Positions 1 through 64,000 of a stretch of DNA of 64,000 nucleotides are shown piece after piece. Below the pieces are notes generated by a model that did not search any database, was not told where the DNA came from, and worked only from the letters and a program-made list of their open reading frames with translations. Location: assembly GCF_003634315.1 (NCBI RefSeq), contig NZ_RBXL01000001.1, positions 4,940,501 to 5,004,500 on the forward strand. The letters are read 5' to 3'. The DNA is from Thiocapsa rosea. GTDB lineage: Bacteria; Pseudomonadota; Gammaproteobacteria; Chromatiales; Chromatiaceae. How positions within the stretch are numbered: the stretch's first letter is position 1; each line of letters begins with the position of its first letter. Made by a program: the position numbers and the translations under genes.

Positions 1-42
1 GATCCGAGAGGGATCCGAAAGACAGGACCGGGAGTCAAGAAC

Positions 43-1419
43 ATGAGTCAGCATTTCGACCTGATCGCCATTGGAGGCGGGAGTGGCGGCCTTGCAGTGG
101 CCGAGAAAGCCGCGCAGCTCGGACGCCGCGTCGCCGTGGTCGAGACGGGAAAGCTCGGCGGCACCTGCGTGAACGCCGGCTGTGTCCCCAAGAAGGTCAT
201 GTGGTACGGCGCCAACCTGGCAGCGGCTGTTGCCGACGCACCCGGCTATGGCGTGAAGGTGCAGTCCGAGGGCATCGACTGGTCGACGCTCGTCGCGGGA
301 CGTAACCGTTATGTTGCCGATATCAATGGCTACTGGGACGGCTACGTCGAACGCCAAGGCATTACACGTATTCAAGGTCAGGCGCGCTTCGTCGACGCCA
401 AGACCATCGCGGTCGGAGACGATCACTACAGCGCCGACCATATCGTCATCGCCACCGGCGGGCGGCCGATCGTGCCGCGGATGCCGGGTGCGGAGCTGGG
501 CATTACCTCCGACGGCTTCTTCGCGCTGGAAACGCAACCCAAGCGCGTCGCCATCATCGGTGGCGGCTACATCGGCGTGGAGCTCGCCGGGGTCTTGCGC
601 GCACTGGGTACCGAGGTCACCGTCGTGGCGCTCGAAGACCGAGTACTGTTTCTCTTCGACCCTATGATCAGCGAGACGCTGGCCGAGAACATGGCGGCCG
701 ACGGCATCGCGATGCGGCTCGAATTCGAGGTCGCGGCGCTCGAACAGAATGCCGATGGACTCGCACTGGTCGCACGCGACGGCGAACGCCTGGGCGGCTT
801 CGACACCCTCCTCTGGGCCGTCGGGCGCACGCCGAACACGCGCGAGCTGAATCTGGAGGCCGCGGGCGTCACGATGCAACCGAACGGCATCATCCCGGTC
901 GACGCGTACCAGAACACCGACGTGCCGGGCATCTATGCCATCGGCGACGTGATCGGGCGCGAGCCCTTGACCCCGGTCGCCATCGCTGCCGGACGCCGCT
1001 TGGCCGAGCGTCTGTTCGGCGGGAAACCGGACCTGAAACTCGACTACGACAACGTTCCGACCGTGGTCTTTGCTCATCCGCCGATCGGCAAGGTGGGCCT
1101 GACCGAGCCCGAGGCGCGCGAGCGCTACGGCGACACCCTGACGGTCTACGAGACCAGCTTCACCCCGATGCGCTATGCGCTGAACGCGCACGGCCCCAAG
1201 ACCGCCATGAAGCTGGTCTGCGTCGGTCCGGAGGAGCGGGTCGTCGGCATCCACGCGATCGGCGACGGTGTCGACGAGATGATGCAGGGTTTCGGCGTCG
1301 CGGTGAAGATGGGTGCAACCAAGGCCGACCTGGATTCGACCGTGGCGATCCACCCGAGCAGCGCCGAGGAGCTGGTCACCCTCAAGGAACCGGTCAGACG
1401 TCCGGGTGAGGGCGCCTGA
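43..1419 (+). CDS. gorA: Glutathione-disulfide reductase
   Basis: This is an FAD- and NADPH-dependent cytosolic flavoenzyme of 458 aa that reduces glutathione disulfide; the family is usually about 450 aa. The N-terminal FAD-binding glycine motif GGGSGG lies at residues 11-16. The redox pair is Cys42/Cys47 in [10 protein letters not shown], typical of glutathione reductase. The NADPH-binding [10 protein letters not shown] follows near residue 175. The C-terminus carries HPSSAEE, which holds the catalytic His-Glu pair. The ATG is preceded by GGAG at a normal distance. It is first in the window, so an upstream operon partner cannot be excluded. dusA follows about 95 bp later, separated by a small palindromic repeat. 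Confidence 0.95.
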
Positions 1420-1447
1420 TCGCCAAGGCTGCAATCGACCGACGGTG

Positions 1448-1477
1448 GGATGGGCAGAGCGCCAGCGAAACCCATCC
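1448..1477. repeat. REP-like palindrome, copy 1
   Basis: An imperfect palindrome opens with GGATGGG and closes with CCCATCC. Read on the minus strand it is nearly the same as the copy at 17939-17967 (GGATGGGTTTCGCTGT at its start). It lies between gorA and dusA. Such small stem-loops resemble REP units. I infer dispersed-repeat status from three copies in this window. Confidence 0.6.
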
Positions 1478-1513
1478 AGCTGTTCGTTTAACCACCCGTT
1501 GCAAGGCACGTCT

Positions 1514-2515
1514 TTGTCTCCCCTCCCCGCACCTTCGCTGGATCGCCGCCTGTCTGTCGCCCCGATGTTGGACTGGACGGATCGACACTGTCGCTATTTC
1601 CTGCGTCTCGTCAGCCGGCACACCCTGCTCTATAGCGAGATGGTCACGACGGGTGCGCTGATCCATGGCTCCAAAAGGGGCGAGCGCGAGCGCTTTCTCG
1701 GCTTCGATCCGGCCGAGCACCCGATCGCGCTTCAACTCGGCGGATCGGACCCGCAGGACATGGCGCACTGCGCACGGATGGGCGCCGATCGGGGCTATGA
1801 CGAGATCAACATCAACGTCGGTTGTCCGTCGGACCGGGTGCAAAACGGGCGGTTCGGGGCCTGTTTAATGGCCGAGCCGAGACTGGTCGCGGACTGCGTG
1901 GCGGCGATGAAGGATACCGTCGCGGTGCCGGTGACGGTCAAGACACGGATCGGGATCGACGATCGCGACAGCTACGGCGAGCTTCTGGACTTTGCCGGCA
2001 CCGTGACCGAGGCCGGCTGCGACGCGCTCGTCGTACATGCGCGCAAGGCCTGGCTCGCCGGGCTGAGCCCGAAGGAGAACCGCGACATTCCGCCGTTGCG
2101 CTACGACGTGGTCGAGCAGCTCAAGCGCGATCTGCCGCACCGGACCATTACGATCAACGGGGGCATCAAGACCCTGGAGGAGACTCTAGGGTTTCTGAAG
2201 ACGCTCGACGGGGTCATGATCGGTCGCGAGGCCTATCACAACCCCTGGATCCTGGCCGAGGCGGACCGGGTGATCTTCGGGGATGACCGTCGCGCGCCGA
2301 CACGCAACGAGGTTCTCGACGCCTTCCTGCCCTACGTGGAGCGCGAGCTTGCGAAGGGCACGCCGCTGAGTGCCATGAGCCGGCACATCCTCGGTCTCTT
2401 CCAAGGCCAACCCGGCGCGCGCGCGTGGCGACGCCACCTGAGCGAGCAGGCGCATCGTGCGGGCGCAGGCGTCGAGGTCCTGACCGCCAAGCTGCCGCCC
2501 GAGCCGCGGCCTTAG
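1514..2515 (+). CDS. dusA: tRNA-dihydrouridine(20/20a) synthase DusA
   Basis: This is an FMN- and NADPH-dependent enzyme that reduces uridine 20/20a in the tRNA D-loop. DusA hallmarks are visible: SVAPMLDWTDRHCRYF at the N-terminus, NINVGCPSDRVQ, the loop GRFGACLM with the catalytic cysteine, and VHARKAWLAGLSPKENRD. An ATG at 1565 lies inside the conserved SVAPML block, so translation must begin upstream. The TTG at 1514 gives a short leader like other DusA proteins and is my choice, but it has no strong ribosome-binding site. The reading frame stays open back into gorA. Length is about 333 aa, normal for the family. Confidence 0.9.
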   Translation: MSPLPAPSLDRRLSVAPMLDWTDRHCRYFLRLVSRHTLLYSEMVTTGALIHGSKRGERERFLGFDPAEHPIALQLGGSDPQDMAHCARMGADRGYDEININVGCPSDRVQNGRFGACLMAEPRLVADCVAAMKDTVAVPVTVKTRIGIDDRDSYGELLDFAGTVTEAGCDALVVHARKAWLAGLSPKENRDIPPLRYDVVEQLKRDLPHRTITINGGIKTLEETLGFLKTLDGVMIGREAYHNPWILAEADRVIFGDDRRAPTRNEVLDAFLPYVERELAKGTPLSAMSRHILGLFQGQPGARAWRRHLSEQAHRAGAGVEVLTAKLPPEPRP

Positions 2516-2539
2516 ACGGCGGGATCCGCGCGAGGCGCC

Positions 2540-3415
2540 ATGGACTGGGTCAGCCTCTCCCTGCTCTGCGCCTTCTCGCTGGCGAGTGCGGATGCCGCAA
2601 CCAAGGCGTGGCTGCAAGGTTTCTCGGCCCGCGAGCTGGTCGTGGTGCGCTTCGGCGTCGTCGGACTCCTCATGACACCGCTGCTGGTCGGCATGCCGCC
2701 GCTCCTGGATCTGCCGCCGGCCTTTTGGGTGTGGATCGCCGCTCTGATCCCGCTTGAGATCGCCGCGATGCTGGTCTACATGGCGGCGATCCGCGACCAT
2801 CCGCTCTCGCTCACCCTGCCCTACCTGGCCTTTACTCCGGTGTTCGTCATCGCAGTGGCTTGGGTGCTGCTCGGCGAGAAGGTCAGTCCGCTCGGCGCGG
2901 CAGGGGTCGGGTTGGTGGTAGCCGGCGCCTGGCTGCTCAACAGCCGACACGCCAAACGAGGCAACTGGCGAAGCTGGACACGACCCTTTACGGCCATCGT
3001 CGAGGAGCCCGGCTCGCGGATGATGCTGGCGGTGGCCGCCATCTATGCCGTGACCGCGACCCTGGGCAAGGGGGCCATGCGTCACATGGATCCGGAGTTC
3101 TTCGGGGCCTTCTACTTTGCACTGCTCGGCGCGGCCGTCTGCCTGCTGATCGTCCTGCCGCGGCCTCGGATTCTGATCAAGCTGGCGCGTCGTCCCGCAC
3201 CCGTGCTGCTGGTCGGCGTCTTGATGGGCCTGATGGTCTATACGCACTTCCTCGCCCTGCAACAGGTCGAGGTGGCCTACATGATCGCCGTCAAACGCAC
3301 CAGTCTGCTGTTCGGCATCCTCTACGGGGTGCTGATCTTCCGCGAGACCGGGCTCTCGACCCGTCTGCCGGGCGGCCTGCTGATGCTCGCCGGCGTGGCG
3401 CTCATTGCTCGGTAG
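2540..3415 (+). CDS. EamA/DMT-superfamily permease
   Basis: This 291-aa inner-membrane protein has about ten hydrophobic segments arranged as two five-helix EamA repeats, the architecture of drug/metabolite transporters. The second repeat ends in the typical LFGILYGVLIFRE region. It starts 24 bp after the dusA stop and may be co-transcribed with it. Its 3' end overlaps the convergent kinase gene by 14 bp. Substrate cannot be predicted; members export amino acids, nucleotides or other metabolites. Confidence 0.8.
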   Translation: MDWVSLSLLCAFSLASADAATKAWLQGFSARELVVVRFGVVGLLMTPLLVGMPPLLDLPPAFWVWIAALIPLEIAAMLVYMAAIRDHPLSLTLPYLAFTPVFVIAVAWVLLGEKVSPLGAAGVGLVVAGAWLLNSRHAKRGNWRSWTRPFTAIVEEPGSRMMLAVAAIYAVTATLGKGAMRHMDPEFFGAFYFALLGAAVCLLIVLPRPRILIKLARRPAPVLLVGVLMGLMVYTHFLALQQVEVAYMIAVKRTSLLFGILYGVLIFRETGLSTRLPGGLLMLAGVALIAR

Positions 3416-4988
3416 GTGCGTGCACCGAGACGAAGGCCGACTCGATGAGCGCGAGGATCTCCGTCAACGGCGGCGTTCGACCGGTATCGATAAAGACCGC
3501 ACGGGCGCGTTCCTCGCCCGCCAAGGGTTCGAGGGCTAAGCGTTGACGCTCCAGAACCCGCACATCGGCATCCGAGGCATCCTTGTTTTCGGCACGGCGA
3601 CACCTGATGCGGTCTCGCAGAACCTCCACGGGTGCATCAAGCGCCAGGATCGCAGCCTGGATGCGATATCGCCGAGCCAAGTCCCAAAACGGTGCGCGCC
3701 GCCCCGCGCAGATGAAGGTCGCATCCACCAACACGTCGTAGCCATAGCCGAGGATCGCCTCGGCCAGACGCAACAGCCGTGCGTAGGTCCACGCGGTCGC
3801 GGTCGGGAAATAGATACCGGCGTCGAGCGAGGCGCGGGTCGACGCGGTCTCGGAGATACCGAAGAGCCGCTTGCGCTCGATGTCCGAGCGCAGGTGGATC
3901 AAGGGGAGTGCCTCGCGAAGCAGACGCGCCATGTGGCTCTTTCCGGATCCGGACAGCCCGCACGCAATCAAGAGGCGGGGCGAACGGGGACGGATGTAGG
4001 ACTCGGCAAGCTCCAGATAGCGCATGCAGGTCGAGCGATCGCGGGCCACTTGTGCCGGATCCAGGTCGGCCTGCCCGAGACGGATCGCCATGACCTTCGC
4101 CCGAACAAGCGCGCGATAGACCTTGTAGAGGTCCAGCAGAGCCAACAGTTCGAAGTCTCCGCTGCGCTCCAGATAGCGGTTCAGGAAACGCCGCGCCAAC
4201 GGGGTGGCGCCGGATTCCTCCAGATCCATGATCAGGAACGCGATCTCGCTCGCCGTGTCGATCCAGCGCAGGGATGCGTTGAACTCGATCGCATCGAAGA
4301 TGCGGATCTCCCCTTCGACCAAGGCGATGTTGCCGCGATGCATGTCGCCGTGACACTCGCGGACATAGCCGTTGCGGCGCCGACGCTCGATCGTCGGTAT
4401 CAGGGCATGCCAACGTCCGCGTGTCCAGGTTTCGAGACGCTCGAGGCAGTCGCGCGGATCCGGCTCCAACGCACAGGCGCGAATCTGCACCAGATTCTCG
4501 ACCATGGGTGCAAGCACGGCCTCGGGCGTGCCGAAAGGGCTCTCAGTGTCGGCGACGGGGATCCGGGCGTGAAACTCCTCGATTTCCTCCGCCAAGCGGT
4601 CGATCAGCTCACCGGACAGCTCCTGACGATCGAGCAGGGCCTCTTGCCGGAAACGATGCATCTGCACGGCATACTCCTGCACGGGGCCGGACCCGCCGAT
4701 GCGCGGCGTGCCCGGGGTACCGGTGACGGCGACCACACCGAGATAGAGATCCGGTGCAAGACGCCGATTCAGCCGCAGCTCCTCCTCGCAACAGCGGCGA
4801 CGGCGCTCCAGCGTGGAGAAATCGAGAAACCCCAGGTCGATCGGCTTCTTGAGCTTGTAGGCGAACGCGCCCGCAAGGAACACATGCGAGATGTGCGTTT
4901 CGATGTGCTCGACCGGCTCGGCGGGATGCGGATAGGCATCCGGTCGCATCAGGGCTTCGATCAAGCGCGGAAAGGCGTCGACGTCCAC
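3402..4988 (-). CDS. Bifunctional aminoglycoside phosphotransferase-like / P-loop kinase protein
   Basis: This 528-aa two-domain protein matches the COG2187 + COG0645 arrangement. The N-terminal half is an APH/choline-kinase-like fold with the catalytic loop ECHGDMHRGNIAL and, after it, the metal-binding IFDAIEFN. The C-terminal half begins near residue 335 with a Walker A motif GLSGSGKS, as in small-molecule or gluconate kinases (AAA_33). Such fusions are widespread, but their substrate is not known to me. It is divergent from the DUF2892 gene at 5107 and convergent with the permease at 2540. Confidence 0.8.
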   Translation of the reverse strand: MDVDAFPRLIEALMRPDAYPHPAEPVEHIETHISHVFLAGAFAYKLKKPIDLGFLDFSTLERRRRCCEEELRLNRRLAPDLYLGVVAVTGTPGTPRIGGSGPVQEYAVQMHRFRQEALLDRQELSGELIDRLAEEIEEFHARIPVADTESPFGTPEAVLAPMVENLVQIRACALEPDPRDCLERLETWTRGRWHALIPTIERRRRNGYVRECHGDMHRGNIALVEGEIRIFDAIEFNASLRWIDTASEIAFLIMDLEESGATPLARRFLNRYLERSGDFELLALLDLYKVYRALVRAKVMAIRLGQADLDPAQVARDRSTCMRYLELAESYIRPRSPRLLIACGLSGSGKSHMARLLREALPLIHLRSDIERKRLFGISETASTRASLDAGIYFPTATAWTYARLLRLAEAILGYGYDVLVDATFICAGRRAPFWDLARRYRIQAAILALDAPVEVLRDRIRCRRAENKDASDADVRVLERQRLALEPLAGEERARAVFIDTGRTPPLTEILALIESAFVSVHAPTEQ

Positions 4989-5042
4989 GGAGCAGCTACC
5001 CTCATCCGTCCGGCAATAACCTTACGTCAATCGACCTTGAAC

Positions 5043-5080
5043 TGAGTATAAGCGTTCTTTAATATCCGGTAGGATACTCA
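5043..5080. promoter_or_regulatory. Inverted repeats in divergent promoter region
   Basis: Between the kinase gene and the DUF2892 gene there is TGAGTAT (5043-5049) matched by ATACTCA (5074-5080). Nested inside is TATCC-GGTA-GGATA (5063-5076). The position upstream of a DUF2892 gene suggests an operator, for instance for a persulfide-sensing ArsR/BigR-type repressor, but no such regulator is adjacent. Functional assignment is a guess. Confidence 0.35.
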
Positions 5081-5106
5081 AGTGTTCACAACCTTTGGAG
5101 AAGTCC

Positions 5107-5307
5107 ATGTCTATCGAGCGCATCGTGTTCGCCGTCGCCGGCGCCTTCATCCTGATCTCGCTCCTGCTTGCGCACTACGTCAGCCCCTACTGGATGTGGT
5201 TCACGGCCTTCGTCGGCCTGAACCTCCTGCAGTCCGCCTTCACCGGATTCTGCCCCTTGGCCGTGATCCTGAAGAAGATGGGCAAAAAGGCCGGCCCCGC
5301 GTTCTGA
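5107..5307 (+). CDS. DUF2892 (YgaP-like) small membrane protein
   Basis: A 66-aa protein with two hydrophobic segments separated by a short loop. It carries the pattern [21 protein letters not shown], typical of the membrane domain of YgaP-like proteins (DUF2892). The FTGFCP cysteine is characteristic. The ATG at 5107 is preceded by GGAG with 6-nt spacing, so I prefer it to the earlier in-frame codon. In many bacteria this domain accompanies rhodaneses or sulfide-handling genes. Here it stands alone, followed by a 400-bp tract of repeats. Confidence 0.8.
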
Positions 5308-5332
5308 CGCCCTACTGAACCGCGTCCGGAGC

Positions 5333-5418
5333 CTAAACCGCGTTCGGAGCGACCCAAGTCGCTTCGTCCTTTGTCTCGACCTCGTCTTACCTAACAACCT
5401 CGGCGCAACGCGGTTTAG
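5333..5418. repeat. CGCG-terminus element, unit 1 (86 bp)
   Basis: Perfect 12-bp inverted termini CTAAACCGCGTT / AACGCGGTTTAG. This is the first of four units packed between convergent genes (DUF2892 and rimO). The interior contains a small hairpin, AGCGAC/GTCGCT. A loose half-copy of the left terminus (CTGAACCGCGTCC) lies just before it at about 5315. Confidence 0.8.
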
Positions 5419-5442
5419 GAAAATTTAAAATTTATTAATGAC

Positions 5443-5636
5443 TTAAACCGCGTCCAGAGCGACATGCGTCATTTTCATTTTGCATTTAGCTTCGGAGATG
5501 TCCTCGATCTCGGTGAGACGCGGTTTAAAATTTGATATGTTTAATATTTTAAACCGCGCCGGCTCCAGCGGTTGTGAAATCCGCCGAGGCCGATCCCATC
5601 CAAAAACGTCGCATACCGCACTGGGCGCGGTTTAAA
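5443..5636. repeat. Composite CGCG-terminus element: unit B, AT-rich linker, unit A
   Basis: Unit B spans 5443-5528 (86 bp, arms TTAAACCGCGTC/GACGCGGTTTAA). It contains the family-B interior beginning CCAGAGCGACATGCGTCA. An AT-rich linker of about 19 bp follows. Unit A spans 5548-5636 (89 bp, arms TTTAAACCGCGCC/GGCGCGGTTTAAA) with the interior GCATACCGC near its right end. The same B-linker-A order recurs at 27620 and 56937, and in inverse orientation at 10921, 16633 and 21538. Confidence 0.8.
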
Positions 5637-5717
5637 TCGCGTCGGCGCCGGCCTCGCATGGATGTGAGGGTCCCGCCCAACGCTCCGAGTTCATAGATCG
5701 CAAGGGACGCGATTTAA
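5632..5717. repeat. CGCG-terminus element with AAATCGCG variant arms
   Basis: 86 bp with perfect arms TTAAATCGCGTC / GACGCGATTTAA. The C-to-T change in the left arm is matched by G-to-A in the right arm. It shares 5 bp with the previous unit. The rimO stop codon (TAA, minus strand, 5714-5716) lies inside the right arm. Confidence 0.8.
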
Positions 5718-7039
5718 TCGGCGATCGGCTGCGCCCACAGATCATGGTCGCCCGCATCCATAACCTCGACCTCGATGAAATCTCCGGGATCCAGCTCCCA
5801 GGCACCGGCGATGATCACCTCGCCGTCGATCTCGGGTGCGTCGGCGTAGCTGCGGGCGATCACCTCGTCCTCACCGACCTCGTCGACCAGCACCGTCATG
5901 CGCTGACCGATGCGCCCGGCGAGCTTCGCGCGGCTGATCTCGGACTGCACGGCCATGAAGCGCTCGACCCGCTCGTGCTTGACCTGCTCCGGGACAGGAT
6001 CGGGCAGCGCGTTCGCGCTCGCACCCTCGACCGGCGAATAGGGAAAACAGCCGACGCGGTCCAATTGGGCTGCGCGCAGGAAGTCGAGCAGCGCCTCGAA
6101 CTCGGTCTCGGTCTCGCCCGGAAATCCGACGATGAAGGTGCTGCGCATGACCAGCTCCGGGCACTGCTCGCGCCAGCGCGTGAGCCGATCGAGCACCTTC
6201 TCGGTCGCCGCGGGACGACGCATCGCCCGCAGGATAGGCTCGCTGCCGTGCTGCAGCGGCATGTCGAGATAAGGCAGGATCAGCCCCTCCGCCATCAGCG
6301 GGATCAGCTCGTCGACATGCGGATAGGGATAGACATAGTGCAGCCGGACCCAGGCCGGCAGCTCGCCGAGTGCGCGTGCGAGATTCACCGTATCCGTCTT
6401 GAGCGGGCGACCCTTCCAGAAATCGGGACGGTAGCGCAGATCCAGCCCGTAGGCGCTGGTGTCCTGCGAGATGATCAAGAGCTCGCGCACGCCCGACTCC
6501 ACCAGCCGCTCCGCCTCCGCGAGCACCTCGCCGATCGGGCGGCTCGCCAGATCGCCGCGTAGACTCGGGATGATGCAGAAGCTGCACCGATGATTGCATC
6601 CCTCCGAGATCTTGAGATAGGCAAAGTGCCGCGGCGTGAGCTTCACGCCCTGCGGCGGTACCAGACTGACGAAGGGATCATGCGGCGCCGGAAGCTGCGC
6701 ATGCACGGCCGCCATCACCTCGTCGAGTGCATGCGGACCCGTCACCGCAAGAACCTCGGGATGGGCCTTGCGAACGATCTCTGCACGCGCACCTAGGCAG
6801 CCGGTCACGATGACGCGACCGTTGGCGTGCATCGCCTCGCCGATCGCATCGAGCGACTCCTCGACCGCGTCGTCGATAAAGCCGCAGGTGTTGACGATGA
6901 CCAGATCGGCATCCTCGTAGCTCGGCGGGATGCCGTAGCCCTCGGCACGCAACTGCGTGAGGATCCGCTCCGAATCCACGGTCGCCTTGGGACAGCCGAG
7001 GCTGATGAATCCGACCTTGGGGGCTTGCGTCATCGACAT
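5714..7039 (-). CDS. rimO: Ribosomal protein S12 methylthiotransferase RimO
   Basis: A radical-SAM enzyme that adds a methylthio group to the conserved aspartate of ribosomal protein S12. The 441-aa product has the N-terminal MiaB/RimO domain with three cluster cysteines ([28 protein letters not shown]). The radical-SAM motif CNHRCSFC follows near residue 148, and a C-terminal TRAM region comes last. [12 protein letters not shown] identifies RimO rather than MiaB. Two in-frame ATGs lie at the start (7039 and 7033) and neither has a clear Shine-Dalgarno. The stop codon falls in a repeat arm. Confidence 0.95.
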
Positions 7040-7083
7040 AGGGTCAACCGGGATCTACAACATTCAAAGAAAGCCGACACGCG

Positions 7084-7863
7084 TCAAGGGTGCCCGAACT
7101 GGATGACGGCGAAGATGGCGCCCTGCGGGTCGCCGAGGAAGGCGAATCGGCCGACATTCTCGACCTCCATCGGGTCCATCACGATGCTGCCGCCCAGACG
7201 CTTGGTCGTGGCGACGACGCTGTCGCAGTCTTCGACGCCGAAATAGATCGACCAGTTCGGCGGCATCGAGCCCCAAGACGCATCGAGCTCGATCATTCCG
7301 CCGACCTCCTTGCCGTCGAGCTCGAACAGCGTGTAACGCCCGTCCATCAGGCTCGCGCTGGTGCGTGCGCTCCAGCCGAAGAGGTCTTGGTAGAAGCGTG
7401 CCGCGGCCTTGGTGTTGCGGGTCTGCAGCTCGCTCCAACTGCGCGCGCCGTAAGTGTTGTCGAGCTCCGCACCGAACAGTGAGCCCGGCTCCCAAAGTCC
7501 GAGCACGGCGCCGGTGGGATCCTGAATGAAGGCCATGCGTCCGAGCTGCATCACATCGACCGCAGGCATCACCAGACGTCCGCCCAGCTCGACGGCCTGC
7601 TCGACACTCGCCTGAACGTCCATCACCCGGACATAGCTCGCCCAGTAGGGGAAGGCGCCTTGTTCGGGCGCCATCTCGTAGAGCGCGGCGGCGCGCTTGC
7701 CGTCGCGCTCGAGGATGCTGTAAGGCACCTCGTAATCGGTCGCGAGGTCCTCGGAGGTCCAGCCGAAGATCTCTCCGTAGAAGGTCTTTGCGGCCTCGGG
7801 CGCATTGGTCGCCAGATCGACCCAGCAGAAGGTCCCGGCTGGGTAGCTTGTCATCTCCGCCAT
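7084..7863 (-). CDS. VOC (glyoxalase-fold) protein with two tandem domains
   Basis: A 259-aa cytosolic protein with two VOC-like halves. The first starts at FCWVDLATN and the second around ELQTRNTKAAARFYQDLFGW. This architecture is annotated as glyoxalase/bleomycin-resistance-like or hydroxylase-like, but substrate is unpredictable. The chosen ATG has AGGA about 8 nt upstream. A second ATG (MTSYPAG) lies three codons later. It sits between rimO and a membrane protein, all on the minus strand. Confidence 0.75.
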   Translation of the reverse strand: MAEMTSYPAGTFCWVDLATNAPEAAKTFYGEIFGWTSEDLATDYEVPYSILERDGKRAAALYEMAPEQGAFPYWASYVRVMDVQASVEQAVELGGRLVMPAVDVMQLGRMAFIQDPTGAVLGLWEPGSLFGAELDNTYGARSWSELQTRNTKAAARFYQDLFGWSARTSASLMDGRYTLFELDGKEVGGMIELDASWGSMPPNWSIYFGVEDCDSVVATTKRLGGSIVMDPMEVENVGRFAFLGDPQGAIFAVIQFGHP

Positions 7864-7920
7864 GGGGCGTTCCTCGGTTCGGATCCTTGATTCGGATCCT
7901 TCAGGTTGAAAGCGATCGGC

Positions 7921-8532
7921 TCAATCGAGATCCGCATCGGCGCGCCGGCCTTTGCGACCCGTCAAACGGCGCGGCGGCGGGTCGCCGTCCATCATCATCA
8001 GCATGCGCTCCTCCTCGGCGAGACGCTTGGCCGCGAGATGCTTCTCCTGTCGCACCCGGGCTGTGTAGCCGAGCGCCGCACCTGCGGCCGTTGTCACGGT
8101 GAGCAGCCCCAAGGTGACGAACTGGGCCAGCATCATGGCCACTCCGAGACCCACCGCGCCGCCGACGACGACGCCGGTCTTGAGGTTGGCACCCATCGAG
8201 CCCCGATGCCGGACCTTGGCCTGAAGAACGGCGTTGTCGCGACCGACCTTGGCACGGATCTGCTCGGCCTTGACCCGGATCTTCTCGCGCTCCTTGGAGA
8301 AGCGCTCGCTCACGCGCGAGACGGTGCGATGGCGATCCGCTGCGACGATGGTGTTGAACCAGAATGCGACCAGCGTGCCGATCGAGCCACCCAACAGCAG
8401 GAAGAGCGGCCAGGTCGTTTGCCAATCGGTGCTCAAGGCCGTGTAGACCAGGAGTCCCGTGACACCCTGGAGTAGAAAGATCCCGATCAGGAAGCGGACC
8501 AAGCTGCCCAAACCGGTTGGAATAATATTCAT
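7921..8532 (-). CDS. Hypothetical membrane protein with central coiled coil
   Basis: 203 aa. Two hydrophobic segments lie within residues 10-60. A charged, probably helical stretch follows (about 65-110, rich in R/K/E). Two further hydrophobic segments lie at about 113-155, and the cytosolic tail is basic. I do not recognise the family. The gene is clearly coding, with consistent codon bias and a hydrophobic pattern. It precedes a lipoprotein gene on the same strand. Confidence 0.6.
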   Translation of the reverse strand: MNIIPTGLGSLVRFLIGIFLLQGVTGLLVYTALSTDWQTTWPLFLLLGGSIGTLVAFWFNTIVAADRHRTVSRVSERFSKEREKIRVKAEQIRAKVGRDNAVLQAKVRHRGSMGANLKTGVVVGGAVGLGVAMMLAQFVTLGLLTVTTAAGAALGYTARVRQEKHLAAKRLAEEERMLMMMDGDPPPRRLTGRKGRRADADLD

Positions 8533-8565
8533 AGTCTAAGTCTGCACTCCCTGGCGTCGAGCGAG

Positions 8566-10023
8566 TCAGGCACTCGGCGGCTCGTTCTTCAAGAGGTCTG
8601 CAACGCCGAGCATCAAACGACCGATCGCGGCTCCGGCTCCGGCTCCGGATTCGCCCGGGTCGCCCAACAGGAACAACCAGACCGACTCCGAGGTCGCAAC
8701 TGTCCCCGCATCGCTCGATTGTGGCGCGCGCACGTCGCCGAGTCGATCGCGGATTGCCTCCAGGCTCTCGGGACGGCCGGCGAGATCCAGGCCGATATCG
8801 CGATCGAAGGCATCGACAACCGCGTACAGGTGCTCGATTCCGAGTTCAGAGAGATCCGCAACAAGCCGGTGTGCGCCGACCCGTCCGGGCAGGAGATCCG
8901 GCTCGAGAGCGGCAACGAGGAAGGGACCGGCCCCCTTTTGCAGTCGCGCCGCGAGGCCCGCCTCGCCCTGCCCGCGCAGATCCTCGATCAACTGCCTGCG
9001 CATCCGGTCGGAAAGATCCGCGGCGACCTGGTTGAACAGGGGCATCCCGCCGAGCTCCGCATCGACCGGGATCAGAAAGACGTGGGCGTCGGGGCGGGGC
9101 GCGGCATCGCCGCCGACCGCCGCATAGGTCTCGACGAGTCGAAACAGCTCCTGGTGACGCGCCTGATCCGTCTGCGCAAGCCGCTCGACATTCGGGCCGA
9201 CCATGACGAATGTATAGACCCCGAAACCAGACACCGCACGACGATAAAGGCGATCGAGGCCACCCGAGCTCTCGATACGCACCGCCGACCCCGCCGACGG
9301 GAAATACGCCATGGCATGGTCGCGTGCAAGACGCGTCGGACCGCTGCCCGAGCCGCTCAACTCGCGATGCCGCGTGAGCCCGTCCGCCGCCGCCGTCTCG
9401 ATCGCGCGTCGTGCCCGAGGCGCACTCAGTACGAGCGCCCGCTCCGCGACGGAGCCCTGGACCTGCTCGCCCCCTTTGGCCACCATCTCGCGCACAATGT
9501 CCGCCAGCGGTGCACAGTTGCCGAGGATCAGCGCCTCGGTGCCTTCGGCCGGATCGATCACGGACGAATAGAGACTGGACACCAAGGCATCGAGCCCGTC
9601 CCGCGTCGAGATCGACATGGATCGCGCAGACAGACACTCGGCCGCCACCTCGGCACGCAAGATTTCGGGATCCTGACTGAACAGCACCGGGGGCGCGCCG
9701 GGATCGTTGAACAGAATACCCTCGGTCGGACGCGCCGCTCCCGGAAGCGAATCGGACGGTAGCAAGGTCGATGGCCGCGCGTCCTCCGCAAGGGTCTCGT
9801 CGATGCCCTGCCATGGCGGGGGCTCCGTCGCCCGCGCAACTGGTGGAACCCGTTCCGACGCGGCGCCGACCGGAAGATCCGGACGCGTACCGGCACACCC
9901 GGCGAGCGAGACGGCGAGCCCGAGCACACCACAAGCAGCGACGGATCGCACCCGCCCATCCGCGCGAAAACGGCGAAACCGCCGCACGGCAGCGGCAAGG
10001 GTGTGGTGCAAAGGTGTCTCCAC
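8566..10023 (-). CDS. Putative lipoprotein of unknown function
   Basis: About 485 aa. The N-terminus has a hydrophobic signal segment ending in a lipobox (VSLAGC|AG), so the mature protein is probably anchored to a membrane through the cysteine. The rest has no motif I recognise, with mixed alpha/beta-looking segments and a final LLLGDPGESGAGAGAA stretch. The GTG at 10023 has GGGAG upstream and is my start. The frame remains open upstream into the divergent methyltransferase region, so a shorter start nearer the lipobox is possible. The extension beyond 10023 is not likely to be translated. Confidence 0.6.
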   Translation of the reverse strand: METPLHHTLAAAVRRFRRFRADGRVRSVAACGVLGLAVSLAGCAGTRPDLPVGAASERVPPVARATEPPPWQGIDETLAEDARPSTLLPSDSLPGAARPTEGILFNDPGAPPVLFSQDPEILRAEVAAECLSARSMSISTRDGLDALVSSLYSSVIDPAEGTEALILGNCAPLADIVREMVAKGGEQVQGSVAERALVLSAPRARRAIETAAADGLTRHRELSGSGSGPTRLARDHAMAYFPSAGSAVRIESSGGLDRLYRRAVSGFGVYTFVMVGPNVERLAQTDQARHQELFRLVETYAAVGGDAAPRPDAHVFLIPVDAELGGMPLFNQVAADLSDRMRRQLIEDLRGQGEAGLAARLQKGAGPFLVAALEPDLLPGRVGAHRLVADLSELGIEHLYAVVDAFDRDIGLDLAGRPESLEAIRDRLGDVRAPQSSDAGTVATSESVWLFLLGDPGESGAGAGAAIGRLMLGVADLLKNEPPSA

Positions 10024-10322
10024 GATGTAACCGTCTCCCGGTATCGGGTCAGTAAAAGTCGATTCGGCGCCGACCGCTGCACTGGCGGCACCCTGACCGG
10101 CGTCTGCGTTGCGGACTCGGCGCGGTGTGCAGCATAACGGATCGCGCAGACCGATCCGACGCCATTTCGATCCGTTGCACCGCCGAGCCGGTTGCCGATC
10201 GACCCGCACGCCCCGACATCCCGGAAAACGCAACCGGGGACCGAGCATCGCGCACAACCCGAACATGCGAGCACTGCGGCCCGATTCATCCACGACCCGA
10301 TTCATCCCCAACAGCGAAGACC

Positions 10323-10925
10323 ATGTATCCGATCGATAAACCCTACTCGGAAGCCTGCGAAGAAAACAAGCAACCGATTCTCGACGTGATCGGCCCGCTC
10401 TTTCAAGAGGTCCGACATCTGCTCGAGATCGGGAGCGGCACCGGTCAGCACGCGGTCTTCTTCGCCGCCGCCCTACCCCATCTCGTGTGGCAAACCAGCG
10501 ACTGCGCCCACTATCTCCCCGGGATCCGGGCCTGGCTGGACGATGCCGACCTACCCAACCTGCCACCCACGCGCGTGCTCGACGTCACCGGCACCTGGCC
10601 CGACGAACGCTTCGACGGCGTGTTCAGTGCCAACACCGCCCACATCATGTCCGAGCCGGAGGTCGAGGCCATGTTCGACGGAGTCGGGCGCGTCTTGGTC
10701 GACGGCGGTTGTTTTGCGCTCTATGGCCCCTTCAACATCGGCGGTCGCTACACCAGCGAGAGCAACGCACGCTTCGACGCCATGCTGCGCTCGCGCGACC
10801 CCGCGATGGGCATCCGCGACCTCGACCGCTTGATCCGGATGGCCCGCGACAACGGCATGGAGTTGATCGCGGATCACCCGATGCCGGTCAACAACCGCAC
10901 TCTGGTCTGGCAGCGCATCCCTTAA
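10323..10925 (+). CDS. DUF938 SAM-dependent methyltransferase-like protein
   Basis: 200 aa with the class-I methyltransferase motif I EIGSGTGQHA at about residues 34-43, and the DUF938 pattern (N-terminal PYSEACEENKQPIL, later SANTAHIMS and LYGPFNIGGRYTS). DUF938 is widespread in proteobacteria and its substrate is unknown to me. The ATG at 10323 is within a longer open frame; homology begins here. The stop codon (TAA, 10923-10925) is supplied by the left arm of a repeat. Confidence 0.8.
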   Translation: MYPIDKPYSEACEENKQPILDVIGPLFQEVRHLLEIGSGTGQHAVFFAAALPHLVWQTSDCAHYLPGIRAWLDDADLPNLPPTRVLDVTGTWPDERFDGVFSANTAHIMSEPEVEAMFDGVGRVLVDGGCFALYGPFNIGGRYTSESNARFDAMLRSRDPAMGIRDLDRLIRMARDNGMELIADHPMPVNNRTLVWQRIP

Positions 10926-11105
10926 ACCGCGCCTGACGGGGTATGCGGTGCTTTTGGATTGGATCAGCCTCGGCAGATTCGGCGAGAGTCGGAGTCTGCT
11001 CGGCTTAAAGTATTGAATAATAAAAACTTCTAACAGCCTCTCCAGCGAGACCGAGGAAACCTTCAAATTCAAACACAGAATGAGAATGACGCGTTTCACT
11101 CTGTA
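10921..11105. repeat. Degenerate composite CGCG-terminus element (A then B)
   Basis: It opens with CTTAAACCGCGCC directly at the DUF938 stop and continues with a family-A interior (GTATGCGG). An AT-rich linker (TAAAGTATTGAATAATAA) follows. It ends with a worn family-B interior read in reverse (GAGAATGACGCGTTTCACTCT). The distal arms are poorly preserved. Confidence 0.6.
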
Positions 11106-11132
11106 TTTGTGAATCGTTCCTCAGGAGCATCT

Positions 11133-11696
11133 ATGCCCGAGACACCGAAAGACGACCCCCGGATCGCACGCGCCCGCGCGGCATGGCAGTTTCGCGGTCA
11201 GAAACGACCCGACTTCGCCGTCGAGCCCGGTCCCGATCAAGAGTCCGTGTGGGACTACCCGCGCCCGCCCGCGATCCGCCCCGAGCCGCGCCCCGTCCGG
11301 GTCATCTCCGGGGCGGTGACCCTCGCCGATTCGATCCACGCGGTTCGTGTCTGCGAGACCGGAAGCCCGCCGACACTCTATGTTCCGCCGCAGGACGTCG
11401 CGATGGACCTCATGACGGTCTCGCCGACACGCAGCTTCTGCGAATGGAAAGGTCAGGCACGCTATTTCCGGCTCAAGGGTGCCGCCGGTTCCACAACCGA
11501 CATCGCCTGGTGCTATCCGGACCCGCTCCCGGGCTTCGAGCCCCATGCCGGCTGGATCTGCTTCTACCCCGGACGCGTCGCCTGTTTTCTCGACGGGGAG
11601 CGCGTCATCGCGCAGCCCGGCGGCTACTACGGCGGCTGGATCACCGCCGATGTCGTCGGTCCATTCAAGGGCGAGCACGGCACATCCCACTGGTAA
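11133..11696 (+). CDS. DUF427 domain protein
   Basis: 187 aa. The C-terminal two-thirds match DUF427, including CEWKGQARYF, the TDIAWCYPDPLPGF region, and a C-terminal GWYGGW-like GGYYGGWI segment. These are compact beta-rich proteins of unknown biochemical role. The ATG at 11133 has AGGAG upstream. It is flanked by repeats on both sides (10921-11105 and 11817-11902). The 3' intergenic 120 bp shows nothing else. Confidence 0.8.
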   Translation: MPETPKDDPRIARARAAWQFRGQKRPDFAVEPGPDQESVWDYPRPPAIRPEPRPVRVISGAVTLADSIHAVRVCETGSPPTLYVPPQDVAMDLMTVSPTRSFCEWKGQARYFRLKGAAGSTTDIAWCYPDPLPGFEPHAGWICFYPGRVACFLDGERVIAQPGGYYGGWITADVVGPFKGEHGTSHW

Positions 11697-11816
11697 CGAA
11701 ACCGGCGTCGAGGCATTCGGTATCCCGGCACCTGAACCCTGTAGGGGCGAATTCATTCGCCCAGACACGTCGGCAGATGCCTTCCCGGAAATGACCCCAC
11801 CGTCTGAATCAAACGT

Positions 11817-11902
11817 CTGAACCGCGTTCACGCCGAGAGGCTTGGTACGCTCGACAGACTGGGCTACCTTAGAGACCGATCGTCACTCTGAACGCGGTTC
11901 AG
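11817..11902. repeat. CGCG-terminus element with GAACCGCG variant arms
   Basis: 86 bp with perfect 13-bp arms CTGAACCGCGTTC / GAACGCGGTTCAG. The arm substitution (AAA to GAA) is matched at the other end. Unlike most units it lies upstream of a start: the right arm ends one nucleotide before the ybaK ATG, so the usual ribosome-binding region is repeat sequence. Confidence 0.8.
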
Positions 11903-11903
11903 C

Positions 11904-12386
11904 ATGAAAGCCTCGAAAGCACCCGTCACGCAAGCCATCCGCGCACTGCGCGCCGCCAAGGTGGCCTTCGAAGACCACCCCTATACCTACATCGACGGGG
12001 GCGGAACCGCGCAATTCGCGCGCGAGCACGGCGTCGACGAGCATCTGGTCGTCAAGACCCTGATCATGGAGGACGATCGGGGCAACCCCATGATCGTCCT
12101 GATGCACGGCGACCGGCAGGTCTCTACCCAGGCGCTGGCGCGCGCGATCGGGGTGAAACGCGTCCAGCCCTGCGCGCCGGCGATCGCGGACAAGCATTCA
12201 GGCTATCAGGTCGGCGGAACCTCGCCTTTCGGCACACGGCGCGTCATGCCGGTCTACTGCGAAAGCGGGATCGCCGCGCTGCCGCGGATCTACATCAACG
12301 GGGGCAAGCGCGGCTACATCATCTCGCTTGCGACCGCCGATACCCTCGCCCTCCTCAAGCCCACACTGGTCGAGATGGCGACCTGA
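11904..12386 (+). CDS. ybaK: YbaK/EbsC-family Cys-tRNA(Pro) deacylase
   Basis: 160 aa, the usual YbaK length. It belongs to the INS-like trans-editing family that hydrolyses mischarged Cys-tRNA(Pro). Recognisable blocks are the N-terminal VTQAIRALRAAKVAFEDHPY, the lysine in HLVVKTLIM, the GYQVGGTSPFGTRR loop and the C-terminal INGGKRGYIISL. The ATG directly abuts a repeat arm and no Shine-Dalgarno is visible, so initiation may be inefficient or structure-dependent. The SDR remnant follows 13 bp later. Confidence 0.9.
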   Translation: MKASKAPVTQAIRALRAAKVAFEDHPYTYIDGGGTAQFAREHGVDEHLVVKTLIMEDDRGNPMIVLMHGDRQVSTQALARAIGVKRVQPCAPAIADKHSGYQVGGTSPFGTRRVMPVYCESGIAALPRIYINGGKRGYIISLATADTLALLKPTLVEMAT

Positions 12387-12399
12387 ACGGAGTCCCCTC

Positions 12400-12777
12400 A
12401 TGAGCGTTCCAGTCTGCGTCATCGTCGGAACCGGGCCGGGCAACGGCGCGGCCTTCGCCCGACAGTTCAGCCGTGCCGGCTATCTCGTGGCCCTGCTCGC
12501 GCGCAGTCGGGACGTACTCGACACGCTGGTCGCGGAGATTGCCGGGACCCGGGCCTACGTTTACGACGCCGCCGATCCGAACGACGCCGTGCGCGTCTTC
12601 GACGAGATCCGCCGTGCCTGGTCGCGCCTGCAATGCCGACTGGTCCGAACAGCGTTCCGGCCGAATCGAGCCCCGACGTCCAACCGCCGGAGCCGGACTC
12701 AAGAGCGCCGAACCAACCTCTGCGCCAATCCATCGCGACGCCAGAAGCGACGAACCGTCGATCGCGTCAACCGATAG
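12400..12777 (+). pseudogene. Truncated short-chain dehydrogenase (5' fragment)
   Basis: The first ~75 codons encode a clear SDR Rossmann start (VCVIVGTGPGNGAAFARQFS, then ARSRDVLDTLV and VYDAADPNDAVRVFDEI). After about residue 77 the frame turns into arginine-rich low-quality sequence, which is the antisense of the convergent gene. Normal SDRs are about 230-250 aa, with the catalytic YxxxK near residue 150; that part is absent. A GGAG lies before the ATG, so the fragment could still be translated. I infer a deletion with its junction at about 12.62-12.70 kb. Confidence 0.7.
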
Positions 12778-13712
12778 GCGATGTCTTCGCAGGGATCGAG
12801 CAGGACCGCGGCGAGCCCCCCCCGCTTGATCTGCGCTTCGAGCACGGCGATCGTCGTGTCCAAGGCGAGCAACGCCGTCGACCAGCCATCGAGATCCCGC
12901 TCAAGCAGCGCCGCACCGAGCCGGTCCCAGAGCACGAGATGACGGCGTCCGGGGAGCGACTCCAGCGGCGACCACCCTTCGAGCGCGCGATGCGCAACCC
13001 CGCACCATCGCGCCAAACCCGCGGCCAGCGGATCATCCCCGACCACCGCATCCGGCGGTGCCCCCGAGCGATCCGGCAGCACACCGCCTCCCCAGGTCCA
13101 GATGCCGTTGATTGCCGGACGCCGGGCCTGCTCGCGAAGACGATTGACCTCGCTGGCGTAGAAGAGCATCTGCACCTCGTTCATCAGGCCGCGCCAGCGC
13201 CGGGCATCCGCACCGCTCGGGACCTCGAGCGGGACAGGCCCCCCGATGACGCGCTCGAGCGGTTCCGTGCGCAGGTCCAAGGCCCGATCCGCTCCCAGAT
13301 ACCAGCGGTTCGGGTGCGGCGCCGTAAGCCTCAACCCGTCCGCGGCGAAGTGGCTGTTGAAGAGCGCGACCAAGGCATCCGCCTCCGCCCGGTCGGGCGC
13401 GACACCGGTGCCGGCGAAGAGCAGCAGACGGTCGCGATCCGGGCGCAGATGGACCGGATCGGCATGCATCCAGTAGCCGTCCGGCCGTTCATCGGGCGCC
13501 TCGCCCAAGAGGCTGATCGCGGCCGTCGGGGCATCGCGTTCGGGGTCGGTCGAGACGCCGACGTGCCTCAGAAGGGCCGTCGCAGCGTCGTGCCCACCGG
13601 TCGGGATGCGCTCCGCACGCGCGAGCAGCCGATCGATGGCCGGGACCTTCGGGAGTGTCTCCGGAGCCGTCGGGATCGGGCCGAGCAGGCCGGGGCAGAT
13701 GAGGGTCAGCAT
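12699..13712 (-). CDS. COG4255/RpfE-type conserved protein (annotated elsewhere as phosphoglycerate mutase-related)
   Basis: 337 aa. It begins MLTLICPGLLGP and contains DGYWMHADPVHLRPDRDR, LRLTAPHPNRWYL, LMNEVQMLFY and NGIWTWGGG, segments I associate with the RpfE/COG4255 family. It is often labelled as related to phosphoglycerate mutase/alkaline phosphatase proteins, but I see no metal-binding set that would prove catalysis. It is convergent with and overlaps the SDR remnant. The upstream neighbour on the same strand is an amino-acid permease 40 bp away, so the two may be co-transcribed. Confidence 0.6.
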   Translation of the reverse strand: MLTLICPGLLGPIPTAPETLPKVPAIDRLLARAERIPTGGHDAATALLRHVGVSTDPERDAPTAAISLLGEAPDERPDGYWMHADPVHLRPDRDRLLLFAGTGVAPDRAEADALVALFNSHFAADGLRLTAPHPNRWYLGADRALDLRTEPLERVIGGPVPLEVPSGADARRWRGLMNEVQMLFYASEVNRLREQARRPAINGIWTWGGGVLPDRSGAPPDAVVGDDPLAAGLARWCGVAHRALEGWSPLESLPGRRHLVLWDRLGAALLERDLDGWSTALLALDTTIAVLEAQIKRGGLAAVLLDPCEDIAYRLTRSTVRRFWRRDGLAQRLVRRS

Positions 13713-13751
13713 AATGGTTCCGGAACGGCGGAGACGGTGATGGCGTGCCCC

Positions 13752-15041
<1,290 letters not shown>

Positions 15042-15095
15042 AGTGCCGACATCCGAGGTCGTGTCCCGATCGACGTCGCGCCGATTGCAAGCGAA

Positions 15096-15557
15096 TCACA
15101 CGACAAGCCGCGGATCGAGATCGAAGGGTTGCAGGGTCGCCGTCGCGAACACCGTGCCGGCTGCCCCATGAGCGGGATTCAACAGCAGGTTGCGTTGCTG
15201 CGGGATCAACACACTCGGGACCGAGAGTGCGAGCGATTGGCCGCCGGTCAACCAAGCGGTACCGATCGCTGCGGTCGAGTCGGGTGCGGGATCCTCGCGC
15301 CGGTCCGCAGGCAGCCCGGTGTCATCCAAGAGCAAGACCTGGTCATCGGGAAGATCGAGGGTGACCAGACGATACCGATTGAGCACCTCGCTTCGATGCA
15401 GATGCACCAGCAGCTCAAGCGCCGCCAGCGCGATGCTGTCCGAGGCGTACACCGCCGCATGACCCTTGCGGTTCCAGCGTCCACCGTAGATCTTCGCGCC
15501 CGAGCCGTCCAACGCCGTATCGGCGAATCGTTCCTTGACGAGCCGATAGACCCGCAT
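15096..15557 (-). CDS. RES-domain toxin
   Basis: 153 aa with the RES pattern: arginine in GGRWNRKGHAAVYAS, glutamate in LAALELLVHL, and serine in the LALSVPSVLIP stretch. RES proteins are NAD+-degrading toxins (NADase or NAD+ phosphorylase) of type II systems. Its ATG overlaps the stop of the upstream Xre gene by one base (TGATG), so the two are translationally coupled. This gene order (antitoxin first) is typical of Xre-RES modules. Confidence 0.88.
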   Translation of the reverse strand: MRVYRLVKERFADTALDGSGAKIYGGRWNRKGHAAVYASDSIALAALELLVHLHRSEVLNRYRLVTLDLPDDQVLLLDDTGLPADRREDPAPDSTAAIGTAWLTGGQSLALSVPSVLIPQQRNLLLNPAHGAAGTVFATATLQPFDLDPRLVV

Positions 15558-16045
15558 CAGCTGTAGACGCCGTGCTCCAGACGTCCGATGAGGTCATGCA
15601 CCTGCGTGGCACCGGCCTCGGTATCCAGATGCTCGATCGGCGCCGTCCCGCCCAGCGCCTTCGCCGGCTCGCCGAGCCACCCGGACGCGGCGGAGGTGTC
15701 GCCCTCGAAGAGATCCACCGCATCGCTGAACGCGGCCGCAATCCGGTAGACACGATCGCTCTCTTCCGGAGACAGACGTCCGTCGGGGCTGCGCCGACGC
15801 CGGGTCAGCGTCGATGGCGCGATCTTGGCGATCCGTAGCAGGGTTTGCTGCGGCCGGCCGAGGACCTCGGCCAGACGCTCGATAACCGCCACCGGAAAGC
15901 CGCGGCGGCTCTCCGCGACCAGCTCCGCCCGATCGGTCGGGAGCCCGAGCCGCAGGAAGACCGTCGCCCCGGCTCCGGGAGCGATATCGGCGTCGGCGAC
16001 CCCGGAAAAAACCGGAATCCGGAAGAGACCCGCGTGCGCTGTCAT
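15557..16045 (-). CDS. Xre/MbcA/ParS-type antitoxin
   Basis: 162 aa from the ATG at 16045, which has GGAGG about 8 nt upstream; the frame extends further but without support. The middle region (VAVIERLAEVLGRPQQTLLRIAKIAPSTLTRRR) resembles the helical Xre-like domain. The C-terminal part (about 100-160) resembles the toxin-binding DUF2384 region, including the ALGGTAPIEHLDTEAG segment. It neutralises the RES toxin and probably represses its own promoter through the palindrome immediately upstream. Confidence 0.85.
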   Translation of the reverse strand: MTAHAGLFRIPVFSGVADADIAPGAGATVFLRLGLPTDRAELVAESRRGFPVAVIERLAEVLGRPQQTLLRIAKIAPSTLTRRRRSPDGRLSPEESDRVYRIAAAFSDAVDLFEGDTSAASGWLGEPAKALGGTAPIEHLDTEAGATQVHDLIGRLEHGVYS

Positions 16046-16058
16046 CAGGAAACCCTCC

Positions 16059-16076
16059 AAATGCGATATGGCATTT
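16059..16076. promoter_or_regulatory. Candidate Xre operator palindrome
   Basis: AAATGCGATATGGCATTT reads the same on both strands except at one symmetric position pair. It sits 13 bp upstream of the antitoxin start, where it would overlap the promoter, consistent with autoregulation of Xre-RES systems. Confidence 0.6.
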
Positions 16077-16233
16077 AGAGTACACCCAAATGGAAATCGC
16101 GCAACCACTCACCCTTCCCCGGCCTGAGCGCAACGCGACGATCCCAGCCGAATCGACCGACCCGCCCACCGCAACGCGGACGGTCACCAAAAACTACAAA
16201 CGCCACCTCCCTGCAAACTCCCAAAAAAATCAC

Positions 16234-16318
16234 ATAAAACGCGCCGCTCCAACCCCACAGAGATCCACAACGCCAACACCACCCACCAAGACCCCACATC
16301 CCCCCGAGCGCGTTTTAT
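16234..16318. repeat. CGCG-terminus element with AAAACGCG variant arms
   Basis: 85 bp, arms ATAAAACGCGC / GCGCGTTTTAT. The substitution is compensated across the arms. The interior is strikingly poor in G on the plus strand, unlike other units. The stop codon of the AsnC-domain gene (16315-16317) is inside the right arm. Confidence 0.7.
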
Positions 16319-16584
16319 ACGGAGAACATCGCCTCGAGGTCATGCCGCGAATACGCCTTGAAGGCCAGCAGGGTGTTCGTCTTCTCGATCCCTTCGATCT
16401 TGAGCAGATGGTTCGTGACCAGCTCGGCGAGATCGTCGTTGTGGACGACACGCACGATGGCGATCAGATCGTAGTTGCCGCTGACCGAGAAGACCTCTGA
16501 GATTGCGCTCATACCGGCCAGCTCGTCGGCGATGTCGTTGATCTTGTCGCGCGCGACATTGATGAGAATGATTGCCGTGACCAT
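16315..16584 (-). CDS. Stand-alone Lrp/AsnC ligand-binding (RAM) domain protein
   Basis: 89 aa consisting only of the RAM domain of Lrp/AsnC regulators: VTAIILINVARDKI, the central VSGNYDLIAIVRV with its conserved G-x-YD, and IEGIEKTNTLLAF. No DNA-binding helix-turn-helix is present. Such proteins form the ligand-binding oligomer alone and are thought to modulate partner regulators or respond to amino acids. Stop codon within a repeat arm; upstream lies a 430-bp repeat tract. Confidence 0.88.
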   Translation of the reverse strand: MVTAIILINVARDKINDIADELAGMSAISEVFSVSGNYDLIAIVRVVHNDDLAELVTNHLLKIEGIEKTNTLLAFKAYSRHDLEAMFSV

Positions 16585-16632
16585 GACTTACTCCTCGTAA
16601 AAGATGTCCGAATCCGATCGATCCTGAGTGCC

Positions 16633-16939
16633 CTTTAAACCGCGCCCGGTGCGGTATGCGTAAATGTGTTGGAATGGCTTGGCCGTGCCAGCCCCGACGA
16701 CTGTCGGAGCTGGCGCGATTTAAAGTATTAAAAAATATAAAATTATAAACCGCGTCCCCGCTAAGGGTCGTGGATGGTAGCTTCTCAATAAGTCGGGGCG
16801 AACTCGCGTGATCACTAGAGCAAATCAACAACTTGCGGAACCGCATCGGCTGTTTGCCACGGGTTATTGAGAAGTTACCGTGGATGGACCAAACGTCGAA
16901 CCCACTCGAAAGTGAGTATCTCGCTCTGGACGCGGTTTA
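16633..16939. repeat. Composite CGCG-terminus element (A plus B), interrupted by a small transposon-like insert
   Basis: Unit A spans 16633-16725 (arms CTTTAAACCGCGCC / GGCGCGATTTAAAG, one mismatch), followed by an AT-rich linker. Unit B spans 16746-16939 (arms TAAACCGCGTCC / GGACGCGGTTTA) and carries a 104-bp insert. Subtracting the insert and one copy of its 6-bp target duplication leaves 84 bp, the normal unit size. This explains most of the 427 bp between the AsnC-domain gene and rluB. Confidence 0.75.
16776..16879. mobile_element. 104-bp MITE-like element
   Basis: Terminal inverted repeats GGTAGCTTCTCAATAA (16776-16791) and TTATTGAGAAGTTACC (16864-16879) match at 15 of 16 positions. The element is flanked by an exact 6-bp direct repeat GTGGAT (16770-16775 and 16880-16885), as expected for a target-site duplication. 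There is no room for a transposase, so it would be mobilised in trans. The parent IS family is not identified. Confidence 0.8.
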
Positions 16940-17011
16940 AGCCATTCCGGTTCATTCCCCCCTCTCCCCAACCCCTCTCCCGCGAGGGGGTGAAGGGCTA
17001 AGATGGATCAC

Positions 17012-17920
17012 TCAGCGATCGCCCCGCGGTCGACCCCACTTGGGACCGCGTGCGAAGGGGGACTCGCCGCTCGGTTGTTTGGACTGCCAAGGTTTTGCCC
17101 CGGGGCGGACCTGCCGGCGCTTGGGCACCGGCGGTGTCAGACCGGCCTGCGCCATCAAGGTCTTTTGCTCGTCCTCGGACAGGGGTCGCCAGTTCCCGGT
17201 ATAGAGACGCCGACCAAGCTCGATGTTGCCGTAGCGGATGCGGATCAGGCGACTCACCTGGCAGCCGGCGGCCTCCCAAAGCCGACGCACCTCGCGATTG
17301 CGGCCCTCGCGCAGGACGACATGAAACCAGCGATTCGCACCCGTGCCGCCGCGTTCGGTGACCGCATCGAACTTGGCGAGCCCGTCTTCCAGCTCGATGC
17401 CGGTCGCGAGTCGCTCGAGCGTTCCCTCGGGGACATCGCCGAGGATGCGCACGGCATACTCGCGCTCGACCTCGCGCGAGGGATGCATAAGCCGGTTTGC
17501 CAGCTCGCCGTCGGTGGTGAAGAGGATCAGACCGGAGGTGTTGATGTCGAGCCGGCCGACCGCGATCCAGCGGCCCTCTTTGGGTTTGGGCAGACGACGA
17601 AACACCGTCGGGCGCTCCTCGGGATCACGCCGCGTGACCAGCTCGCCTTCGGGCTTGTGGTAGGCGATGACTTGGGGAAGCTTCTCTCGCCGCCCCCTGA
17701 GCTTGACGTCTTGCCCGTCCACGCGGATCCGATCGCGGCTGGTGACTCGATCCCCGAGCTTGGCGAGATCGCCGTTGACCCGGATCCGCCCCTCGCTGAT
17801 CCAGCCCTCGATGGTGCGCCGCGAGCCCAGGCCCGCATCGGCGAGGGCTTTTTGCAGGCGCACGGGCTCCTCGGCGGGAGGCGGCGGGGGCGATGGGGGC
17901 AAGCGTCGGTCGGTTTTCAT
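17012..17920 (-). CDS. rluB: Ribosomal large-subunit pseudouridine synthase (RluB-like)
   Basis: 302 aa. An S4 domain at about residues 20-70 (VRLQKALADAGLGSRRTIE) is followed by the RsuA/RluB catalytic domain, with the catalytic aspartate in VGRLDINTSGLILFTTDG. The C-terminal tail is basic and proline-rich. RluB modifies U2605 of 23S rRNA in E. coli; RluB versus RluE/F is judged from overall pattern and the scpAB neighbourhood, the usual RluB context. The start is the ATG at 17920; the longer open frame upstream is a REP-like palindrome and not coding. Confidence 0.88.
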   Translation of the reverse strand: MKTDRRLPPSPPPPPAEEPVRLQKALADAGLGSRRTIEGWISEGRIRVNGDLAKLGDRVTSRDRIRVDGQDVKLRGRREKLPQVIAYHKPEGELVTRRDPEERPTVFRRLPKPKEGRWIAVGRLDINTSGLILFTTDGELANRLMHPSREVEREYAVRILGDVPEGTLERLATGIELEDGLAKFDAVTERGGTGANRWFHVVLREGRNREVRRLWEAAGCQVSRLIRIRYGNIELGRRLYTGNWRPLSEDEQKTLMAQAGLTPPVPKRRQVRPGAKPWQSKQPSGESPFARGPKWGRPRGDR

Positions 17921-17938
17921 GAAGGTTCTCGGGTTGGA

Positions 17939-17967
17939 GGATGGGTTTCGCTGTGCTCTACCCATCC
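17939..17967. repeat. REP-like palindrome, copy 2
   Basis: GGATGGGTTTCGCTGTGCTC followed by TACCCATCC. Arms GGATGGGT (17939-17946) and ACCCATCC (17960-17967) are perfectly complementary. It lies between scpB and rluB and is in opposite orientation to copy 1. Confidence 0.65.
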
Positions 17968-17996
17968 TACGACTGGGTGTGGGTGCCTCGCGGCGA

Positions 17997-18596
17997 TCAT
18001 ACACCAGCGTCGTCTCGGGGCTTTTCATCCACGGCATCGCGGGTCGGCTCCTCGAGCCTCAACTCCTCGTCGATCAGGAAATCCGGGGAGCGGATCTCGG
18101 CGAGTGTCGGCAGCTCGTTGAGAGAGCGCAGACCGAAATAATCCAGGAACTTGCGCGTGGTGGCGAAGAGTGCGGGCCGCCCGGGGACGTCGCGATGACC
18201 GACCACGCGGATCCACTCGCGCTCGGTCAGGGTCTTGACGATCTGGGTGCTCACGGCAACCCCGCGGATGTCTTCGATCTCGCCGCGCGTGATCGGCTGA
18301 CGATAGGCGATCAGCGAGAGTGTTTCGAGCAGGGCGCGCGAGTAGCGCGGCGGGCGCTCGTCCCAGAGACGTGCGACCCAGGGGGCGATGGTCGCGCGCA
18401 CCTGAGTACGCCAACCGCCGGCGACCTCGACGATCTCTAGACCGCGCCCGGCATAGTCTTCCTGAAGCGCAGCGATCACCGCAAGCAGCTCCGCACGCGA
18501 CGGACGCTCGTCGTCCAGGAAGAGCGCAAGAAGCTGATCCAGGGTCAGTGGCCCACCCGCGGCGACCAGCGCGGCCTCGACGATCTGTTTAAGCAA
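17997..18596 (-). CDS. scpB: Segregation and condensation protein ScpB
   Basis: 199 aa from a TTG start at 18596. It forms the SMC/MukB-type condensin accessory complex with ScpA. Two winged-helix regions are visible (KQIVEAALVAAGGPLTLDQLLALF; then RALLETLSLIAYRQPITRGEIEDIRG, the most conserved ScpB stretch). No ATG is near the homology start. The TTG overlaps the end of scpA and has GAGG 6 nt upstream, indicating translational coupling. The C-terminus is acidic. Confidence 0.9.
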   Translation of the reverse strand: MLKQIVEAALVAAGGPLTLDQLLALFLDDERPSRAELLAVIAALQEDYAGRGLEIVEVAGGWRTQVRATIAPWVARLWDERPPRYSRALLETLSLIAYRQPITRGEIEDIRGVAVSTQIVKTLTEREWIRVVGHRDVPGRPALFATTRKFLDYFGLRSLNELPTLAEIRSPDFLIDEELRLEEPTRDAVDEKPRDDAGV

Positions 18597-19461
18597 GTTC
18601 CGCCTCGTCGAGGACGACACCTGCTGCGGTCTCGCGCAGACGCACATGGATGGGCGCGAACGGCTCGGCCTGGACCAACTCCAGAGTCGCCGCCTTGATC
18701 AGCTCCAAGAGTGCGAGAAAACTCACGACGACGCCTGCACGCCCCTCGGTGACATCGAACAGATCCGTGAAGGCGAGGAATCCGCCATCACTCAGGCGCT
18801 CGAGCACCCACGACATGCGCTCGCGCAACGACAAGGATTCGCGCTCGACGCGGTGGCGTGTGAAGAGATCGGCGCGTGCCATGACCTCGCGCATGGCGAG
18901 AAGCAGCTCGCGGAAATCCACATCCGGCGGGACGCGCTGAACATGGCCCGGCGGCACCTCGACGCGGACGGCAAAGACATCCCGCTCGAGCCTGGGCAAT
19001 GCGTCCAGATCCTGCGCCGCCTGCTTGAACCGCTCGTACTCCTGGAGCCGACGCACCAGCTCGGCACGCGGATCCTCGCCCTCATCCTCCGCGGCCTGCA
19101 CACGCGGCAGGAGCATCCGGGATTTGATCTCGGCCAGCATCGCGGCCATGACCAGATACTCCGCCGCCAACTCCAGGCGCAGCTCGGTCATGAGGTCGAC
19201 GTATTCGATGTACTGGGCGGTTATGGCTGCAATCGGGATATCCAGGATGTCGAGATTCTGTCGCTTGATCAGATAGAGCAACAAATCCAACGGTCCCTCG
19301 AAGGCATCCAGAAAGATCTCGAGCGCATCCGGCGGGATGTAGAGGTCCACGGGCAAGGTCAGGAACGGCAGGCCCCGCACCATGGCGAAGGGCGCCACCT
19401 CGAGCGGCATCTCCACCTGTTGCCCCGGCGGCGGCTGACGGTCGGTCCCCTCGTCCGCCAT
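18589..19461 (-). CDS. scpA: Segregation and condensation protein ScpA (kleisin)
   Basis: 290 aa. The kleisin N-terminal helix region is clear: EIFLDAFEGPLDLLLYLIKR and NLDILDIPIAAITAQYIEY. EYLVMAAMLAEIKSRMLLP follows, and a C-terminal winged helix ends the protein. ScpA bridges the SMC heads and binds ScpB. The ATG at 19461 is chosen; a TTG two codons upstream is the alternative. It overlaps scpB by 8 bp and trpS lies upstream on the same strand, with a repeat unit between. Confidence 0.93.
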   Translation of the reverse strand: MADEGTDRQPPPGQQVEMPLEVAPFAMVRGLPFLTLPVDLYIPPDALEIFLDAFEGPLDLLLYLIKRQNLDILDIPIAAITAQYIEYVDLMTELRLELAAEYLVMAAMLAEIKSRMLLPRVQAAEDEGEDPRAELVRRLQEYERFKQAAQDLDALPRLERDVFAVRVEVPPGHVQRVPPDVDFRELLLAMREVMARADLFTRHRVERESLSLRERMSWVLERLSDGGFLAFTDLFDVTEGRAGVVVSFLALLELIKAATLELVQAEPFAPIHVRLRETAAGVVLDEAELA

Positions 19462-19488
19462 ACTCAAGTCCCAAAAAAAGTAAAGATT

Positions 19489-19573
19489 CTAAACCGCGCC
19501 CCACCGACGCCGATCTGTGCTTCGAGGCCCGCAGCACCTCCAAGACAGCACCGAAACACCGGGCGCGGTTTAG
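19489..19573. repeat. CGCG-terminus element (85 bp)
   Basis: Perfect arms CTAAACCGCGCC / GGCGCGGTTTAG. It lies between scpA and trpS, both on the minus strand. The trpS stop codon (19570-19572) lies inside the right arm. Confidence 0.8.
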
Positions 19574-20787
19574 GTCATGACCAGGGACATGGCGTGCCGA
19601 ACCTCTTCAAGTGTCTCGTGGGCGACATCGCGTGCACGCTCGCAGCCGTCGTTGATGACGTTGCGAATGAGATCGGGCTGGGAGGCATACTCCTGCGCGC
19701 GTTGCTGCATCGGCATCAGCTCGGCGAGCACCCCGTCGATCACCGGCTGCTTGCATTCGAGACAACCGATGCCGGCCGAGCGGCAGCCCTGCTGCACCCA
19801 GTCGCGGACCTGATCGTTCGAATAGACCAGATGGAACTGCCAGACCGGACACTTCTCCGGATCGCCCGGATCGGTCCGGCGCACCCGCGCCGGGTCGGTC
19901 GGCATGGTCCGCAGGGCCTTCTCGACAACGGCGGGTTCGTCGCGCAGGGCTATGGTGTTGCCGTAGGACTTGGACATCTTCTGCCCGTCTAGACCCGGCA
20001 TCTTGGACGCCTTGGTCAGCAGCGGCATCGGCTCGGGCAGGATGACGCGCCCGCCGCCTTCCAGATAGCCGAGCAGACGCTCGCGGTCGGCCAGGGTGAT
20101 GTTGGCCTGCCCTTCCAGCAGCGCATGGGCGACGCTCAACGCCTCTTGATCGCCCTGCTCCTGATAACGTCGTCTCAGCCCATCGAAAAGCTTGGCGTTC
20201 TTCTTGCCCATCTTGCGCTTGGCCTCTTCCGCCTTCTCCTCGAAGCCGGACTCGCGACCGTAGATGTGGTTGAAACGCCGCGCGACCTCGCGCGTCAGCT
20301 CGACATGCGCAACCTGATCCTCGCCGACCGGGACCTGCCCGGCCTTGTACATGAGGATGTCCGCACTCTGGAGCAGCGGATAGCCAAGAAAGCCGTAGGT
20401 CGCGAGATCGCGCTCCTTGAGCTTTTCTTGCTGGTCCTTGTAGCTCGGCACGCGCTCGAGCCAACCCAAGGGCGTGATCATGGAGAGCAGCAGATGCAGC
20501 TCGGCATGCTCAGGGACCCGCGACTGGATGAAGAGCGTCGCCGAGCCCGGATTGATCCCGGCGGCCAACCAGTCGATCACCATCTCGCGGGTGCTCGTCG
20601 GGATGATCGAGGGATCCTCGTAGTGCGTCGTCAGGGCATGCCAATCGGCGACGAAGAAGAAACACTCGTATTCGTGCTGAAGCTCCAGCCAGTTCTTCAG
20701 GACGCCGTGATAGTGGCCCAGGTGGAGACGGCCCGTAGGACGCATCCCGGAGAGGACGCGCGAGTGATGTGCGGAGACGGAAGTCAA
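19570..20787 (-). CDS. trpS: Tryptophanyl-tRNA synthetase
   Basis: 405 aa class-I aminoacyl-tRNA synthetase. HLGHYHGV near residue 22 is the HIGH-type motif, and KMSKSYGNTI near residue 255 is the KMSKS loop. It is longer than the 334-aa E. coli enzyme, with an insertion around residues 175-235 found in a subgroup of TrpRS. The start is a TTG at 20787 with GAGG upstream; no ATG precedes the conserved VLSGMRPTGRLHLG block. It follows the M50 peptidase gene by 18 bp and is probably in one operon with it. Confidence 0.93.
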   Translation of the reverse strand: MTSVSAHHSRVLSGMRPTGRLHLGHYHGVLKNWLELQHEYECFFFVADWHALTTHYEDPSIIPTSTREMVIDWLAAGINPGSATLFIQSRVPEHAELHLLLSMITPLGWLERVPSYKDQQEKLKERDLATYGFLGYPLLQSADILMYKAGQVPVGEDQVAHVELTREVARRFNHIYGRESGFEEKAEEAKRKMGKKNAKLFDGLRRRYQEQGDQEALSVAHALLEGQANITLADRERLLGYLEGGGRVILPEPMPLLTKASKMPGLDGQKMSKSYGNTIALRDEPAVVEKALRTMPTDPARVRRTDPGDPEKCPVWQFHLVYSNDQVRDWVQQGCRSAGIGCLECKQPVIDGVLAELMPMQQRAQEYASQPDLIRNVINDGCERARDVAHETLEEVRHAMSLVMT

Positions 20788-20805
20788 GGTTTGGCAGCCT
20801 CGTAA

Positions 20806-21477
20806 TCAGACGAAGAAGAGCTCTCTTACGATCGCCGAGCCGGGGAGCAGGCCCACGGTGCCGATCACGATCGGAAGCAGGACGGCACCCAGGAGCCCGG
20901 TGATCAGCAACGCCAGCAGGATGATCAACCCGAAGGGTTCCAGTCGCGAGAACTGCAGGGCCACCTTCGGCGGCAGCACGGCGTTGAGCACGCGCCCGCC
21001 GTCGAGCGGCAGCAGAGGGATCAGATTCAGGACCATCAGGAAGACGTTGATCAGGATCCCGGCGGCGCCCATGTAGATCAGAGGAAGGGCGATCCATTGG
21101 TTGGCAGGCAACAGCAGCACACCCAGCTTGATCATGCCCCCCCAAAAGAGCGCCATCAGCAGGTTTGCACCCGGACCTGCGACCGCCACCAAGGCCATGT
21201 CGCGGCGCGGATGGTGCAGGTTGCGCCAGTTGACCGGGACGGGTTTCGCCCAGCCGAAGAGAAACCCGACCAGGAAGAAGGTGGCGAGCGGGACAACGAT
21301 GGTTCCGATCGGGTCGATATGCTTGATCGGGTTGAAGGTCACGCGACCGAGCATTAGCGCGGTCCGATCACCGAGCCGACTCGCCACCCAGCCGTGCGCG
21401 GCCTCGTGGACCGTAATCGCGAACAGCACCGGGATGACGAGGACGGCGAGCAGTTGGTAAGGGTTTAGGGCTTCCAT
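20806..21477 (-). CDS. Site-2 protease family (M50) membrane metallopeptidase
   Basis: 223 aa, about five to six hydrophobic segments. The zinc motif HEAAH lies in an early helix, and the third ligand region LLPLDGGRVLNAVLP lies later. This is the short M50/Rhomboid-associated form without a PDZ domain, which distinguishes it from RseP. The ATG at 21477 (MEALNPYQLL) is chosen over the longer open frame because homology begins there. The trpS-M50 order is common in gammaproteobacteria, with yciO and rnm nearby. Confidence 0.88.
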   Translation of the reverse strand: MEALNPYQLLAVLVIPVLFAITVHEAAHGWVASRLGDRTALMLGRVTFNPIKHIDPIGTIVVPLATFFLVGFLFGWAKPVPVNWRNLHHPRRDMALVAVAGPGANLLMALFWGGMIKLGVLLLPANQWIALPLIYMGAAGILINVFLMVLNLIPLLPLDGGRVLNAVLPPKVALQFSRLEPFGLIILLALLITGLLGAVLLPIVIGTVGLLPGSAIVRELFFV

Positions 21478-21537
21478 CGCGGCATTATATACCGAGCGCG
21501 CGCCGGTTCTTCGCCGCATTGCACGCCCCGCGCACCG

Positions 21538-21731
21538 CTAGACCGCGCCCGGTGCGGTATGCGTCATTCGTTGGAATGGCTTGGCCGCGCCAGCTCCGAC
21601 GACTGTCGGAGCTGGCGCGGTGAAAAGGATTGAAAAATTTAAATTTTGAACCGCGTCTCGCCAAGATCGAGGAACCCCCCGACGCTGAACACAACGTGAA
21701 AATGACGCATTTCGCTCTAGACGCGGTTTAA
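21538..21731. repeat. Composite CGCG-terminus element (A, linker, B) with 16-bp hairpin
   Basis: Unit A starts CTAGACCGCGCC at 21538 and contains a perfect 16-bp stem CCGCGCCAGCTCCGAC (21585-21600), loop GACT, GTCGGAGCTGGCGCGG (21605-21620). After an AT-rich linker, unit B spans 21646-21731 with arms TTGAACCGCGTC / GACGCGGTTTAA (one G-T pair). It fills the gap between the M50 gene and yciO. Confidence 0.8.
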
Positions 21732-21737
21732 CTGGGG

Positions 21738-22361
21738 TCATTCCTCGAACATGCTCGCATCGCCCTTGCCGCGCCGCATGAGGCTCGGCGGTTCCGCCGT
21801 CATGTCCACGACGGTGGTGGGCTCCAAACCGCAAAACCCGCCGTCGATGATGAGATCGACCTGCTTGTCGAGCAGTTCCCGCATCTCCTCGGGATCGGTC
21901 AGGGGTCGATCGTCGCCCGGCAAGATCAGCGTGGTGCTGAGAATCGGTTGGTCAAGCTCGCCGAGCAGTGCACGACAGATCTCGTTGTCCGGCACCCGGA
22001 TGCCGATCGCCTTGCGCTTGGGATGAAGCAGCCGCCGCGGGACCTGCTTGGTCGCTTCGTGGATAAAGGTGTAAGGGCCGGGCGTCAGGCTCTTGAGCAA
22101 CCGAAACGCCTGGTTGTCGATCTTCGCATAAGTCGTGATCTCGGACAGATCGCGACAGACCAGGGTGAAGTTGTGCTTGTCGTCGAGCTTGCGAATCCGG
22201 CGGATCCGCTCCATCGCAGACTTCTCGCCGATCTGACAGCCGAGCGCGTAGGAGGAGTCCGTTGGATAAAGGATGACGCCGCCCTCCAACAGGATCTCGA
22301 CCGTGCGGCGAATCAGACGCGTCTGCGGATTCGCTGGATGGATCTGAAAAAACTGCGCCAT
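21738..22361 (-). CDS. yciO: YciO-type Sua5/YrdC family protein
   Basis: 207 aa. The YrdC fold is recognisable from ILLEGGVILYPTDSSYALGC, the ERIRRIRKLDDKHNFTLVC stretch, and LTPGPYTFIHEATK. Sua5/TsaC make threonylcarbamoyl-AMP for tRNA t6A. YciO is a paralogue with this fold whose physiological role is less certain. Gene order with rnm (10 bp gap) matches the E. coli yciV-yciO arrangement. The start is the ATG at 22361; the ribosome-binding site is weak, consistent with coupling to rnm. Confidence 0.9.
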   Translation of the reverse strand: MAQFFQIHPANPQTRLIRRTVEILLEGGVILYPTDSSYALGCQIGEKSAMERIRRIRKLDDKHNFTLVCRDLSEITTYAKIDNQAFRLLKSLTPGPYTFIHEATKQVPRRLLHPKRKAIGIRVPDNEICRALLGELDQPILSTTLILPGDDRPLTDPEEMRELLDKQVDLIIDGGFCGLEPTTVVDMTAEPPSLMRRGKGDASMFEE

Positions 22362-22370
22362 GGCTCGAGA

Positions 22371-23246
22371 TCAACCGACAGCGGCTCGACGGGGACTCGG
22401 TTCCTCGTCAAGCTCGGGCCAGTCGTGCCAGATCGGCGTACAGGCGGGCGGCAGGGCGGGCAAACGCCCCAGATCGATCCAAGGATTTTCAGGTCCGTGG
22501 TAGTCGGAACCAGCGGAAGCGAGCATGCGCTGGTCGCGTGCAAGGCAACCAAAGTTGAAGACCTCGTCCCGGCTGTGGCTCCCGGAAACCACCTCCAGGC
22601 CCACTCCGCCGCACTCGCGGAACTCGCCGAGCAGCTTCAGCAGACGGGTGCGCGTGAGCTTGTAGCGCGCCGGATGTGCGATGACGGCTTGACCGCCCGC
22701 GCCCGTGATCCAACCGGTTGCCTCCTCGAGTGTCGCCCATTCGCCGCTCACATGGCCGGGCTTGCCGTTGACCAGATAGCGGTTGAAGACATCCCGCAGG
22801 TCAAGCGCATGGCTCTTCGCGACCAGGAAGCGGGCGAAATGGGTGCGTCCGATAAGACGACCGTTCGAGAAGGCCTTCGCGCCCTCGTAAGCGCCCTCGA
22901 TACCCTTTTTGGCCAGACGGCGCCCGATCTCCTCGGCACGCCAGCCACGATAGGCGAGCAGACGGCTCAGTCCGGTCTGAAGCGCGAGATTCTCGGGATC
23001 GACATTGAGACCCACGATATGAACGGTGCGACCGCCCCAGGTCACCGAGATCTCCACCCCGGGGATGAGCCGCAGACCGAGCACGTCGGCCGTTGCTCGT
23101 GCCTCGGCCAGACCCTCGGTGGTATCGTGATCGGTGAGAGCAATGACCCGCACACCTGACGCGAACGCGCGCTGCATCAAGGCATCGGGGGTCAAGGTGC
23201 CGTCGGAGGCTGTTGAATGGCTGTGAAGATCGGGGCTTTTGGTCAT
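22371..23246 (-). CDS. rnm: PHP-domain 5'-3' exoribonuclease RNase AM (YciV/TrpH)
   Basis: 291 aa. PHP metal-binding motifs are visible: DLHSHSTASDGTL at the N-terminus, LTDHDTTEG near residue 37, the glutamate in IPGVEIS, HIVGLN, and the C-terminal SDYHGPENP. The E. coli homologue trims the 5' ends of rRNAs. The start is the ATG at 23246. It is followed by yciO in the same direction. Confidence 0.9.
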   Translation of the reverse strand: MTKSPDLHSHSTASDGTLTPDALMQRAFASGVRVIALTDHDTTEGLAEARATADVLGLRLIPGVEISVTWGGRTVHIVGLNVDPENLALQTGLSRLLAYRGWRAEEIGRRLAKKGIEGAYEGAKAFSNGRLIGRTHFARFLVAKSHALDLRDVFNRYLVNGKPGHVSGEWATLEEATGWITGAGGQAVIAHPARYKLTRTRLLKLLGEFRECGGVGLEVVSGSHSRDEVFNFGCLARDQRMLASAGSDYHGPENPWIDLGRLPALPPACTPIWHDWPELDEEPSPRRAAVG

Positions 23247-23449
23247 TGTTCTAGTCTAACTGATCCCTCGGATGCGTGCCTCGGGCCGGCGAGAGGCCGG
23301 ATGCGAGACGGGGATGGTCACGCTTGCTATATTTCCAGGTATGGGGGTCGGAGTCTCCTTGCAACGGCCGATGCCGCAGCGCTCCGGGATGCAGGCCGGA
23401 TCGGTCGATCCGACCTCAGTTTCTTTATTGTTGCCAGGATGATCAGCCC

Positions 23450-24196
23450 ATGCTCCCGAAGGTCGACCTCATCGATATCGCGGACGAACTCACCCGACTC
23501 GGCGACGAGATCCAGCGCGCCTTCGACGACTCGGAGCAAGCCGTCGAACCCACACCACAGGTGTTGTTGAGCGGACTCGCGCAACTGCTCGACACCGTGC
23601 GGACCGGTGAGGCCGAGGCGCGAGGAGAGTCGGTACAGGTGCTGCGCTCAGCCACCGGCGTGGTACCCGACGCCCTGCTCGAGCATGGCCTCGGCCTCCT
23701 GCGTCAACTCGGCGATCTCGCGCGTCGCCTGAATCTCGAATCGCAGGCGCAATCCGTCGAGGTTCTCGCGGTTCCTTTCGCCTGTTGGATGTTGCGACGC
23801 GGCGGCGAGCTGCAGCACCCGGAAGACGTCGTCAATGCCCTGTCAACGCTCGCAAATCGCTTGGAACGACCCGAAGAGCTCGCCGAGCTCTACGGCCTGA
23901 TGCGCGAGATCGCGGAGGGCATCGGCGCGGACCGCATCCAAGGGATGGACCCGACCGACCCGACCGATCCTTGGCTGTTGCTCCTGATCAATCGCGGAAT
24001 CGTCGCCACGCGCAGCCACCAGCCTGCCCTAATGATCGAGGCGTTCGACGCGATCGGCGAGCAACTGCCCGATCATGCCCCCCACTTTTTCCGCGAGGGC
24101 ATGGGAGAAATGGAGTCGCTGCACTACCCCGCGCAGGTCCGCGAGGTGATGCAGCGTTACTTCGACACATGGTGCAGTGGTCAGCGCCTACACTGA
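23450..24196 (+). CDS. Conserved hypothetical protein, all-helical
   Basis: 248 aa, no signal peptide, rich in leucine and glutamate, predicted as helical repeats throughout. I recognise no family. The ATG at 23450 (MLPKVDLIDIADEL) has an AGGA about 10 nt upstream; the open frame extends further but with poor coding character. A short direct repeat MDPTDPTDPW lies around residue 165. It is followed by two repeat units that flank a heptamer array. Confidence 0.6.
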   Translation: MLPKVDLIDIADELTRLGDEIQRAFDDSEQAVEPTPQVLLSGLAQLLDTVRTGEAEARGESVQVLRSATGVVPDALLEHGLGLLRQLGDLARRLNLESQAQSVEVLAVPFACWMLRRGGELQHPEDVVNALSTLANRLERPEELAELYGLMREIAEGIGADRIQGMDPTDPTDPWLLLLINRGIVATRSHQPALMIEAFDAIGEQLPDHAPHFFREGMGEMESLHYPAQVREVMQRYFDTWCSGQRLH

Positions 24197-24202
24197 ACCC
24201 GA

Positions 24203-24288
24203 CTGAACCGCGTCGGCGGTCCATGCATCCTTTCGAGCAAACTCCCGGCGTAACGCATTCCAGCGCCGCCGGTGGAGACGCGGTTCAG
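24203..24288. repeat. CGCG-terminus element with GAACCGCG variant arms
   Basis: 86 bp with perfect 12-bp arms CTGAACCGCGTC / GACGCGGTTCAG. It is directly downstream of the hypothetical gene that ends at 24196. Confidence 0.8.
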
Positions 24289-24306
24289 AAAATATCTATT
24301 TCCTAC

Positions 24307-24383
24307 TTTCCTATTTCCTATTTCCTATTTCCTATTTCCTATTTCCTATTTCCTATTTCCTATTTCCTATTTCCTATTTCCTA
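24307..24383. repeat. Heptamer tandem array (TTTCCTA)x11
   Basis: Eleven perfect copies of the 7-bp unit TTTCCTA, preceded by one imperfect copy from 24299. It lies between two CGCG-terminus elements, downstream of both flanking convergent genes, so it does not sit in a promoter. Copy number is likely variable between strains. Confidence 0.9.
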
Positions 24384-24469
24384 AACCGCGTCCAGTGCCG
24401 ACTGTCGGGAACCCCTCCGACCTATCGCCACATGGCAACATCGCCGGACAACTCCGGGGCGCGGTTTAG
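24381..24469. repeat. CGCG-terminus element (89 bp)
   Basis: Arms CTAAACCGCG (24381-24390) and CGCGGTTTAG (24460-24469), with a G-T pair as the next step. The stop codon of the regulator gene (24466-24468) is inside the right arm. The left arm shares bases with the heptamer array. Confidence 0.75.
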
Positions 24470-25359
24470 CTGGTGATGAGGTGTTTTTGAAGGCGATACA
24501 ACAACGTATCCCGAGTCAACCCGAGCAGACGCGCGGCCCGACTCTTGTTTCCGCCGGCCAGCGAGAGGGCTTGGCGGATCAGCTCCGCCTCCAGGTCGTT
24601 GAGATCGATCCCGTGCGGCGGGAGCGAGAAGGCGATGTCGTTCTCCGACAGAGGCGCCCCCCGTACCAGCTCCCCCGGTAGGTTCTCGGGTCCCACCGCC
24701 GTACCGGGCAGGAGAATCACGAGACGCTCGCACAGATTGGCAAGCTCGCGCAGATTGCCCGGCCAGGTGTAACGGCGCAGCAGGCGCTGCGCACCGGGCG
24801 TCAGCCACGGCGGATCGAGCCCGTGTCGCGCCGTCGCCGTCGCGATGAAATGCTCCGTCAGCGCCGGGATATCGAGTGCGCGTTCACGCAAGGGCGGCAC
24901 CTCCAGCGGAACGACACAGAGTCGCAGATACAGATCGCGCCGAAACGCCCCTTGCTGGACCTGCCGATCGAGGTCCAAGGCCGATGCCGCGATGATCCTC
25001 AGACCGGAGCCGGAGCACGTGCCGTCGCTGGCGGAATCCTGCACGAGGATCTGGTGAAGGAGTCGCGCCTGATCCGCCGCATTCAGCTCACCGACCTCGT
25101 CAAGATAGAGGGTTGCGGGACCCTCCTGCACGAGCGTCGACACGCAGCGGTCGAGCGCGTCGGGCGGTGCCCCGGTGCAGGCGAGCACGCCGAACCGGCC
25201 ATCCCGACGGGCGCTGCACGCATGGATCTCGCGCGCCAGGGTCTCTTTTCCGGTGCCGGGTTCACCCAGCAGCAAGACACCCACGTCCGTCGCGGCAACC
25301 ATCGACAGGGCATTGCGGAGTCGATTAAAGGCGGGAGACCGGCCAATCAGAGTCGTCAT
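24466..25359 (-). CDS. NtrC/PspF-like AAA+ protein lacking the GAFTGA loop
   Basis: About 297 aa. It has no receiver domain. The AAA+ core shows Walker A GEPGTGKE and Walker B LYLDEVGEL, then FRRDLYLRLCVVPLEVPPLRER, as in sigma-54 enhancer-binding proteins. The C-terminus is a Fis-type helix-turn-helix (LAGGNKSRAARLLGLTRDTLLYRLQ). The sigma-54-contacting GAFTGA loop is missing: the region between RDGRFGVLACTGA and Walker B is shortened. It may therefore act like TyrR-type regulators on other sigma factors, or as a repressor. The start could also be at 25368. Confidence 0.8.
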   Translation of the reverse strand: MTTLIGRSPAFNRLRNALSMVAATDVGVLLLGEPGTGKETLAREIHACSARRDGRFGVLACTGAPPDALDRCVSTLVQEGPATLYLDEVGELNAADQARLLHQILVQDSASDGTCSGSGLRIIAASALDLDRQVQQGAFRRDLYLRLCVVPLEVPPLRERALDIPALTEHFIATATARHGLDPPWLTPGAQRLLRRYTWPGNLRELANLCERLVILLPGTAVGPENLPGELVRGAPLSENDIAFSLPPHGIDLNDLEAELIRQALSLAGGNKSRAARLLGLTRDTLLYRLQKHLITS

Positions 25360-25438
25360 GACACCCATCCGAAATCGTTTGCATTGTGCTCGTGTAGGTT
25401 CGACTGCGCTCGCGACGCCCTCTCTGGCATGTCCGGCG

Positions 25439-26116
25439 CTATCCGTTGACGATGAAGGTCAAGAGCCCAAGCAGGATCACGCCGAGACCGGCCATGGCCT
25501 GAAAGCGTCGGTCCTGCCCGAGCCGAAAGAGCTGTCCGGCAAAGAGCCCCCCCAGGACCAATATCGGCAAGGTCCCCGCACCGAACAGGGCCATGTAGAG
25601 CGCCCCGGCCAGAACGCCGCCTTGCGCGGGCGTGCTCAGAAGCATGCTGTAGACCAGCCCGCAAGGCAACCACCCCCAGACCATGCCGAACAAGACCGAG
25701 CGCGGCAGCGTGGTCACCGGCAACAGGCGTCGCCCGAGCGGCTCGAGCCGGCGCCACAGGGGTATGCCCAGGCGCTCGATTGTCGCGAACCGGGGAAACC
25801 AACCCCCGATATAGAGTCCGATGCCGATCATGATGCCGGCGGCCAGCCAACGCACGCCTTCGAAGAGCCAAGGTGAGCCACCCGAGCCGAGCAGCATCGC
25901 CCCGAATGCACCCGAAACGGCCCCGGCCACGGCATAGCTGGCGATGCGGCCCACGTTGAAGGCCAGCACGAACAGACCGAGCCGTTTGCGATCGTTGCGC
26001 GTCTCGGGCGGCAGCGAGTAGCTCAAGGCACCGCTGATCCCCCCGCACATGCCGATACAGTGCAGGGCACTGAGCAGCCCGACAACGAACGCGAGCGCGT
26101 AAGCGGAGCCCGTCAT
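25439..26116 (-). CDS. Sulfite exporter TauE/SafE-like membrane protein (COG2836)
   Basis: 225 aa, six hydrophobic segments, with LLSALHCIGMCGGISGAL near the start and WGWLPCGLVYSMLL in the middle. The HCIGMCGG and WLPCGLVY motifs define the COG2836 subgroup (UreH_2 domain). In proteobacteria this subgroup often accompanies cytochrome cbb3 oxidase assembly or copper handling. No oxidase genes are nearby here. The paired cysteines may bind metal; this is inference. Confidence 0.75.
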   Translation of the reverse strand: MTGSAYALAFVVGLLSALHCIGMCGGISGALSYSLPPETRNDRKRLGLFVLAFNVGRIASYAVAGAVSGAFGAMLLGSGGSPWLFEGVRWLAAGIMIGIGLYIGGWFPRFATIERLGIPLWRRLEPLGRRLLPVTTLPRSVLFGMVWGWLPCGLVYSMLLSTPAQGGVLAGALYMALFGAGTLPILVLGGLFAGQLFRLGQDRRFQAMAGLGVILLGLLTFIVNG

Positions 26117-26301
26117 CCCGCGGAAAACCGTCCGACCCGATCGCCCGTCATCCTGCCCGACTCCATCGCGACACCTCTCGCCGGGATCGCTCCCCGGCCC
26201 GAGACCAGGCTAATCGGAAGATTCAGCGCCCGCGATGACATCGATCAGGCACCCATCGTCTCGTACTGGAGATTTAGCGCCCGAACGCCTTATATTGTCG
26301 A

Positions 26302-26317
26302 TTCAGTGTCGACTGAA
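26302..26317. promoter_or_regulatory. Palindrome upstream of DUF3050 gene
   Basis: TTCAGT-GTCG-ACTGAA, a perfect 6+6 inverted repeat, lies just downstream of TATATT (26291-26296). It ends 26 bp before the start codon. It is a plausible operator; the regulator is unknown. Confidence 0.35.
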
Positions 26318-26343
26318 ATACTGAAATAACGAGGACGGGACTC

Positions 26344-27123
26344 ATGGCATCACTGAACCTGGACCACATCCGGCCCCTGCAGGAACAGCTCAACGCACAT
26401 CCGATCTACGGCGCCATCGAGCGCATCGAAGACCTCCAGGTCTTCATGAGTCACCATATCTTCTCGGTCTGGGACTTCATGTCCTTGATCAAGTACCTCC
26501 AGGCCCGGGTCGCTCCCGTCGCGGTACCTTGGATGCCGCATGGTGATGCCGGTGTGCGCTATTTCATCAACCAACTGGTCCTCGAAGAAGAATCCGACAG
26601 CCTGCCGCTTCCGGGCGGCGGCGTGGAGTACGCAAGCCATTTCGAGCTGTACTGTCGCGCCATGACCGAGGTCGGCGCCGACGGCGAGATGCCGAGACGT
26701 TTCCTCGATCTGGTCGCCGAGCAGGGTGTCGACAAGGCACTCTACGCATCGATGGTCCCGCTGCCGTCGCGCTATTTCTCCGAGACCACCTTCTGCTTTA
26801 TCCGCGAGGACAAGCCGCATCTGGTCGCGGCCGCCCTGGCCCTCGGACGCGAGAAACTGATCCCCGGCATGTTTCGGCAGTTCCTCGAGCAGATGCGGAT
26901 TACCGAGACGCAGGCACCCGTCTTCCATCACTACCTGAACCGGCATATCCACCTCGACGAAGACTTCCACGGTCCCCTGTCGATGAAACTCCTCGAGCAG
27001 CTGTGCGGCGACGACCCGCAACGGCTCGACGAGGCCGAGACCGCCGCTGAAGAGGCAATCTGCGCCCGTATCAGGTTCTGGGACGGCGTGCTGGAGGCGA
27101 TCCAGAGCGGCCGCGGGGGATGA
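26344..27123 (+). CDS. DUF3050 protein (haem-oxygenase-like fold)
   Basis: 259 aa. MSHHIFSVWDFMSLIKYLQ, NQLVLEEESD, and YLNRHIHLDEDFHGPLS place it in DUF3050. Histidines and glutamates are spread over helices as in haem-oxygenase-like di-iron proteins. Function is unknown to me; a di-iron oxidase or oxygenase is possible from the fold. A strong GAGGA lies upstream of the ATG. The next gene is the dsrC-like gene, 107 bp away, same strand. Confidence 0.8.
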   Translation: MASLNLDHIRPLQEQLNAHPIYGAIERIEDLQVFMSHHIFSVWDFMSLIKYLQARVAPVAVPWMPHGDAGVRYFINQLVLEEESDSLPLPGGGVEYASHFELYCRAMTEVGADGEMPRRFLDLVAEQGVDKALYASMVPLPSRYFSETTFCFIREDKPHLVAAALALGREKLIPGMFRQFLEQMRITETQAPVFHHYLNRHIHLDEDFHGPLSMKLLEQLCGDDPQRLDEAETAAEEAICARIRFWDGVLEAIQSGRGG

Positions 27124-27230
27124 TGAGCGGATGGACAGACGGGTAACGAACGTCTTGTATCGATCGGTGTCGCCACCACACTCTATTGGAGTTCTCAATC
27201 CTGACCACACAGCCTCTCGGAGTTGTACCC

Positions 27231-27533
27231 ATGACCGAAGCACTGAGCGTTCCCTTGGACAATGAAGGTTTTCTCCTCAACCGCGACGACTGGAGCGAAG
27301 AGGTCGCCGTCGAGCTAGCCAAGGCGGACGACTTCGAGATGACCGATCAGGTCATGAACTTCATCCGCGAGGCACGAGCCATGTACGAGTCCGACGGCGT
27401 CGTCCCGCCGATCCGCATCTTCGCCAAGAAGCAAAAGGTCTCGACCAAAGACCTCTACGACATCTTCAGGAAAGGGCCGATGAAGCTGATCTGCAAGTGG
27501 GGTGGGTTGCCGAAGCCGACCGGGTGCGTTTAA
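27231..27533 (+). CDS. DsrC/TusE-family sulfur carrier protein
   Basis: 100 aa from the ATG at 27231, which has GGAG 8 nt upstream. The C-terminus reads LICKWGGLPKPTGCV. Both conserved cysteines of true sulfur-carrier DsrC proteins are present: the penultimate Cys and the one 11 residues before it. TusE (tRNA thiolation) needs only the last, so this could be a DsrC paralogue in dissimilatory sulfur metabolism. No dsr genes are adjacent. The sequence fits a sulfur-oxidising host. Confidence 0.88.
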   Translation: MTEALSVPLDNEGFLLNRDDWSEEVAVELAKADDFEMTDQVMNFIREARAMYESDGVVPPIRIFAKKQKVSTKDLYDIFRKGPMKLICKWGGLPKPTGCV

Positions 27534-27619
27534 AGCGCATATTTCAACGACAAGGAGAAGAGCGTTCGACCACTTTTCCTGGTTGCGGCGCTTCCGTTAG
27601 ACCTTTTCCCGGAAATCAC

Positions 27620-27815
27620 CTAAACCGCGTCCAGAGCAATATGCGTCATTTTCACTTTGCGTTTGGCGTTGGAGATATCCTCGATCTCGGTGCGACGCGG
27701 TTTAAAATTTAATATTTTTCAATACCTTAAACCGCCCCGACTCCGACGGTCATCGGAGCCGGCGCGGTCAAGCTCATCCAACAAACGACGCATATCGCAC
27801 CGGGCGCGGTTTAAG
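27620..27815. repeat. Composite CGCG-terminus element (B, linker, A)
   Basis: Unit B spans 27620-27705 (arms TAAACCGCGTC/GACGCGGTTTA) with an interior close to that at 5443. An AT-rich linker follows. Unit A spans 27726-27815 and ends CGCGGTTTAAG. It lies between convergent genes; the hcp stop codon (27811-27813) is inside the last arm. Confidence 0.8.
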
Positions 27816-29103
27816 CCGTCATGGCAAGCCGCAGATCCCCTTCGGCATCATTTCCGCTCAAACGCAGATCGAATCGCTCCTGCAGGATCGCAAAGACGTT
27901 CGGCGAGACGAAGGCCGGTGCGTTCGGGCCCAGGGTAATCCCCTTGACCCCGAGGCTCAGCAAGGTCAACAGAACAGCAACCGCCTTCTGCTCGAACCAA
28001 CTGATAACCAGGGTCAGAGGCAGCTCGTTGACGCTGCACTCGAATGCCTCGGCCAAGGCGGATGCGACCGCGATGGCGCCGTAGGCGTCGTTGCACTGCC
28101 CCATGTCCATGAGGCGCGGGAAGCCCAGGTGCTCGCCGTACTCGTGATCGCGGATTCGGTACTTGCCGCAACCCAAGGTCAGAATGAACGAATCATCCGG
28201 CGTGCCCTGCGCATAGTCGCTGAAATAGTTGCGGCCCGGATCCGCCCCGTCGCATCCGCCGATCACGAAGAAGCGGCTGATCTGCCCCGCCTTCACCGCA
28301 TCGACGATCGTTTGTGCGTGATCCAAGAGTACCGTGCGATGAAAACCGACGGTCGACTCGCCCGTCAGCAGCTCCTCGCAGGGCTCGCAACGCATGGCCT
28401 CGCCGATCACCTCGGAATAATCCCCGTCGAGCACCCGCTGACCATCGGGAACCGCTGTCCCGCGGGTCGTGAAGAGCCGACCCTTGTAGCTCTGAGGCGG
28501 GATCAGGACGCAGTTGGTCGTCGCCACCACCGGACCCGGGAAGGCCGCAAACTCGCGCTTCTGGTTTTGCCAAGCACCGCCGTAATGCCCGGCCAGGTTC
28601 GGATGGTTCTGAAAGAAGGGATACATGTGCGCGGGCAGCATCTCGCCGTGCGTATAGACCTTGATGTCGGTCCCTTCGAGCTGCACGAGCAGATCCCGCA
28701 GGTCAGCCAGATCATGACCGGTCACCAGGATGCCCCGGCCCGCTTGCGTCCCCTCCTTCACCTTGAAGGGTGCTGGCTTGCCGAAGGCCTCGACATGACC
28801 TTCGTCGAGCATCTGCATCACGCGCAGATTCATCCGTCCGCATTCCAGACAGTATTCAAGCAGACTCTTCACGTCGAAGTTGACGTTGGTCATGGTCGCA
28901 AAGAGCGCCTCCTCGATGAAGGCCGACACCGTCTCGTCGGACTTGCCCAAACGCCGCGCGTGATGCGCATAAGCGGCCATCCCTTTCAGACCGTAGAGCA
29001 ACATCTCTTGAAGGGACTGGACATCGGCGTCCTTGCCGCACATCCCGGGGGAGGTGACGCAGCCGGTCTTACGGTAGGTCTGTTCGCATTGGTTGCAGTG
29101 CAT
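27811..29103 (-). CDS. hcp: Hybrid-cluster protein (hydroxylamine/NO reductase family), short form
   Basis: 430 aa against about 550 for typical Hcp. The N-terminal cysteine set is C3-x2-C6-x8-C15-x6-C22, as for a 4Fe-4S-type proximal cluster. Downstream, hybrid-cluster residues are visible in TNVNFD, TNCVLIPP, GGCDGADPGRNYFSD, LTLGCGKYRI and DMGQCNDAYGA. The length suggests the class III form, which lacks one helical bundle, rather than a damaged gene. Hcp handles NO or hydroxylamine stress under low oxygen. An FNR-like box lies 118 bp upstream of its start. Confidence 0.85.
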   Translation of the reverse strand: MHCNQCEQTYRKTGCVTSPGMCGKDADVQSLQEMLLYGLKGMAAYAHHARRLGKSDETVSAFIEEALFATMTNVNFDVKSLLEYCLECGRMNLRVMQMLDEGHVEAFGKPAPFKVKEGTQAGRGILVTGHDLADLRDLLVQLEGTDIKVYTHGEMLPAHMYPFFQNHPNLAGHYGGAWQNQKREFAAFPGPVVATTNCVLIPPQSYKGRLFTTRGTAVPDGQRVLDGDYSEVIGEAMRCEPCEELLTGESTVGFHRTVLLDHAQTIVDAVKAGQISRFFVIGGCDGADPGRNYFSDYAQGTPDDSFILTLGCGKYRIRDHEYGEHLGFPRLMDMGQCNDAYGAIAVASALAEAFECSVNELPLTLVISWFEQKAVAVLLTLLSLGVKGITLGPNAPAFVSPNVFAILQERFDLRLSGNDAEGDLRLAMTA

Positions 29104-29220
29104 GGGTGCCTCTGAATCGAATCGGGATCAAGGTGCCCTTGTCGCTCCCGCGGATCGGTTCTGTTGATCGTTGGGGTCGATGAGGGGCGCTCAGTCTGGC
29201 GAGGGCGCACCGCTGTATCC

Positions 29221-29234
29221 TTGACTTAGATCAA
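29221..29234. promoter_or_regulatory. FNR/DNR-type binding site
   Basis: TTGACTTAGATCAA matches the FNR/CRP-family consensus TTGAT-N4-ATCAA at 9 of 10 defined positions. It lies in the 320-bp divergent region between hcp (start 29103) and the carbonic anhydrase gene (start about 29424), where nothing else is evident. Anaerobic or nitrosative control of hcp is typical for the family. Confidence 0.6.
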
Positions 29235-29423
29235 GGCGAGCGGAGTCCAGAGGCCGCAAGTCCGGCTGTTCCCCGCTCCAAGCCTCAGCCGAGCATCGCT
29301 TTTCGAGCGGAAAGACCGTTATGCTTTGCAGCATCGTCGAGCCGAATGAACCCGACGCCATCCAAGCCGGCCATCAGCAACCTGGCCGGAGCCCGATTTA
29401 CCCTTTGCATGACGAGACAGACG

Positions 29424-30191
29424 ATGAAGCGCAGGGCGATCGCGACCTTAACCTTGATTCTCGGCACCGTGCCGATCGGCACCGGGCTCATCGGAGCCGG
29501 GTTGGCCGAAGCAGACGAAGGAACACACTGGGACTACTCCGGCGCCCGGGGTCCGGAACACTGGGGCGAAATCGACCCGCATTTTATCGCCTGCAGGTCC
29601 GGCCAAGCTCAAACACCGATCGACATCGCAAGCCGGATCGACGCCGATCTGCCGCGTATCGGCTTCCACTACAGGCCGGGCGGCCATGACGAGGTGCATA
29701 ACGGTCACACCATTCAGGTCGACTACGACGCCGGCAGCACCATCACGCTGGACGGCCGCGATTACAGCCTCAAGCAGTTCCACTTCCACACGCCCAGCGA
29801 GAACCATGTCGACGGCAAGACATTCCCGATGGAGGCACATCTGGTGCATGCCGACACCGAGGGCCATCTCGCGGTCATCGCGGTGATGTTCGAGGAAGGT
29901 CCGGAGAACCTCGCCCTGTCCACCCCGTGGGCGGCGATGCCGCGGCTGCAGGGCCGCACCGCGCATCTTGGAACGAAGGCATCGGCCGAAGCGCTGCTGC
30001 CCGCCGATCGCGCCTACTACCGTTTCGAAGGCTCGCTGACGACGCCTCCGTGCACCGAGGGCGTGACCTGGCTGGTGATGAAGCATCCGGTGAGCGCCTC
30101 GCACGGACAGCTCGTGAAATTCGCACGGGCGATGGGACACCCGAACAATCGACCGATCCAGCCGCTGAACGCGCGGGTGGTGTTCGAGTAA
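29424..30191 (+). CDS. Periplasmic alpha-carbonic anhydrase
   Basis: 255 aa. It hydrates CO2 to bicarbonate with a zinc ion held by three histidines. A signal peptide (KRR, then ATLTLILGTVPIGTGLIGA) precedes HWDYSGARGPEHW. The zinc histidines lie in FHFHTPSENHVDG and EAHLVH. A Thr-based substrate region is seen in GSLTTPPCTEGVTWLVM. ATG 29409 is an alternative start. Periplasmic CA fits bicarbonate supply in a carbon-fixing bacterium. It is followed by a GC-rich hairpin. Confidence 0.88.
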   Translation: MKRRAIATLTLILGTVPIGTGLIGAGLAEADEGTHWDYSGARGPEHWGEIDPHFIACRSGQAQTPIDIASRIDADLPRIGFHYRPGGHDEVHNGHTIQVDYDAGSTITLDGRDYSLKQFHFHTPSENHVDGKTFPMEAHLVHADTEGHLAVIAVMFEEGPENLALSTPWAAMPRLQGRTAHLGTKASAEALLPADRAYYRFEGSLTTPPCTEGVTWLVMKHPVSASHGQLVKFARAMGHPNNRPIQPLNARVVFE

Positions 30192-30212
30192 GTCGCCAGT
30201 CCTCTGACCAGG

Positions 30213-30231
30213 CGTCTCGGAGACCGAGACG
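30213..30231 (+). terminator. GC-rich hairpin after alpha-carbonic anhydrase
   Basis: CGTCTCGG, loop AGA, CCGAGACG: a perfect 8-bp stem 22 bp after the stop codon. No T-run follows, so it may slow transcription or protect the 3' end rather than act as a full intrinsic terminator. Confidence 0.4.
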
Positions 30232-30262
30232 GACCGCACCCCTTAATCAGCCGGGTATCACG

Positions 30263-31138
30263 ATGAACGACAACGCCGTTGAAGTGCTCAATACCCCCTA
30301 CTCGGACGTGCACTATTACGAGTGCAAGATCATCCTGCAGGCCCATCATTTCATCACTGCAAAAGCCTTCAAGGACTTTTGGTCGATCGTGCGTCATTCG
30401 GCCAAGAAGTGCGGCGTAAAAGTCAAGGAGGCCGATGGCGCATTCGACAATCATGTGCGCGAGGTGCTTTTCTTCGATACGCCGGGGTGCGATCTCTACA
30501 ACAACCATTTCATCGTCCGGCTGCGGAGCTTCTACAAAAACGGTTGGCCGGACGGTCTACCCGAGCTCACGGTCAAGTTCAGGCACCCGGATTTCGAGAC
30601 TGCCGCTGCCGTCGACGTCCGGCCGGCCACGCCGGGTGCACATATCCGAATCAAGTTTAAGCAAGAGCTGCTGCCCTTGCGCGAGGGACTCGGCGGCTTT
30701 CGGTCGATCTATTCGCATAACTGTGTTCTAGCGACGCCGCGCGAACAGATCGACATGGCCGTCGAGGATCTCACACGCGCCTTCCCCGCGTTGCTTCAAG
30801 CAGGGGCAAAATCCGACGAGCGAATCTCTTTGGTCAAGGACCTCGCGGTCGAGGAGGTGCAGGTGAATGTCGGGGAGCTTCAGTTCGGGCACGGCATCAA
30901 TGCGAAGACGACCATCGCGGTCTGGCGCAATCGCCAACATGAGCGCCCCCTCTGCGGGGAGTTCGCCTTCCAATACAAATTCGATCGTCGTGAGGATCTA
31001 AAACGGGAGAGCATCGATCGGGCCATCGAGTTCTATAAAACACTCCAAATGGACGCCTACGAATGGGTGACCCTTGGGACTACAAAAACCGGCATCGTCT
31101 ACGGACTCGGGAACAATGCCTCGACCAATCGCGAATGA
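30263..31138 (+). CDS. Possible CYTH/triphosphate-tunnel-like protein
   Basis: 291 aa, soluble. An N-terminal YYECKIILQ strand, the paired VRLR (in NHFIVRLRSFYK) and ELTVKFRHPD strands, and later EFAFQYKFDR resemble the alternating charged strands of CYTH-type phosphohydrolases or VTC-like proteins. I am not certain of this. The ATG at 30263 lacks a strong Shine-Dalgarno. The 3' end overlaps the start of the chromate transporter by 23 bp, suggesting one transcript. Confidence 0.5.
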   Translation: MNDNAVEVLNTPYSDVHYYECKIILQAHHFITAKAFKDFWSIVRHSAKKCGVKVKEADGAFDNHVREVLFFDTPGCDLYNNHFIVRLRSFYKNGWPDGLPELTVKFRHPDFETAAAVDVRPATPGAHIRIKFKQELLPLREGLGGFRSIYSHNCVLATPREQIDMAVEDLTRAFPALLQAGAKSDERISLVKDLAVEEVQVNVGELQFGHGINAKTTIAVWRNRQHERPLCGEFAFQYKFDRREDLKRESIDRAIEFYKTLQMDAYEWVTLGTTKTGIVYGLGNNASTNRE

Positions 31139-31727
31139 ACCGAGCGCGGTCGCCGCGCCACCTTCGATCGGCAAGATCTTCACCGCCTTCGCCCTGATCG
31201 GGATCTCCAGCTTCGGCGGGGGGCTGGTCGCCTACCTGCGCGACGTGGTCGTCGATCGCGAGAAATGGCTCTCGGACGACGAGTTTCTCGGTGCGCTCGA
31301 GATCGGCCAGACACTGCCCGGTCTGAACTCCACCAATGTCGCGGTCATCGTCGGGCGCAAGCTGCGGGGACCGCGGGGGGCCGCTGCGGCAGCACTCGGA
31401 CTGATCCTGCCGGGTGTGGCGATCTTGATCGTCCTCGGGCTTCTCTATGTCCGGTTCCACAACAACCCGGATGTCGCGGCGGCCTTGGCCGGCGTCGCGG
31501 CCGCGGCCGTCGGACTGCTGCTGCAGGTGACGCTCAAGATCGGCGGGCGCAGTTTTCTCAGGCCCAAAGACCTGATGTTCATCATCCCGACCTTTCTCAT
31601 GGTCGGCGTCTTTCATGTCTCGCTCGCCGCGACGCTGTTCTTGTTGGCGCCGATCGCGATCTGGCTGAATCGCCCGGAGTCTTTGAAGAAGAAGACCCCG
31701 GCGCCTTCCACCGACCCGGAGCCCTGA
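31116..31727 (+). CDS. Chromate transporter subunit, N-type half (ChrA family)
   Basis: 203 aa from the ATG at 31116 inside the end of the preceding gene. The CHR domain is clear: FTAFALIGISSFGGGLVAYL, then EFLGALEIGQTLPGLNSTNVAV. About five to six membrane segments. It is one of two short CHR proteins that form a heteromeric exporter. The partner begins 5 bp later. Substrate is chromate or another oxyanion. Confidence 0.88.
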   Translation: MPRPIANEPSAVAAPPSIGKIFTAFALIGISSFGGGLVAYLRDVVVDREKWLSDDEFLGALEIGQTLPGLNSTNVAVIVGRKLRGPRGAAAAALGLILPGVAILIVLGLLYVRFHNNPDVAAALAGVAAAAVGLLLQVTLKIGGRSFLRPKDLMFIIPTFLMVGVFHVSLAATLFLLAPIAIWLNRPESLKKKTPAPSTDPEP

Positions 31728-31731
31728 AACC

Positions 31732-32289
31732 ATGTCCGACACCCTAAAAGAGCTCATCGAGTTGCTGAACGTCTTCGCCATGCTCTCGCTGATGGCGGTC
31801 GGCGGGGGCACGGCCGTGATCCCGGAGATGGAGCACCAGACGGTGGCCGTCCATCACTGGGTGACCTCCACCCAGTTTGCGTCCATCTACAGCCTAGGTC
31901 AGCTCGCACCCGGCCCCAACATGAGTATGGTCGGAATCATCGGCTATCATGCCGCCGGTGCAGCCGGGTTCTTCCTGGTGCTCTTCGCCTTCTATTTCCC
32001 CGCATGCATGCTCACCTACGTGGTCAGCCACATCTGGGACAGTTATCGCGACAACCCCTGGCGCGACGCGGTCCAGCGCGGCCTGGCACCCATCACGATC
32101 GGTTTGATGCTGGCAGGCGTCTACGCCGTGGGTAAGACAGCCAGCTTCAACCTGGATCGACCGCTCTGGTTCAACGGCGTGACCCTGGGTTTCGGTCTGG
32201 CGATCGTTCTGCTGTTGTTCTGGAAGCGCATCAACCCCGCCATCCTGATCCTGGCGTGCGGGGCGATTGGCTGGTATGTGCTGCGTTGA
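31732..32289 (+). CDS. Chromate transporter subunit, C-type half (ChrA family)
   Basis: 185 aa with MLSLMAVGGGTAVIPEMEH and IYSLGQLAPGPNMSMVG, the second CHR half. Pairs of short CHR proteins such as this and its upstream neighbour work together. The two genes are separated by 4 bp. No terminator hairpin is evident downstream. Confidence 0.88.
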   Translation: MSDTLKELIELLNVFAMLSLMAVGGGTAVIPEMEHQTVAVHHWVTSTQFASIYSLGQLAPGPNMSMVGIIGYHAAGAAGFFLVLFAFYFPACMLTYVVSHIWDSYRDNPWRDAVQRGLAPITIGLMLAGVYAVGKTASFNLDRPLWFNGVTLGFGLAIVLLLFWKRINPAILILACGAIGWYVLR

Positions 32290-32407
32290 GGCGATGCGCG
32301 GAAATGGCGATTCCGGTAGCTTGTGCTGACGAGAGGAGGCGCAACGTGCGACGTCGGTTGGTTGTGCCTCCCACAACTCGGCACAGCCTAGGGTCACCAA
32401 GCGTTCT

Positions 32408-32545
32408 TCAAGCGACCCTCAGTCGGTTGCTCTCGATCTCCTCGATGAGGTGGGAAAGATCGGCCTCGGCCAGTTTCCCTGCGCGCAACAGACCCGCCTG
32501 CTGAAAAGCCCAGGCATGAAAGTCGGTGTCGTAGAGGTTCGTCAT
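32408..32545 (-). pseudogene. Truncated DUF29 protein (5' fragment)
   Basis: A 45-codon reading frame begins with ATG preceded by GGAGG at 5 nt. It encodes NLYDTDFHAWAFQQAGLL and then LSHLIEEIES, the unmistakable start of DUF29 proteins (normally about 140-150 aa). It ends shortly after EEIES with a stop. DUF29 is highly multiplied in Chromatiaceae and cyanobacteria. The rest of the gene is missing. Confidence 0.7.
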
Positions 32546-32723
32546 GCGGTCCTCCGAGTCGCGATGGATCAACTTCGAATCGGGGTCCGGCGCACGATGC
32601 AGGCCGGTCGGCGTGAGATCAGGTTGTCGCTCGCATCGGAAGGAGCGATCGCGTGAGATTTGCTGTACCGGGATGATTGATCGCGAAGCTTAGGAGCGCC
32701 GCCGAGGGAAATGTCGAGGGAAA

Positions 32724-32800
32724 TGGTGGCTACGCCCTGACTCGAACAGGGGACCCTCGCATTATGAGTGCGATGCTCTAACCAACTGAGCTACGTAGCC
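32724..32800 (-). tRNA. tRNA-Met (elongator type, anticodon CAT)
   Basis: 77 nt including an encoded CCA end. The acceptor stem GGCTACG/CGTAGCC is perfect. The D-arm is GCTC...GAGC, the anticodon stem TCGCA/TGCGA around loop CTCATAA, and the T-stem CCCTG/CAGGG around TTCGAGT. The sequence resembles elongator tRNA-Met (acceptor and D-arm as in E. coli metT) rather than initiator tRNA or the lysidine-modified Ile tRNA. Confidence 0.95.
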
Positions 32801-32903
32801 AAACAAGACGCGGAATGATACGTTTCGGGCTCGCTGCCGTCAACCTCCGAAAATTCACCATCCGGCAGCTTGCGGCCCTCCGCCACGAAGCCCGGATTCC
32901 GCA

Positions 32904-33054
32904 CTTAAACCGCGCCCGGTGCCGTATGCGTCATGTGTTGCATTGGCTTGGCCGCGCCGGCTCCAAAGACTGTCGGAGCTGGCGCGAGATCGAGGATATC
33001 TCCAGAGTCAAACGCAACGTCAATATGACGCATCTCGCTCTGGACGCGGTTTAG
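32904..33054. repeat. Chimeric CGCG-terminus element (A left half joined to B right half)
   Basis: It starts with CTTAAACCGCGCC and a family-A interior including an imperfect GGCTCC/GGAGCTGGCGCG hairpin. Without the usual linker it runs straight into the reversed family-B end (AATATGACGCATCTCGCTCT) and closes with GACGCGGTTTAG (33043-33054). This looks like recombination between neighbouring A and B units. Confidence 0.7.
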
Positions 33055-33125
33055 CTGAAGCTCCTTGCCGATCAGGCCGCGACTTGCAGGATGGCCTCGC
33101 AGATCAAGTCGGCCAACGCCGGGAA

Positions 33126-33152
33126 GACGGGTTTCGTTGTGCCCTACCCCGC
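33126..33152. repeat. REP-like palindrome, copy 3 (degenerate)
   Basis: GACGGGTTTCGTTGTGCCCT followed by ACCCCGC aligns with copies 1 and 2 but has several substitutions that weaken the stem. Confidence 0.45.
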
Positions 33153-33372
33153 ACGGCGCGCCCACGTTTACTGCGCGCAAGGCTGACGCACGCTTAGCTT
33201 TGTGTGTAGAATACCTGGGCGTTTCAAGACACCCATGCTCGCCCTGCCGGAGTCCTCCGCCGATGTAGGTATCACGCGCAAACCGAGTCCCCGGACTCTC
33301 GCCGTTGTTCAACGCGATGCCGCGCGCCTGATGCTTGCGTCTTCCCCACGACCCTTTGGGTCATCCGATCGC

Positions 33373-33388
33373 CTTACCCCCGGGTAAC
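33373..33388. promoter_or_regulatory. Hairpin resembling the arx upstream sites
   Basis: CTTACCCCCGGGTAAC, followed by CGAGCG. With those trailing bases it matches the site at 51965 at 17 of 22 positions. It lies 68 bp upstream of the SulP start codon. Confidence 0.35.
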
Positions 33389-33456
33389 CGAGCGGCCTTC
33401 GCGATTCGTTACTTCGCCGACCTTTCGGTCTGCATCAGCCCCGGAAATGCTCAGGC

Positions 33457-34932
33457 ATGAAATCGCTTCGCAAAGACTGGCTGTCCAACATTCGCAACGA
33501 TCTGCTTGCCGGCTTGGTGGTGGCTCTGGCCCTGATCCCCGAGGCGATCGCCTTCTCCATCATCGCCGGGGTCGACCCCAAGGTGGGGCTCTACGCCTCC
33601 TTCGCGATCGCGACCATCACCGCCTTCGTCGGCGGCCGGCCGGGCATGATCTCGGGTGCCACCGCGGCGATGGCGCTCCTGATGGTGACCCTGGTCAAGG
33701 ACCACGGCCTGGAGTATCTGCTGGCCGCGACCATCCTGACCGGCATCCTGCAGATCATCGCCGGCACGCTGCGCTTGGGCAACCTGATGCGCTTCGTGTC
33801 GCGCTCGGTCATCACCGGCTTCGTCAACGCCCTGGCCATTCTCATCTTCATGGCGCAGCTGCCCGAGTTGATCGGGGTGACCTGGGAGGTCTATGCGATG
33901 GTCGCCGCCGGTCTGGCCATCATCTATCTCTTCCCCTATCTCACCAAGCTGATCCCCTCGCCGCTGGTCACCATCGTGGTGCTCACCGGGGCAGCCATCT
34001 TGTTGGATCTGGACATTCGCACCGTCGGCGATATGGGCGAGCTTCCCGACACCCTGCCGGTCTTCCTCTTCCCCGACATCCCGCTCAATTGGGAGACGCT
34101 GGCCATCATCTTCCCGATCTCCGCCACGCTGGCCGTGGTGGGTCTGCTGGAATCACTGATGACGGCCTCGATCGTCGATGATCTGACCGATTCGACCAGC
34201 AACAAGAACCGCGAGTGCGTGGGCCAAGGCGTGGCCAACATCGGTTCGGGTTTCCTCGGCGGCATGGCGGGCTGCGCGATGATCGGCCAAGCCGTCATCA
34301 ACATCAAATCAGGCGGGCGCGGGCGCCTTTCGACGCTCGCCGCCGGTGTCTTCCTGCTCTTGATGGTGGTGTTCGCCGGCGAGTGGGTGGCGATGATCCC
34401 CATGGCCGCGCTGGTGGCCGTCATGATCATGGTCTCGATCGGCACCTTCAACTGGGCCTCCGTTCGGAATCTGCGCGAGCATCCACTCGCCGCCAACGTG
34501 GTCATGCTCTCGACGGTGGTGGTCGTGGTCTTCACGCACGATCTGGCCATGGGGGTGCTGGTCGGCGTCCTGCTGTCCGGGTTCTTCTTCGCCAACAAGG
34601 TCGGACAGGTGCTGCATATCGGCTCGGTCTGCGTGAACGAAGGCCGGATGCGGGTCTACATGGTCACGGGCCAGGTGTTCTTCGCCTCGGCCGATCGTTT
34701 CATCGCCTCGTTCGACTACAAGGAAGTCATCGAAAGGGTCCGCATCGATGTCAGCCGCGCCCACTTCTGGGACATCACCGCAGTCAGCGCGCTCGATAAG
34801 GTGGTCATCAAGTTCCGTCGCGAGGGCACCGAGGTCGAGATCGCCGGGCTGAACCAGGCGAGCGCGACCCTGGTGGACCGCTTCGCGGTGCACGACAAAC
34901 CCGATGCCGTCGAGCAACTGATGGGGCACTAA
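33457..34932 (+). CDS. SulP-family inorganic anion transporter
   Basis: 491 aa. About eleven hydrophobic segments follow the SulP signature start ([28 protein letters not shown]), and a C-terminal STAS domain begins at about residue 385 ([19 protein letters not shown]). Members carry sulfate or bicarbonate. The adjacent universal stress protein gene is a pairing often seen with bicarbonate-type SulP proteins. Stop codon TAA (34930-34932) lies in the left arm of a repeat. Confidence 0.9.
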
Positions 34933-35015
34933 ATCGCGTCCGGAGCGATCGGCATCGTTTTTGGCTTGAATCGGCCTCGGCCAGATCCTTGAACGCCGGA
35001 TCTGACGCGATTTAG
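34929..35015. repeat. CGCG-terminus element with AAATCGCG variant arms
   Basis: 87 bp, perfect arms CTAAATCGCGTC / GACGCGATTTAG. It lies between the SulP gene, whose stop codon it supplies, and the universal stress protein gene. It is the last unit before a 21-kb stretch without any. Confidence 0.8.
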
Positions 35016-35036
35016 GATCATAAAGGGGAGTTCAGC

Positions 35037-35903
35037 ATGCAAGAAGACGAAGACAAGATCCTGGCCTGCGTCGATCGCTCGCATTTCGCCGACCATGTCA
35101 CGGATGCCGCCGCTTGGGCCGCGCGCCGCACGGGCGCGCCGATGGAGCTGATGCACATCATCACCCGTCACACCGAAACCGCTTCGGGCAGCGACCGTAG
35201 CGGTGCCATCGGCTTCAACGCGCAGCAACACCTGCTGACCAAGCTCTCCGAGCAGGACGAGGCGCGCAGCAAGGCGACACGCGAGGAGGGCCGGGTGTTT
35301 CTGAATCGGCTGCGCGAGCGCGCGATCGCCGTCGGCGTCCCGGCGCCGGATGCACGTCAGCGTTACGGTGATCTGGAGGAGGTTCTGGTCGAGCAACAAC
35401 CGAGCGTGCGCTTATTCGTGCTCGGGCGACGCGGGGAATCGGCCGAGACGACGCAACGTGATCTCGGACGCAACGTCGAGCGCATGGTGCGCGCGTTGAA
35501 GAAGCCCATCCTCGCCGTCACCCAGGGGTTTCAGGAGCCGAGTCGGGTGATGATCGCCTATGACGGCGGCAGCATGACCCGGCGCGGTGTGGAGATGGTC
35601 GCGGCCGGACCTCTCTTCCGGGGGGTGCCGATCCATCTGTTGATGTCCGGCGAGCCTCGCAAGGACGGCCCGCGCCAGCTGGAGTGGGCGAAGACGACGT
35701 TGGAAGAGGGTGGGTTCGAGGTCGAGGCCGCGCTGATCCCGGGCGACGCCGAGAACATCATCGCCCGCAGTATCCAGGAGCAGGCGATCGACATGTTGAT
35801 CATGGGCGCCTACAGCCACTCGCCGCTGCGCAGCCTGTTGTTCGGCAGCAAGACCTCGGATCTGCTGCGCTCGGCTCGCATCCCAACCCTGCTTCTACGC
35901 TGA
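35037..35903 (+). CDS. Tandem universal stress protein
   Basis: 288 aa with two UspA domains. The second ends with the ATP-binding-type pattern MGAYSHSPLRSLLFGSKTSDLLRS, and the first has VLGRRGESAETTQRDLGRNVERMVRA. The strong AGGGGAG site precedes ATG 35037. Two-domain USPs beside SulP transporters are common and may regulate transport. The DksA-like gene follows 14 bp later. Confidence 0.9.
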   Translation: MQEDEDKILACVDRSHFADHVTDAAAWAARRTGAPMELMHIITRHTETASGSDRSGAIGFNAQQHLLTKLSEQDEARSKATREEGRVFLNRLRERAIAVGVPAPDARQRYGDLEEVLVEQQPSVRLFVLGRRGESAETTQRDLGRNVERMVRALKKPILAVTQGFQEPSRVMIAYDGGSMTRRGVEMVAAGPLFRGVPIHLLMSGEPRKDGPRQLEWAKTTLEEGGFEVEAALIPGDAENIIARSIQEQAIDMLIMGAYSHSPLRSLLFGSKTSDLLRSARIPTLLLR

Positions 35904-35917
35904 GACGAGGCCAACCG

Positions 35918-36277
35918 ATGACACCCGATCCGCGCACCTACGGGGAACGACTCCAAGCCGAGCTGGATGCGTTGATCATCGACATCGCCGAATCCAACGA
36001 CGCGGGCGGCAGCGTCGAGCTGGACCAGACACGTGTCGGCCGACTCTCGCGGATGGACGCCATGCAGCAACAGGCGATGGCGAAGAATACCCGGGAGCGC
36101 TACGGCATCCGGCGACTCCAGGTCGAGGCCGCACTGGCGCGGATCGAGGCGGGGACTTTCGGCCGCTGTTGCTTGTGTCGCAACCCATTGGATACCGAGC
36201 GACTCGACTCGGATCCGGCCGTGGTCTTTTGCGCGGACTGCGCGGAAGCGCGTGAGCAGGGACGCGGGCAGCGCTGA
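35918..36277 (+). CDS. DksA/TraR-type zinc-finger protein
   Basis: 119 aa. A helical N-terminus is followed by a four-cysteine finger: CCLCRNPLD, then VVFCADCAE. DksA/TraR proteins bind RNA polymerase in the secondary channel; short forms like this act in stress or regulatory responses. The ATG at 35918 follows the usp stop closely, so the two are likely one transcript. Confidence 0.85.
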   Translation: MTPDPRTYGERLQAELDALIIDIAESNDAGGSVELDQTRVGRLSRMDAMQQQAMAKNTRERYGIRRLQVEAALARIEAGTFGRCCLCRNPLDTERLDSDPAVVFCADCAEAREQGRGQR

Positions 36278-36412
36278 TTCCTTGTCGACCGACGCGGCGC
36301 GCCCGCGACTTACAGGCAAGTGCGAGGACAACCCCATCGAAGCGATCGTGCCGAGATCCCAGCCGGTCAAGGAAGGCCGACACCACCGGCGGCTCGGGCG
36401 GATCCATTCCGA

Positions 36413-38353
36413 ATGATCGAGTCACACCCCTATCGCGCCGACATCGACGGCTTACGGGCACTGGCCATCGTGCCCGTGGTGCTCTTCCATGCCGACATTC
36501 CGGGGTTCGGGGGCGGCTTTGTCGGCGTCGATGTCTTCTTCGTGATCTCCGGCTACCTGATTACCTCGATCATTGCGCGCGAGTTGCAGACGGGCCGTTT
36601 TTCGCTTGCGCGTTTCTACGAGCGGCGCGTGCGGCGCATCCTGCCGGCCCTCTTCGCGGTTCTACTGGCCAGTGCGCTGGCGGCCGCCCTGATCCTCTAT
36701 CCCGGCGAGGCACGCGGTTTCGCCCGATCGCTGATCGCCGCGACCCTGTTCGTCTCGAGCATCTTCTTCCATCGCGAAAGCGGCTATTTCGATCAGGAGG
36801 CCGAGCTCAAGCCGCTGCTGCATACCTGGTCGCTCTCGGTCGAGGAGATCTTCTATATCCTCTATCCGGTCCTGCTCTGGCTGATCTGGAGTCGCGGTCA
36901 GAGGACTCGGATCGCGCTCGTCGGCGGGATTGCCGCGCTCTCCTTCGCGGCCTCCGCGATCGCACTCCGGCTCGACCCTGCCTCGTCGGCCGCCTTCTTT
37001 TTGCCCCATCTTCGGGCATGGGAGCTGCTGATCGGCGCGCTCGTGGCCCTGGCCCCGCTGCGCCTGCCGCGCGGGAGGCTCGCCTCCGACCTGATCTCGG
37101 TCCTGGGCTTGGTTCTGATCGCCTGGCCTGTCCACGCCTATTCGCAGGACACCGTCTTCCCGGGGCTCGCTGCCCTGTCGCCCTGTCTGGGCGCGGCGCT
37201 GCTGATCGTCGCGGGTCAGCGGCGGACCTCCCTGGTCGGGCGGGGCCTGTCCTGGCGGCCGATCGTCCTAATCGGCCTGATCTCCTACTCGCTCTATCTC
37301 TGGCATTGGCCGATCTTCGTCTTCGCGCGCCACCAGATGGGTCCGGATCTATCGCTCGGCGTGTCGCTGCTGCTGGTGTCGGCGAGCCTGATCCTGGCGA
37401 TCCTCTCCTGGCGGTTCATCGAACGCCCGTTCCGGGGCCGCTCGGGCGTGCTGCCTCGGCCCCTGCTCTTCGGCGCGGCGACCCTCGCCGCCTTGATCCT
37501 CGTCGGCATCGGCGTGCACGGCGACCGCACGGCCGGCTGGCTCGGCCGCTATCCTCCCGAGCTTGCGGTTATCCTCGCCGCCGCGGATGACCGCGATCCG
37601 CGTCAACCCACCTGCGAGAGTGTGCGCGCCGATACACCCGGCTGCCTCTACGGCGATCCGCAGGCGCCGCCGGTCATCGCGCTCTTCGGCGACAGCCACG
37701 CCGCGACCTATGCGACCCTGCTCGGCGAGCTGGCGCGCGAACGGGAAACCTCCGTGCTGAGTCTGGCGATGCCGATCTGCCCGCCGGCCCTCGGCTGGCA
37801 AGGCGAGCCCTTGTCGTGGCGGGAGGATTGCGAGCGCTTTCAGCAGCTCGCGCTGGAACGCATCATCGCAACGCCGAGCATTCATACCGTGGTGTTGTCG
37901 GGCCGCTATCGGATCTATCCGTTCGACGATCCCGACTCGGGACTCATCCATGCCATGGACGCCGCCATCGACGCCCTGTTCGCGGCCGGCAAGCGGGTCG
38001 CACTCGTCTATCCGGTGCCGGAGCCCGGCGCGGATGTCCCGACGGTGCTGGCCGAAGCGGTGTTGCAGGGACAGGATCCGGAGGGGGTGGGTCAGCCGCT
38101 CGAACCGCTCGCGAAGGACTCTCGGTGGGTCACGGCCGCCCTGGACGGCCTCGGCGCGCAGGTGCCGCTGATCCGGCTCCATCCGCATCGGATCCTGTGC
38201 CCGGACGGCCAGTGTCTCTTCTACCGCGATGGGCAAGTGCTTTACTACGACGACAATCATTTGAGCGTGAGCGGGGTGCGCCTGTTGCGACCGCTCTTCG
38301 CTCCCTTGTTCGATCACCGAGATGAACGCGCTTGGCAGAACGGATCTCGATGA
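36413..38353 (+). CDS. OafA/YrhL-type acyltransferase with SGNH domain
   Basis: 646 aa. Residues 1-350 form the ten-helix acyltransferase-3 domain (YRADIDGLRALAIVPVVLFH; GGFVGVDVFFVISGYLI). Residues about 420-640 form a periplasmic SGNH hydrolase-like domain, with the catalytic serine in ALFGDSHAA and a late DDNHLSVSG that supplies Asp/His. It transfers acetyl groups to cell-surface polysaccharides. No sugar-biosynthesis genes are nearby. Confidence 0.9.
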   Translation: MIESHPYRADIDGLRALAIVPVVLFHADIPGFGGGFVGVDVFFVISGYLITSIIARELQTGRFSLARFYERRVRRILPALFAVLLASALAAALILYPGEARGFARSLIAATLFVSSIFFHRESGYFDQEAELKPLLHTWSLSVEEIFYILYPVLLWLIWSRGQRTRIALVGGIAALSFAASAIALRLDPASSAAFFLPHLRAWELLIGALVALAPLRLPRGRLASDLISVLGLVLIAWPVHAYSQDTVFPGLAALSPCLGAALLIVAGQRRTSLVGRGLSWRPIVLIGLISYSLYLWHWPIFVFARHQMGPDLSLGVSLLLVSASLILAILSWRFIERPFRGRSGVLPRPLLFGAATLAALILVGIGVHGDRTAGWLGRYPPELAVILAAADDRDPRQPTCESVRADTPGCLYGDPQAPPVIALFGDSHAATYATLLGELARERETSVLSLAMPICPPALGWQGEPLSWREDCERFQQLALERIIATPSIHTVVLSGRYRIYPFDDPDSGLIHAMDAAIDALFAAGKRVALVYPVPEPGADVPTVLAEAVLQGQDPEGVGQPLEPLAKDSRWVTAALDGLGAQVPLIRLHPHRILCPDGQCLFYRDGQVLYYDDNHLSVSGVRLLRPLFAPLFDHRDERAWQNGSR

Positions 38354-38506
38354 CGAGCCGGCCGCCAGCCGCATCGGATAAGCGAGGCGGCTGATCGGCG
38401 AGCGCATGACGGAATCGACCCTTTGCATGCGAGCCCCGCACTGACGCCCCGAGTCATCCCACATTCAACGATGACGGGATTCAACGGATCATCCCGATTT
38501 TGGAGC

Positions 38507-38541
38507 TTGTCATCATTTCAAGATTTCTTGTATAGTTGAAA
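38507..38541 (+). promoter_or_regulatory. arsR promoter with overlapping operator
   Basis: TTGTCA (38507-38512) and TATAGT (38531-38536) form a -35/-10 pair with 18-bp spacing. The inverted repeat TTTCAA (38516-38521) / TTGAAA (38536-38541) overlaps the -10 box, as for ArsR autorepression. The ATG is only 6 nt after the -10 box, so the transcript is probably leaderless. Confidence 0.65.
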
Positions 38542-38542
38542 C

Positions 38543-38914
38543 ATGCAACGCGAAACAGCCACATCCGTCTTTGAAGCCCTCGCCTCCGGCATCCGGCTGG
38601 ATGTGTATCGGCTTCTCGTGAAAAAGGGCATGGAGGGCATGGTCGCCGGTGAGATCGCCTCGACGCTGGAGATCCCGCCGACAAACTTATCGTTTCACCT
38701 CAAGGCATTGACGCAGGCCGGCCTGCTGAAGGTAGAGCAAGAGGGACGCTATCAACGCTACCGCGCGAACATCCCCTTGATGCTCGATCTGATCGCGTAC
38801 CTCACGGATGAATGTTGCGCGGATCAACCGGGGCAATGCGCAGACTTGCGCGCCGCCTCGATCTGCTCGGAGAGCGTCCTGCCGCCGATATCCTCCGAAC
38901 CCGCGAAATCCTGA
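38543..38914 (+). CDS. arsR: ArsR-family arsenite-responsive repressor
   Basis: 123 aa winged-helix protein (SGIRLDVYRLLVKKGMEGM; IPPTNLSFHLKALTQAGLL). It lacks the classic ELCVC metal site in the recognition helix. Instead it has a C-terminal cluster (DECCADQPGQC), like the Acidithiobacillus-type ArsR whose three C-terminal cysteines bind As(III). It controls the ars genes downstream. The promoter and operator lie immediately upstream. Confidence 0.92.
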   Translation: MQRETATSVFEALASGIRLDVYRLLVKKGMEGMVAGEIASTLEIPPTNLSFHLKALTQAGLLKVEQEGRYQRYRANIPLMLDLIAYLTDECCADQPGQCADLRAASICSESVLPPISSEPAKS

Positions 38915-38983
38915 ATCGTGACTGTTCTGCGTCGTTTCCGGACTCGCCCGGGAACGATTTAAAAGACCCCCTGGAGGCACACC

Positions 38984-39343
38984 ATGACACACATCCAAGT
39001 CTTCGACCCCGCACTCTGCTGCAGCACCGGCGTCTGCGGCGTCGATGTCGATCAGGCACTCGTCAGCTTCTCGGCCGATGTCGAATGGGCGAAGCAGAAC
39101 GGGGCGCAGATCGAGCGTTACAACCTCGCGCAGGAACCGCTGGCCTTCGTGGAGAACGCGGCGGTGCGGGGCTTCCTGGAACGCTCCGGTCAAGATGCCT
39201 TGCCGCTGATCCTGGTCGACGGCGAGGTCGCGCTGGCCGGGCGTTACCCCAAACGCGCCGAGATCGCCCGCTGGGCCGGCATCCTCGCCGTGGCCGACCC
39301 GCTACCCGTCATCCCTTGTTGCACCGGCAACTCGTGCTGCTGA
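38984..39343 (+). CDS. arsD: Arsenite metallochaperone ArsD
   Basis: 119 aa. The vicinal cysteines of ArsD are all visible: Cys12-Cys13 and Cys18 in ALCCSTGVCG, then a C-terminal CC...CC (IPCCTGNSCC). ArsD hands As(III) to the ArsA ATPase and weakly represses transcription. GGAGG precedes the ATG. The next gene is arsA, 17 bp later. Confidence 0.95.
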   Translation: MTHIQVFDPALCCSTGVCGVDVDQALVSFSADVEWAKQNGAQIERYNLAQEPLAFVENAAVRGFLERSGQDALPLILVDGEVALAGRYPKRAEIARWAGILAVADPLPVIPCCTGNSCC

Positions 39344-39360
39344 GCCACGGAGAACACCGC

Positions 39361-41181
39361 ATGCACTTTCTCGATCACCCCCCGCGCTTTCTCTTTTTCA
39401 CCGGCAAAGGGGGTGTGGGCAAGACCTCGATCGCCTGCGCGACCGCGCTCGAGTTCGCCGCTACAGGCAAGCAGGTCTTGCTCGTCAGCACCGATCCGGC
39501 CTCAAACGTCGGCCAGGTCTTCGGCGTCGCGATCGGCAACCGGATCACGTCCATCGACGCCGTCCCCGGCCTCTCCGCGCTGGAGATCGACCCGCAGGCT
39601 GCGGCCCAAGTCTATCGGGACCGCATCGTCGGCCCGGTCCGCAACCTGTTGCCCGAGTCTGTCGTCAAAGGCATCGAAGAGCAGCTCTCGGGGGCCTGCA
39701 CCACCGAGATTGCAGCCTTCGACGAGTTCACCGCGCTCTTGCTCGACTCGGCCTTGACCGCCGGCTACGACCACATCGTCTTCGATACCGCACCGACCGG
39801 CCACACGATCCGATTGCTTCAACTGCCCGGTGCCTGGAGCGGATTTCTCGAAGCCGGCAAGGGCGACGCCTCCTGCCTCGGCCCCTTGGCCGGGCTGGAA
39901 AAGCAACGCGCACAGTACAGCGCCGCGGTCGATGCCTTGGCCGATCCCGAGCGGACCCGCCTGGTCTTGGTCGCCCGCGCCCAGCAGGCGACGCTGCGCG
40001 AGGTCGCTCGGACGCATGAAGAGCTCGCGGCCATCGGCCTGCGGCAACAGTACCTCGTCGTCAACGGCGTACTTGCGGACGCCGCAGCCGCGAACGACAG
40101 CGGGGCCGCGGCCGACGTCCTGGCGGCCGCCATCGGTCGGCGTGAACAAGCCGCGCTGGCGACGATTCCGGACGTGCTCAAGACCCTGCCGATGGACCGC
40201 ATCGCGCTAAAACCCTTCAATCTGGTCGGACTCGACGCCTTGCGCGGCTTGTTGACAGACACCGCACCGATCGATGCCCCCGAGGAGATCGCGTCGCAGC
40301 CGCTGGAGGCCCCCGATCTGGCAAGCCTCGTCGAGGAGATTGCCGCGGATGGCCACGGGCTCGTCATGCTCATGGGTAAAGGCGGCGTCGGCAAGACCAC
40401 ACTGGCCGCAGCCATTGCCGTCGAGCTGGCGGACCGCGGATTCCCCGTGCATCTCACGACATCCGACCCCGCGGCACACTTGGCCGAGACCTTGACCGAA
40501 AGCCTGGAGGGCACGGGCGCCACGCTCGAGATCAGCCGCATCGATCCTCGGGTCGAGACCGAGCGCTATCGCGAGCATGTGCTGAGCACCAAAGGCGCGC
40601 AGCTCGACGACGCCGGCCGAGCACTCCTGGAGGAGGATCTGCGCTCGCCCTGTACCGAGGAGATCGCGGTGTTCCAGGCCTTCTCGCGGATCATCCGCGA
40701 GGCCGGCAAGAAGTTCGTCATCATGGACACGGCACCGACCGGTCACACGCTGCTGTTGCTCGACGCCACCGGCGCCTACCACCGCGAAACGACCCGACAG
40801 CTCGGCAACAGTGGCATGCAGCTGCGCACGCCCATGATGCAGTTGCAGGATCCCAAGCAGACCAAGGTGCTCTTGGTCACCTTGGCGGAAACCACGCCGG
40901 TCCTCGAAGCGGCCGGCCTGCAGGCGGATCTCGAGCGTGCCGGCATTACGCCTTGGGCCTGGGTCGTCAACCAGAGCCTCGCGGCCGCACGGACGCGCTC
41001 GCCTCTGCTGCGCCGCCGTGCGGCGAACGAGCGCGAGCAGATCGACGCGGTCGCCGAGCAACATGCGCGGCGCTATGCGGTCGTCGCGCTCCAAGAAGCC
41101 GAGCCGATCGGCGCGGATCGGCTCCGGCGCCTGACCACGGCGACTGGAAGCCCCGCCGGATCGGGGCCGAGCCTGTCCTGA
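39361..41181 (+). CDS. arsA: Arsenite-stimulated ATPase ArsA
   Basis: 606 aa with two homologous halves. Walker A motifs are GKGGVGKTS near residue 15 and GKGGVGKTT near residue 340. The three arsenite-site cysteines are conserved: GACTTEIAAF, DASCLGPLAG, and SPCTEEIAVF in the second half. ArsA is a cytosolic ATPase that energises arsenite extrusion, usually with ArsB. Here the pump in the cluster is Acr3. Confidence 0.95.
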   Translation: MHFLDHPPRFLFFTGKGGVGKTSIACATALEFAATGKQVLLVSTDPASNVGQVFGVAIGNRITSIDAVPGLSALEIDPQAAAQVYRDRIVGPVRNLLPESVVKGIEEQLSGACTTEIAAFDEFTALLLDSALTAGYDHIVFDTAPTGHTIRLLQLPGAWSGFLEAGKGDASCLGPLAGLEKQRAQYSAAVDALADPERTRLVLVARAQQATLREVARTHEELAAIGLRQQYLVVNGVLADAAAANDSGAAADVLAAAIGRREQAALATIPDVLKTLPMDRIALKPFNLVGLDALRGLLTDTAPIDAPEEIASQPLEAPDLASLVEEIAADGHGLVMLMGKGGVGKTTLAAAIAVELADRGFPVHLTTSDPAAHLAETLTESLEGTGATLEISRIDPRVETERYREHVLSTKGAQLDDAGRALLEEDLRSPCTEEIAVFQAFSRIIREAGKKFVIMDTAPTGHTLLLLDATGAYHRETTRQLGNSGMQLRTPMMQLQDPKQTKVLLVTLAETTPVLEAAGLQADLERAGITPWAWVVNQSLAAARTRSPLLRRRAANEREQIDAVAEQHARRYAVVALQEAEPIGADRLRRLTTATGSPAGSGPSLS

Positions 41182-41241
41182 TCGCGTTTGATCCGACCCC
41201 GTCCTTGCACGCACGCGGCTCGCCGAGCCGAGGAATTGCTT

Positions 41242-41988
41242 TTGACCCTACTCGTGATGGCCGCGGTTTTGACCTTTGTGCTGACCGCGGTGTTCAGCAT
41301 GGCCGGGCTGGGTGCGGCGCTGATCTTGATCCCGGTCTTTCTGGCCTTCGGCATCGAGTTGCAAACGGCGATGGCCGTCGCGCTCCTGCTCAACGCCGTC
41401 GGCATGTCGGTCGCCTCCACGACCTTCGTGCGAAAAGGCCTGGTGGAATGGCGTTTGGTGGTGCCGATGGTGGTGTTGGCGGTCGGTCTTTCCCCGGTCG
41501 GCGTCTGGGCTGCACATGGACTTGAACGGGATCTGCTGCTCTGGCTGTTCGTGGGCTTTCTGGTGTTCGCCGCACTGATGATGCTGCTCTATCGCCCCAA
41601 GCCGCGCACGACGCGGGCCTCGGCGGCGGCAACACTGGCACTAGGTCTGCCGGTGGGCGGCACGGCCGGGTTCATCGGCGGTCTGCTCGGCGTCGGCGGC
41701 GGCAACATTATCGTTCCGGCCTTGGTCACGGCGGGCCTGGAACCCAAGCGCGCCTCGGCCAGCGCATCCTTCGTCGTGATCTTCGCCTCGCTGAGCGGCT
41801 TTTTGGCGCATGTCCAAGTCGCCCGGATCGACCCCGCCCTGCTCGCGGTGACCGCGGTCGCAACCATTGCCGGAGCGGCGCTCGGCGCCTGGCTGGCGAC
41901 CGAGCGTCTGAGTCCGGGCCAATTGAAACACGCCATCGCCATGGTCTTGATGCTTGTCGCGGCCAAGACAATGTGGGATCTGCTCTGA
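41242..41988 (+). CDS. TauE/SafE (TSUP) family permease
   Basis: 248 aa, about eight hydrophobic segments, with the paired glycine-rich motifs GGTAGFIGGLLGVGGGNIIVP and an equivalent degenerate N-terminal copy. TSUP proteins export sulfite, sulfoacetate or other small anions. In an ars cluster it could move an organic or inorganic anion linked to arsenic or sulfur metabolism. The TTG at 41242 has AGGA at 7-nt spacing; no ATG fits better. Confidence 0.8.
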   Translation: MTLLVMAAVLTFVLTAVFSMAGLGAALILIPVFLAFGIELQTAMAVALLLNAVGMSVASTTFVRKGLVEWRLVVPMVVLAVGLSPVGVWAAHGLERDLLLWLFVGFLVFAALMMLLYRPKPRTTRASAAATLALGLPVGGTAGFIGGLLGVGGGNIIVPALVTAGLEPKRASASASFVVIFASLSGFLAHVQVARIDPALLAVTAVATIAGAALGAWLATERLSPGQLKHAIAMVLMLVAAKTMWDLL

Positions 41989-42200
41989 GCGAGAGACCAA
42001 CCCACGCCTCATGATCGTCATCACGCACATGCGACGGTCAAGGATCGCTTCGGCAGCGCTCCTGTCACCCTGCAACCCGAGCCGATCGTTCGACGGGTTC
42101 AGCGGCATGACCGGGACGCGCGTCGGGCGAACGATACTTCTCAACAGGCCGATCATGCGATCGGCGCAGTCGGCTCGGATAAGCCGGAGGGCCAATCATC

Positions 42201-42746
42201 ATGCCTAACATCGAACCACGCCCCATTTGGGTCGTGATCGCCTTGACCTCCACCGTGATCGCCCTGGCGAGCCTGGTACTGACCCCTTTGCTGGATCTAG
42301 ACCCCTGTCATCTCTGCATCTTCCAACGGCTACTGTTCATGATCCTCGCCGCGTTGGCCGGCTTGGCGGCGGCCTGGCCGCATCCGGGTCGATCGCCGCT
42401 GCCCGCACGGCTGGCCGGGTTGACGCTCCTGCCGATCGCAGCGCTGGGCGTCGGTGTCGCCGCCCATCAAAGCTGGCTGCAATGGCAGCCCCTAGACGGC
42501 ATCTCCTGCATCGGCGGACCGCCCGGCCCGATCGAGCGCGTCGTGGAATGGCTCGGCCAACAGGTGCCATCGCTCTTCATGGCCAGCGGATTCTGCGAGG
42601 ACCGCGAGCTGGTGATTCTTGGTCTTTCGCTCGCGAACTGGGCCTTTGTCTTCTTCCTCGCCATCCTGGTCGCCGGGGCTTGGGCTCTGTGGCGAGCTTG
42701 GCGATGGCCGCATCCCGAATCGACGCAGCGGAGGGACGCCCGATGA
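42201..42746 (+). CDS. dsbB: Disulfide bond formation protein DsbB
   Basis: 181 aa, four membrane segments. The first periplasmic pair is DPCHLCIFQR, and the second pair is split (GISCIGGPPG ... SGFCEDREL). DsbB re-oxidises DsbA and passes electrons to quinone. Arsenite attacks thiols, so a dedicated copy in an arsenic cluster is sensible, though that is inference. Its stop overlaps the next start (ATGA). Confidence 0.9.
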   Translation: MPNIEPRPIWVVIALTSTVIALASLVLTPLLDLDPCHLCIFQRLLFMILAALAGLAAAWPHPGRSPLPARLAGLTLLPIAALGVGVAAHQSWLQWQPLDGISCIGGPPGPIERVVEWLGQQVPSLFMASGFCEDRELVILGLSLANWAFVFFLAILVAGAWALWRAWRWPHPESTQRRDAR

Positions 42747-43639
42747 TCAAGAATGCCCATTCGACGCGCGCCTTCGTCGCCTTTCTGGTGACCTGGTCGT
42801 TCGCCATCCTCACCGTAACCGGCATCGTGCTGTACATCGTTCCCCACGGACGGGTCGGCAACTGGACCTTCTGGACGCTCGGCGGACTCGGCAAGGACGG
42901 CTGGGCCGATGTGCACATCCTGTTCGGGGCGGTCTTCATCGTGACCGGTGCACTGCACCTTTACTTCAACTGGAAACCCTTCAAGAAATACCTGGCCGAG
43001 CGGGTGCGTGGCCATCTCGCGGTCAAACGCGAGTTGGTGACCTCGCTCGTCGCGACGCTTCTGCTCACCCTCGGGGCGCTGTTTGCCGTTCCCCCGGTAA
43101 GTTGGCTGTTCGATCTCAATCACTGGGCCAAGTCGGCCTGGAGCCGCGCGCCAGGGCAGGAGCCGCCCTATGCGCGTGCTGAAGTAACCCCGCTACCGGT
43201 ATTGGCTCAGCGTCTCGATTTCGATCTCGACGCCGCCCTGACGGCGTTGCGCGGGACCGGGATTCGCGTCGATACCCCGCAAGGACGCGTCACGCCGAGC
43301 GCGAGTCTCGAGAGCATCGCACGCGACAATGCGACGACGCCCGCCGCGCTCTTCGCCTTGATCCCGCAGTCACCTCCGGCGCGGAGCGCAATCCAAGATC
43401 CGATGGCGATCGAGGACCGTCTGACCGGCACCGGAGTCGGCGGCAAGACCCTCGACGCGTTTGCCGAACAGCAGGGCATCACCCCCGAAAGCGCCGGCCA
43501 ACGCCTCGCCGAAATGGGAATCGCAGCCCACGGCGGCGAAACGCTCAAGGAAATCGCGGAGCGCCACGCGACCCGTCCGATCGAGATCGCCAAGACCCTG
43601 TTGGCCCCCGGCTATCGTCCACAGCCGAGGCAAGAATGA
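42743..43639 (+). CDS. DUF4405 membrane protein with C-terminal helical repeats
   Basis: 298 aa. The first ~135 residues form a four-helix DUF4405 (cytochrome b561-like) membrane domain with potential haem histidines in VHILFGAVFIVTGALHL. The rest is soluble and contains two repeated helical modules (SASLESIARDNATTPAALFA and GETLKEIAERHATRPIEIAK). It is translationally coupled to dsbB (4-bp ATGA overlap). It may act as a redox partner; function is unproven. Confidence 0.75.
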   Translation: MIKNAHSTRAFVAFLVTWSFAILTVTGIVLYIVPHGRVGNWTFWTLGGLGKDGWADVHILFGAVFIVTGALHLYFNWKPFKKYLAERVRGHLAVKRELVTSLVATLLLTLGALFAVPPVSWLFDLNHWAKSAWSRAPGQEPPYARAEVTPLPVLAQRLDFDLDAALTALRGTGIRVDTPQGRVTPSASLESIARDNATTPAALFALIPQSPPARSAIQDPMAIEDRLTGTGVGGKTLDAFAEQQGITPESAGQRLAEMGIAAHGGETLKEIAERHATRPIEIAKTLLAPGYRPQPRQE

Positions 43640-43851
43640 TCCACCGGTTTTCGAGCGCGAAACAAAGCCTGCCGGTGATCCTGTCGCCGCCCCGTGCGCA
43701 TGAGTTGGCCGCCGAAGATGAAGTCGACCTCGATGCCACCAAGCAAACCCTGAGGTGAGCGCAACAGCTGCAGCCAGTCGCTTTAGCCATGGGGCTTGGA
43801 ACGACAAATTAGTCTCCCATCGATCGCATTATTCAACGAGGACTTCTCATC

Positions 43852-45627
43852 ATGACCAGCCAATGCGAGGTCGCCGGCAAGCAGGCCGCCGGCGCTGACA
43901 TCGGTCTGTTCGAGCGCTATCTGAGCCTCTGGGTGGCGCTGTGCATCCTGGCCGGTATCGGCCTCGGGCATTTCGCGTCCGGTGCCTTCCAAACCATCGG
44001 CGAACTCGAGGTGGCGCAGATCAACCTGCCGGTCGCGGTGCTGATCTGGCTGATGATCATACCGATGCTGCTCAAGGTGGATCTCACCGCCTTGTCGGGC
44101 GTGACCGCGCACTGGCGCGGCTCGGTGGTCACCCTGGTGGTCAACTGGGCGATCAAGCCCTTCTCCATGGCGCTGCTGGCCTGGCTGTTCATCGGCTGGT
44201 GGTTCGCGCCCTATCTGCCGGCAGAGCAGATCGACAGCTACATCGCCGGCATGATCATCCTCGGCGCCGCGCCCTGCACGGCGATGGTGTTCGTCTGGAG
44301 CAATCTCTCGCGCGGCGAGCCGAACTTCACCCTCGCCCAAGTCGCCTTGAACGACCTGATCATGGTCGTCGCGTTTGGGCCCATCGTCGCCCTGCTGCTG
44401 GGGCTCACTGCCATCTTCGTGCCTTGGGAAACGCTCCTGCTGTCGGTGTTGCTCTACATCGTGGTGCCGTTGGTGATCGCGACCATCTGGCGGCGTCTGT
44501 TGCTGCGCGCGGACCCGCGGGGTGGCGCGCTCGCGCGCGTGCTGGAGCGACTGCATCCGGTCTCGCTCATCGCGCTGTTGGCGACGCTGGTGATGTTGTT
44601 CGGCTTCCAGGGCGAGCAGATCATCCGGCAGCCGTTGATCATCGGCCTTCTGGCCGTCCCTTTGCTGATCCAATCGGTGCTGATCTTCGTCATCGCCTAT
44701 CTCGCGAACCGCTGGGTGCGCTCGCCGCATTGCATCGCCGGCCCCTCGGCGATGATCGGCACCAGCAACTTCTTCGAGCTGGCGGTGGCCACCGCCATCG
44801 CGCTGTTCGGCTTCACGTCCGGCGCCGCGCTGGCGACCGTGGTCGGGGTGCTGATCGAGGTCCCGGTGATGTTGCTCTTGGTGCGCGTGGTGATGCGCAC
44901 GCGCCGCTGGTATGAGCGTGGCCGAGGGATCCCGCCGAGTACCGACTTGGTCCCCTTCGCCGGTGCGCAGGCCCCCGCGGAGAGCGCATCCGGGATGGTC
45001 CTCTTACCGCGCGCGTCCGATGGCGCCGTGCGCTGGGTGCACGGCCAGGTCGTCGCGAACCGCATTGCCGAGCTGACCGCGCCCGTCGGCGGGCGGTTGC
45101 TCGCCTGTTGCGTGTACGAGGGCGATGCCGTCGCAGCGGATCAGGAGCTGCTCCGAATCGCGCCAACGGCTGGCGCGACGGCCGCGGCGAGCGGAGATCG
45201 CGGCCTGAAGGGTCGGCCCGAGGCTATCGACACCATCGACAACACCCTTGCCACCGACGCCCTGGTGTTGCGAGCGCCATGGGAAGCCCTGGTGCGGCGT
45301 GTCCACACGCCCATCGAAGGACGTCTCGTCGAGCCCGACGAACCGCTCATCGAGCTCATCGCGACGGATGGGATCGCGCTGCGCTTCGCCGTCGAGGAAG
45401 GCGACGCCATGGCGCTGCGGCCGGGTGATCGGGTGCAGGTCCACTTCGGCACCGGCGGCGCATCGGTGGACGCATCAGGAGAGACGTCCGGGATCGAGCT
45501 GCAGATCGAGCGCGCCTGGCCCGAGCTCGATCCGGACACCCGCACCCGCCGCTTCGAGGCGCGGCTGCCCGCCGATCTGAACCCGGTCGTCGGCCTCTCG
45601 GCACAGGTCCGCATTGTCGTGGCCTGA
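43852..45627 (+). CDS. acr3: Acr3 arsenite efflux permease fused to an HlyD-like C-terminal domain
   Basis: 591 aa. Residues 1-355 are a complete Acr3 transporter with ten hydrophobic segments. The functional cysteine is Cys142 in GAAPCTAMVFVWS, and the conserved glutamate is Glu309 in TSNFFELAVATAIALFG. Typical Acr3 ends at about residue 355. Here about 236 further residues follow, with two barrel-sandwich halves (GGRLLACCVYEGDAV near 413-427; TPIEGRLVEPDEPLIELI near 486-503) and a following beta-barrel stretch, as in membrane-fusion adaptors. GAGGA lies upstream of the ATG. I know no characterised Acr3 of this design. Confidence 0.9.
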   Translation: MTSQCEVAGKQAAGADIGLFERYLSLWVALCILAGIGLGHFASGAFQTIGELEVAQINLPVAVLIWLMIIPMLLKVDLTALSGVTAHWRGSVVTLVVNWAIKPFSMALLAWLFIGWWFAPYLPAEQIDSYIAGMIILGAAPCTAMVFVWSNLSRGEPNFTLAQVALNDLIMVVAFGPIVALLLGLTAIFVPWETLLLSVLLYIVVPLVIATIWRRLLLRADPRGGALARVLERLHPVSLIALLATLVMLFGFQGEQIIRQPLIIGLLAVPLLIQSVLIFVIAYLANRWVRSPHCIAGPSAMIGTSNFFELAVATAIALFGFTSGAALATVVGVLIEVPVMLLLVRVVMRTRRWYERGRGIPPSTDLVPFAGAQAPAESASGMVLLPRASDGAVRWVHGQVVANRIAELTAPVGGRLLACCVYEGDAVAADQELLRIAPTAGATAAASGDRGLKGRPEAIDTIDNTLATDALVLRAPWEALVRRVHTPIEGRLVEPDEPLIELIATDGIALRFAVEEGDAMALRPGDRVQVHFGTGGASVDASGETSGIELQIERAWPELDPDTRTRRFEARLPADLNPVVGLSAQVRIVVA

Positions 45628-45629
45628 TG

Positions 45630-45752
45630 TATCAATCACCGAGGAGAACGACATCATTTATCGTCGTCGCCGAGCTGCGTTTCGGCGCAGCCAAGAAGCG
45701 ATCCGAGCGATTGACCGCCCAACTGCGGACAGCCATTTTCAAGAGGCGATCC
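45630..45752 (+). pseudogene. PIN-domain (VapC-type) remnant
   Basis: A short frame contains VVAELRFGAAKKRSERLTAQ, the central helix pattern of VapC-like PIN toxins (...VAELRFGA...). The N-terminal aspartate region and all C-terminal acidic residues are missing. It lies in the gap between the Acr3 fusion and the HipA gene and is a gene relic. Confidence 0.55.
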
Positions 45753-45880
45753 GATCGGCGAGATTCATTGCGACGGACGCCCGAACAGGATCGACAACTC
45801 ACTTATTTATAATATAGATTTCACTGGTAAAATCTTCTCATAAATCTTCTCACCGCCGCGATCCGGGAGAGCGCCAGGTC

Positions 45881-47263
45881 TTGAGGACGAAACAGCAGCT
45901 CGCGCAGGAGCGCCTCGCCAGCGTGCTCGGGCGTCGGGCCGCAGTCCGGGCGGCGGATCTGGCCCGGGAGCTGGAGATCAGCGTCCCCACGCTGCACCGG
46001 CTTCTGGCCGCGAGCCCCCTGCCCGTCCTGGTCGCGGGCAAGGCGCGCCGGACCCGCTATGCCTTGCGCCGAACCGTGCGGGGCGACTCGGGCGAGTACC
46101 CACTCTATGCCGTCGATGCGTCCGGCCGCGCGACTCAGCTCGCAACCCTGTCCGCCGTCGCCCCGTCTGGATCCTGGATGGCACTCACGGGGACGGACTG
46201 GCCGCTGATCGAGGAGACGCGCGAGGGATGGTGGGATGGCCTGCCCTACCCGCTCTACGATATGCGCCCGCAGGGTTATCTCGGCCGCCAACTCGCGCGG
46301 GCGATCCAGCGGGAGCTGGCGGTGCCGGACCATCCCGATGTCTGGAACGACGACGACATCCTCTTCGCGCTGAGCCGGGTCGGGACGGATACGGTCGGCA
46401 ACCTCATCCTCGGCGACACCGCCTGCGAGCGCTGGCAGCGAGAAGGGCTCTCCACCCTCGAGCCTTTGCGCGAAGCGAGCACGGCCGCCGCCTACGCGGA
46501 TTTGGCCGAGCAGGCGCTTGCGGCGGGGGTGGCGGGATCGAGCGCGGCGGGCGAGTTTCCCAAGTTCCCGGCGCGGCGCGACCTCCCCGGTCGACCTACT
46601 CCGCATGTTCTGGTCAAGTTCTCCGGCGCGGACGACTCGCCCGCGGTCCGCCGCTGGGCCGACCTGCTGGTCTGCGAGCATCTGGCACTGGAGGCTGTTC
46701 GCGCCTTGCCGGGCGTCGCCGGCGCGCACAGTCGTGTCCTATCGCACGCCGGGCGAACCTTCTTGGAGGTCGAGCGCTTCGACCGCCACGGCCCCTTCGG
46801 CCGCAGCCCCCTCATCAGCCTGGAGACGGTCAACGCAGCGTTGCTCGGCCTGGATGCGCACGACTGGACCCGCCTGGCCGATGGCCTGGTCGCGGCGAGC
46901 CTGCTGGAGACGGAGGATTCCGCAAGGATCCACCGCCTCTGGTGGTTCGGCCGGTTGATCGCCAACACCGACATGCACCCGGGGAATCTCAGCTTCCAGC
47001 CCCTTTCCGGGCGCCTGCACCCGGCGCCCGCCTACGACATGCTGCCGATGCGCTATGCGCCGCTGACGGGCGGTGAGCTGCCCGCGTCCGAGTGGACGCC
47101 ACCGCTCCCGCTCCCCCGCGAGCGTGAGACTTGGCTCGCCGCCTGCGAGGCAGCCTTGACCTTCTGGGAGCGGATGGCCGCGGACGCGCGGATCAGTGCG
47201 GCGTTTCGCGCACTCGGAAGCCGCCATGGACAGGCATTGCGCGACCTGGCCGAGCGGGTCTAG
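45881..47263 (+). CDS. HipA-family serine/threonine kinase toxin (YjjJ/HipH type)
   Basis: 460 aa. An N-terminal winged-helix-like region (VRAADLARELEISVPTLHRLLA) replaces the separate HipB antitoxin, as in YjjJ. The kinase part shows the ATP-binding VLVKFSGADDS, the catalytic LIANTDMHPGNLSFQP (Asp and Asn) and the metal-binding PAYDMLPMRYAP. Start is TTG 45881 with GGGAG upstream. No antitoxin gene is adjacent, consistent with this subtype. Confidence 0.85.
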   Translation: MRTKQQLAQERLASVLGRRAAVRAADLARELEISVPTLHRLLAASPLPVLVAGKARRTRYALRRTVRGDSGEYPLYAVDASGRATQLATLSAVAPSGSWMALTGTDWPLIEETREGWWDGLPYPLYDMRPQGYLGRQLARAIQRELAVPDHPDVWNDDDILFALSRVGTDTVGNLILGDTACERWQREGLSTLEPLREASTAAAYADLAEQALAAGVAGSSAAGEFPKFPARRDLPGRPTPHVLVKFSGADDSPAVRRWADLLVCEHLALEAVRALPGVAGAHSRVLSHAGRTFLEVERFDRHGPFGRSPLISLETVNAALLGLDAHDWTRLADGLVAASLLETEDSARIHRLWWFGRLIANTDMHPGNLSFQPLSGRLHPAPAYDMLPMRYAPLTGGELPASEWTPPLPLPRERETWLAACEAALTFWERMAADARISAAFRALGSRHGQALRDLAERV

Positions 47264-47317
47264 ACAAGCTCCGGTCGTTCGGCTTCTCAGCACCGATCAT
47301 CCTGTCCGGCTGCGTTG

Positions 47318-48616
47318 TCACCGCAGCCGCGTAACGCCGTAGCGCTTCATCTTTTGCCAGAGTGTCTTGCGGCTGATGCCGAGCCGGGCGGCGGTTGCGG
47401 TCATGCTGAAGTCCTGCTCAGCCAGCGCGGCTTCGATGGCCGCACGCTCGCTGGCTTGCGCCTGTGCCTTCAGACCCGTCTGTGCCGGCGCGTCCCGGGC
47501 GTCGTCCAAGGCGAGCCGTTCACCCCGACCCAGGATGCAGGCGCGTTCGAGCGTGTGCTGCAGCTCGCGCACGTTCCCCGGCCAGGTGTGCATCAAAAGG
47601 CGTTCGCGGTCCTCGGATGTCAGTACCCGCCGCTCCTGCGGCACACGTCGCCCGTAATCGGCAACGAACCGCTCGGCAAGCCAGAGAATGTCTTCCGGAC
47701 GCTCGCGCAAGGGCGGAATCCGGATCTCGAGGACACGGACCCGATAATACAGATCTTCGCGAAAGCGCCCCTCCCTGACCAGTGCCGCCAGATCCTGGTG
47801 GGTCGCGCAGACCAGACGCGCCGGAACCGCGACCGACTCGCTGCCCCCGATGCGCGTCAGCTGACGACCCTGGACCACGCGCAGCAGCCGGGACTGAAGC
47901 GCGAGGGGCATGTCGCCGATCTCGTCGAGGAAGAGGATGCCGCTGCCAGCCTGCTCGAAAACACCGGCACGGCGGCGGTCGGCACCCGTGAAGGCACCCT
48001 TCTCGTGACCGAAGAGCTCGGCCTCGATCAGGGTCTCGGGCAGGGCCGCACAGTTGACGGCGACGAAGGGGGCGTCCGGACACTGAAGTCGATGCAGGTA
48101 GCGTGCGACCACCTCTTTGCCGACGCCGGATTCTCCGCCGATCAGGAGTGGGGTCTGGGCATGGCGTGCCATCCTCGTAAGCTCGCCGGCGAGGTGTCGC
48201 ATCGACGCGGAGATCCCGAGCGGTTCGTCGCCCGGCCTGTCTCTTCCGCCATCATGCACCCCGGCGAGCGCCCGGAGCTTCGCGATCAAGGCCGTCGGAT
48301 CGAGCGGCTTGGTGAGATAGTCCGCGGCACCGAGCTTGAGGAGCCGCACGGCATCCTCGATGGTCCCGTAGCCGGTGATGAAGAGACTGGGCGGGATGCG
48401 CACCCGTTCGTCGAGCAGCCGCGCGAAGAGGTCCGCGCCGGAGAGATCCGGCAGGTTGACGTCGATGACGGCGAGGTCGGCCGTGCCTGCCGCCAGGGCG
48501 CGCATCCCGTCGCCGCCGGTGCAATGCCAAACCACGGCAAAGCCCTCCAGCTCGAGGCGCTGCACCAGCGCCTCGCCCATGATGGGATCATCTTCGATCA
48601 GACAGACGCGGATCAT
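47318..48616 (-). CDS. arxR: NtrC-family response regulator (ArxR-like)
   Basis: 432 aa. The receiver domain (LIEDDPIMGEAL; phospho-acceptor Asp in VIDVNLPDLSG; KPLD) is followed by a sigma-54 AAA+ domain with Walker A GESGVGKE, the intact GAFTGADRRRAGVF loop and Walker B ILFLDEIGDM. A Fis-type HTH ends the protein (MTATAARLGISRKTLWQKM). It would activate sigma-54 promoters, and a good candidate lies before arxB2. Start overlaps the kinase stop (ATGA). ArxR naming rests on gene order and neighbours. Confidence 0.88.
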   Translation of the reverse strand: MIRVCLIEDDPIMGEALVQRLELEGFAVVWHCTGGDGMRALAAGTADLAVIDVNLPDLSGADLFARLLDERVRIPPSLFITGYGTIEDAVRLLKLGAADYLTKPLDPTALIAKLRALAGVHDGGRDRPGDEPLGISASMRHLAGELTRMARHAQTPLLIGGESGVGKEVVARYLHRLQCPDAPFVAVNCAALPETLIEAELFGHEKGAFTGADRRRAGVFEQAGSGILFLDEIGDMPLALQSRLLRVVQGRQLTRIGGSESVAVPARLVCATHQDLAALVREGRFREDLYYRVRVLEIRIPPLRERPEDILWLAERFVADYGRRVPQERRVLTSEDRERLLMHTWPGNVRELQHTLERACILGRGERLALDDARDAPAQTGLKAQAQASERAAIEAALAEQDFSMTATAARLGISRKTLWQKMKRYGVTRLR

Positions 48617-50043
48617 GCCGGGGACTCCGGGGCCATCGGCAGAGCAACTCGAAACCGAGTGATCTCGCCCTCGGTTTCGACCCGAATGGTGCCGCCGAGC
48701 TGCGAGACGATCTGGTAGCAGACCCAAAGCCCGAGGCCCTGCGTGTGCGGTCGACTCGCTGGATAGGGCTCGAACAGATGCTGAAGCTGCTCGGGCGGGA
48801 TGGCGCGACCGCTGTTCTCGATCCACAGGATGAGTCGGTTCTCCTGCACCCTCATCCGAACCTCGACACGACCACCGCCTTGCGCGGCCTGGACGGCATT
48901 CAACACAAGATTCAATAGCAGCTGGCGGACCGGGGACGCCGGGAGATCGATCGCGGTGTCGCAGGCGTTCTCCCAACTCAGCGAGACCCGCGCCTTGACG
49001 CTGTTCGGCTGGATCAAGGTCTTCACATCCTCCAAGTCTTCTCGCGTCAGGGTTCGAAGATCCGCCCGTGCCTCGACCAAGAGCGCAGACACCGAGCCCT
49101 GGATCTGTCGCAACGCGCGCTCCAACAGGTCCAAGAGACGTTCGGTCTGCGCATCGACCTGATGGGAACGCCGATAGGTATCGATGGCCATCAGCATACC
49201 GCCGAGCGGGTTATTGACCTCGTGGGCGACCCCGGCGGCGACCCGCCCGACCGCGGCCAGACGCTCGGCCTGAATCATCTGCTGCTCCAGGGACTCCTTC
49301 TGAGCGAGCGCCGAGAGCATCGCCGCGAACTGTCGCCCGAGGCGCCCGATCTCGCTGTCGCCGTCGGGCAGGGTGCACTGCATCCGGCGCGGATCCTCCC
49401 GTCCGACACGCCCCATGCAGTCGGCCAACTGCACCAGCGGCCCGACCATGCGTCGCCCCCAGAGCCAGCCGATCGGCAACAGGATCAACAGGATCGCGCC
49501 GGTCACCAGGACGCCGCCGAGGAGGATCTCGCGAAACCGGGGTAGGTATGGCGCATCGGAGAGCAGGGCAATGAGCTCGCCGACCTGGGAGCCGTCGCTG
49601 TAGAGCGGCAGGCGCAGCACGCGACGGACATCGTCGCGATCGACCGCAGATACGCGTCCGGGCGTCTCGTCGATCACCTGCGGCTGTGCTTTCGGGAGCC
49701 AGGGCAAGGCACTCTCGATCGGCTGATCTAGGCGAAAGCGGCGCGGGCGGTTGCTCGCGAAGATGCGGCCGGATTGGTCGACCAGGATCCAGACCGCATC
49801 GCCGCCGCCGTCGGGACCGCGCAGCAGCGAATAGGCCAACCAGACATCGTCGTTTCGCAAGGCCTGGATCTGAACACCGGCCATCGCGTACCCGAGGCTC
49901 ATGGCGTTGCGGCCTTGGTCCTCGCGCAGATTGGCCAGCGTCTGCAATCCCAACGCCACGGCCATCGAGAATGCGGTTATCACGGCGGCAATACTCAGAC
50001 TCAGCGGCAGGCGCAGCCGATAGCTCGACAGCGGAAGCGTCAC
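48613..50043 (-). CDS. arxS: Sensor histidine kinase (ArxS-like)
   Basis: 476 aa. An N-terminal membrane helix, a periplasmic region of about 135 residues, a second membrane helix and a HAMP-like segment precede the dimerisation helix. The phospho-acceptor histidine is in GVAHEVNNPLGGM. Catalytic ATP-binding boxes are LVLNAVQAAQGG (N-box), ILWIENSGRAIPP and QGLGLWVCYQI. The start is GTG 50043, overlapping the arxX stop as GTGA. It probably reads the ligand state of the adjacent binding protein. Confidence 0.88.
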   Translation of the reverse strand: MTLPLSSYRLRLPLSLSIAAVITAFSMAVALGLQTLANLREDQGRNAMSLGYAMAGVQIQALRNDDVWLAYSLLRGPDGGGDAVWILVDQSGRIFASNRPRRFRLDQPIESALPWLPKAQPQVIDETPGRVSAVDRDDVRRVLRLPLYSDGSQVGELIALLSDAPYLPRFREILLGGVLVTGAILLILLPIGWLWGRRMVGPLVQLADCMGRVGREDPRRMQCTLPDGDSEIGRLGRQFAAMLSALAQKESLEQQMIQAERLAAVGRVAAGVAHEVNNPLGGMLMAIDTYRRSHQVDAQTERLLDLLERALRQIQGSVSALLVEARADLRTLTREDLEDVKTLIQPNSVKARVSLSWENACDTAIDLPASPVRQLLLNLVLNAVQAAQGGGRVEVRMRVQENRLILWIENSGRAIPPEQLQHLFEPYPASRPHTQGLGLWVCYQIVSQLGGTIRVETEGEITRFRVALPMAPESPA

Positions 50044-50918
50044 GCGCCGTCCCCTCCAGCCAAACGACCGGCCATCCGCGCGATGTCGTCATAGAGATCG
50101 GTCGTTTCGAGACCAAAGCTGTCGAGATTGAGCTCGTTCAAGAGTGCCCGACCGGCTGCATCCTGAACTTGGCTCAAGAGCACGCGCCGGATGGCATGCC
50201 GATCGGGCTCGGACAACGCCGGACCGGCGACGATCGGCGGGAAACCGAATTCAGGCGAGCGCTCCAGCACGCGGGTCTGCGCCGTTAATTCCGGATGACC
50301 GAGCGCGAGGGTTTCCCAGACATAGCTGTCGACGGCCGCGCCGTCGGCCAGGCCTTCGGCCACCGCCTCGACGCTGCGCGGGTGTCCCCAGGTGAAGAAG
50401 GTTCGCCGAAAGAAACGGTCCGGATCCCGACCGTCGCCGGTGAGTCGAAAACGCGGATAAAGATATCCCGAATTGGAATCCGGATCGGCCCACGCAAAGA
50501 GTCGGCCCTCGAGGTCATGTAGGCGCTGGATCTGCGAATCGGCGCGGACGATGAAATAGGATTGATACAGCGGGCGACCACGAAAACGCGGCACCGCAAT
50601 CAGCTCCAGACGAGACCGGTTCCGGACATAGGGATAGCCGCAGATCCAGGCCAGATCGAGGCGCCCTTGGAGCAAAAGATCCAGGATCTCGCGATAGCGC
50701 GAGCGCTGGACAAAGACTACCGGCCGCCCGAACTGACGCTCGATCCAATCGGCCCAGGCTTCGAGGAAGGCGATCCGATCATCGAGCACGACCGGCGTCA
50801 AACCGAATTGCAACGGCTGACTTGATGCGAGTACGGGCTCCGCTCGGCCGCCGGCGAGGCCGACGCCGGTCGCCAGCAGACCGGAGAGAAAGGCGCGACG
50901 TGAGCTCGGGGACGACAT
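50040..50918 (-). CDS. arxX: PhnD-like periplasmic binding protein (ArxX/AioX-like arsenite sensor)
   Basis: 292 aa with a Tat/Sec-like signal (SSRRAFLSGLLATGVGLAGG). The fold is that of phosphonate/phosphate-binding PhnD proteins (LQFGLTPVVLDDR, AWICGYPYVRNR, ADPDSNSGYLYP, WGHPRSVEAVAEGLADGAAVDSYVW). PhnD-like proteins beside a kinase and an NtrC regulator are the AioX/ArxX oxyanion sensors of arsenite-oxidation loci. No ABC permease or ATPase is present, so a sensing role is more likely than transport. First gene of the regulatory operon. Confidence 0.85.
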   Translation of the reverse strand: MSSPSSRRAFLSGLLATGVGLAGGRAEPVLASSQPLQFGLTPVVLDDRIAFLEAWADWIERQFGRPVVFVQRSRYREILDLLLQGRLDLAWICGYPYVRNRSRLELIAVPRFRGRPLYQSYFIVRADSQIQRLHDLEGRLFAWADPDSNSGYLYPRFRLTGDGRDPDRFFRRTFFTWGHPRSVEAVAEGLADGAAVDSYVWETLALGHPELTAQTRVLERSPEFGFPPIVAGPALSEPDRHAIRRVLLSQVQDAAGRALLNELNLDSFGLETTDLYDDIARMAGRLAGGDGA

Positions 50919-50959
50919 CGGGCATTTCTCGGAAGGTGTGACGACGGCCTCGCGTTGAA

Positions 50960-51748
50960 TCAGTCGGCGGTGCCAAGAGCAGAGGGGTTGAGTACATCCA
51001 TGGTCTCGTCGCCCATGCCCATGACGAGCACGCCTTTTGATGTGGCATAGGTGACGATGCTCTGGTCCGGGTAAAGACTGGCCAACACACCGATCAAACG
51101 CCGATCCGCGAACTCCGGGAAGACCTCCGGAAACTCCGCCAAGACCCGCAACACCTCATCGACGTTTGCACTGATCAGACGACTCTTCGTTTGGTTGATC
51201 AGGACGAAGCCTGGACAAACGAGAAGTGCGTCGTACTCCCGACTATCGCCGTTGAAACGACGGCGCAGACGGACACCGAACAGATCGGGCTGCGGACAAC
51301 CCAGAAGATCTCGCGCAACCCGCGGGAGGCTCGGCGCGACGATATCCTCGACCAGGGTCCCGAGTCGATTCGCCAGCTCGCCCCATTGCCGATTCATCGA
51401 CTTGCGGTCGCGCTCCGCCTCTTCCCGGTAACGCAAGGACTCGTTCTTGAAGTCCAGCATCTCGTCTTTGAAGTCCTTCATTTCTTCCTTGAAGGCGCTC
51501 ATCTCGTCCTTGAAGGAACCCATTTCGTCCTTGAAGGCGCTCATCTCATCCTTGAAGGCGCCCATCTCGTCCTTGAAGACACCCATTTCCCCTTTGAAGG
51601 CGCGCATTTCCTCCTTGAATGCGAGCATCTCCTGCTGCAAACGCACCTGGCCGTTGTAGGCCTTGTTGAACTCGACACCGACACTTCGGGTGAAGGCTTC
51701 GAGCGCATCCTCCAATCGATCGACGCGATGTTCCAACACGGCAGACAT
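50960..51748 (-). CDS. Coiled-coil protein with predicted PD-(D/E)xK nuclease-like domain (DUF3782-like)
   Basis: 262 aa. Residues about 40-105 consist of near-perfect heptads of the form FKDEMxA, encoded by 21-bp tandem repeats, which give a long coiled coil. Residues about 150-260 contain DSREYDALLVCPGFVLINQT followed by K, an arrangement (acid, then Q-x-K on the next strand) typical of restriction-endonuclease-like folds. Proteins of this type are multiplied in Chromatiaceae and cyanobacteria and their role is unknown to me. It separates arxX from arxB2. Confidence 0.65.
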   Translation of the reverse strand: MSAVLEHRVDRLEDALEAFTRSVGVEFNKAYNGQVRLQQEMLAFKEEMRAFKGEMGVFKDEMGAFKDEMSAFKDEMGSFKDEMSAFKEEMKDFKDEMLDFKNESLRYREEAERDRKSMNRQWGELANRLGTLVEDIVAPSLPRVARDLLGCPQPDLFGVRLRRRFNGDSREYDALLVCPGFVLINQTKSRLISANVDEVLRVLAEFPEVFPEFADRRLIGVLASLYPDQSIVTYATSKGVLVMGMGDETMDVLNPSALGTAD

Positions 51749-51874
51749 GGGGCAAACCCTCGATCAGTCGCTCTGATTTCGACACAGTCAGTATGGCGCA
51801 GGCGGCGCGTACACACCAACTCGGCTGCAGCGCCACGGCTCGTCGTCCCGGCCATCCATCGCGCTCGCCACTGC

Positions 51875-51890
51875 GTTTACTTTCGGTAAC
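51875..51890. promoter_or_regulatory. Candidate upstream activator site 1 for the arx promoter
   Basis: GTTTACTTTCGGTAAC is identical at 13 of 16 positions to the perfect palindrome at 51965-51980. The two sites are 90 bp apart, and this one lies about 180 bp before the sigma-54-type -24 box. Confidence 0.4.
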
Positions 51891-51964
51891 ACCTGCGGAA
51901 ACGCGTTACGGCCATCCCACCGATCTGTTTTGCCGAGCTTTTCAGGCTAGACGCGGGGAGTCGC

Positions 51965-51980
51965 GTTACCTTTAGGTAAC
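51965..51980. promoter_or_regulatory. Candidate upstream activator site 2 for the arx promoter
   Basis: GTTACC-TTTA-GGTAAC, a perfect 6+6 palindrome about 90 bp before the -24 element, the usual distance for enhancer sites of NtrC-type activators. A similar hairpin before the SulP gene (33373) weakens specificity. Confidence 0.45.
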
Positions 51981-52070
51981 CGAGCGTCGCACCGGCGGGA
52001 TCGCGCTCGTCCGACTCATCAGCATTTTTACTCTTTATTTCAGCGCCCTATAAAACACACCGACTCGCTA

Positions 52071-52086
52071 TGGTATGTCGAATGCA
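52071..52086 (+). promoter_or_regulatory. Sigma-54 (-24/-12) promoter of arxB2ABCD
   Basis: TGGTATGTCGAATGCA matches the consensus TGGCACG-N4-TTGCA with invariant GG and GC at exact spacing (three mismatches at C4, C6 and T12). Transcription would begin near 52097, leaving a leader of about 50 nt before the arxB2 ATG. The NtrC-type regulator in the divergent operon has the GAFTGA loop needed to use such a promoter. Confidence 0.6.
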
Positions 52087-52148
52087 ATTCCAGACTCGCG
52101 TAAACCCGAATCGCCCACCCTCGACCACATCGAGCACCACCTAAAGGC

Positions 52149-53333
52149 ATGACAACAGTCAACGTGCATCGTCCCGACCGCCAGCCTTCGCGAGCACTCG
52201 GTCCGACCACCCGCCTCGCCATTCACGCAGACGCCTGCATCCCCGCGCGGTTCCCGGAGATGTCTTGCCGACGGTGCGCGGATGCTTGTCCAACCGGCGC
52301 GCTGGTCGCGACGTCGGAAGGACCGGAGTTGGCCTCGGGCTGCGTGGACTGCGGGCGCTGCGTGGTGGCGTGTCCGACCGAGGCGCTGTCCGTGCCCGGA
52401 TTCGAGATCACGCCGACGACGAGCGGGATGATCGCGATGGATTGCTGGCGCGTCCCGGCGAAAGACTCGCCGAGCGGTGCCGTGCGGGTTCCATGTCTCG
52501 GCGGACTCTCCACGACCAGACTCGCCGAGCTGACGGCCGAGGCCGACGAACGCCCCGTCGCGCTGCTCGATCGCGGCTTCTGCGCCCGATGTCCGGCCGG
52601 GGTGCGCGAGCATCCCGACACCCACCCCGCCGCGCTCGTCATCGACGAGGTCCGCCGACTGCTCGACGACTGCGGTGTGGCCCCGACCGATGGGCCGCGC
52701 CTGATCGCGATGCCGCTGCCCGCCGCCCGCATGGTCGAGGGCATAGGCGAGCCGCTGCTGGAGTCTCGGATCAGCCGACGCGCGCTCTTCACCGGCCAGG
52801 CGCTTCGGACAAGCCAACCGGCGCCGGCGCCGCGCGCCACTCCGCCGGCCCAAACCGCGGGCCTCGGCCGTCAACGCCTGCTCGCCGCCCTGCAACGCCT
52901 CTCGGCAGCCGAGCGCCCCCTGCCCGCACGGCTCTTCCCGAGCCTGACGGCAAACCACAACTGCGCCGACCACCGCGTCTGCGCCAGCGCCTGCCCCACC
53001 GGCGCGCTCACGGCCTACACCGAGGACGCTGCGCGAGGTCTCCGTTTCGATGCCGCCGCCTGCATCGCCTGCGATCTCTGCACCCGACTCTGCCCGGAGC
53101 AGGCACTGACGCTCGACGGCTCGGACGAGACGACGACCGAGCGGACACCGCAACGCCTGACCCGACACGCCACGCAGACTTGCCCGGAGTGCGGTGCGGA
53201 GCACAGCAACCCCGAACCCGTCTGCCCGGCATGCCGACGCGATCGAGACTTCGCCCGCAGTGCCTTTTTAGCGTTCAGCCGCCGGCCCCCGGCCTCCAGC
53301 CTCCAGCCCGACGCAGGGGAAGCTGAAAGCTGA
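52149..53333 (+). CDS. arxB2: Polyferredoxin-type 4Fe-4S protein (ArxB2/ArxB'-like)
   Basis: 394 aa with at least four ferredoxin-like cysteine blocks: CRRCADACPTGAL, CVDCGRCVVACPTEAL, DHRVCASACPTGAL and CIACDLCTRLCPEQAL. A C-terminal zinc-ribbon-like pair follows (CPECGAEHSN ... VCPACRRD). No signal peptide, so likely cytosolic. Arx loci begin with a 4Fe-4S gene ahead of arxA, which fits. The last codons (about AGEAES) are encoded by the start of a heptamer repeat array, suggesting the tail is recent. Confidence 0.85.
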   Translation: MTTVNVHRPDRQPSRALGPTTRLAIHADACIPARFPEMSCRRCADACPTGALVATSEGPELASGCVDCGRCVVACPTEALSVPGFEITPTTSGMIAMDCWRVPAKDSPSGAVRVPCLGGLSTTRLAELTAEADERPVALLDRGFCARCPAGVREHPDTHPAALVIDEVRRLLDDCGVAPTDGPRLIAMPLPAARMVEGIGEPLLESRISRRALFTGQALRTSQPAPAPRATPPAQTAGLGRQRLLAALQRLSAAERPLPARLFPSLTANHNCADHRVCASACPTGALTAYTEDAARGLRFDAAACIACDLCTRLCPEQALTLDGSDETTTERTPQRLTRHATQTCPECGAEHSNPEPVCPACRRDRDFARSAFLAFSRRPPASSLQPDAGEAES

Positions 53334-53369
53334 AAGCTGAGAGCTGAAAGCTGAGAGCTGAAAGCTGAG
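53321..53369. repeat. Heptamer tandem array (AGCTGAR)x7
   Basis: Seven consecutive 7-bp units AGCTGAA/AGCTGAG. It begins inside the last codons of arxB2 and supplies its TGA stop (53331-53333). Part of the intergenic space before arxA. Confidence 0.9.
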
Positions 53370-53383
53370 AGCTTACCGCTGGC

Positions 53384-53432
53384 GGCAGGAGGCAGGAGGC
53401 AGGAGGCAGGAGGCTGGAGGCTGGAGCCTGGC
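53384..53432. repeat. Heptamer tandem array (GGCAGGA / GGCTGGA)
   Basis: Four units GGCAGGA, two units GGCTGGA and one degenerate unit in register, directly after the AGCTGAR array and 45 bp before the arxA start. A short CCTCCAG heptamer pair precedes both arrays near 53293-53306. Confidence 0.85.
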
Positions 53433-53476
53433 AGCTCAACAATCCCATCCAACAACAACACCGGAGGAGACCACCG

Positions 53477-55960
53477 ATGGACATCCTGAACACGGGCCTC
53501 TCGCGCCGCCGCTTCCTGCAGGCCAGCGGCACGGCAGGCGCCTTGGGCGCGGTCGGACTCGGCGGAGGCGCCCTGACCACGCTGCACGAGGCCGAGGCAC
53601 AAGCGGCCACGGCGCCGTCCGAGACCAAGATCACCAAGAACATCTGCCATCAGTGTCCGGCGCGCTGCGGCATCGATGTCTACACCACCGACGGGCGCGT
53701 GCATGCCATCTACGGCAGCGCCGATCATCCCATCTCCAACGGCAAGCTTTGTCCGAAGGGGCCGCTCGGGACCTACATCCTCTACGACCCCGACCGCTTC
53801 AAGGGGCCGATGAAGCGCACCAATCCGAACAAGGGGCGCGACGAGGATCCGGGCTTCGTGCCGATCTCCTGGGAAGAAGCCCTGGATACCGTTGCCGAGC
53901 GTTTGAACACGCTACGCGACAAAGGCGAGTCGCATCGCTTCGCACTCTGCTACGGCCGCGGCTGGGGCGCCTCCTGCGCCGGACTACAGGGCACCTTCGG
54001 GTCGCTCTACGGCTCGCCCAACGTCGCCATCGGGCACTCGTCCATGTGCTCGGACGGCAGCATCATCTCCAAGAAGGCACTGGACGGGATCGGCAGCTAC
54101 AACGCCTACGACTATGCCAACGCCAACATGCTCCTGATGTTCGGCGTCGGCTTCCTGGAAGCCTTCCGGCCCTACAACAACAACATGCAGGTCTGGGGCT
54201 ACATGCGCGGCGTGAAGGTCCCCAAGACCCGGATCACCGCGGTCGACATCCACATCAACACCACGCTCGCCGGCTCGGATCGGGCGCTCATGATCAAGCC
54301 AGGCACCGACGGGGCGCTGGCGCTGGCGATCGCCCACGTCATCCTGACCGAGGGGCTCTGGGAGCGCCCCTTCGTCGGCGACTTCACCGACGGTGTGAAT
54401 CGCTTCAAGACCGGCGAGCGGGTCGACCCGTCCCTGTTCGAGGAGAAATGGGTCAAGGGCCTGGTCGACTGGTGGAACACGGAACTCAAGGACCGCACCC
54501 CGGCCTGGGCCGCCGAGGTCACCAGCCTCTACGAACGCGACATCCTGGCCACCGCGCGCGAATTCGGCACGACCCGGCCCAGCATCGCGCTGTTCGAGCG
54601 CGGCGCCCATGCCCATTCCAACGGCGTGCTGAACGGCATGGCGATCCATGCGCTCAACGCCTTGGTCGGCTCCTTCTATGCCAAGGGCGGGCTCATGTAT
54701 CAGATGGGGCCGTCCTACGGACCCATGCCGGTCGATGCGAAGGACTTCACGGACGACTACGCCGCGAACGGTCCCTGGAAGGCTCAGCCACGTATCGATC
54801 TGAAGGGCGACAAGGACGGCTATCTGCTCGCCAACAACATGCTCCAGGAGCTCGGGCCGAACTCGCTCGCGGGCAAGCCCTACAAGCTCGACACCGTCAT
54901 GTTCTATCTGACCAACCCGATCTGGACGGCGCCGAACGGTCAGGTCTGGGAAGAGGCGCTCAAAGAGCTGTTCGTCGTCGACACCTCGCCCTTCCCGGGC
55001 GAGAGCGCCATGTTCGCGGATCTGATCCTGCCCGATCACACCTATCTGGAGCGCCTCCAGGACGCGCCGACCTATCCCTTCAAGGGCTGGCCGATGACGC
55101 AGCTTCGGGTGCCGGCCGTCAAGCCGCTCTACGACACCCAGTATTACGGCGACACCCTGATCGAGATCGGCAAGCGCATCAAGGGGCCGATGGGGGAGTA
55201 CTACAAGGCGCTGGACAACACCGAGAACGTCATCCGCCATCTGGCGAAGGGCTTCGCGACGGATCCTGGCGACAACGGGGTCAACGACTTCGAGAGCTGG
55301 AAGGAGAAAGGCGTCTGGTACAAGAAGCCCTACATCTATCGCTTCGTCGACGGCGAGTTCCGGAAATGGGACGGTGCGGATTACACGATCGTGATGAGCG
55401 AGGACGAGGTGAAGGCCGACCTCTTTAAGACCGACTCTGGCAAGTTCGAGCTGCGCTCCGGCTGGCTCGAGTCCAATGCCGACTGGATCGCGCAGAAGAC
55501 CGGTCGCGACCCGAGAAAGCTGATGTTTCCGCACTGGGAAGAGCCGGTCCATCCGGGCGGCGGCGATCTCTATATGGTCACGCCCAAGGTCGCCATGCAT
55601 GCCGAGGGCCGCGGTGCGAATCTCCCGGTCGCCATCGCCAACCTGCAACCTGTGCTGGGCGGGCGCAAGACCGTCTACATCGAGATCAACCCTGCGACCG
55701 CCCGAGAGCGCGGGATCGCCGACGGCACGAAGGTCCGGCTGAGCTCCGACCTCGGCAGCATCGAGGGCTACTGCAAGTATTACGAGGGCTGCCGACCCGA
55801 CACCATCGTCTTCCCGATGGAGCACGGGCATTGGGCGATGGGACGCTGGGCCAAGGATCGCCTGCCGGGGCATTGCGGGGAGATCACGGTTAATCAGTCC
55901 GACCGCATCACGGGTCAGTGCAGCTACTACACCACCAAGGTGAGCATCGCCCCCGCTTGA
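53477..55960 (+). CDS. arxA: Arsenite oxidase catalytic subunit ArxA (molybdopterin, Tat-exported)
   Basis: 827 aa DMSO-reductase-family enzyme. A Tat signal (LSRRRFLQASG) directs it to the periplasm. The 4Fe-4S set Cys57-x2-Cys60-x3-Cys64-x27-Cys92 has the spacing of Arr/Arx proteins. GHSSMCSDGS (Cys191 as probable Mo ligand) and YGRGWGASC also fit the Arr/Arx clade. ArxA oxidises arsenite under anaerobic conditions. ArrA-like arsenate reductase or polysulfide reductase are the alternatives. The nearby arxXSR-like regulators and ars genes favour ArxA. Confidence 0.85.
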   Translation: MDILNTGLSRRRFLQASGTAGALGAVGLGGGALTTLHEAEAQAATAPSETKITKNICHQCPARCGIDVYTTDGRVHAIYGSADHPISNGKLCPKGPLGTYILYDPDRFKGPMKRTNPNKGRDEDPGFVPISWEEALDTVAERLNTLRDKGESHRFALCYGRGWGASCAGLQGTFGSLYGSPNVAIGHSSMCSDGSIISKKALDGIGSYNAYDYANANMLLMFGVGFLEAFRPYNNNMQVWGYMRGVKVPKTRITAVDIHINTTLAGSDRALMIKPGTDGALALAIAHVILTEGLWERPFVGDFTDGVNRFKTGERVDPSLFEEKWVKGLVDWWNTELKDRTPAWAAEVTSLYERDILATAREFGTTRPSIALFERGAHAHSNGVLNGMAIHALNALVGSFYAKGGLMYQMGPSYGPMPVDAKDFTDDYAANGPWKAQPRIDLKGDKDGYLLANNMLQELGPNSLAGKPYKLDTVMFYLTNPIWTAPNGQVWEEALKELFVVDTSPFPGESAMFADLILPDHTYLERLQDAPTYPFKGWPMTQLRVPAVKPLYDTQYYGDTLIEIGKRIKGPMGEYYKALDNTENVIRHLAKGFATDPGDNGVNDFESWKEKGVWYKKPYIYRFVDGEFRKWDGADYTIVMSEDEVKADLFKTDSGKFELRSGWLESNADWIAQKTGRDPRKLMFPHWEEPVHPGGGDLYMVTPKVAMHAEGRGANLPVAIANLQPVLGGRKTVYIEINPATARERGIADGTKVRLSSDLGSIEGYCKYYEGCRPDTIVFPMEHGHWAMGRWAKDRLPGHCGEITVNQSDRITGQCSYYTTKVSIAPA

Positions 55961-55966
55961 GCCGTA

Positions 55967-56052
55967 TTGAGCCGCGCCTGAGCGCAACCGCAGCGTTTGA
56001 GAGTCGAGCACTGTTCGGCGGATATCAAAGACCTCTGCCGGGCGCGGCTCAA
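55967..56052. repeat. CGCG-terminus element with GAGCCGCG variant arms
   Basis: 86 bp, perfect 12-bp arms TTGAGCCGCGCC / GGCGCGGCTCAA. Together with the next unit it fills the arxA-arxB gap. Both arms changed from AAACC to GAGCC. Confidence 0.8.
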
Positions 56053-56072
56053 GAATTTTTAAAAGAAAACAC

Positions 56073-56158
56073 TTGAATCGCGTCGCGCCGACGCCTCGGA
56101 GTGCATGCGAGACCGACCAAAATCTCGATGCTTTCCCGTCGCACCGAACGCGATTCAA
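56073..56158. repeat. CGCG-terminus element with GAATCGCG variant arms
   Basis: 86 bp, arms TTGAATCGCGT / ACGCGATTCAA (11 bp perfect). Located just upstream of arxB, 17 bp before its start codon. Confidence 0.8.
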
Positions 56159-56175
56159 CACATGAGGAATCAGTC

Positions 56176-56940
56176 ATGGCGAAATGGGGAATGGTCATCG
56201 ATCTGGACACGTGCACCGGCTGCCAAGCCTGCACGACGGCCTGTGCGATGGAGAACAACCGCCTGCCCGGCGAGAACTGGCAGGACGTGCTTTTCTATCA
56301 CGAGGGCACCTATCCGAACGTGAAGCTGATGTGGTTCCCGCGGCCCTGCATGCATTGCGAGAACCCTTCATGCGTGTCGGTCTGTCCGACCAAGGCGACC
56401 TACAAGGACCCGGACGGCGGCTTCGTGCTGATGGACTACAACAAGTGCATCGGCTGCAAATACTGTCAGGTCGCCTGCCCGTACGGCGTGCGTTTCTATG
56501 TCGACGAGAAGGCGGTGGTGCAGCCGGATATCCGCGGGGTCTTCCCGAGCGAGGCGGGCCGCCAGTGGGATCCGCCCTACAAGGGTCCGCAGGACGATCC
56601 CTCGCGCGGGATCGGCATCCAGCCGCACGGCGTCGTCTCCAAGTGCACCTTCTGCTACCACAAGGTCAGCAAGGCGCCGAAGGGCGTGGCCGATCTGGAC
56701 GAGGACATCCCGGAACTCAAGGAGTACGTGCCGGCCTGCGTGCGGGTGTGCGCCCCGAAGGCCCGGTTCTTCGGCGATCTGGACCAGCCCAACAGCAACG
56801 TCAACAAGATGATCGCGGACAAGCGCGGCGTGCGCCTGAAGGACGAGACCGGCAACAAGCCGCAGGTCTATTACCTCTCGGGCGGAGCAACGGCCTCGGT
56901 GCCGTCGTTGCGCAGCATGAGCGATTCGGACAAGGCCTAA
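56176..56940 (+). CDS. arxB: 4Fe-4S electron-transfer subunit ArxB
   Basis: 254 aa of the NrfC/PsrB/DmsB type, with four ferredoxin clusters: CTGCQACTTACAMEN, MHCENPSCVSVCP, CIGCKYCQVACPYG, and a late SKCTFCYHKV plus ACVRVCAP pair. It would carry electrons between ArxA and the membrane subunit. No own signal; such subunits ride with the Tat-exported partner. GAGGA lies before the ATG. The stop TAA (56938-56940) is inside a repeat arm. Confidence 0.92.
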   Translation: MAKWGMVIDLDTCTGCQACTTACAMENNRLPGENWQDVLFYHEGTYPNVKLMWFPRPCMHCENPSCVSVCPTKATYKDPDGGFVLMDYNKCIGCKYCQVACPYGVRFYVDEKAVVQPDIRGVFPSEAGRQWDPPYKGPQDDPSRGIGIQPHGVVSKCTFCYHKVSKAPKGVADLDEDIPELKEYVPACVRVCAPKARFFGDLDQPNSNVNKMIADKRGVRLKDETGNKPQVYYLSGGATASVPSLRSMSDSDKA

Positions 56941-57132
56941 ACCGCGTCCAGAGCGACATGCGTCATTTTCACGTTGTGTCGGGATTAGGGATTTTTCCGA
57001 ACTTCGTGGAGACGCGGTTTAGAATTTTAAATTTTTTAGAACCTTAAACCGCGCCGGCTCCGACAATCGTCGAGTCTGCCGAGGCCGATCCCATCTAAAA
57101 AACGTCAAATACCGCGCCGGGCGCGGTTTAAG
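56937..57132. repeat. Composite CGCG-terminus element (B, linker, A)
   Basis: Unit B spans 56937-57022 (arms CTAAACCGCGTC/GACGCGGTTTAG), followed by an AT-rich linker. Unit A spans 57043-57132 (arms CTTAAACCGCGCC/GGCGCGGTTTAAG). It lies between arxB and arxC, within one presumed operon, so it cannot be a strong terminator there without polar effects. Confidence 0.8.
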
Positions 57133-57146
57133 GGGAGGAGATCACC

Positions 57147-58301
57147 ATGACCAGCGTCACCGTTTCCAACAAAGAGATCACGAGCAAACAGCTCGGGATC
57201 ATGCTGCTTGCCCTGATCGGGCTCGGCATTGCCGGCGGGATTGCCATCAGCAACCTGATGGCCGAGGGCCACGCCGCCTACAACACCAACAACCTCGGCC
57301 TCTTCTGGGGCTTTCCGATCGTGATCTACGACTATTTTCTGTTGACCTCCACGGGGCTGGCGATGGTCGCCTCGATGGCCCTGATCTTCGGCGGGGAGGA
57401 GTATCGCCCCATCATCCGGCGCTCGCTCTGGCTCGCCCTGGCCGGCCTGCTCGGCGGGGTCGCGGTGCTGATGCTGGAGCTCGGCCATCCGCTGCGCGCA
57501 CTCTGGGCGATCCCCTTCAGCTTCGCCTTCAGCTCGCCGCTGTACTGGAAGGTGATGGCGGTGAGCTTCTATGTCCTGTCGCTCCTGATCCTGCAGGTGC
57601 GGATGATGAAGCCCGATTGGCGCATGCAGGATCTGCGGATCAACGCGATGGTCACCCTGGCGCTGGCGCTCGGCGTGACGGCCATCGCGGGTGTCGTCTA
57701 CGGCTCCCAGAGCTTCCGGCCCTTTTGGGCCTCGGGCGATATCCCGGTCGCCTTCATCTTCGAGTCGCTGCTGGGCGGCCTCGCCTTCATCATCTTTTTT
57801 ACCTATCTCGCCTACGCCTTCAACGCGGCCGCGGTTCCGGCGAGCGTGAAGCGACTCTTCAACGACCGCTTGTCCACTCTGCTGGCTCTGGCGATCTTCA
57901 TCCATCTCCTGTTCGTGCTCGCGCGCATGAGCAGCGGGCTCTACGGCAATGTCGAGGGGCTGCAGGTGTGGCAGCACATCGCCGCCTCGCCGCTGTTCTT
58001 CGCCGAGATCCTCATCGGTCTGCTGCTGCCGCTCGTGTTGCTGATGTATCCAGGCACGCGCATCCGCCCGTGGGCGCAGATCCTTGCGTCCCTGCTGGTG
58101 ATGAACGCACTGCTGATCTCGCGCTACGAGTACATCATCGGCGGTCAGCTGGTGCCGCTGTTCAAGGGATCCTGGGCACCGGAGCTGCTGAGCTATGCGC
58201 CCTCGCCCACCGAGTGGCTGCTGTTGTTGGTCGCCATTTTCCTGTCGAATGCGGTCAATGCCCTCGGGGAGGTGACCCTGCGTCTCGGGCGCGAGGGGTG
58301 A
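57147..58301 (+). CDS. arxC: NrfD-like membrane subunit ArxC
   Basis: 384 aa, about nine to ten hydrophobic segments of the NrfD/PsrC family. It would anchor the complex and exchange electrons with quinone. Residues typical of the family appear in NNLGLFWGFPIVIYDYFLL, the LGHPLRALWAIP stretch and RYEYIIGGQ. GGGAGGAG precedes the ATG. Follows arxB across a repeat. Confidence 0.9.
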   Translation: MTSVTVSNKEITSKQLGIMLLALIGLGIAGGIAISNLMAEGHAAYNTNNLGLFWGFPIVIYDYFLLTSTGLAMVASMALIFGGEEYRPIIRRSLWLALAGLLGGVAVLMLELGHPLRALWAIPFSFAFSSPLYWKVMAVSFYVLSLLILQVRMMKPDWRMQDLRINAMVTLALALGVTAIAGVVYGSQSFRPFWASGDIPVAFIFESLLGGLAFIIFFTYLAYAFNAAAVPASVKRLFNDRLSTLLALAIFIHLLFVLARMSSGLYGNVEGLQVWQHIAASPLFFAEILIGLLLPLVLLMYPGTRIRPWAQILASLLVMNALLISRYEYIIGGQLVPLFKGSWAPELLSYAPSPTEWLLLLVAIFLSNAVNALGEVTLRLGREG

Positions 58302-58399
58302 TTCGGGGTGGTCGGGCTCGGTGCGGGGGTCGAGACCATCGCGCATCCGGCCGACCCGACCTCGGTGGCCGACTGCCATGTCGCTGTCCGATGACGCTT

Positions 58400-58435
58400 C
58401 GCTCATCCGACCTGCGACGCTCATCCGACCTACGA
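58400..58435. repeat. Direct repeat of 18 bp between arxC and arxD
   Basis: CGCTCATCCGACCTRCGA occurs twice in tandem (58400-58417, 58418-58435; R is G then A). Not coding. Confidence 0.6.
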
Positions 58436-58463
58436 CGGGACGACGCCACAACACACCGACTCT

Positions 58464-58489
58464 CGCGACACCGCTCCGGCGGTGTCGCG
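58464..58489 (+). other. Stable hairpin between arxC and arxD
   Basis: CGCGACACCGC, loop TCCG, GCGGTGTCGCG: a perfect 11-bp stem closed by a UNCG-type tetraloop in RNA. There is no T-run, so it is more likely an mRNA-stability or processing element than an intrinsic terminator. Confidence 0.5.
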
Positions 58490-58542
58490 CATCTCCCGGC
58501 GCTCCGCGCCACGGACAACGACAAGGTTTTCGAGGTTGAGCG

Positions 58543-59409
58543 ATGACGACCGATACGCTGCTTGTGAGCAAATCCGAGCTTTTCCTCTGTCTGGCGCGGG
58601 CCTTCGCGATTCCGAGCGGCCCGGATGCCTTATCTCTGCTTCGCGATGCCCTGCCGGAGGATCTGGCCGAGCTTGCGGCGGACTGCAGCTACGACATCGG
58701 CGAAGCCCTGGCCGATTACCGCACGGCCGTGACCGAGATCCCCGACGGGGATCGTCTGCTGGTCATCTACTCACGGCTCTTTCTGGTGCCGGGCGACCGG
58801 CACCCGAGCCTGAACACGGGCGCCTATCTCGACGGCACGGTCGCCGGCGGCAGCGTCACGGCGATGGAGACCTGCTATCGGCGTTGCGGTCTGGGGAAGG
58901 ACGCGGCCGTCCAGGATCTGCCGGATCATCTCGCGATCCAACTGGAGTTCGTCGCCCGTCTGCTCGCCGCCGAGTCGCAGGCGAGCATCACCGGCACGAG
59001 CCCTCCGCCGATCACGGCCGGAGACTTTCTCGCGACCTTCGTCGCCCGCTGGATCGGCCCCTTCCGTGCCGATCTCGAAGAAGCGGGTCGTCGCTTCAAG
59101 CTGGGCGACAACCCCTATCGGCATCTTGCGCGGATCCTGGAGAGCGCCGTTCGGAGCGAGTTTGCGCTGAATCCGATCGAGGCCGCGCCCGCGCCTGCGG
59201 TCGATCCCGAGATCGCGCGTCTGCGCAGCCAGCTCTCCGGCAAACCCATCACCGAGGAGGATCTGGCCATCATCCGGGCACGTCTGGCGGCCGACGGTCT
59301 GCCCAGCGATCATGTCGCGATCCCGCTCGACGACCGCGACCGCATCATGGGGCTCTCGACCATGGTGCCGCCGGCAGCGCCGTCGCATCGGATGGCGTCG
59401 CTTGGTTGA
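58543..59409 (+). CDS. arxD: TorD-family molybdoenzyme chaperone ArxD
   Basis: 288 aa, all-helical, of the TorD/DmsD chaperone family. It has the pattern LLVIYSRLFLVPGDRHPSLN and TGAYLDGTVAGGSVTAMETC around residues 60-110, then the QLEFVARLLAAE helix. It would bind the ArxA Tat leader and aid cofactor insertion. The C-terminal region (about 225-288) is an extension with a charged helix. AGG lies 9 nt before the ATG. Confidence 0.88.
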   Translation: MTTDTLLVSKSELFLCLARAFAIPSGPDALSLLRDALPEDLAELAADCSYDIGEALADYRTAVTEIPDGDRLLVIYSRLFLVPGDRHPSLNTGAYLDGTVAGGSVTAMETCYRRCGLGKDAAVQDLPDHLAIQLEFVARLLAAESQASITGTSPPPITAGDFLATFVARWIGPFRADLEEAGRRFKLGDNPYRHLARILESAVRSEFALNPIEAAPAPAVDPEIARLRSQLSGKPITEEDLAIIRARLAADGLPSDHVAIPLDDRDRIMGLSTMVPPAAPSHRMASLG

Positions 59410-59451
59410 GCGCCGAAGAGCACGGATCCCCATCGAGCGCGCGTCGGGATC

Positions 59452-59922
59452 ATGTGGTCGCGGATGCTGCCGATGATCCTCGTCGCGTGCCTGACCAGCA
59501 CCGGGCTGCGCGCCGAGCTGTCCGGCGAGGACGATCTCGGCGGTGGTCGCGTCGATTCAAAGCGACCGACCGGATCCCAGGCAAGCCTCGCGCATGAGAC
59601 CGTTCTATCGAGATCGCCAAACGGAGCGACAGGTGCCATGATCCCGATGAAGCCCACCGCTGTCGCGTTCGTCCTGACCTGGAGTCTGATTCCGCTGCTT
59701 GCGGACAGTGAATCGACGAGCCCCGGTGTGCTCGACACCGAGACCGCGACCCGAGATCAACCGAATCGGGGTCGCGATGATCCCGCTCCCGGTCTCGGGC
59801 AGGCGGAATCCGCAAACGGCAACGGTCAAGCGCCGGAGCCGGAATCGGAGTCGGCGGATCCGTCCCGATCGGACCAGCGCCGAGGCGAAACCCCTTCGCT
59901 CGGACTGTGCGACGGAAGCTGA
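59452..59922 (+). CDS. Small possible secreted protein, uncertain
   Basis: 156 aa open frame between arxD and moaA. The N-terminus MWSRMLPMILVACLTSTGL looks like a signal or lipoprotein leader. A second hydrophobic start (MIPMKPTAVAFVLTWSLIPLL) begins at 59638. The rest is low-complexity, rich in E, S, R and P. Either start could be used, or the frame is not coding. Confidence 0.3.
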   Translation: MWSRMLPMILVACLTSTGLRAELSGEDDLGGGRVDSKRPTGSQASLAHETVLSRSPNGATGAMIPMKPTAVAFVLTWSLIPLLADSESTSPGVLDTETATRDQPNRGRDDPAPGLGQAESANGNGQAPEPESESADPSRSDQRRGETPSLGLCDGS

Positions 59923-59978
59923 GCCGCCGTTGCCATTGATCGGTGACCGTCGGCAACCTGATTCCAGCTCGACATGTC

Positions 59979-60057
59979 TCTCAGGCAGACGCGGAGGACA
60001 CGGAGAATCCGAGACCTTTCCTGCGTATGCTCCGTGTCCTCCGCGTCTCCGTGAGAG
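59979..60057. repeat. Large inverted repeat upstream of moaA
   Basis: GACGCGGAGGACACGGAG (59988-60005) and CTCCGTGTCCTCCGCGTC (60030-60047) are perfect 18-bp complements. Outer CTCTCA and TGAGAG also pair. A MITE-like hairpin of a widespread GC-rich type; it lies 28 bp before the moaA start. Confidence 0.6.
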
Positions 60058-60084
60058 ATTTTGAAACTGATAGGTGCTACCCGC

Positions 60085-61071
60085 ATGAACGCTCAAACCC
60101 TCACAGACCCCTTCGGCCGACACATCGCATACCTGCGCCTGTCCGTCACCGACCGCTGCGACCTGCGCTGCGGCTACTGTCTGCCGAAAGGCTTCAAGGG
60201 GTTCGAGGAGCCCGAGCATTGGCTCACCTTCGACGAGATCTACCGCGTCGTCGGCGCCTTCACCGCCTTGGGGGTGAGCCGTGTGCGCATCACCGGCGGA
60301 GAGCCGCTGGTGCGACGCAACCTGCCCGAGCTGGCCGCCGGGCTATCGGCGCTGCCCGGCCTCGATGATCTCTCCATCTCCAGCAACTGCACCCGCATGG
60401 AGTCGCTCGCCGAGCCGCTCTATCGTGCCGGCGTGCGCCGGCTCAATGTCAGCCTCGACAGCCTGCGCCCCGAAGTCTTCAAGCAGGTGACCGGGGGTGA
60501 TCTCGACAAGGTGCTGCGCGGCATCGCGGCGGCACGCGCGGTCGGCTTCGTCCCGATTCGCGTCAATACCGTCGTCATGCGCGGGGTGAACGACGAAGAG
60601 ATCGAAGACATCCTCGGCTACTGCGCGGACAACGGCTTCACGCTGCGCCTGATCGAGACCATGCCGATGGGCGCGACCGGTCAAGCCGCGCGGGATCAGT
60701 ATCTCGATCTCCAGACGGTGCGGCGCCGCTTGGAGCGGCGTTTCACGCTGATCCCGGACATCCTGCCCGGCGGCGGCCCGGCGCGCTACTTCCGGCTCGG
60801 CGCGACCGACACCCGAATCGGCTTCATCACACCGATCTCGCAGCATTTTTGCGAAACCTGCAATCGGGTACGGTTTACGGTCGACGGCACCCTCTATCTG
60901 TGTCTCGGCCAGGAGAGCAGCTACGCGCTGCGACCGCTCCTGCGCGACGGGATCAGTGACGACGCCTTGCTCGACCACCTGAAACAGGCCATCGCCCTGA
61001 AACCCGAGCGTCACGAATTCAACGAGCGCCCGGAGAAGGTCATCCGATTCATGTCGATGACAGGCGGATGA
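60085..61071 (+). CDS. moaA: GTP 3',8-cyclase MoaA
   Basis: 328 aa radical-SAM enzyme of molybdenum cofactor synthesis. N-terminal CDLRCGYC is the SAM cluster (C-x3-C-x2-C), with CETCNRVR and the final LYLCLG holding the second cluster. The glycine pair is absent in this form; MTGG at the C-terminus is typical. It supplies Moco precursor to ArxA. ATG 60085 is chosen; ATG 60061 is the alternative. Confidence 0.93.
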   Translation: MNAQTLTDPFGRHIAYLRLSVTDRCDLRCGYCLPKGFKGFEEPEHWLTFDEIYRVVGAFTALGVSRVRITGGEPLVRRNLPELAAGLSALPGLDDLSISSNCTRMESLAEPLYRAGVRRLNVSLDSLRPEVFKQVTGGDLDKVLRGIAAARAVGFVPIRVNTVVMRGVNDEEIEDILGYCADNGFTLRLIETMPMGATGQAARDQYLDLQTVRRRLERRFTLIPDILPGGGPARYFRLGATDTRIGFITPISQHFCETCNRVRFTVDGTLYLCLGQESSYALRPLLRDGISDDALLDHLKQAIALKPERHEFNERPEKVIRFMSMTGG

Positions 61072-61260
61072 AGCCCGGGCGAGCCCCTGACCTGCCCCGC
61101 CATCGTCTCGACAACACCGAAAACCAAGACTTCAACACCTTCACCGTCGGTCTGAATGCAACGTTCGGGTATTGACCGATCCCCTACCCTGGTCGGCGCA
61201 CGGGATGTGCCCGGCCTGCAGCACCACCAACCACTCAACACGCCATCAGAGGAGACCTTC

Positions 61261-62208
61261 ATGTCGCACAGGCTTTATCGAGCACTTCTGCCGATCGGGT
61301 TCGCCGCGCTGCTTGCGTTGATGTTCGCGCCCATCCAGGCGCTCGCCAATCCGGATTTCCTGGTCGATGCCGACTGGCTGACGGACGCGATGGACGACGA
61401 GAACACGATCGTCCTCGAGGTGCGTTATCACCCCCATCGTTACTTCACCGTGGGCCACATCCCCGGCGCGATCCAAGTGCAGCGCTTCAAAGATCTCGGC
61501 GACAACGACGCCAGCCCGATCATGCGCTTTCCCTCTCGCGAGACCTTCCAGAACACGCTGCGCGGTTGGGGCGTGAACGACGACTCGACACTCGTGATCT
61601 ATGACGATTCCAGCACGGCGCTGGCGGCGCGACTCTATTTCCTGCTCGACCTCTACGGCTTCGACATGGACGGGGTGAAGATCCTCAACGGCGGGACGAT
61701 CGAGTGGACCGGCCTCAACGAGTTGGAGAAGGAGCCCACGCCGCCGAGAGCGCCCGGCACGGTGACCCTGAAGGACGCCGACCCGGCGCTCTTCGCCGAA
61801 TGGGCCGGCGTCTACGACGATGTCGTCTCGCGGCGCGACCCGTCCGTGGTTCTGATTGATGCGCGTCCGAACGACATGTACACCGGCGAGGTGATCCGAC
61901 ACTCGATCATGGGCGGGCACATTCCGGGGGCCATCAATGTCGTAAGTCTCGACGGAGTAGACGGTCAAACCGGCAAATGGCGGAGCGACGAGAGCATCGC
62001 CGCACTCTATGCAGCGATCCCCAAAGACAAGCGGATCTACGTTTACTGCCACGACGGCTTCCGGATGGGCCTGGCCTATCTGCAGCTCAAGCATCTTGGC
62101 TACGAGGACGTGCGGCTCTACAACGGCGGCTGGTCGCACTGGGGCAACGAGCTGACCCTGCCGGTCGTGGAAGGACCCGAGCCTTACAGCGGCGACTTTG
62201 ACCTGTAA
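61261..62208 (+). CDS. Periplasmic two-domain rhodanese (sulfurtransferase)
   Basis: 315 aa with a signal peptide (ALLPIGFAALLALMFAP, then ALA|NP). The first rhodanese domain lacks its catalytic cysteine (VIYDDSSTALAAR) and is structural. The second has the active loop YCHDGFRMG. It would transfer sulfane sulfur in the periplasm, where arsenite, thiosulfate or thioarsenate may be donors or acceptors. GAGGAG precedes the ATG. It is the next gene after moaA; a repeat follows. Confidence 0.88.
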   Translation: MSHRLYRALLPIGFAALLALMFAPIQALANPDFLVDADWLTDAMDDENTIVLEVRYHPHRYFTVGHIPGAIQVQRFKDLGDNDASPIMRFPSRETFQNTLRGWGVNDDSTLVIYDDSSTALAARLYFLLDLYGFDMDGVKILNGGTIEWTGLNELEKEPTPPRAPGTVTLKDADPALFAEWAGVYDDVVSRRDPSVVLIDARPNDMYTGEVIRHSIMGGHIPGAINVVSLDGVDGQTGKWRSDESIAALYAAIPKDKRIYVYCHDGFRMGLAYLQLKHLGYEDVRLYNGGWSHWGNELTLPVVEGPEPYSGDFDL

Positions 62209-62220
62209 TTCCGACAGATC

Positions 62221-62308
62221 TTAAACCGCGCCGGCTCCAGCGATCGTCGCGTCTGCCGAGACCGATCCCATCCAAAAACATCGCATACCTGCGCTGGGCG
62301 CGGTTTAG
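62221..62308. repeat. CGCG-terminus element, solo unit A (88 bp)
   Basis: Arms TAAACCGCGCC / GGCGCGGTTTA. Interior CCGGCTCCAGCGATCG and CGCATACC are shared with the units at 5548 and 57043. Confidence 0.8.
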
Positions 62309-62431
62309 ACCCATCCGGAGACACGACCTTGACGTCACTGATCGAGCCAACACAACGCACGCCGAATCCGTCCCGCACCGCTGATCGAGCAAGCCATTGC
62401 AGCGGTCACCGAACAGCCGATCCGCTGGGTC

Positions 62432-63079
62432 GTGAACCTCGGCATTCAGGATCACCGCTGGCTCGGCAACGCCTATTTCGCCGAGCGCGGCGCCCGGATC
62501 ATCGCGCTCGCGCGAACGGTCGAGACCCAGGGCGCCTATGCCGACTCGCATCTCGTGCGGCTGCGCGAGACGCTGGGCGATCGACTCGAAGGGACGGTAC
62601 CCCTCACCGCACCCGAGCCGATCGAGACGGACCGCGCAGCACTGGATCTCGGCGGCGTGCGGATGGACCTGCTCTGGCTCGGCGATGCCCATTACGTCGG
62701 CGACGCACTCCTCTGGCTGCCCGAATTCGGCGTGCTCTTCGCGGGCGACCTGGTGTACATGGATCGCATCGTCGGGGTCTGGCCGCACAGCCGGATTCGC
62801 GCCTGGCGCGACACCTTCCACGCGATGGATGCGTTGCAGCCAAAGGTCGTCGTCCCCGGCCACGGCAACCCGGCTGATCTCGACAAGGCCAAGCGCGACA
62901 CCGGGGACTATCTGGACTGGTTGGTCCGGGAGGTCGAGAGCGCACTCGCCAACTGGGAGCCGATCGACGAGACGGTCGAGCGACTGGCCGACGCACCGGA
63001 TTTCGAGCATCTGGAACATTTCGAAGGCTGGCATCGGCGCAACGTCAACCAGACGTACCTTCAGTTGGAGGCCGAGTAG
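62432..63079 (+). CDS. Metallo-beta-lactamase-fold protein lacking its N-terminus
   Basis: 215 aa from GTG 62432; the frame is open back to 62342 and matches family sequence from about LIEQAIAAVTEQPIRWVV (62381), so the first ~60-70 residues, with the signal and first strand, are missing. The usual HxHxDH motif is replaced by GIQDHRWLGN, as in a subgroup with DHRWLGN. GDAHYVGD, LFAGDLVYMDR and PGHG remain. It is either a truncated relic or translated from a new start. Its substrate is unknown. Confidence 0.55.
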   Translation: MNLGIQDHRWLGNAYFAERGARIIALARTVETQGAYADSHLVRLRETLGDRLEGTVPLTAPEPIETDRAALDLGGVRMDLLWLGDAHYVGDALLWLPEFGVLFAGDLVYMDRIVGVWPHSRIRAWRDTFHAMDALQPKVVVPGHGNPADLDKAKRDTGDYLDWLVREVESALANWEPIDETVERLADAPDFEHLEHFEGWHRRNVNQTYLQLEAE

Positions 63080-63257
63080 CCGGCGGCACCCTTGATGTGC
63101 CTCGTTGATTGGACCGGCCACACGAACCTTAATCAGCTCGTGACATCCGCTCCGAGGTGTCACGCATGCCCCGTGCAACTGAGGCCGAATCTTTGAACGA
63201 TGCCCAATCGACGGTCTCACCCTTGTACCGGATCAAACGCATGGACATTCGGTTTCC

Positions 63258-63282
63258 CATATATGCGAATAACCGGATATGA
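63258..63282. promoter_or_regulatory. ArsR-type operator candidate
   Basis: CATATATGCGAAT (63258-63270) with ATATG near 63277-63281 forms CATAT-N14-ATATG, similar to operators of ArsR/SmtB repressors. It lies about 75 bp before the acr3 remnant and may be its original promoter. Confidence 0.4.
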
Positions 63283-63354
63283 TCCTCGACAGCACGCGTG
63301 CCGATCCAGATTCCGGCCCGGCGCGCCCATCTCGAGTCCAACTGCGAGGGCATC

Positions 63355-63654
63355 ATGAGCAGCCAATGCGAAACCGCGGGCAAGCAGGCCGGCGGCGCAC
63401 CCATGGGGTTTTTCGAACGCTATCTCACCGTTTGGGTCTTCCTCTGCATCCTGATCGGCATCGGCATCGCTCTCCGCCACCGGGTACCCGATGCCTTTCA
63501 TGCGGTCGCCGCGATCGAGATCGCGCAGATCAACCTGCCGGCGGCGATGATCATCTGGCTGATGATCATCGCCATGCTGCCGAAGATCGATCTGAAGGCG
63601 CTTAATGGCGTGACCGAGTGCTGGCGCCCGGTCTGCGCCGGATCGGCCGGTTGA
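63355..63654 (+). pseudogene. Second acr3 copy, 5' fragment only
   Basis: The first ~92 residues are a close relative of the Acr3 fusion at 43852 (SSQCETAGKQAGG, GFFERYLTVWVFLCIL, EIAQINLPAAMIIWLMIIAM, LNGVTECWRP). After CWRP the frame gives only VCAGSAG and stops; eight membrane segments are lost. GAGG precedes the ATG, so a short peptide may be made. The start of the thioredoxin gene follows 11 bp on. Confidence 0.8.
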
Positions 63655-63664
63655 GGGGGCCTCG

Positions 63665-64000
63665 ATGGAGACCTTCACACGCCTTCTTCCCGCTCTCGTC
63701 GCTTTGGTCCTGGTGCTCGCCGGTGCCGGACTCTATCGCTGGCTCGGGAGCCCCGACGGCGCTCCCCCCGGCACCACGGGCGACCGAGATCACGGCCGAC
63801 GGTCGGCCCGTGCTGGTCGAGCTGGGCTCCGGCTCCTGCGCGAGCTGCGTAGCCATGCATCGTGTGCTCGACGAGCTTGAGGCCAGCCACGGCGATCACC
63901 TGCAACTGGTGTCCATCAACATTCTCGAGCAGCCAGAGCTGGTGCGTCAGTGGAAGGTGATGGCCATCCCGACCCAGGTCTTCCTCGACGGGAGTGGACG
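63665..64000 (+). pseudogene. Membrane-anchored thioredoxin-like gene with frameshift, cut by window end
   Basis: The ATG frame encodes a signal anchor (LLPALVALVLVLAGAGLYRW). The next frame, from about 63785, encodes EITADGRPVLVELGSGSCAS with the CASC redox motif and continues QWKVMAIPTQVFLDGSG to the window end. Deleting one base in the region 63764-63780 (a run of six C and a run of three G) joins them into one thioredoxin-fold protein. It may be a true mutation or a sequencing error. Confidence 0.6.

What the first reader, a model, noticed from the sequence alone, without database searches (positions are those of the whole stretch)
5333..62308. Intergenic elements of constant length with co-varying inverted termini
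About 24 units are closed by 11-13 bp inverted arms. Well-preserved units are 85-90 bp long, most of them 86. The arms change together: TAAACCGCG/CGCGGTTTA (majority), TAAATCGCG/CGCGATTTA (5632, 34929), TGAACCGCG/CGCGGTTCA (11817, 24203), TGAGCCGCG/CGCGGCTCA (55967), TGAATCGCG/CGCGATTCA (56073), TAAAACGCG/CGCGTTTTA (16234). The interiors are often unrelated. Fixed length with changing sequence and compensated ends implies selection or a mechanism that keeps the ends complementary (RNA pairing, cruciform, or end-recognition by a recombinase). I do not recognise it as a described family.
Basis: seen in the sequence. Interest (0 to 1): 0.9.

Follow-up and report, generated by a model that had tools for sequence, protein, structure and literature searches.

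The report
Stop-codon hairpin mini-transposons in Thiocapsa
Hundreds of short, gene-less DNA pieces that move into TA sites are spread through a purple sulfur bacterium, very often exactly on a gene's stop codon which they restore, and old copies still keep their two ends complementary, as if the resulting hairpins had become useful.

Summary
The own genome (genus Thiocapsa, Chromatiaceae) holds 767 arm pairs, 0 for the reversed pattern. Units are 84-86 bp, or 86-88 with one flanking base pair.

They are modules of a MITE-like element. The recent mobile unit is about 190-194 bp: two self-complementary modules around a ~23-bp AT-rich spacer. It inserts at Y-TA-R and leaves TA on both sides, shown by filled/empty comparisons at five loci. 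Its end begins with A, so insertion into TAA or TAG restores a TAA stop. 72 of 1028 called genes end exactly on a unit.

Covariation is real and not simple copying. It is kept within modules, not between the mobile unit's termini (position 9: 89% vs 26%). In old units even the base just outside pairs (0.90, expected 0.46); in young units it does not (0.59, 0.54). Arm positions off the commonest pair are mostly unpaired in young units (6 paired, 86 unpaired), mostly paired in old ones (43, 19).

Function is inferred: 3'-end hairpins. Mismatch types do not separate RNA from DNA-level constraint. No matching transposase was found.

The parts
5334..5417 (.). old unit TAAACCGCGTT/AACGCGGTTTA, first half of an old pair
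   Evidence: present in G117, and as TGAACC/GGTTCA in G105
5444..5634 (.). young two-module mobile unit (5444-5527 and 5550-5634) nested in the TA of the older unit's end; G117 and G105 lack it
5633..5716 (.). old unit TAAATCGCG/CGCGATTTA; right end is the TAA stop of the gene on the - strand
10923..11007 (.). decayed unit starting at the TAA stop of the + gene; empty in G117, G105, G079; a single unit in G125, a pair in G075
11818..11901 (.). old unit TGAACCGCGTT/AACGCGGTTCA
16235..16317 (.). old unit TAAAACGCG/CGCGTTTTA; outside pair A-T here, T-A in G079; right end is a stop codon
16636..16722 (.). young unit, one right-arm mismatch (GGCGCGATTTA); first half of a pair
16746..16939 (.). second half of that pair, interrupted by a 103-bp palindromic insert (16777-16879)
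19490..19572 (.). old unit, right end is the TAA stop of the - gene; in five relatives at 0.69-0.73 identity with 1-3 arm changes, in a sixth (G112, 0.64) with altered arms
21539..21730 (.). young two-module unit (21539-21624 with damaged arms, 21647-21730), absent in the ten relatives compared
24204..24287 (.). old unit TGAACC/GGTTCA; TGAGCC/GGCTCA at the same locus in G148
24382..24468 (.). partner of 24204 across a TTTCCTA tandem repeat; right end is a stop codon
27621..27813 (.). young two-module mobile unit (27621-27704 and 27728-27813); 31-bp outer inverted repeats; right end is a stop codon
32906..33053 (.). rearranged young unit with outer ends 148 bp apart
34930..35014 (.). old unit TAAATCGCG/CGCGATTTA starting on the TAA stop of the + gene
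55968..56157 (.). old pair TGAGCC/GGCTCA (55968-56051) and TGAATC/GATTCA (56074-56157); in G117 the first starts on the TGA stop, here a small tandem duplication seems to have shifted it
56938..57130 (.). young two-module mobile unit on the TAA stop of the + gene; G117 has the empty site TAAGGGGAGG
62222..62307 (.). single young-type unit; G117 lacks it

Best explanation
A family of non-autonomous transposable elements (MITE-like) of Chromatiaceae. SHOWN: the recent mobile unit is about 190-194 bp, made of two modules of 84-86 bp around a ~23-bp AT-rich spacer; each module is closed by its own 11-bp complementary arms (TRAACCGCGYC / GRCGCGGTTYA). It goes into Y-TA-R and leaves TA on both sides. 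Its termini begin with A, so insertion into the TA of a TAA or TAG stop codon gives a TAA again and spares the gene. Recent units sit on stop codons about four times as often as the supply of YTAR targets predicts. Arms change more slowly than interiors. SHOWN AS A CONTRAST BETWEEN AGE CLASSES, with seven in-place double changes at orthologous loci: long-retained modules are re-paired at mutated positions and pair the base just outside. INFERRED: single modules arise by deletion between like-oriented arm copies; an IS630/Tc1-like enzyme made the insertions; retained modules act as hairpins at gene 3' ends (mRNA 3'-end protection, or help in ending transcription or translation), which selects for pairing.
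For: Copies and spacing: outer ends 190-194 bp apart in 90 of 103; spacer 23 bp in 73 of 140 gaps. Filled/empty sites at five loci. YTAR: 98% Y and 98% R, 78 pairs. Stop codons: 72 of 1028 genes; gene ends inside a unit have offset 3 in 68 cases, another offset in 4; own young arrays 45 of 94 on a stop against 134 of 1164 YTAR targets. Convergent junctions: 48 of 181 arrays against 111 of 701 intergenic regions, p 0.0015. Within-module pairing. Age contrast. Arms vs interior: 6.3% vs 17.6% between orthologs; 23/611 vs 120/1414 polarised; 3.0% vs 11.5% in copies chosen by interior alone. Folding: old units z about -2.6, their interiors alone about -0.1.
Against: No transposase with matching ends was found. 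Between orthologs most arm changes are uncompensated: 90 changes of pairing state against 9 double changes, 7 distinct. Mismatches on the transcribed strand show no G-U excess over A-C (55 vs 45, p 0.37), so an RNA role is not shown. Within the young subfamilies the outside pair does not improve with interior divergence (0.60, 0.61, 0.57), so the step from young to old is abrupt. Units in clusters of 2-8 have 5 mixed pairs at position 1 among 77. One young subfamily also folds in its interior (z -2.13). No expression data; gene calls are my own crude ones.
Confidence: 0.7

Rival explanations
1. Pairing is kept by mutation, not selection: polymerase template switching between the arms copies one arm onto the other and makes them match.
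For: Template switching is proposed to create and maintain hairpins (PMC8794818, passages read). Arms lie close together and double changes occur in place.
Against: It should not slow arm change below interior change, yet arms are slower. Complementarity does not spread: it is at or below chance at -2 and at 11-15 in old units.
Confidence: 0.25
2. Covariation is inherited: old TGAACC units descend from an earlier subfamily whose master already had these ends, so copying explains the match.
For: TGAAC arms are concentrated in old units (26 of 62 singletons). Within young subfamilies there is no trend of the outside pair with divergence.
Against: The paired base just outside is host DNA for single units and is C-G 28 or T-A 27 among 62 singletons. 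Singletons have 31 G-C, 30 A-T and one A-G at position 1, though clusters of 2-8 have 5 mixed of 77. Double changes occur in place at orthologous loci.
Confidence: 0.15
3. DNA-level role: the arms are a cruciform or the two half-sites of a protein bridging about 74 bp, roughly seven helical turns; spacing and core sequence are kept for that.
For: Arm positions 2, 3 and 6-8 hardly change even in old units (the detection favours this). Lengths of 62 old singletons lie at 80-87 inside a detection range of 78-91. No strand bias of mismatches.
Against: The gap rate inside units is only slightly below that of other intergenic DNA (0.20 vs 0.24 per substitution). Excess at convergent junctions and on stop codons fits transcript ends at least as well.
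Confidence: 0.25
4. Single-strand transposition of IS200/IS605 or RAYT type, with the modules as recognition hairpins and TA belonging to one element end rather than being a duplication.
For: Every module is a hairpin; filled and empty sites cannot tell a TA duplication from a terminal TA. Nine Y1_Tnp hits in the genome, one with a unit in its fetched stretch and two more with single arm sequences.
Against: Outer ends are 31-bp inverted repeats, the target is palindromic YTAR, and in the fetched stretches of about 3.3 kb no Y1 gene has units on both sides.
Confidence: 0.12

Closest known systems
IS630/Tc1-mariner-type MITEs; ISY100 as the studied bacterial element (PMC2170065, passages read)
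   Same: TA target duplicated on insertion; short inverted ends; many non-coding copies. IS630's preference for CTAG is taken from a reference title in that paper.
   Different: No such transposase with these ends found. Two self-complementary modules per mobile unit; pairing kept within modules rather than between termini; stop codon restored.
Coxiella QMITE1/QMITE2 (PMC5896051, passages read)
   Same: Bacterial MITEs; functional annotated genes affected have the insertion at the 3' end, some overlapping by 1-10 bp.
   Different: Direct repeats seen for QMITE2 in the passages are 7-9 bp, copy numbers 45 and 78 in one strain; no common stop-codon register and no arm covariation in the passages I saw.
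REP/BIME elements with RAYT (PMC2817692: start of abstract in a search listing; PMC3733652 and PMC12306157: passages)
   Same: Abundant intergenic palindromes, often as regularly spaced pairs; some lie close behind stop codons, where they are reported to affect translation.
   Different: REPs are 20-40 bp with short loops and a GTAG or CGTC tag; these modules are 84-86 bp with a 62-bp interior, and TA is left on both sides of the unit.
Enterobacterial RU-1 repeats of 127 bp, which I recall as ERIC (PMC2759123: start of abstract in a search listing)
   Same: Small mobile intergenic repeats likened to MITEs.
   Different: Not compared by sequence here; double-hairpin build and arm covariation are not mentioned in what I saw.

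Membership tests
MITE (general) | short element in many copies, no transposase gene | tested here: met
   190-194 bp unit, 767 arm pairs genome-wide; too short for a transposase gene
MITE (general) | terminal inverted repeats | tested here: met
   31-bp outer arms, 84% complementary at 27621-27813; outer ends 190-194 bp apart in 90 of 103
MITE (general) | target duplication against empty sites | tested here: met
   five loci with TA on both sides; other element-like gaps were not clean (e.g. segment B 268668)
MITE (general) | autonomous partner with the same ends | tested here: inconclusive
   examined: 7 of 7 IS630-type places own genome, 30 of 69 in 15 relatives, 9 of 9 Y1_Tnp, 4 of 21 DDE_Tnp_1: none flanked by these ends. 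Two transposases between outer ends (ISL3 and IS1595 type) are ISs inserted into units, with ends of their own
IS630/Tc1-mariner | TA target and duplication | tested here: met
   a TA that belongs to one element end cannot be told apart
IS630/Tc1-mariner | DDE_3 transposase acting on these ends | tested here: not met
   none of the 37 PF13358 loci examined has the ends on both sides; L314 of G148 has two arm sequences, both of left type
REP/BIME | 20-40 bp palindrome, short loop, unpaired GTAG or CGTC tag | tested here: not met
   84-86 bp, 62-bp interior; CGTC occurs only inside the paired arm and is CGCC in many units
Rfam families | match above gathering score | tested here: not met
   only a tRNA at 32727-32800 in the window
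integron attC sites | arrays beside an integrase, RYYYAAC/GTTRRRY cores | not tested
   core consensus recalled; listed units are spread along the chromosome and the base before AAC is a purine

The most novel reading that the evidence does not exclude
A transposon lineage whose working part is a hairpin that begins one base before the stop codon: it spreads by insertions that rebuild the stop codon, and ancient copies are kept and re-paired in place while their interiors diverge beyond recognition, extending the stem into host DNA. The genome thus builds many of its mRNA 3' ends from one MITE family.
Probability: 0.4. Interest if true: 0.8.

Novelty: new variant of a known kind. Interest (0 to 1): 0.62.

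Why it matters
It gives hundreds of natural insertions of one hairpin at gene 3' ends, with empty sites in sister species. That makes a standing question directly testable: do transposon hairpins become useful 3'-end structures, and do compensatory changes arise by selection or by template switching? The paired base outside the element is an unusually clean test. Restoring the stop codon on insertion is a simple way for a mobile element to spare its host.

Tried and rejected
Rfam: only a tRNA above gathering score. At E up to 5 there are 8 matches including that tRNA; one sub-threshold hit (mir-6644) overlaps unit 21539 and I take it as chance. Phages: the exact arm pattern has 0 matches in viral contigs. 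Autonomous partner: searched among IS630-type, Y1_Tnp and 4 of 21 DDE_Tnp_1 places and by orphan outer ends up to 5 kb apart. In six of these long spans I looked at the gene products: four hold genes that look by eye like ordinary host genes, one an ISL3-type and one an IS1595-type transposase. Both are ISs inserted into units: the IS1595-type has its own ends and an 8-bp repeat TATTTTTT in the spacer. The span in G105 of about 5 kb was not examined. RNA or DNA: G-U versus A-C on the transcribed strand does not decide (81 vs 65, 55 vs 45 with a stricter set). Length constraint: gap rate test weak. Diverged arms: units with other cores are few (2, 5, 2, 1, 3, 2, 0 at spans 82-88 against a mean of 1.14 per span); the larger 'far' class there is largely the same units read in a shifted register. 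Rows dropped: one search kept 64 of 166 unit comparisons (10 dropped for arm gaps, the rest absent or too different); one search left 92 of 373 arrays unclassed (19 of them on a stop codon); one search skipped 33 of 285 copies out of register. Literature (open-licence papers only): searches returned no paper; one search returned two papers that I did not read; one search listed ten papers, none of which holds the word Thiocapsa. So absence from print is weakly tested.
Full report
OBSERVATION. The window is a stretch of the main contig of a 6.11-Mb genome; named records with the same repeat are mostly Thiocapsa, with Thiobaca trueperi and other Chromatiaceae. In the window 9 exact majority-arm pairs occur, 0 in 100 shuffles. 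In 1.264 Mb of this genome, any perfectly complementary NNNNNCGCG arms peak at spans 84, 85 and 86 (58, 52 and 31 pairs); spans 83 and 87 have 6 each and all others 0-3. Among 195 genomes sampled from the order (own genome included, all of one family), 37 have a match and 15 of 56 genera; counts of 1-5 are hardly above what the reversed control gives in some genomes (1-3). Eight of 11 genomes of the genus carry 227-767 copies while three carry 0-1, and eight genomes outside the genus have 30-305. The patchy spread already speaks for a mobile element.

THE MOBILE UNIT. Units come singly or in pairs (240 singles, 127 pairs, 6 longer among 373 arrays in all fetched sequence; the spacer is 23 bp in 73 of 140 gaps). 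The outer ends of recent pairs are about 31-bp inverted repeats and lie 190-194 bp apart in 90 of 103 cases. I compared gene junctions with ten same-genus genomes and with 1.2 Mb of two of them. The alignments gave 43 long one-sided gaps with good flanks; I read those of 70-300 bp. Five loci show a clean pair against an empty site: window 56938-57130 (empty in G117), the junction at window 7033 (filled in G105, empty in the window), and positions 123461 (filled in G117, empty in own), 218908 and 226842 (filled in own) of segment B, which is own-genome C1:2000001-2400000. In each the empty site has one TA where the filled site has TA on both sides. Other element-like gaps were not clean, for example 268668. 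The pair at 5444-5634 sits in the TA at the end of an older unit. At three places one genome has a pair and the other a single module with the break inside like-oriented arm copies (segment A 101595, B 200109, B 360924), read as loss of a module. Target flanks of 78 young pairs are 98% Y before and 98% R after TA.

STOP CODONS. With a crude gene caller, 72 of 1028 genes end exactly on a unit so that its first three bases, TAA (60) or TGA (12), are the stop codon; the next commonest offset has 7. Of gene ends that fall inside a unit, 68 have this register and 4 another. Of young arrays in the own genome 45 of 94 sit on a stop, while stop codons make up 134 of 1164 free intergenic-plus-stop YTAR targets. 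Across all fetched sequence it is 75 of 176 arrays with a unit of the four subfamilies and 57 of 105 others; 92 weak arrays were left out. Because the unit begins with A after the TA, a TAA target stays TAA, and a TAG target becomes TAA (segment B 218908). Whether the excess is target choice or survival of harmless insertions is not settled. Units are also in excess between convergent genes: 48 of 181 arrays against 111 of 701 intergenic regions of 40 bp or more (p 0.0015).

COVARIATION. Among 164 strict units, position 1 is A-T in 127, G-C in 32 and mixed in 5; position 9 is T-A in 80 and C-G in 69, 0.91 paired in all. The later search let both bases pass freely at these positions. In 131 pairs position 9 is complementary within modules in 0.893, between outer ends of the mobile unit in 0.26, and between inner ends in 0.28. 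The kept pairing is that of the module, not of the transposon termini.

AGE. I clustered 400 units by interior: four large subfamilies (261 units, 'young'), 62 singletons ('old') and 77 between. Orthology agrees: of own-genome units in comparable junctions, 26 of 29 units from clusters of 1-3 are shared with a relative, and of 53 young-class units 17 are shared and 27 absent. At arm positions 0-8, states other than the commonest pair are paired in 6 and unpaired in 86 for young units, 43 and 19 for old units; 30 of the 43 are the A-T / G-C split at position 1, and without position 1 it is 3 and 68 against 13 and 18. Detection costs a double change more than a single one away from positions 1 and 9, so the bias runs against this. 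The base pair just outside the unit is complementary in 0.90 of old singletons (expected from composition 0.46) and 0.59 of young units (expected 0.54); position -2 is at chance or below in old units. In pairs one of these two bases belongs to the spacer; for single units both are host DNA, and there it is 0.93 of 60 old (expected 0.53) and 0.58 of 77 young (expected 0.48, old meaning clusters of 1-3). Among the 62 singletons the states are C-G 28, T-A 27 and 7 others.

AGAINST. In copies found by interior alone (285, of which 33 out of register were left out) this outside pair does not improve with interior divergence up to and above 0.15. In 69 ortholog comparisons of 47 units, 9 double changes (7 distinct, about 1.8 expected) stand beside 90 changes between paired and unpaired. 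Clusters of 2-8 units have 5 mixed pairs at position 1 among 77. So re-pairing is slow, and the old set is a retained minority.

CONSTRAINT. Between orthologs arms differ at 89 of 1408 sites and interiors at 693 of 3941 (64 of 166 unit comparisons kept); units were chosen by their arms in one genome, which lowers the arm figure. Two checks lessen this: changes polarised by other relatives, 23 of 611 arm sites against 120 of 1414 interior sites (sites not independent), and copies chosen by interior alone, 3.0% against 11.5% (252 copies). The second includes changes made before insertion. Examples in place: position 24204 has TGAACC/GGTTCA here and TGAGCC/GGCTCA in G148; segment A 294352 has G-C here and A-T in G117; at 16235 the outside pair is A-T here and T-A in G079.

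FUNCTION. Whole old units fold better than shuffles (z about -2.6) and their interiors alone do not (about -0.1); of the young subfamilies one also folds in its interior (z -2.13), three do not (20 units each). So in old units the arms are the structure. A hairpin that starts at the stop codon, enriched between convergent genes, points to mRNA 3' ends; REPs within 15 nt of a stop are reported to stall ribosomes (PMC12306157, passages). This is inference. On the transcribed strand G-U mismatches do not exceed A-C ones (55 vs 45, p 0.37), so DNA-level constraint or arm homogenisation by template switching (PMC8794818, passages) remain open, the latter less likely because arms change more slowly than interiors and the stem ends stay sharp.

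KNOWN KIND. TA target, TA on both sides, terminal inverted repeats and copy number make it MITE-like; insertion by an IS630/Tc1-type enzyme is the simplest reading (PMC2170065, passages), but no gene with these ends was found. Two transposases lying between outer ends turned out to be ISL3- and IS1595-type ISs inserted into units. I therefore do not file it as an IS630 MITE. MITEs at gene 3' ends are known from Coxiella (PMC5896051, passages). New, as far as limited literature searches show (searches found no paper; 65 and 80 nothing that I read), are the family itself, its two self-complementary modules, the restored stop codon, and pairing that is rebuilt after insertion.

Noticed in passing
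window 16777-16879: A 103-bp palindromic insert with ~28-bp inverted ends sits inside a module and is flanked by a 7-bp direct repeat GTGGATG (16770-16776, 16880-16886): a second, unrelated small mobile element.
   Followed up: partly
window 24288-24381: The spacer of an old pair has grown into a TTTCCTA-type tandem repeat here, shorter in G117 and other relatives: a length-variable microsatellite between two hairpins.
   Followed up: no
window 53273-53440; own genome near C1:236618 and 239403: GGCTGGAGGCTGGAG / CCAGCCTCCAGC repeats occur at several intergenic places and differ in length between species.
   Followed up: no
window 59977-60058: 35-bp inverted arms (89% complementary, 12-bp gap), unlike the present family.
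   Followed up: no
junction after window 1419, in G117 and G105: A 113-bp insert present in two relatives and absent in the window, possibly another small mobile repeat.
   Followed up: no
own genome C1 about 2149424-2150724: An IS1595-type IS (ends GGTGATTAGCGTCG / CGACGCTAATCACC) is inserted in the AT-rich spacer of a pair with an 8-bp repeat TATTTTTT.
   Followed up: yes
own genome C1 about 2367281-2368975 (L089): An ISL3-type IS (PF01610) with inverted ends GCTCTCCCGG / CCGGGAGAGC sits inside a module.
   Followed up: partly
genomes G112, G144, G152: Three same-genus genomes have 0-1 copies while eight have 227 or more; comparing their gene content could point to the missing transposase.
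   Followed up: no
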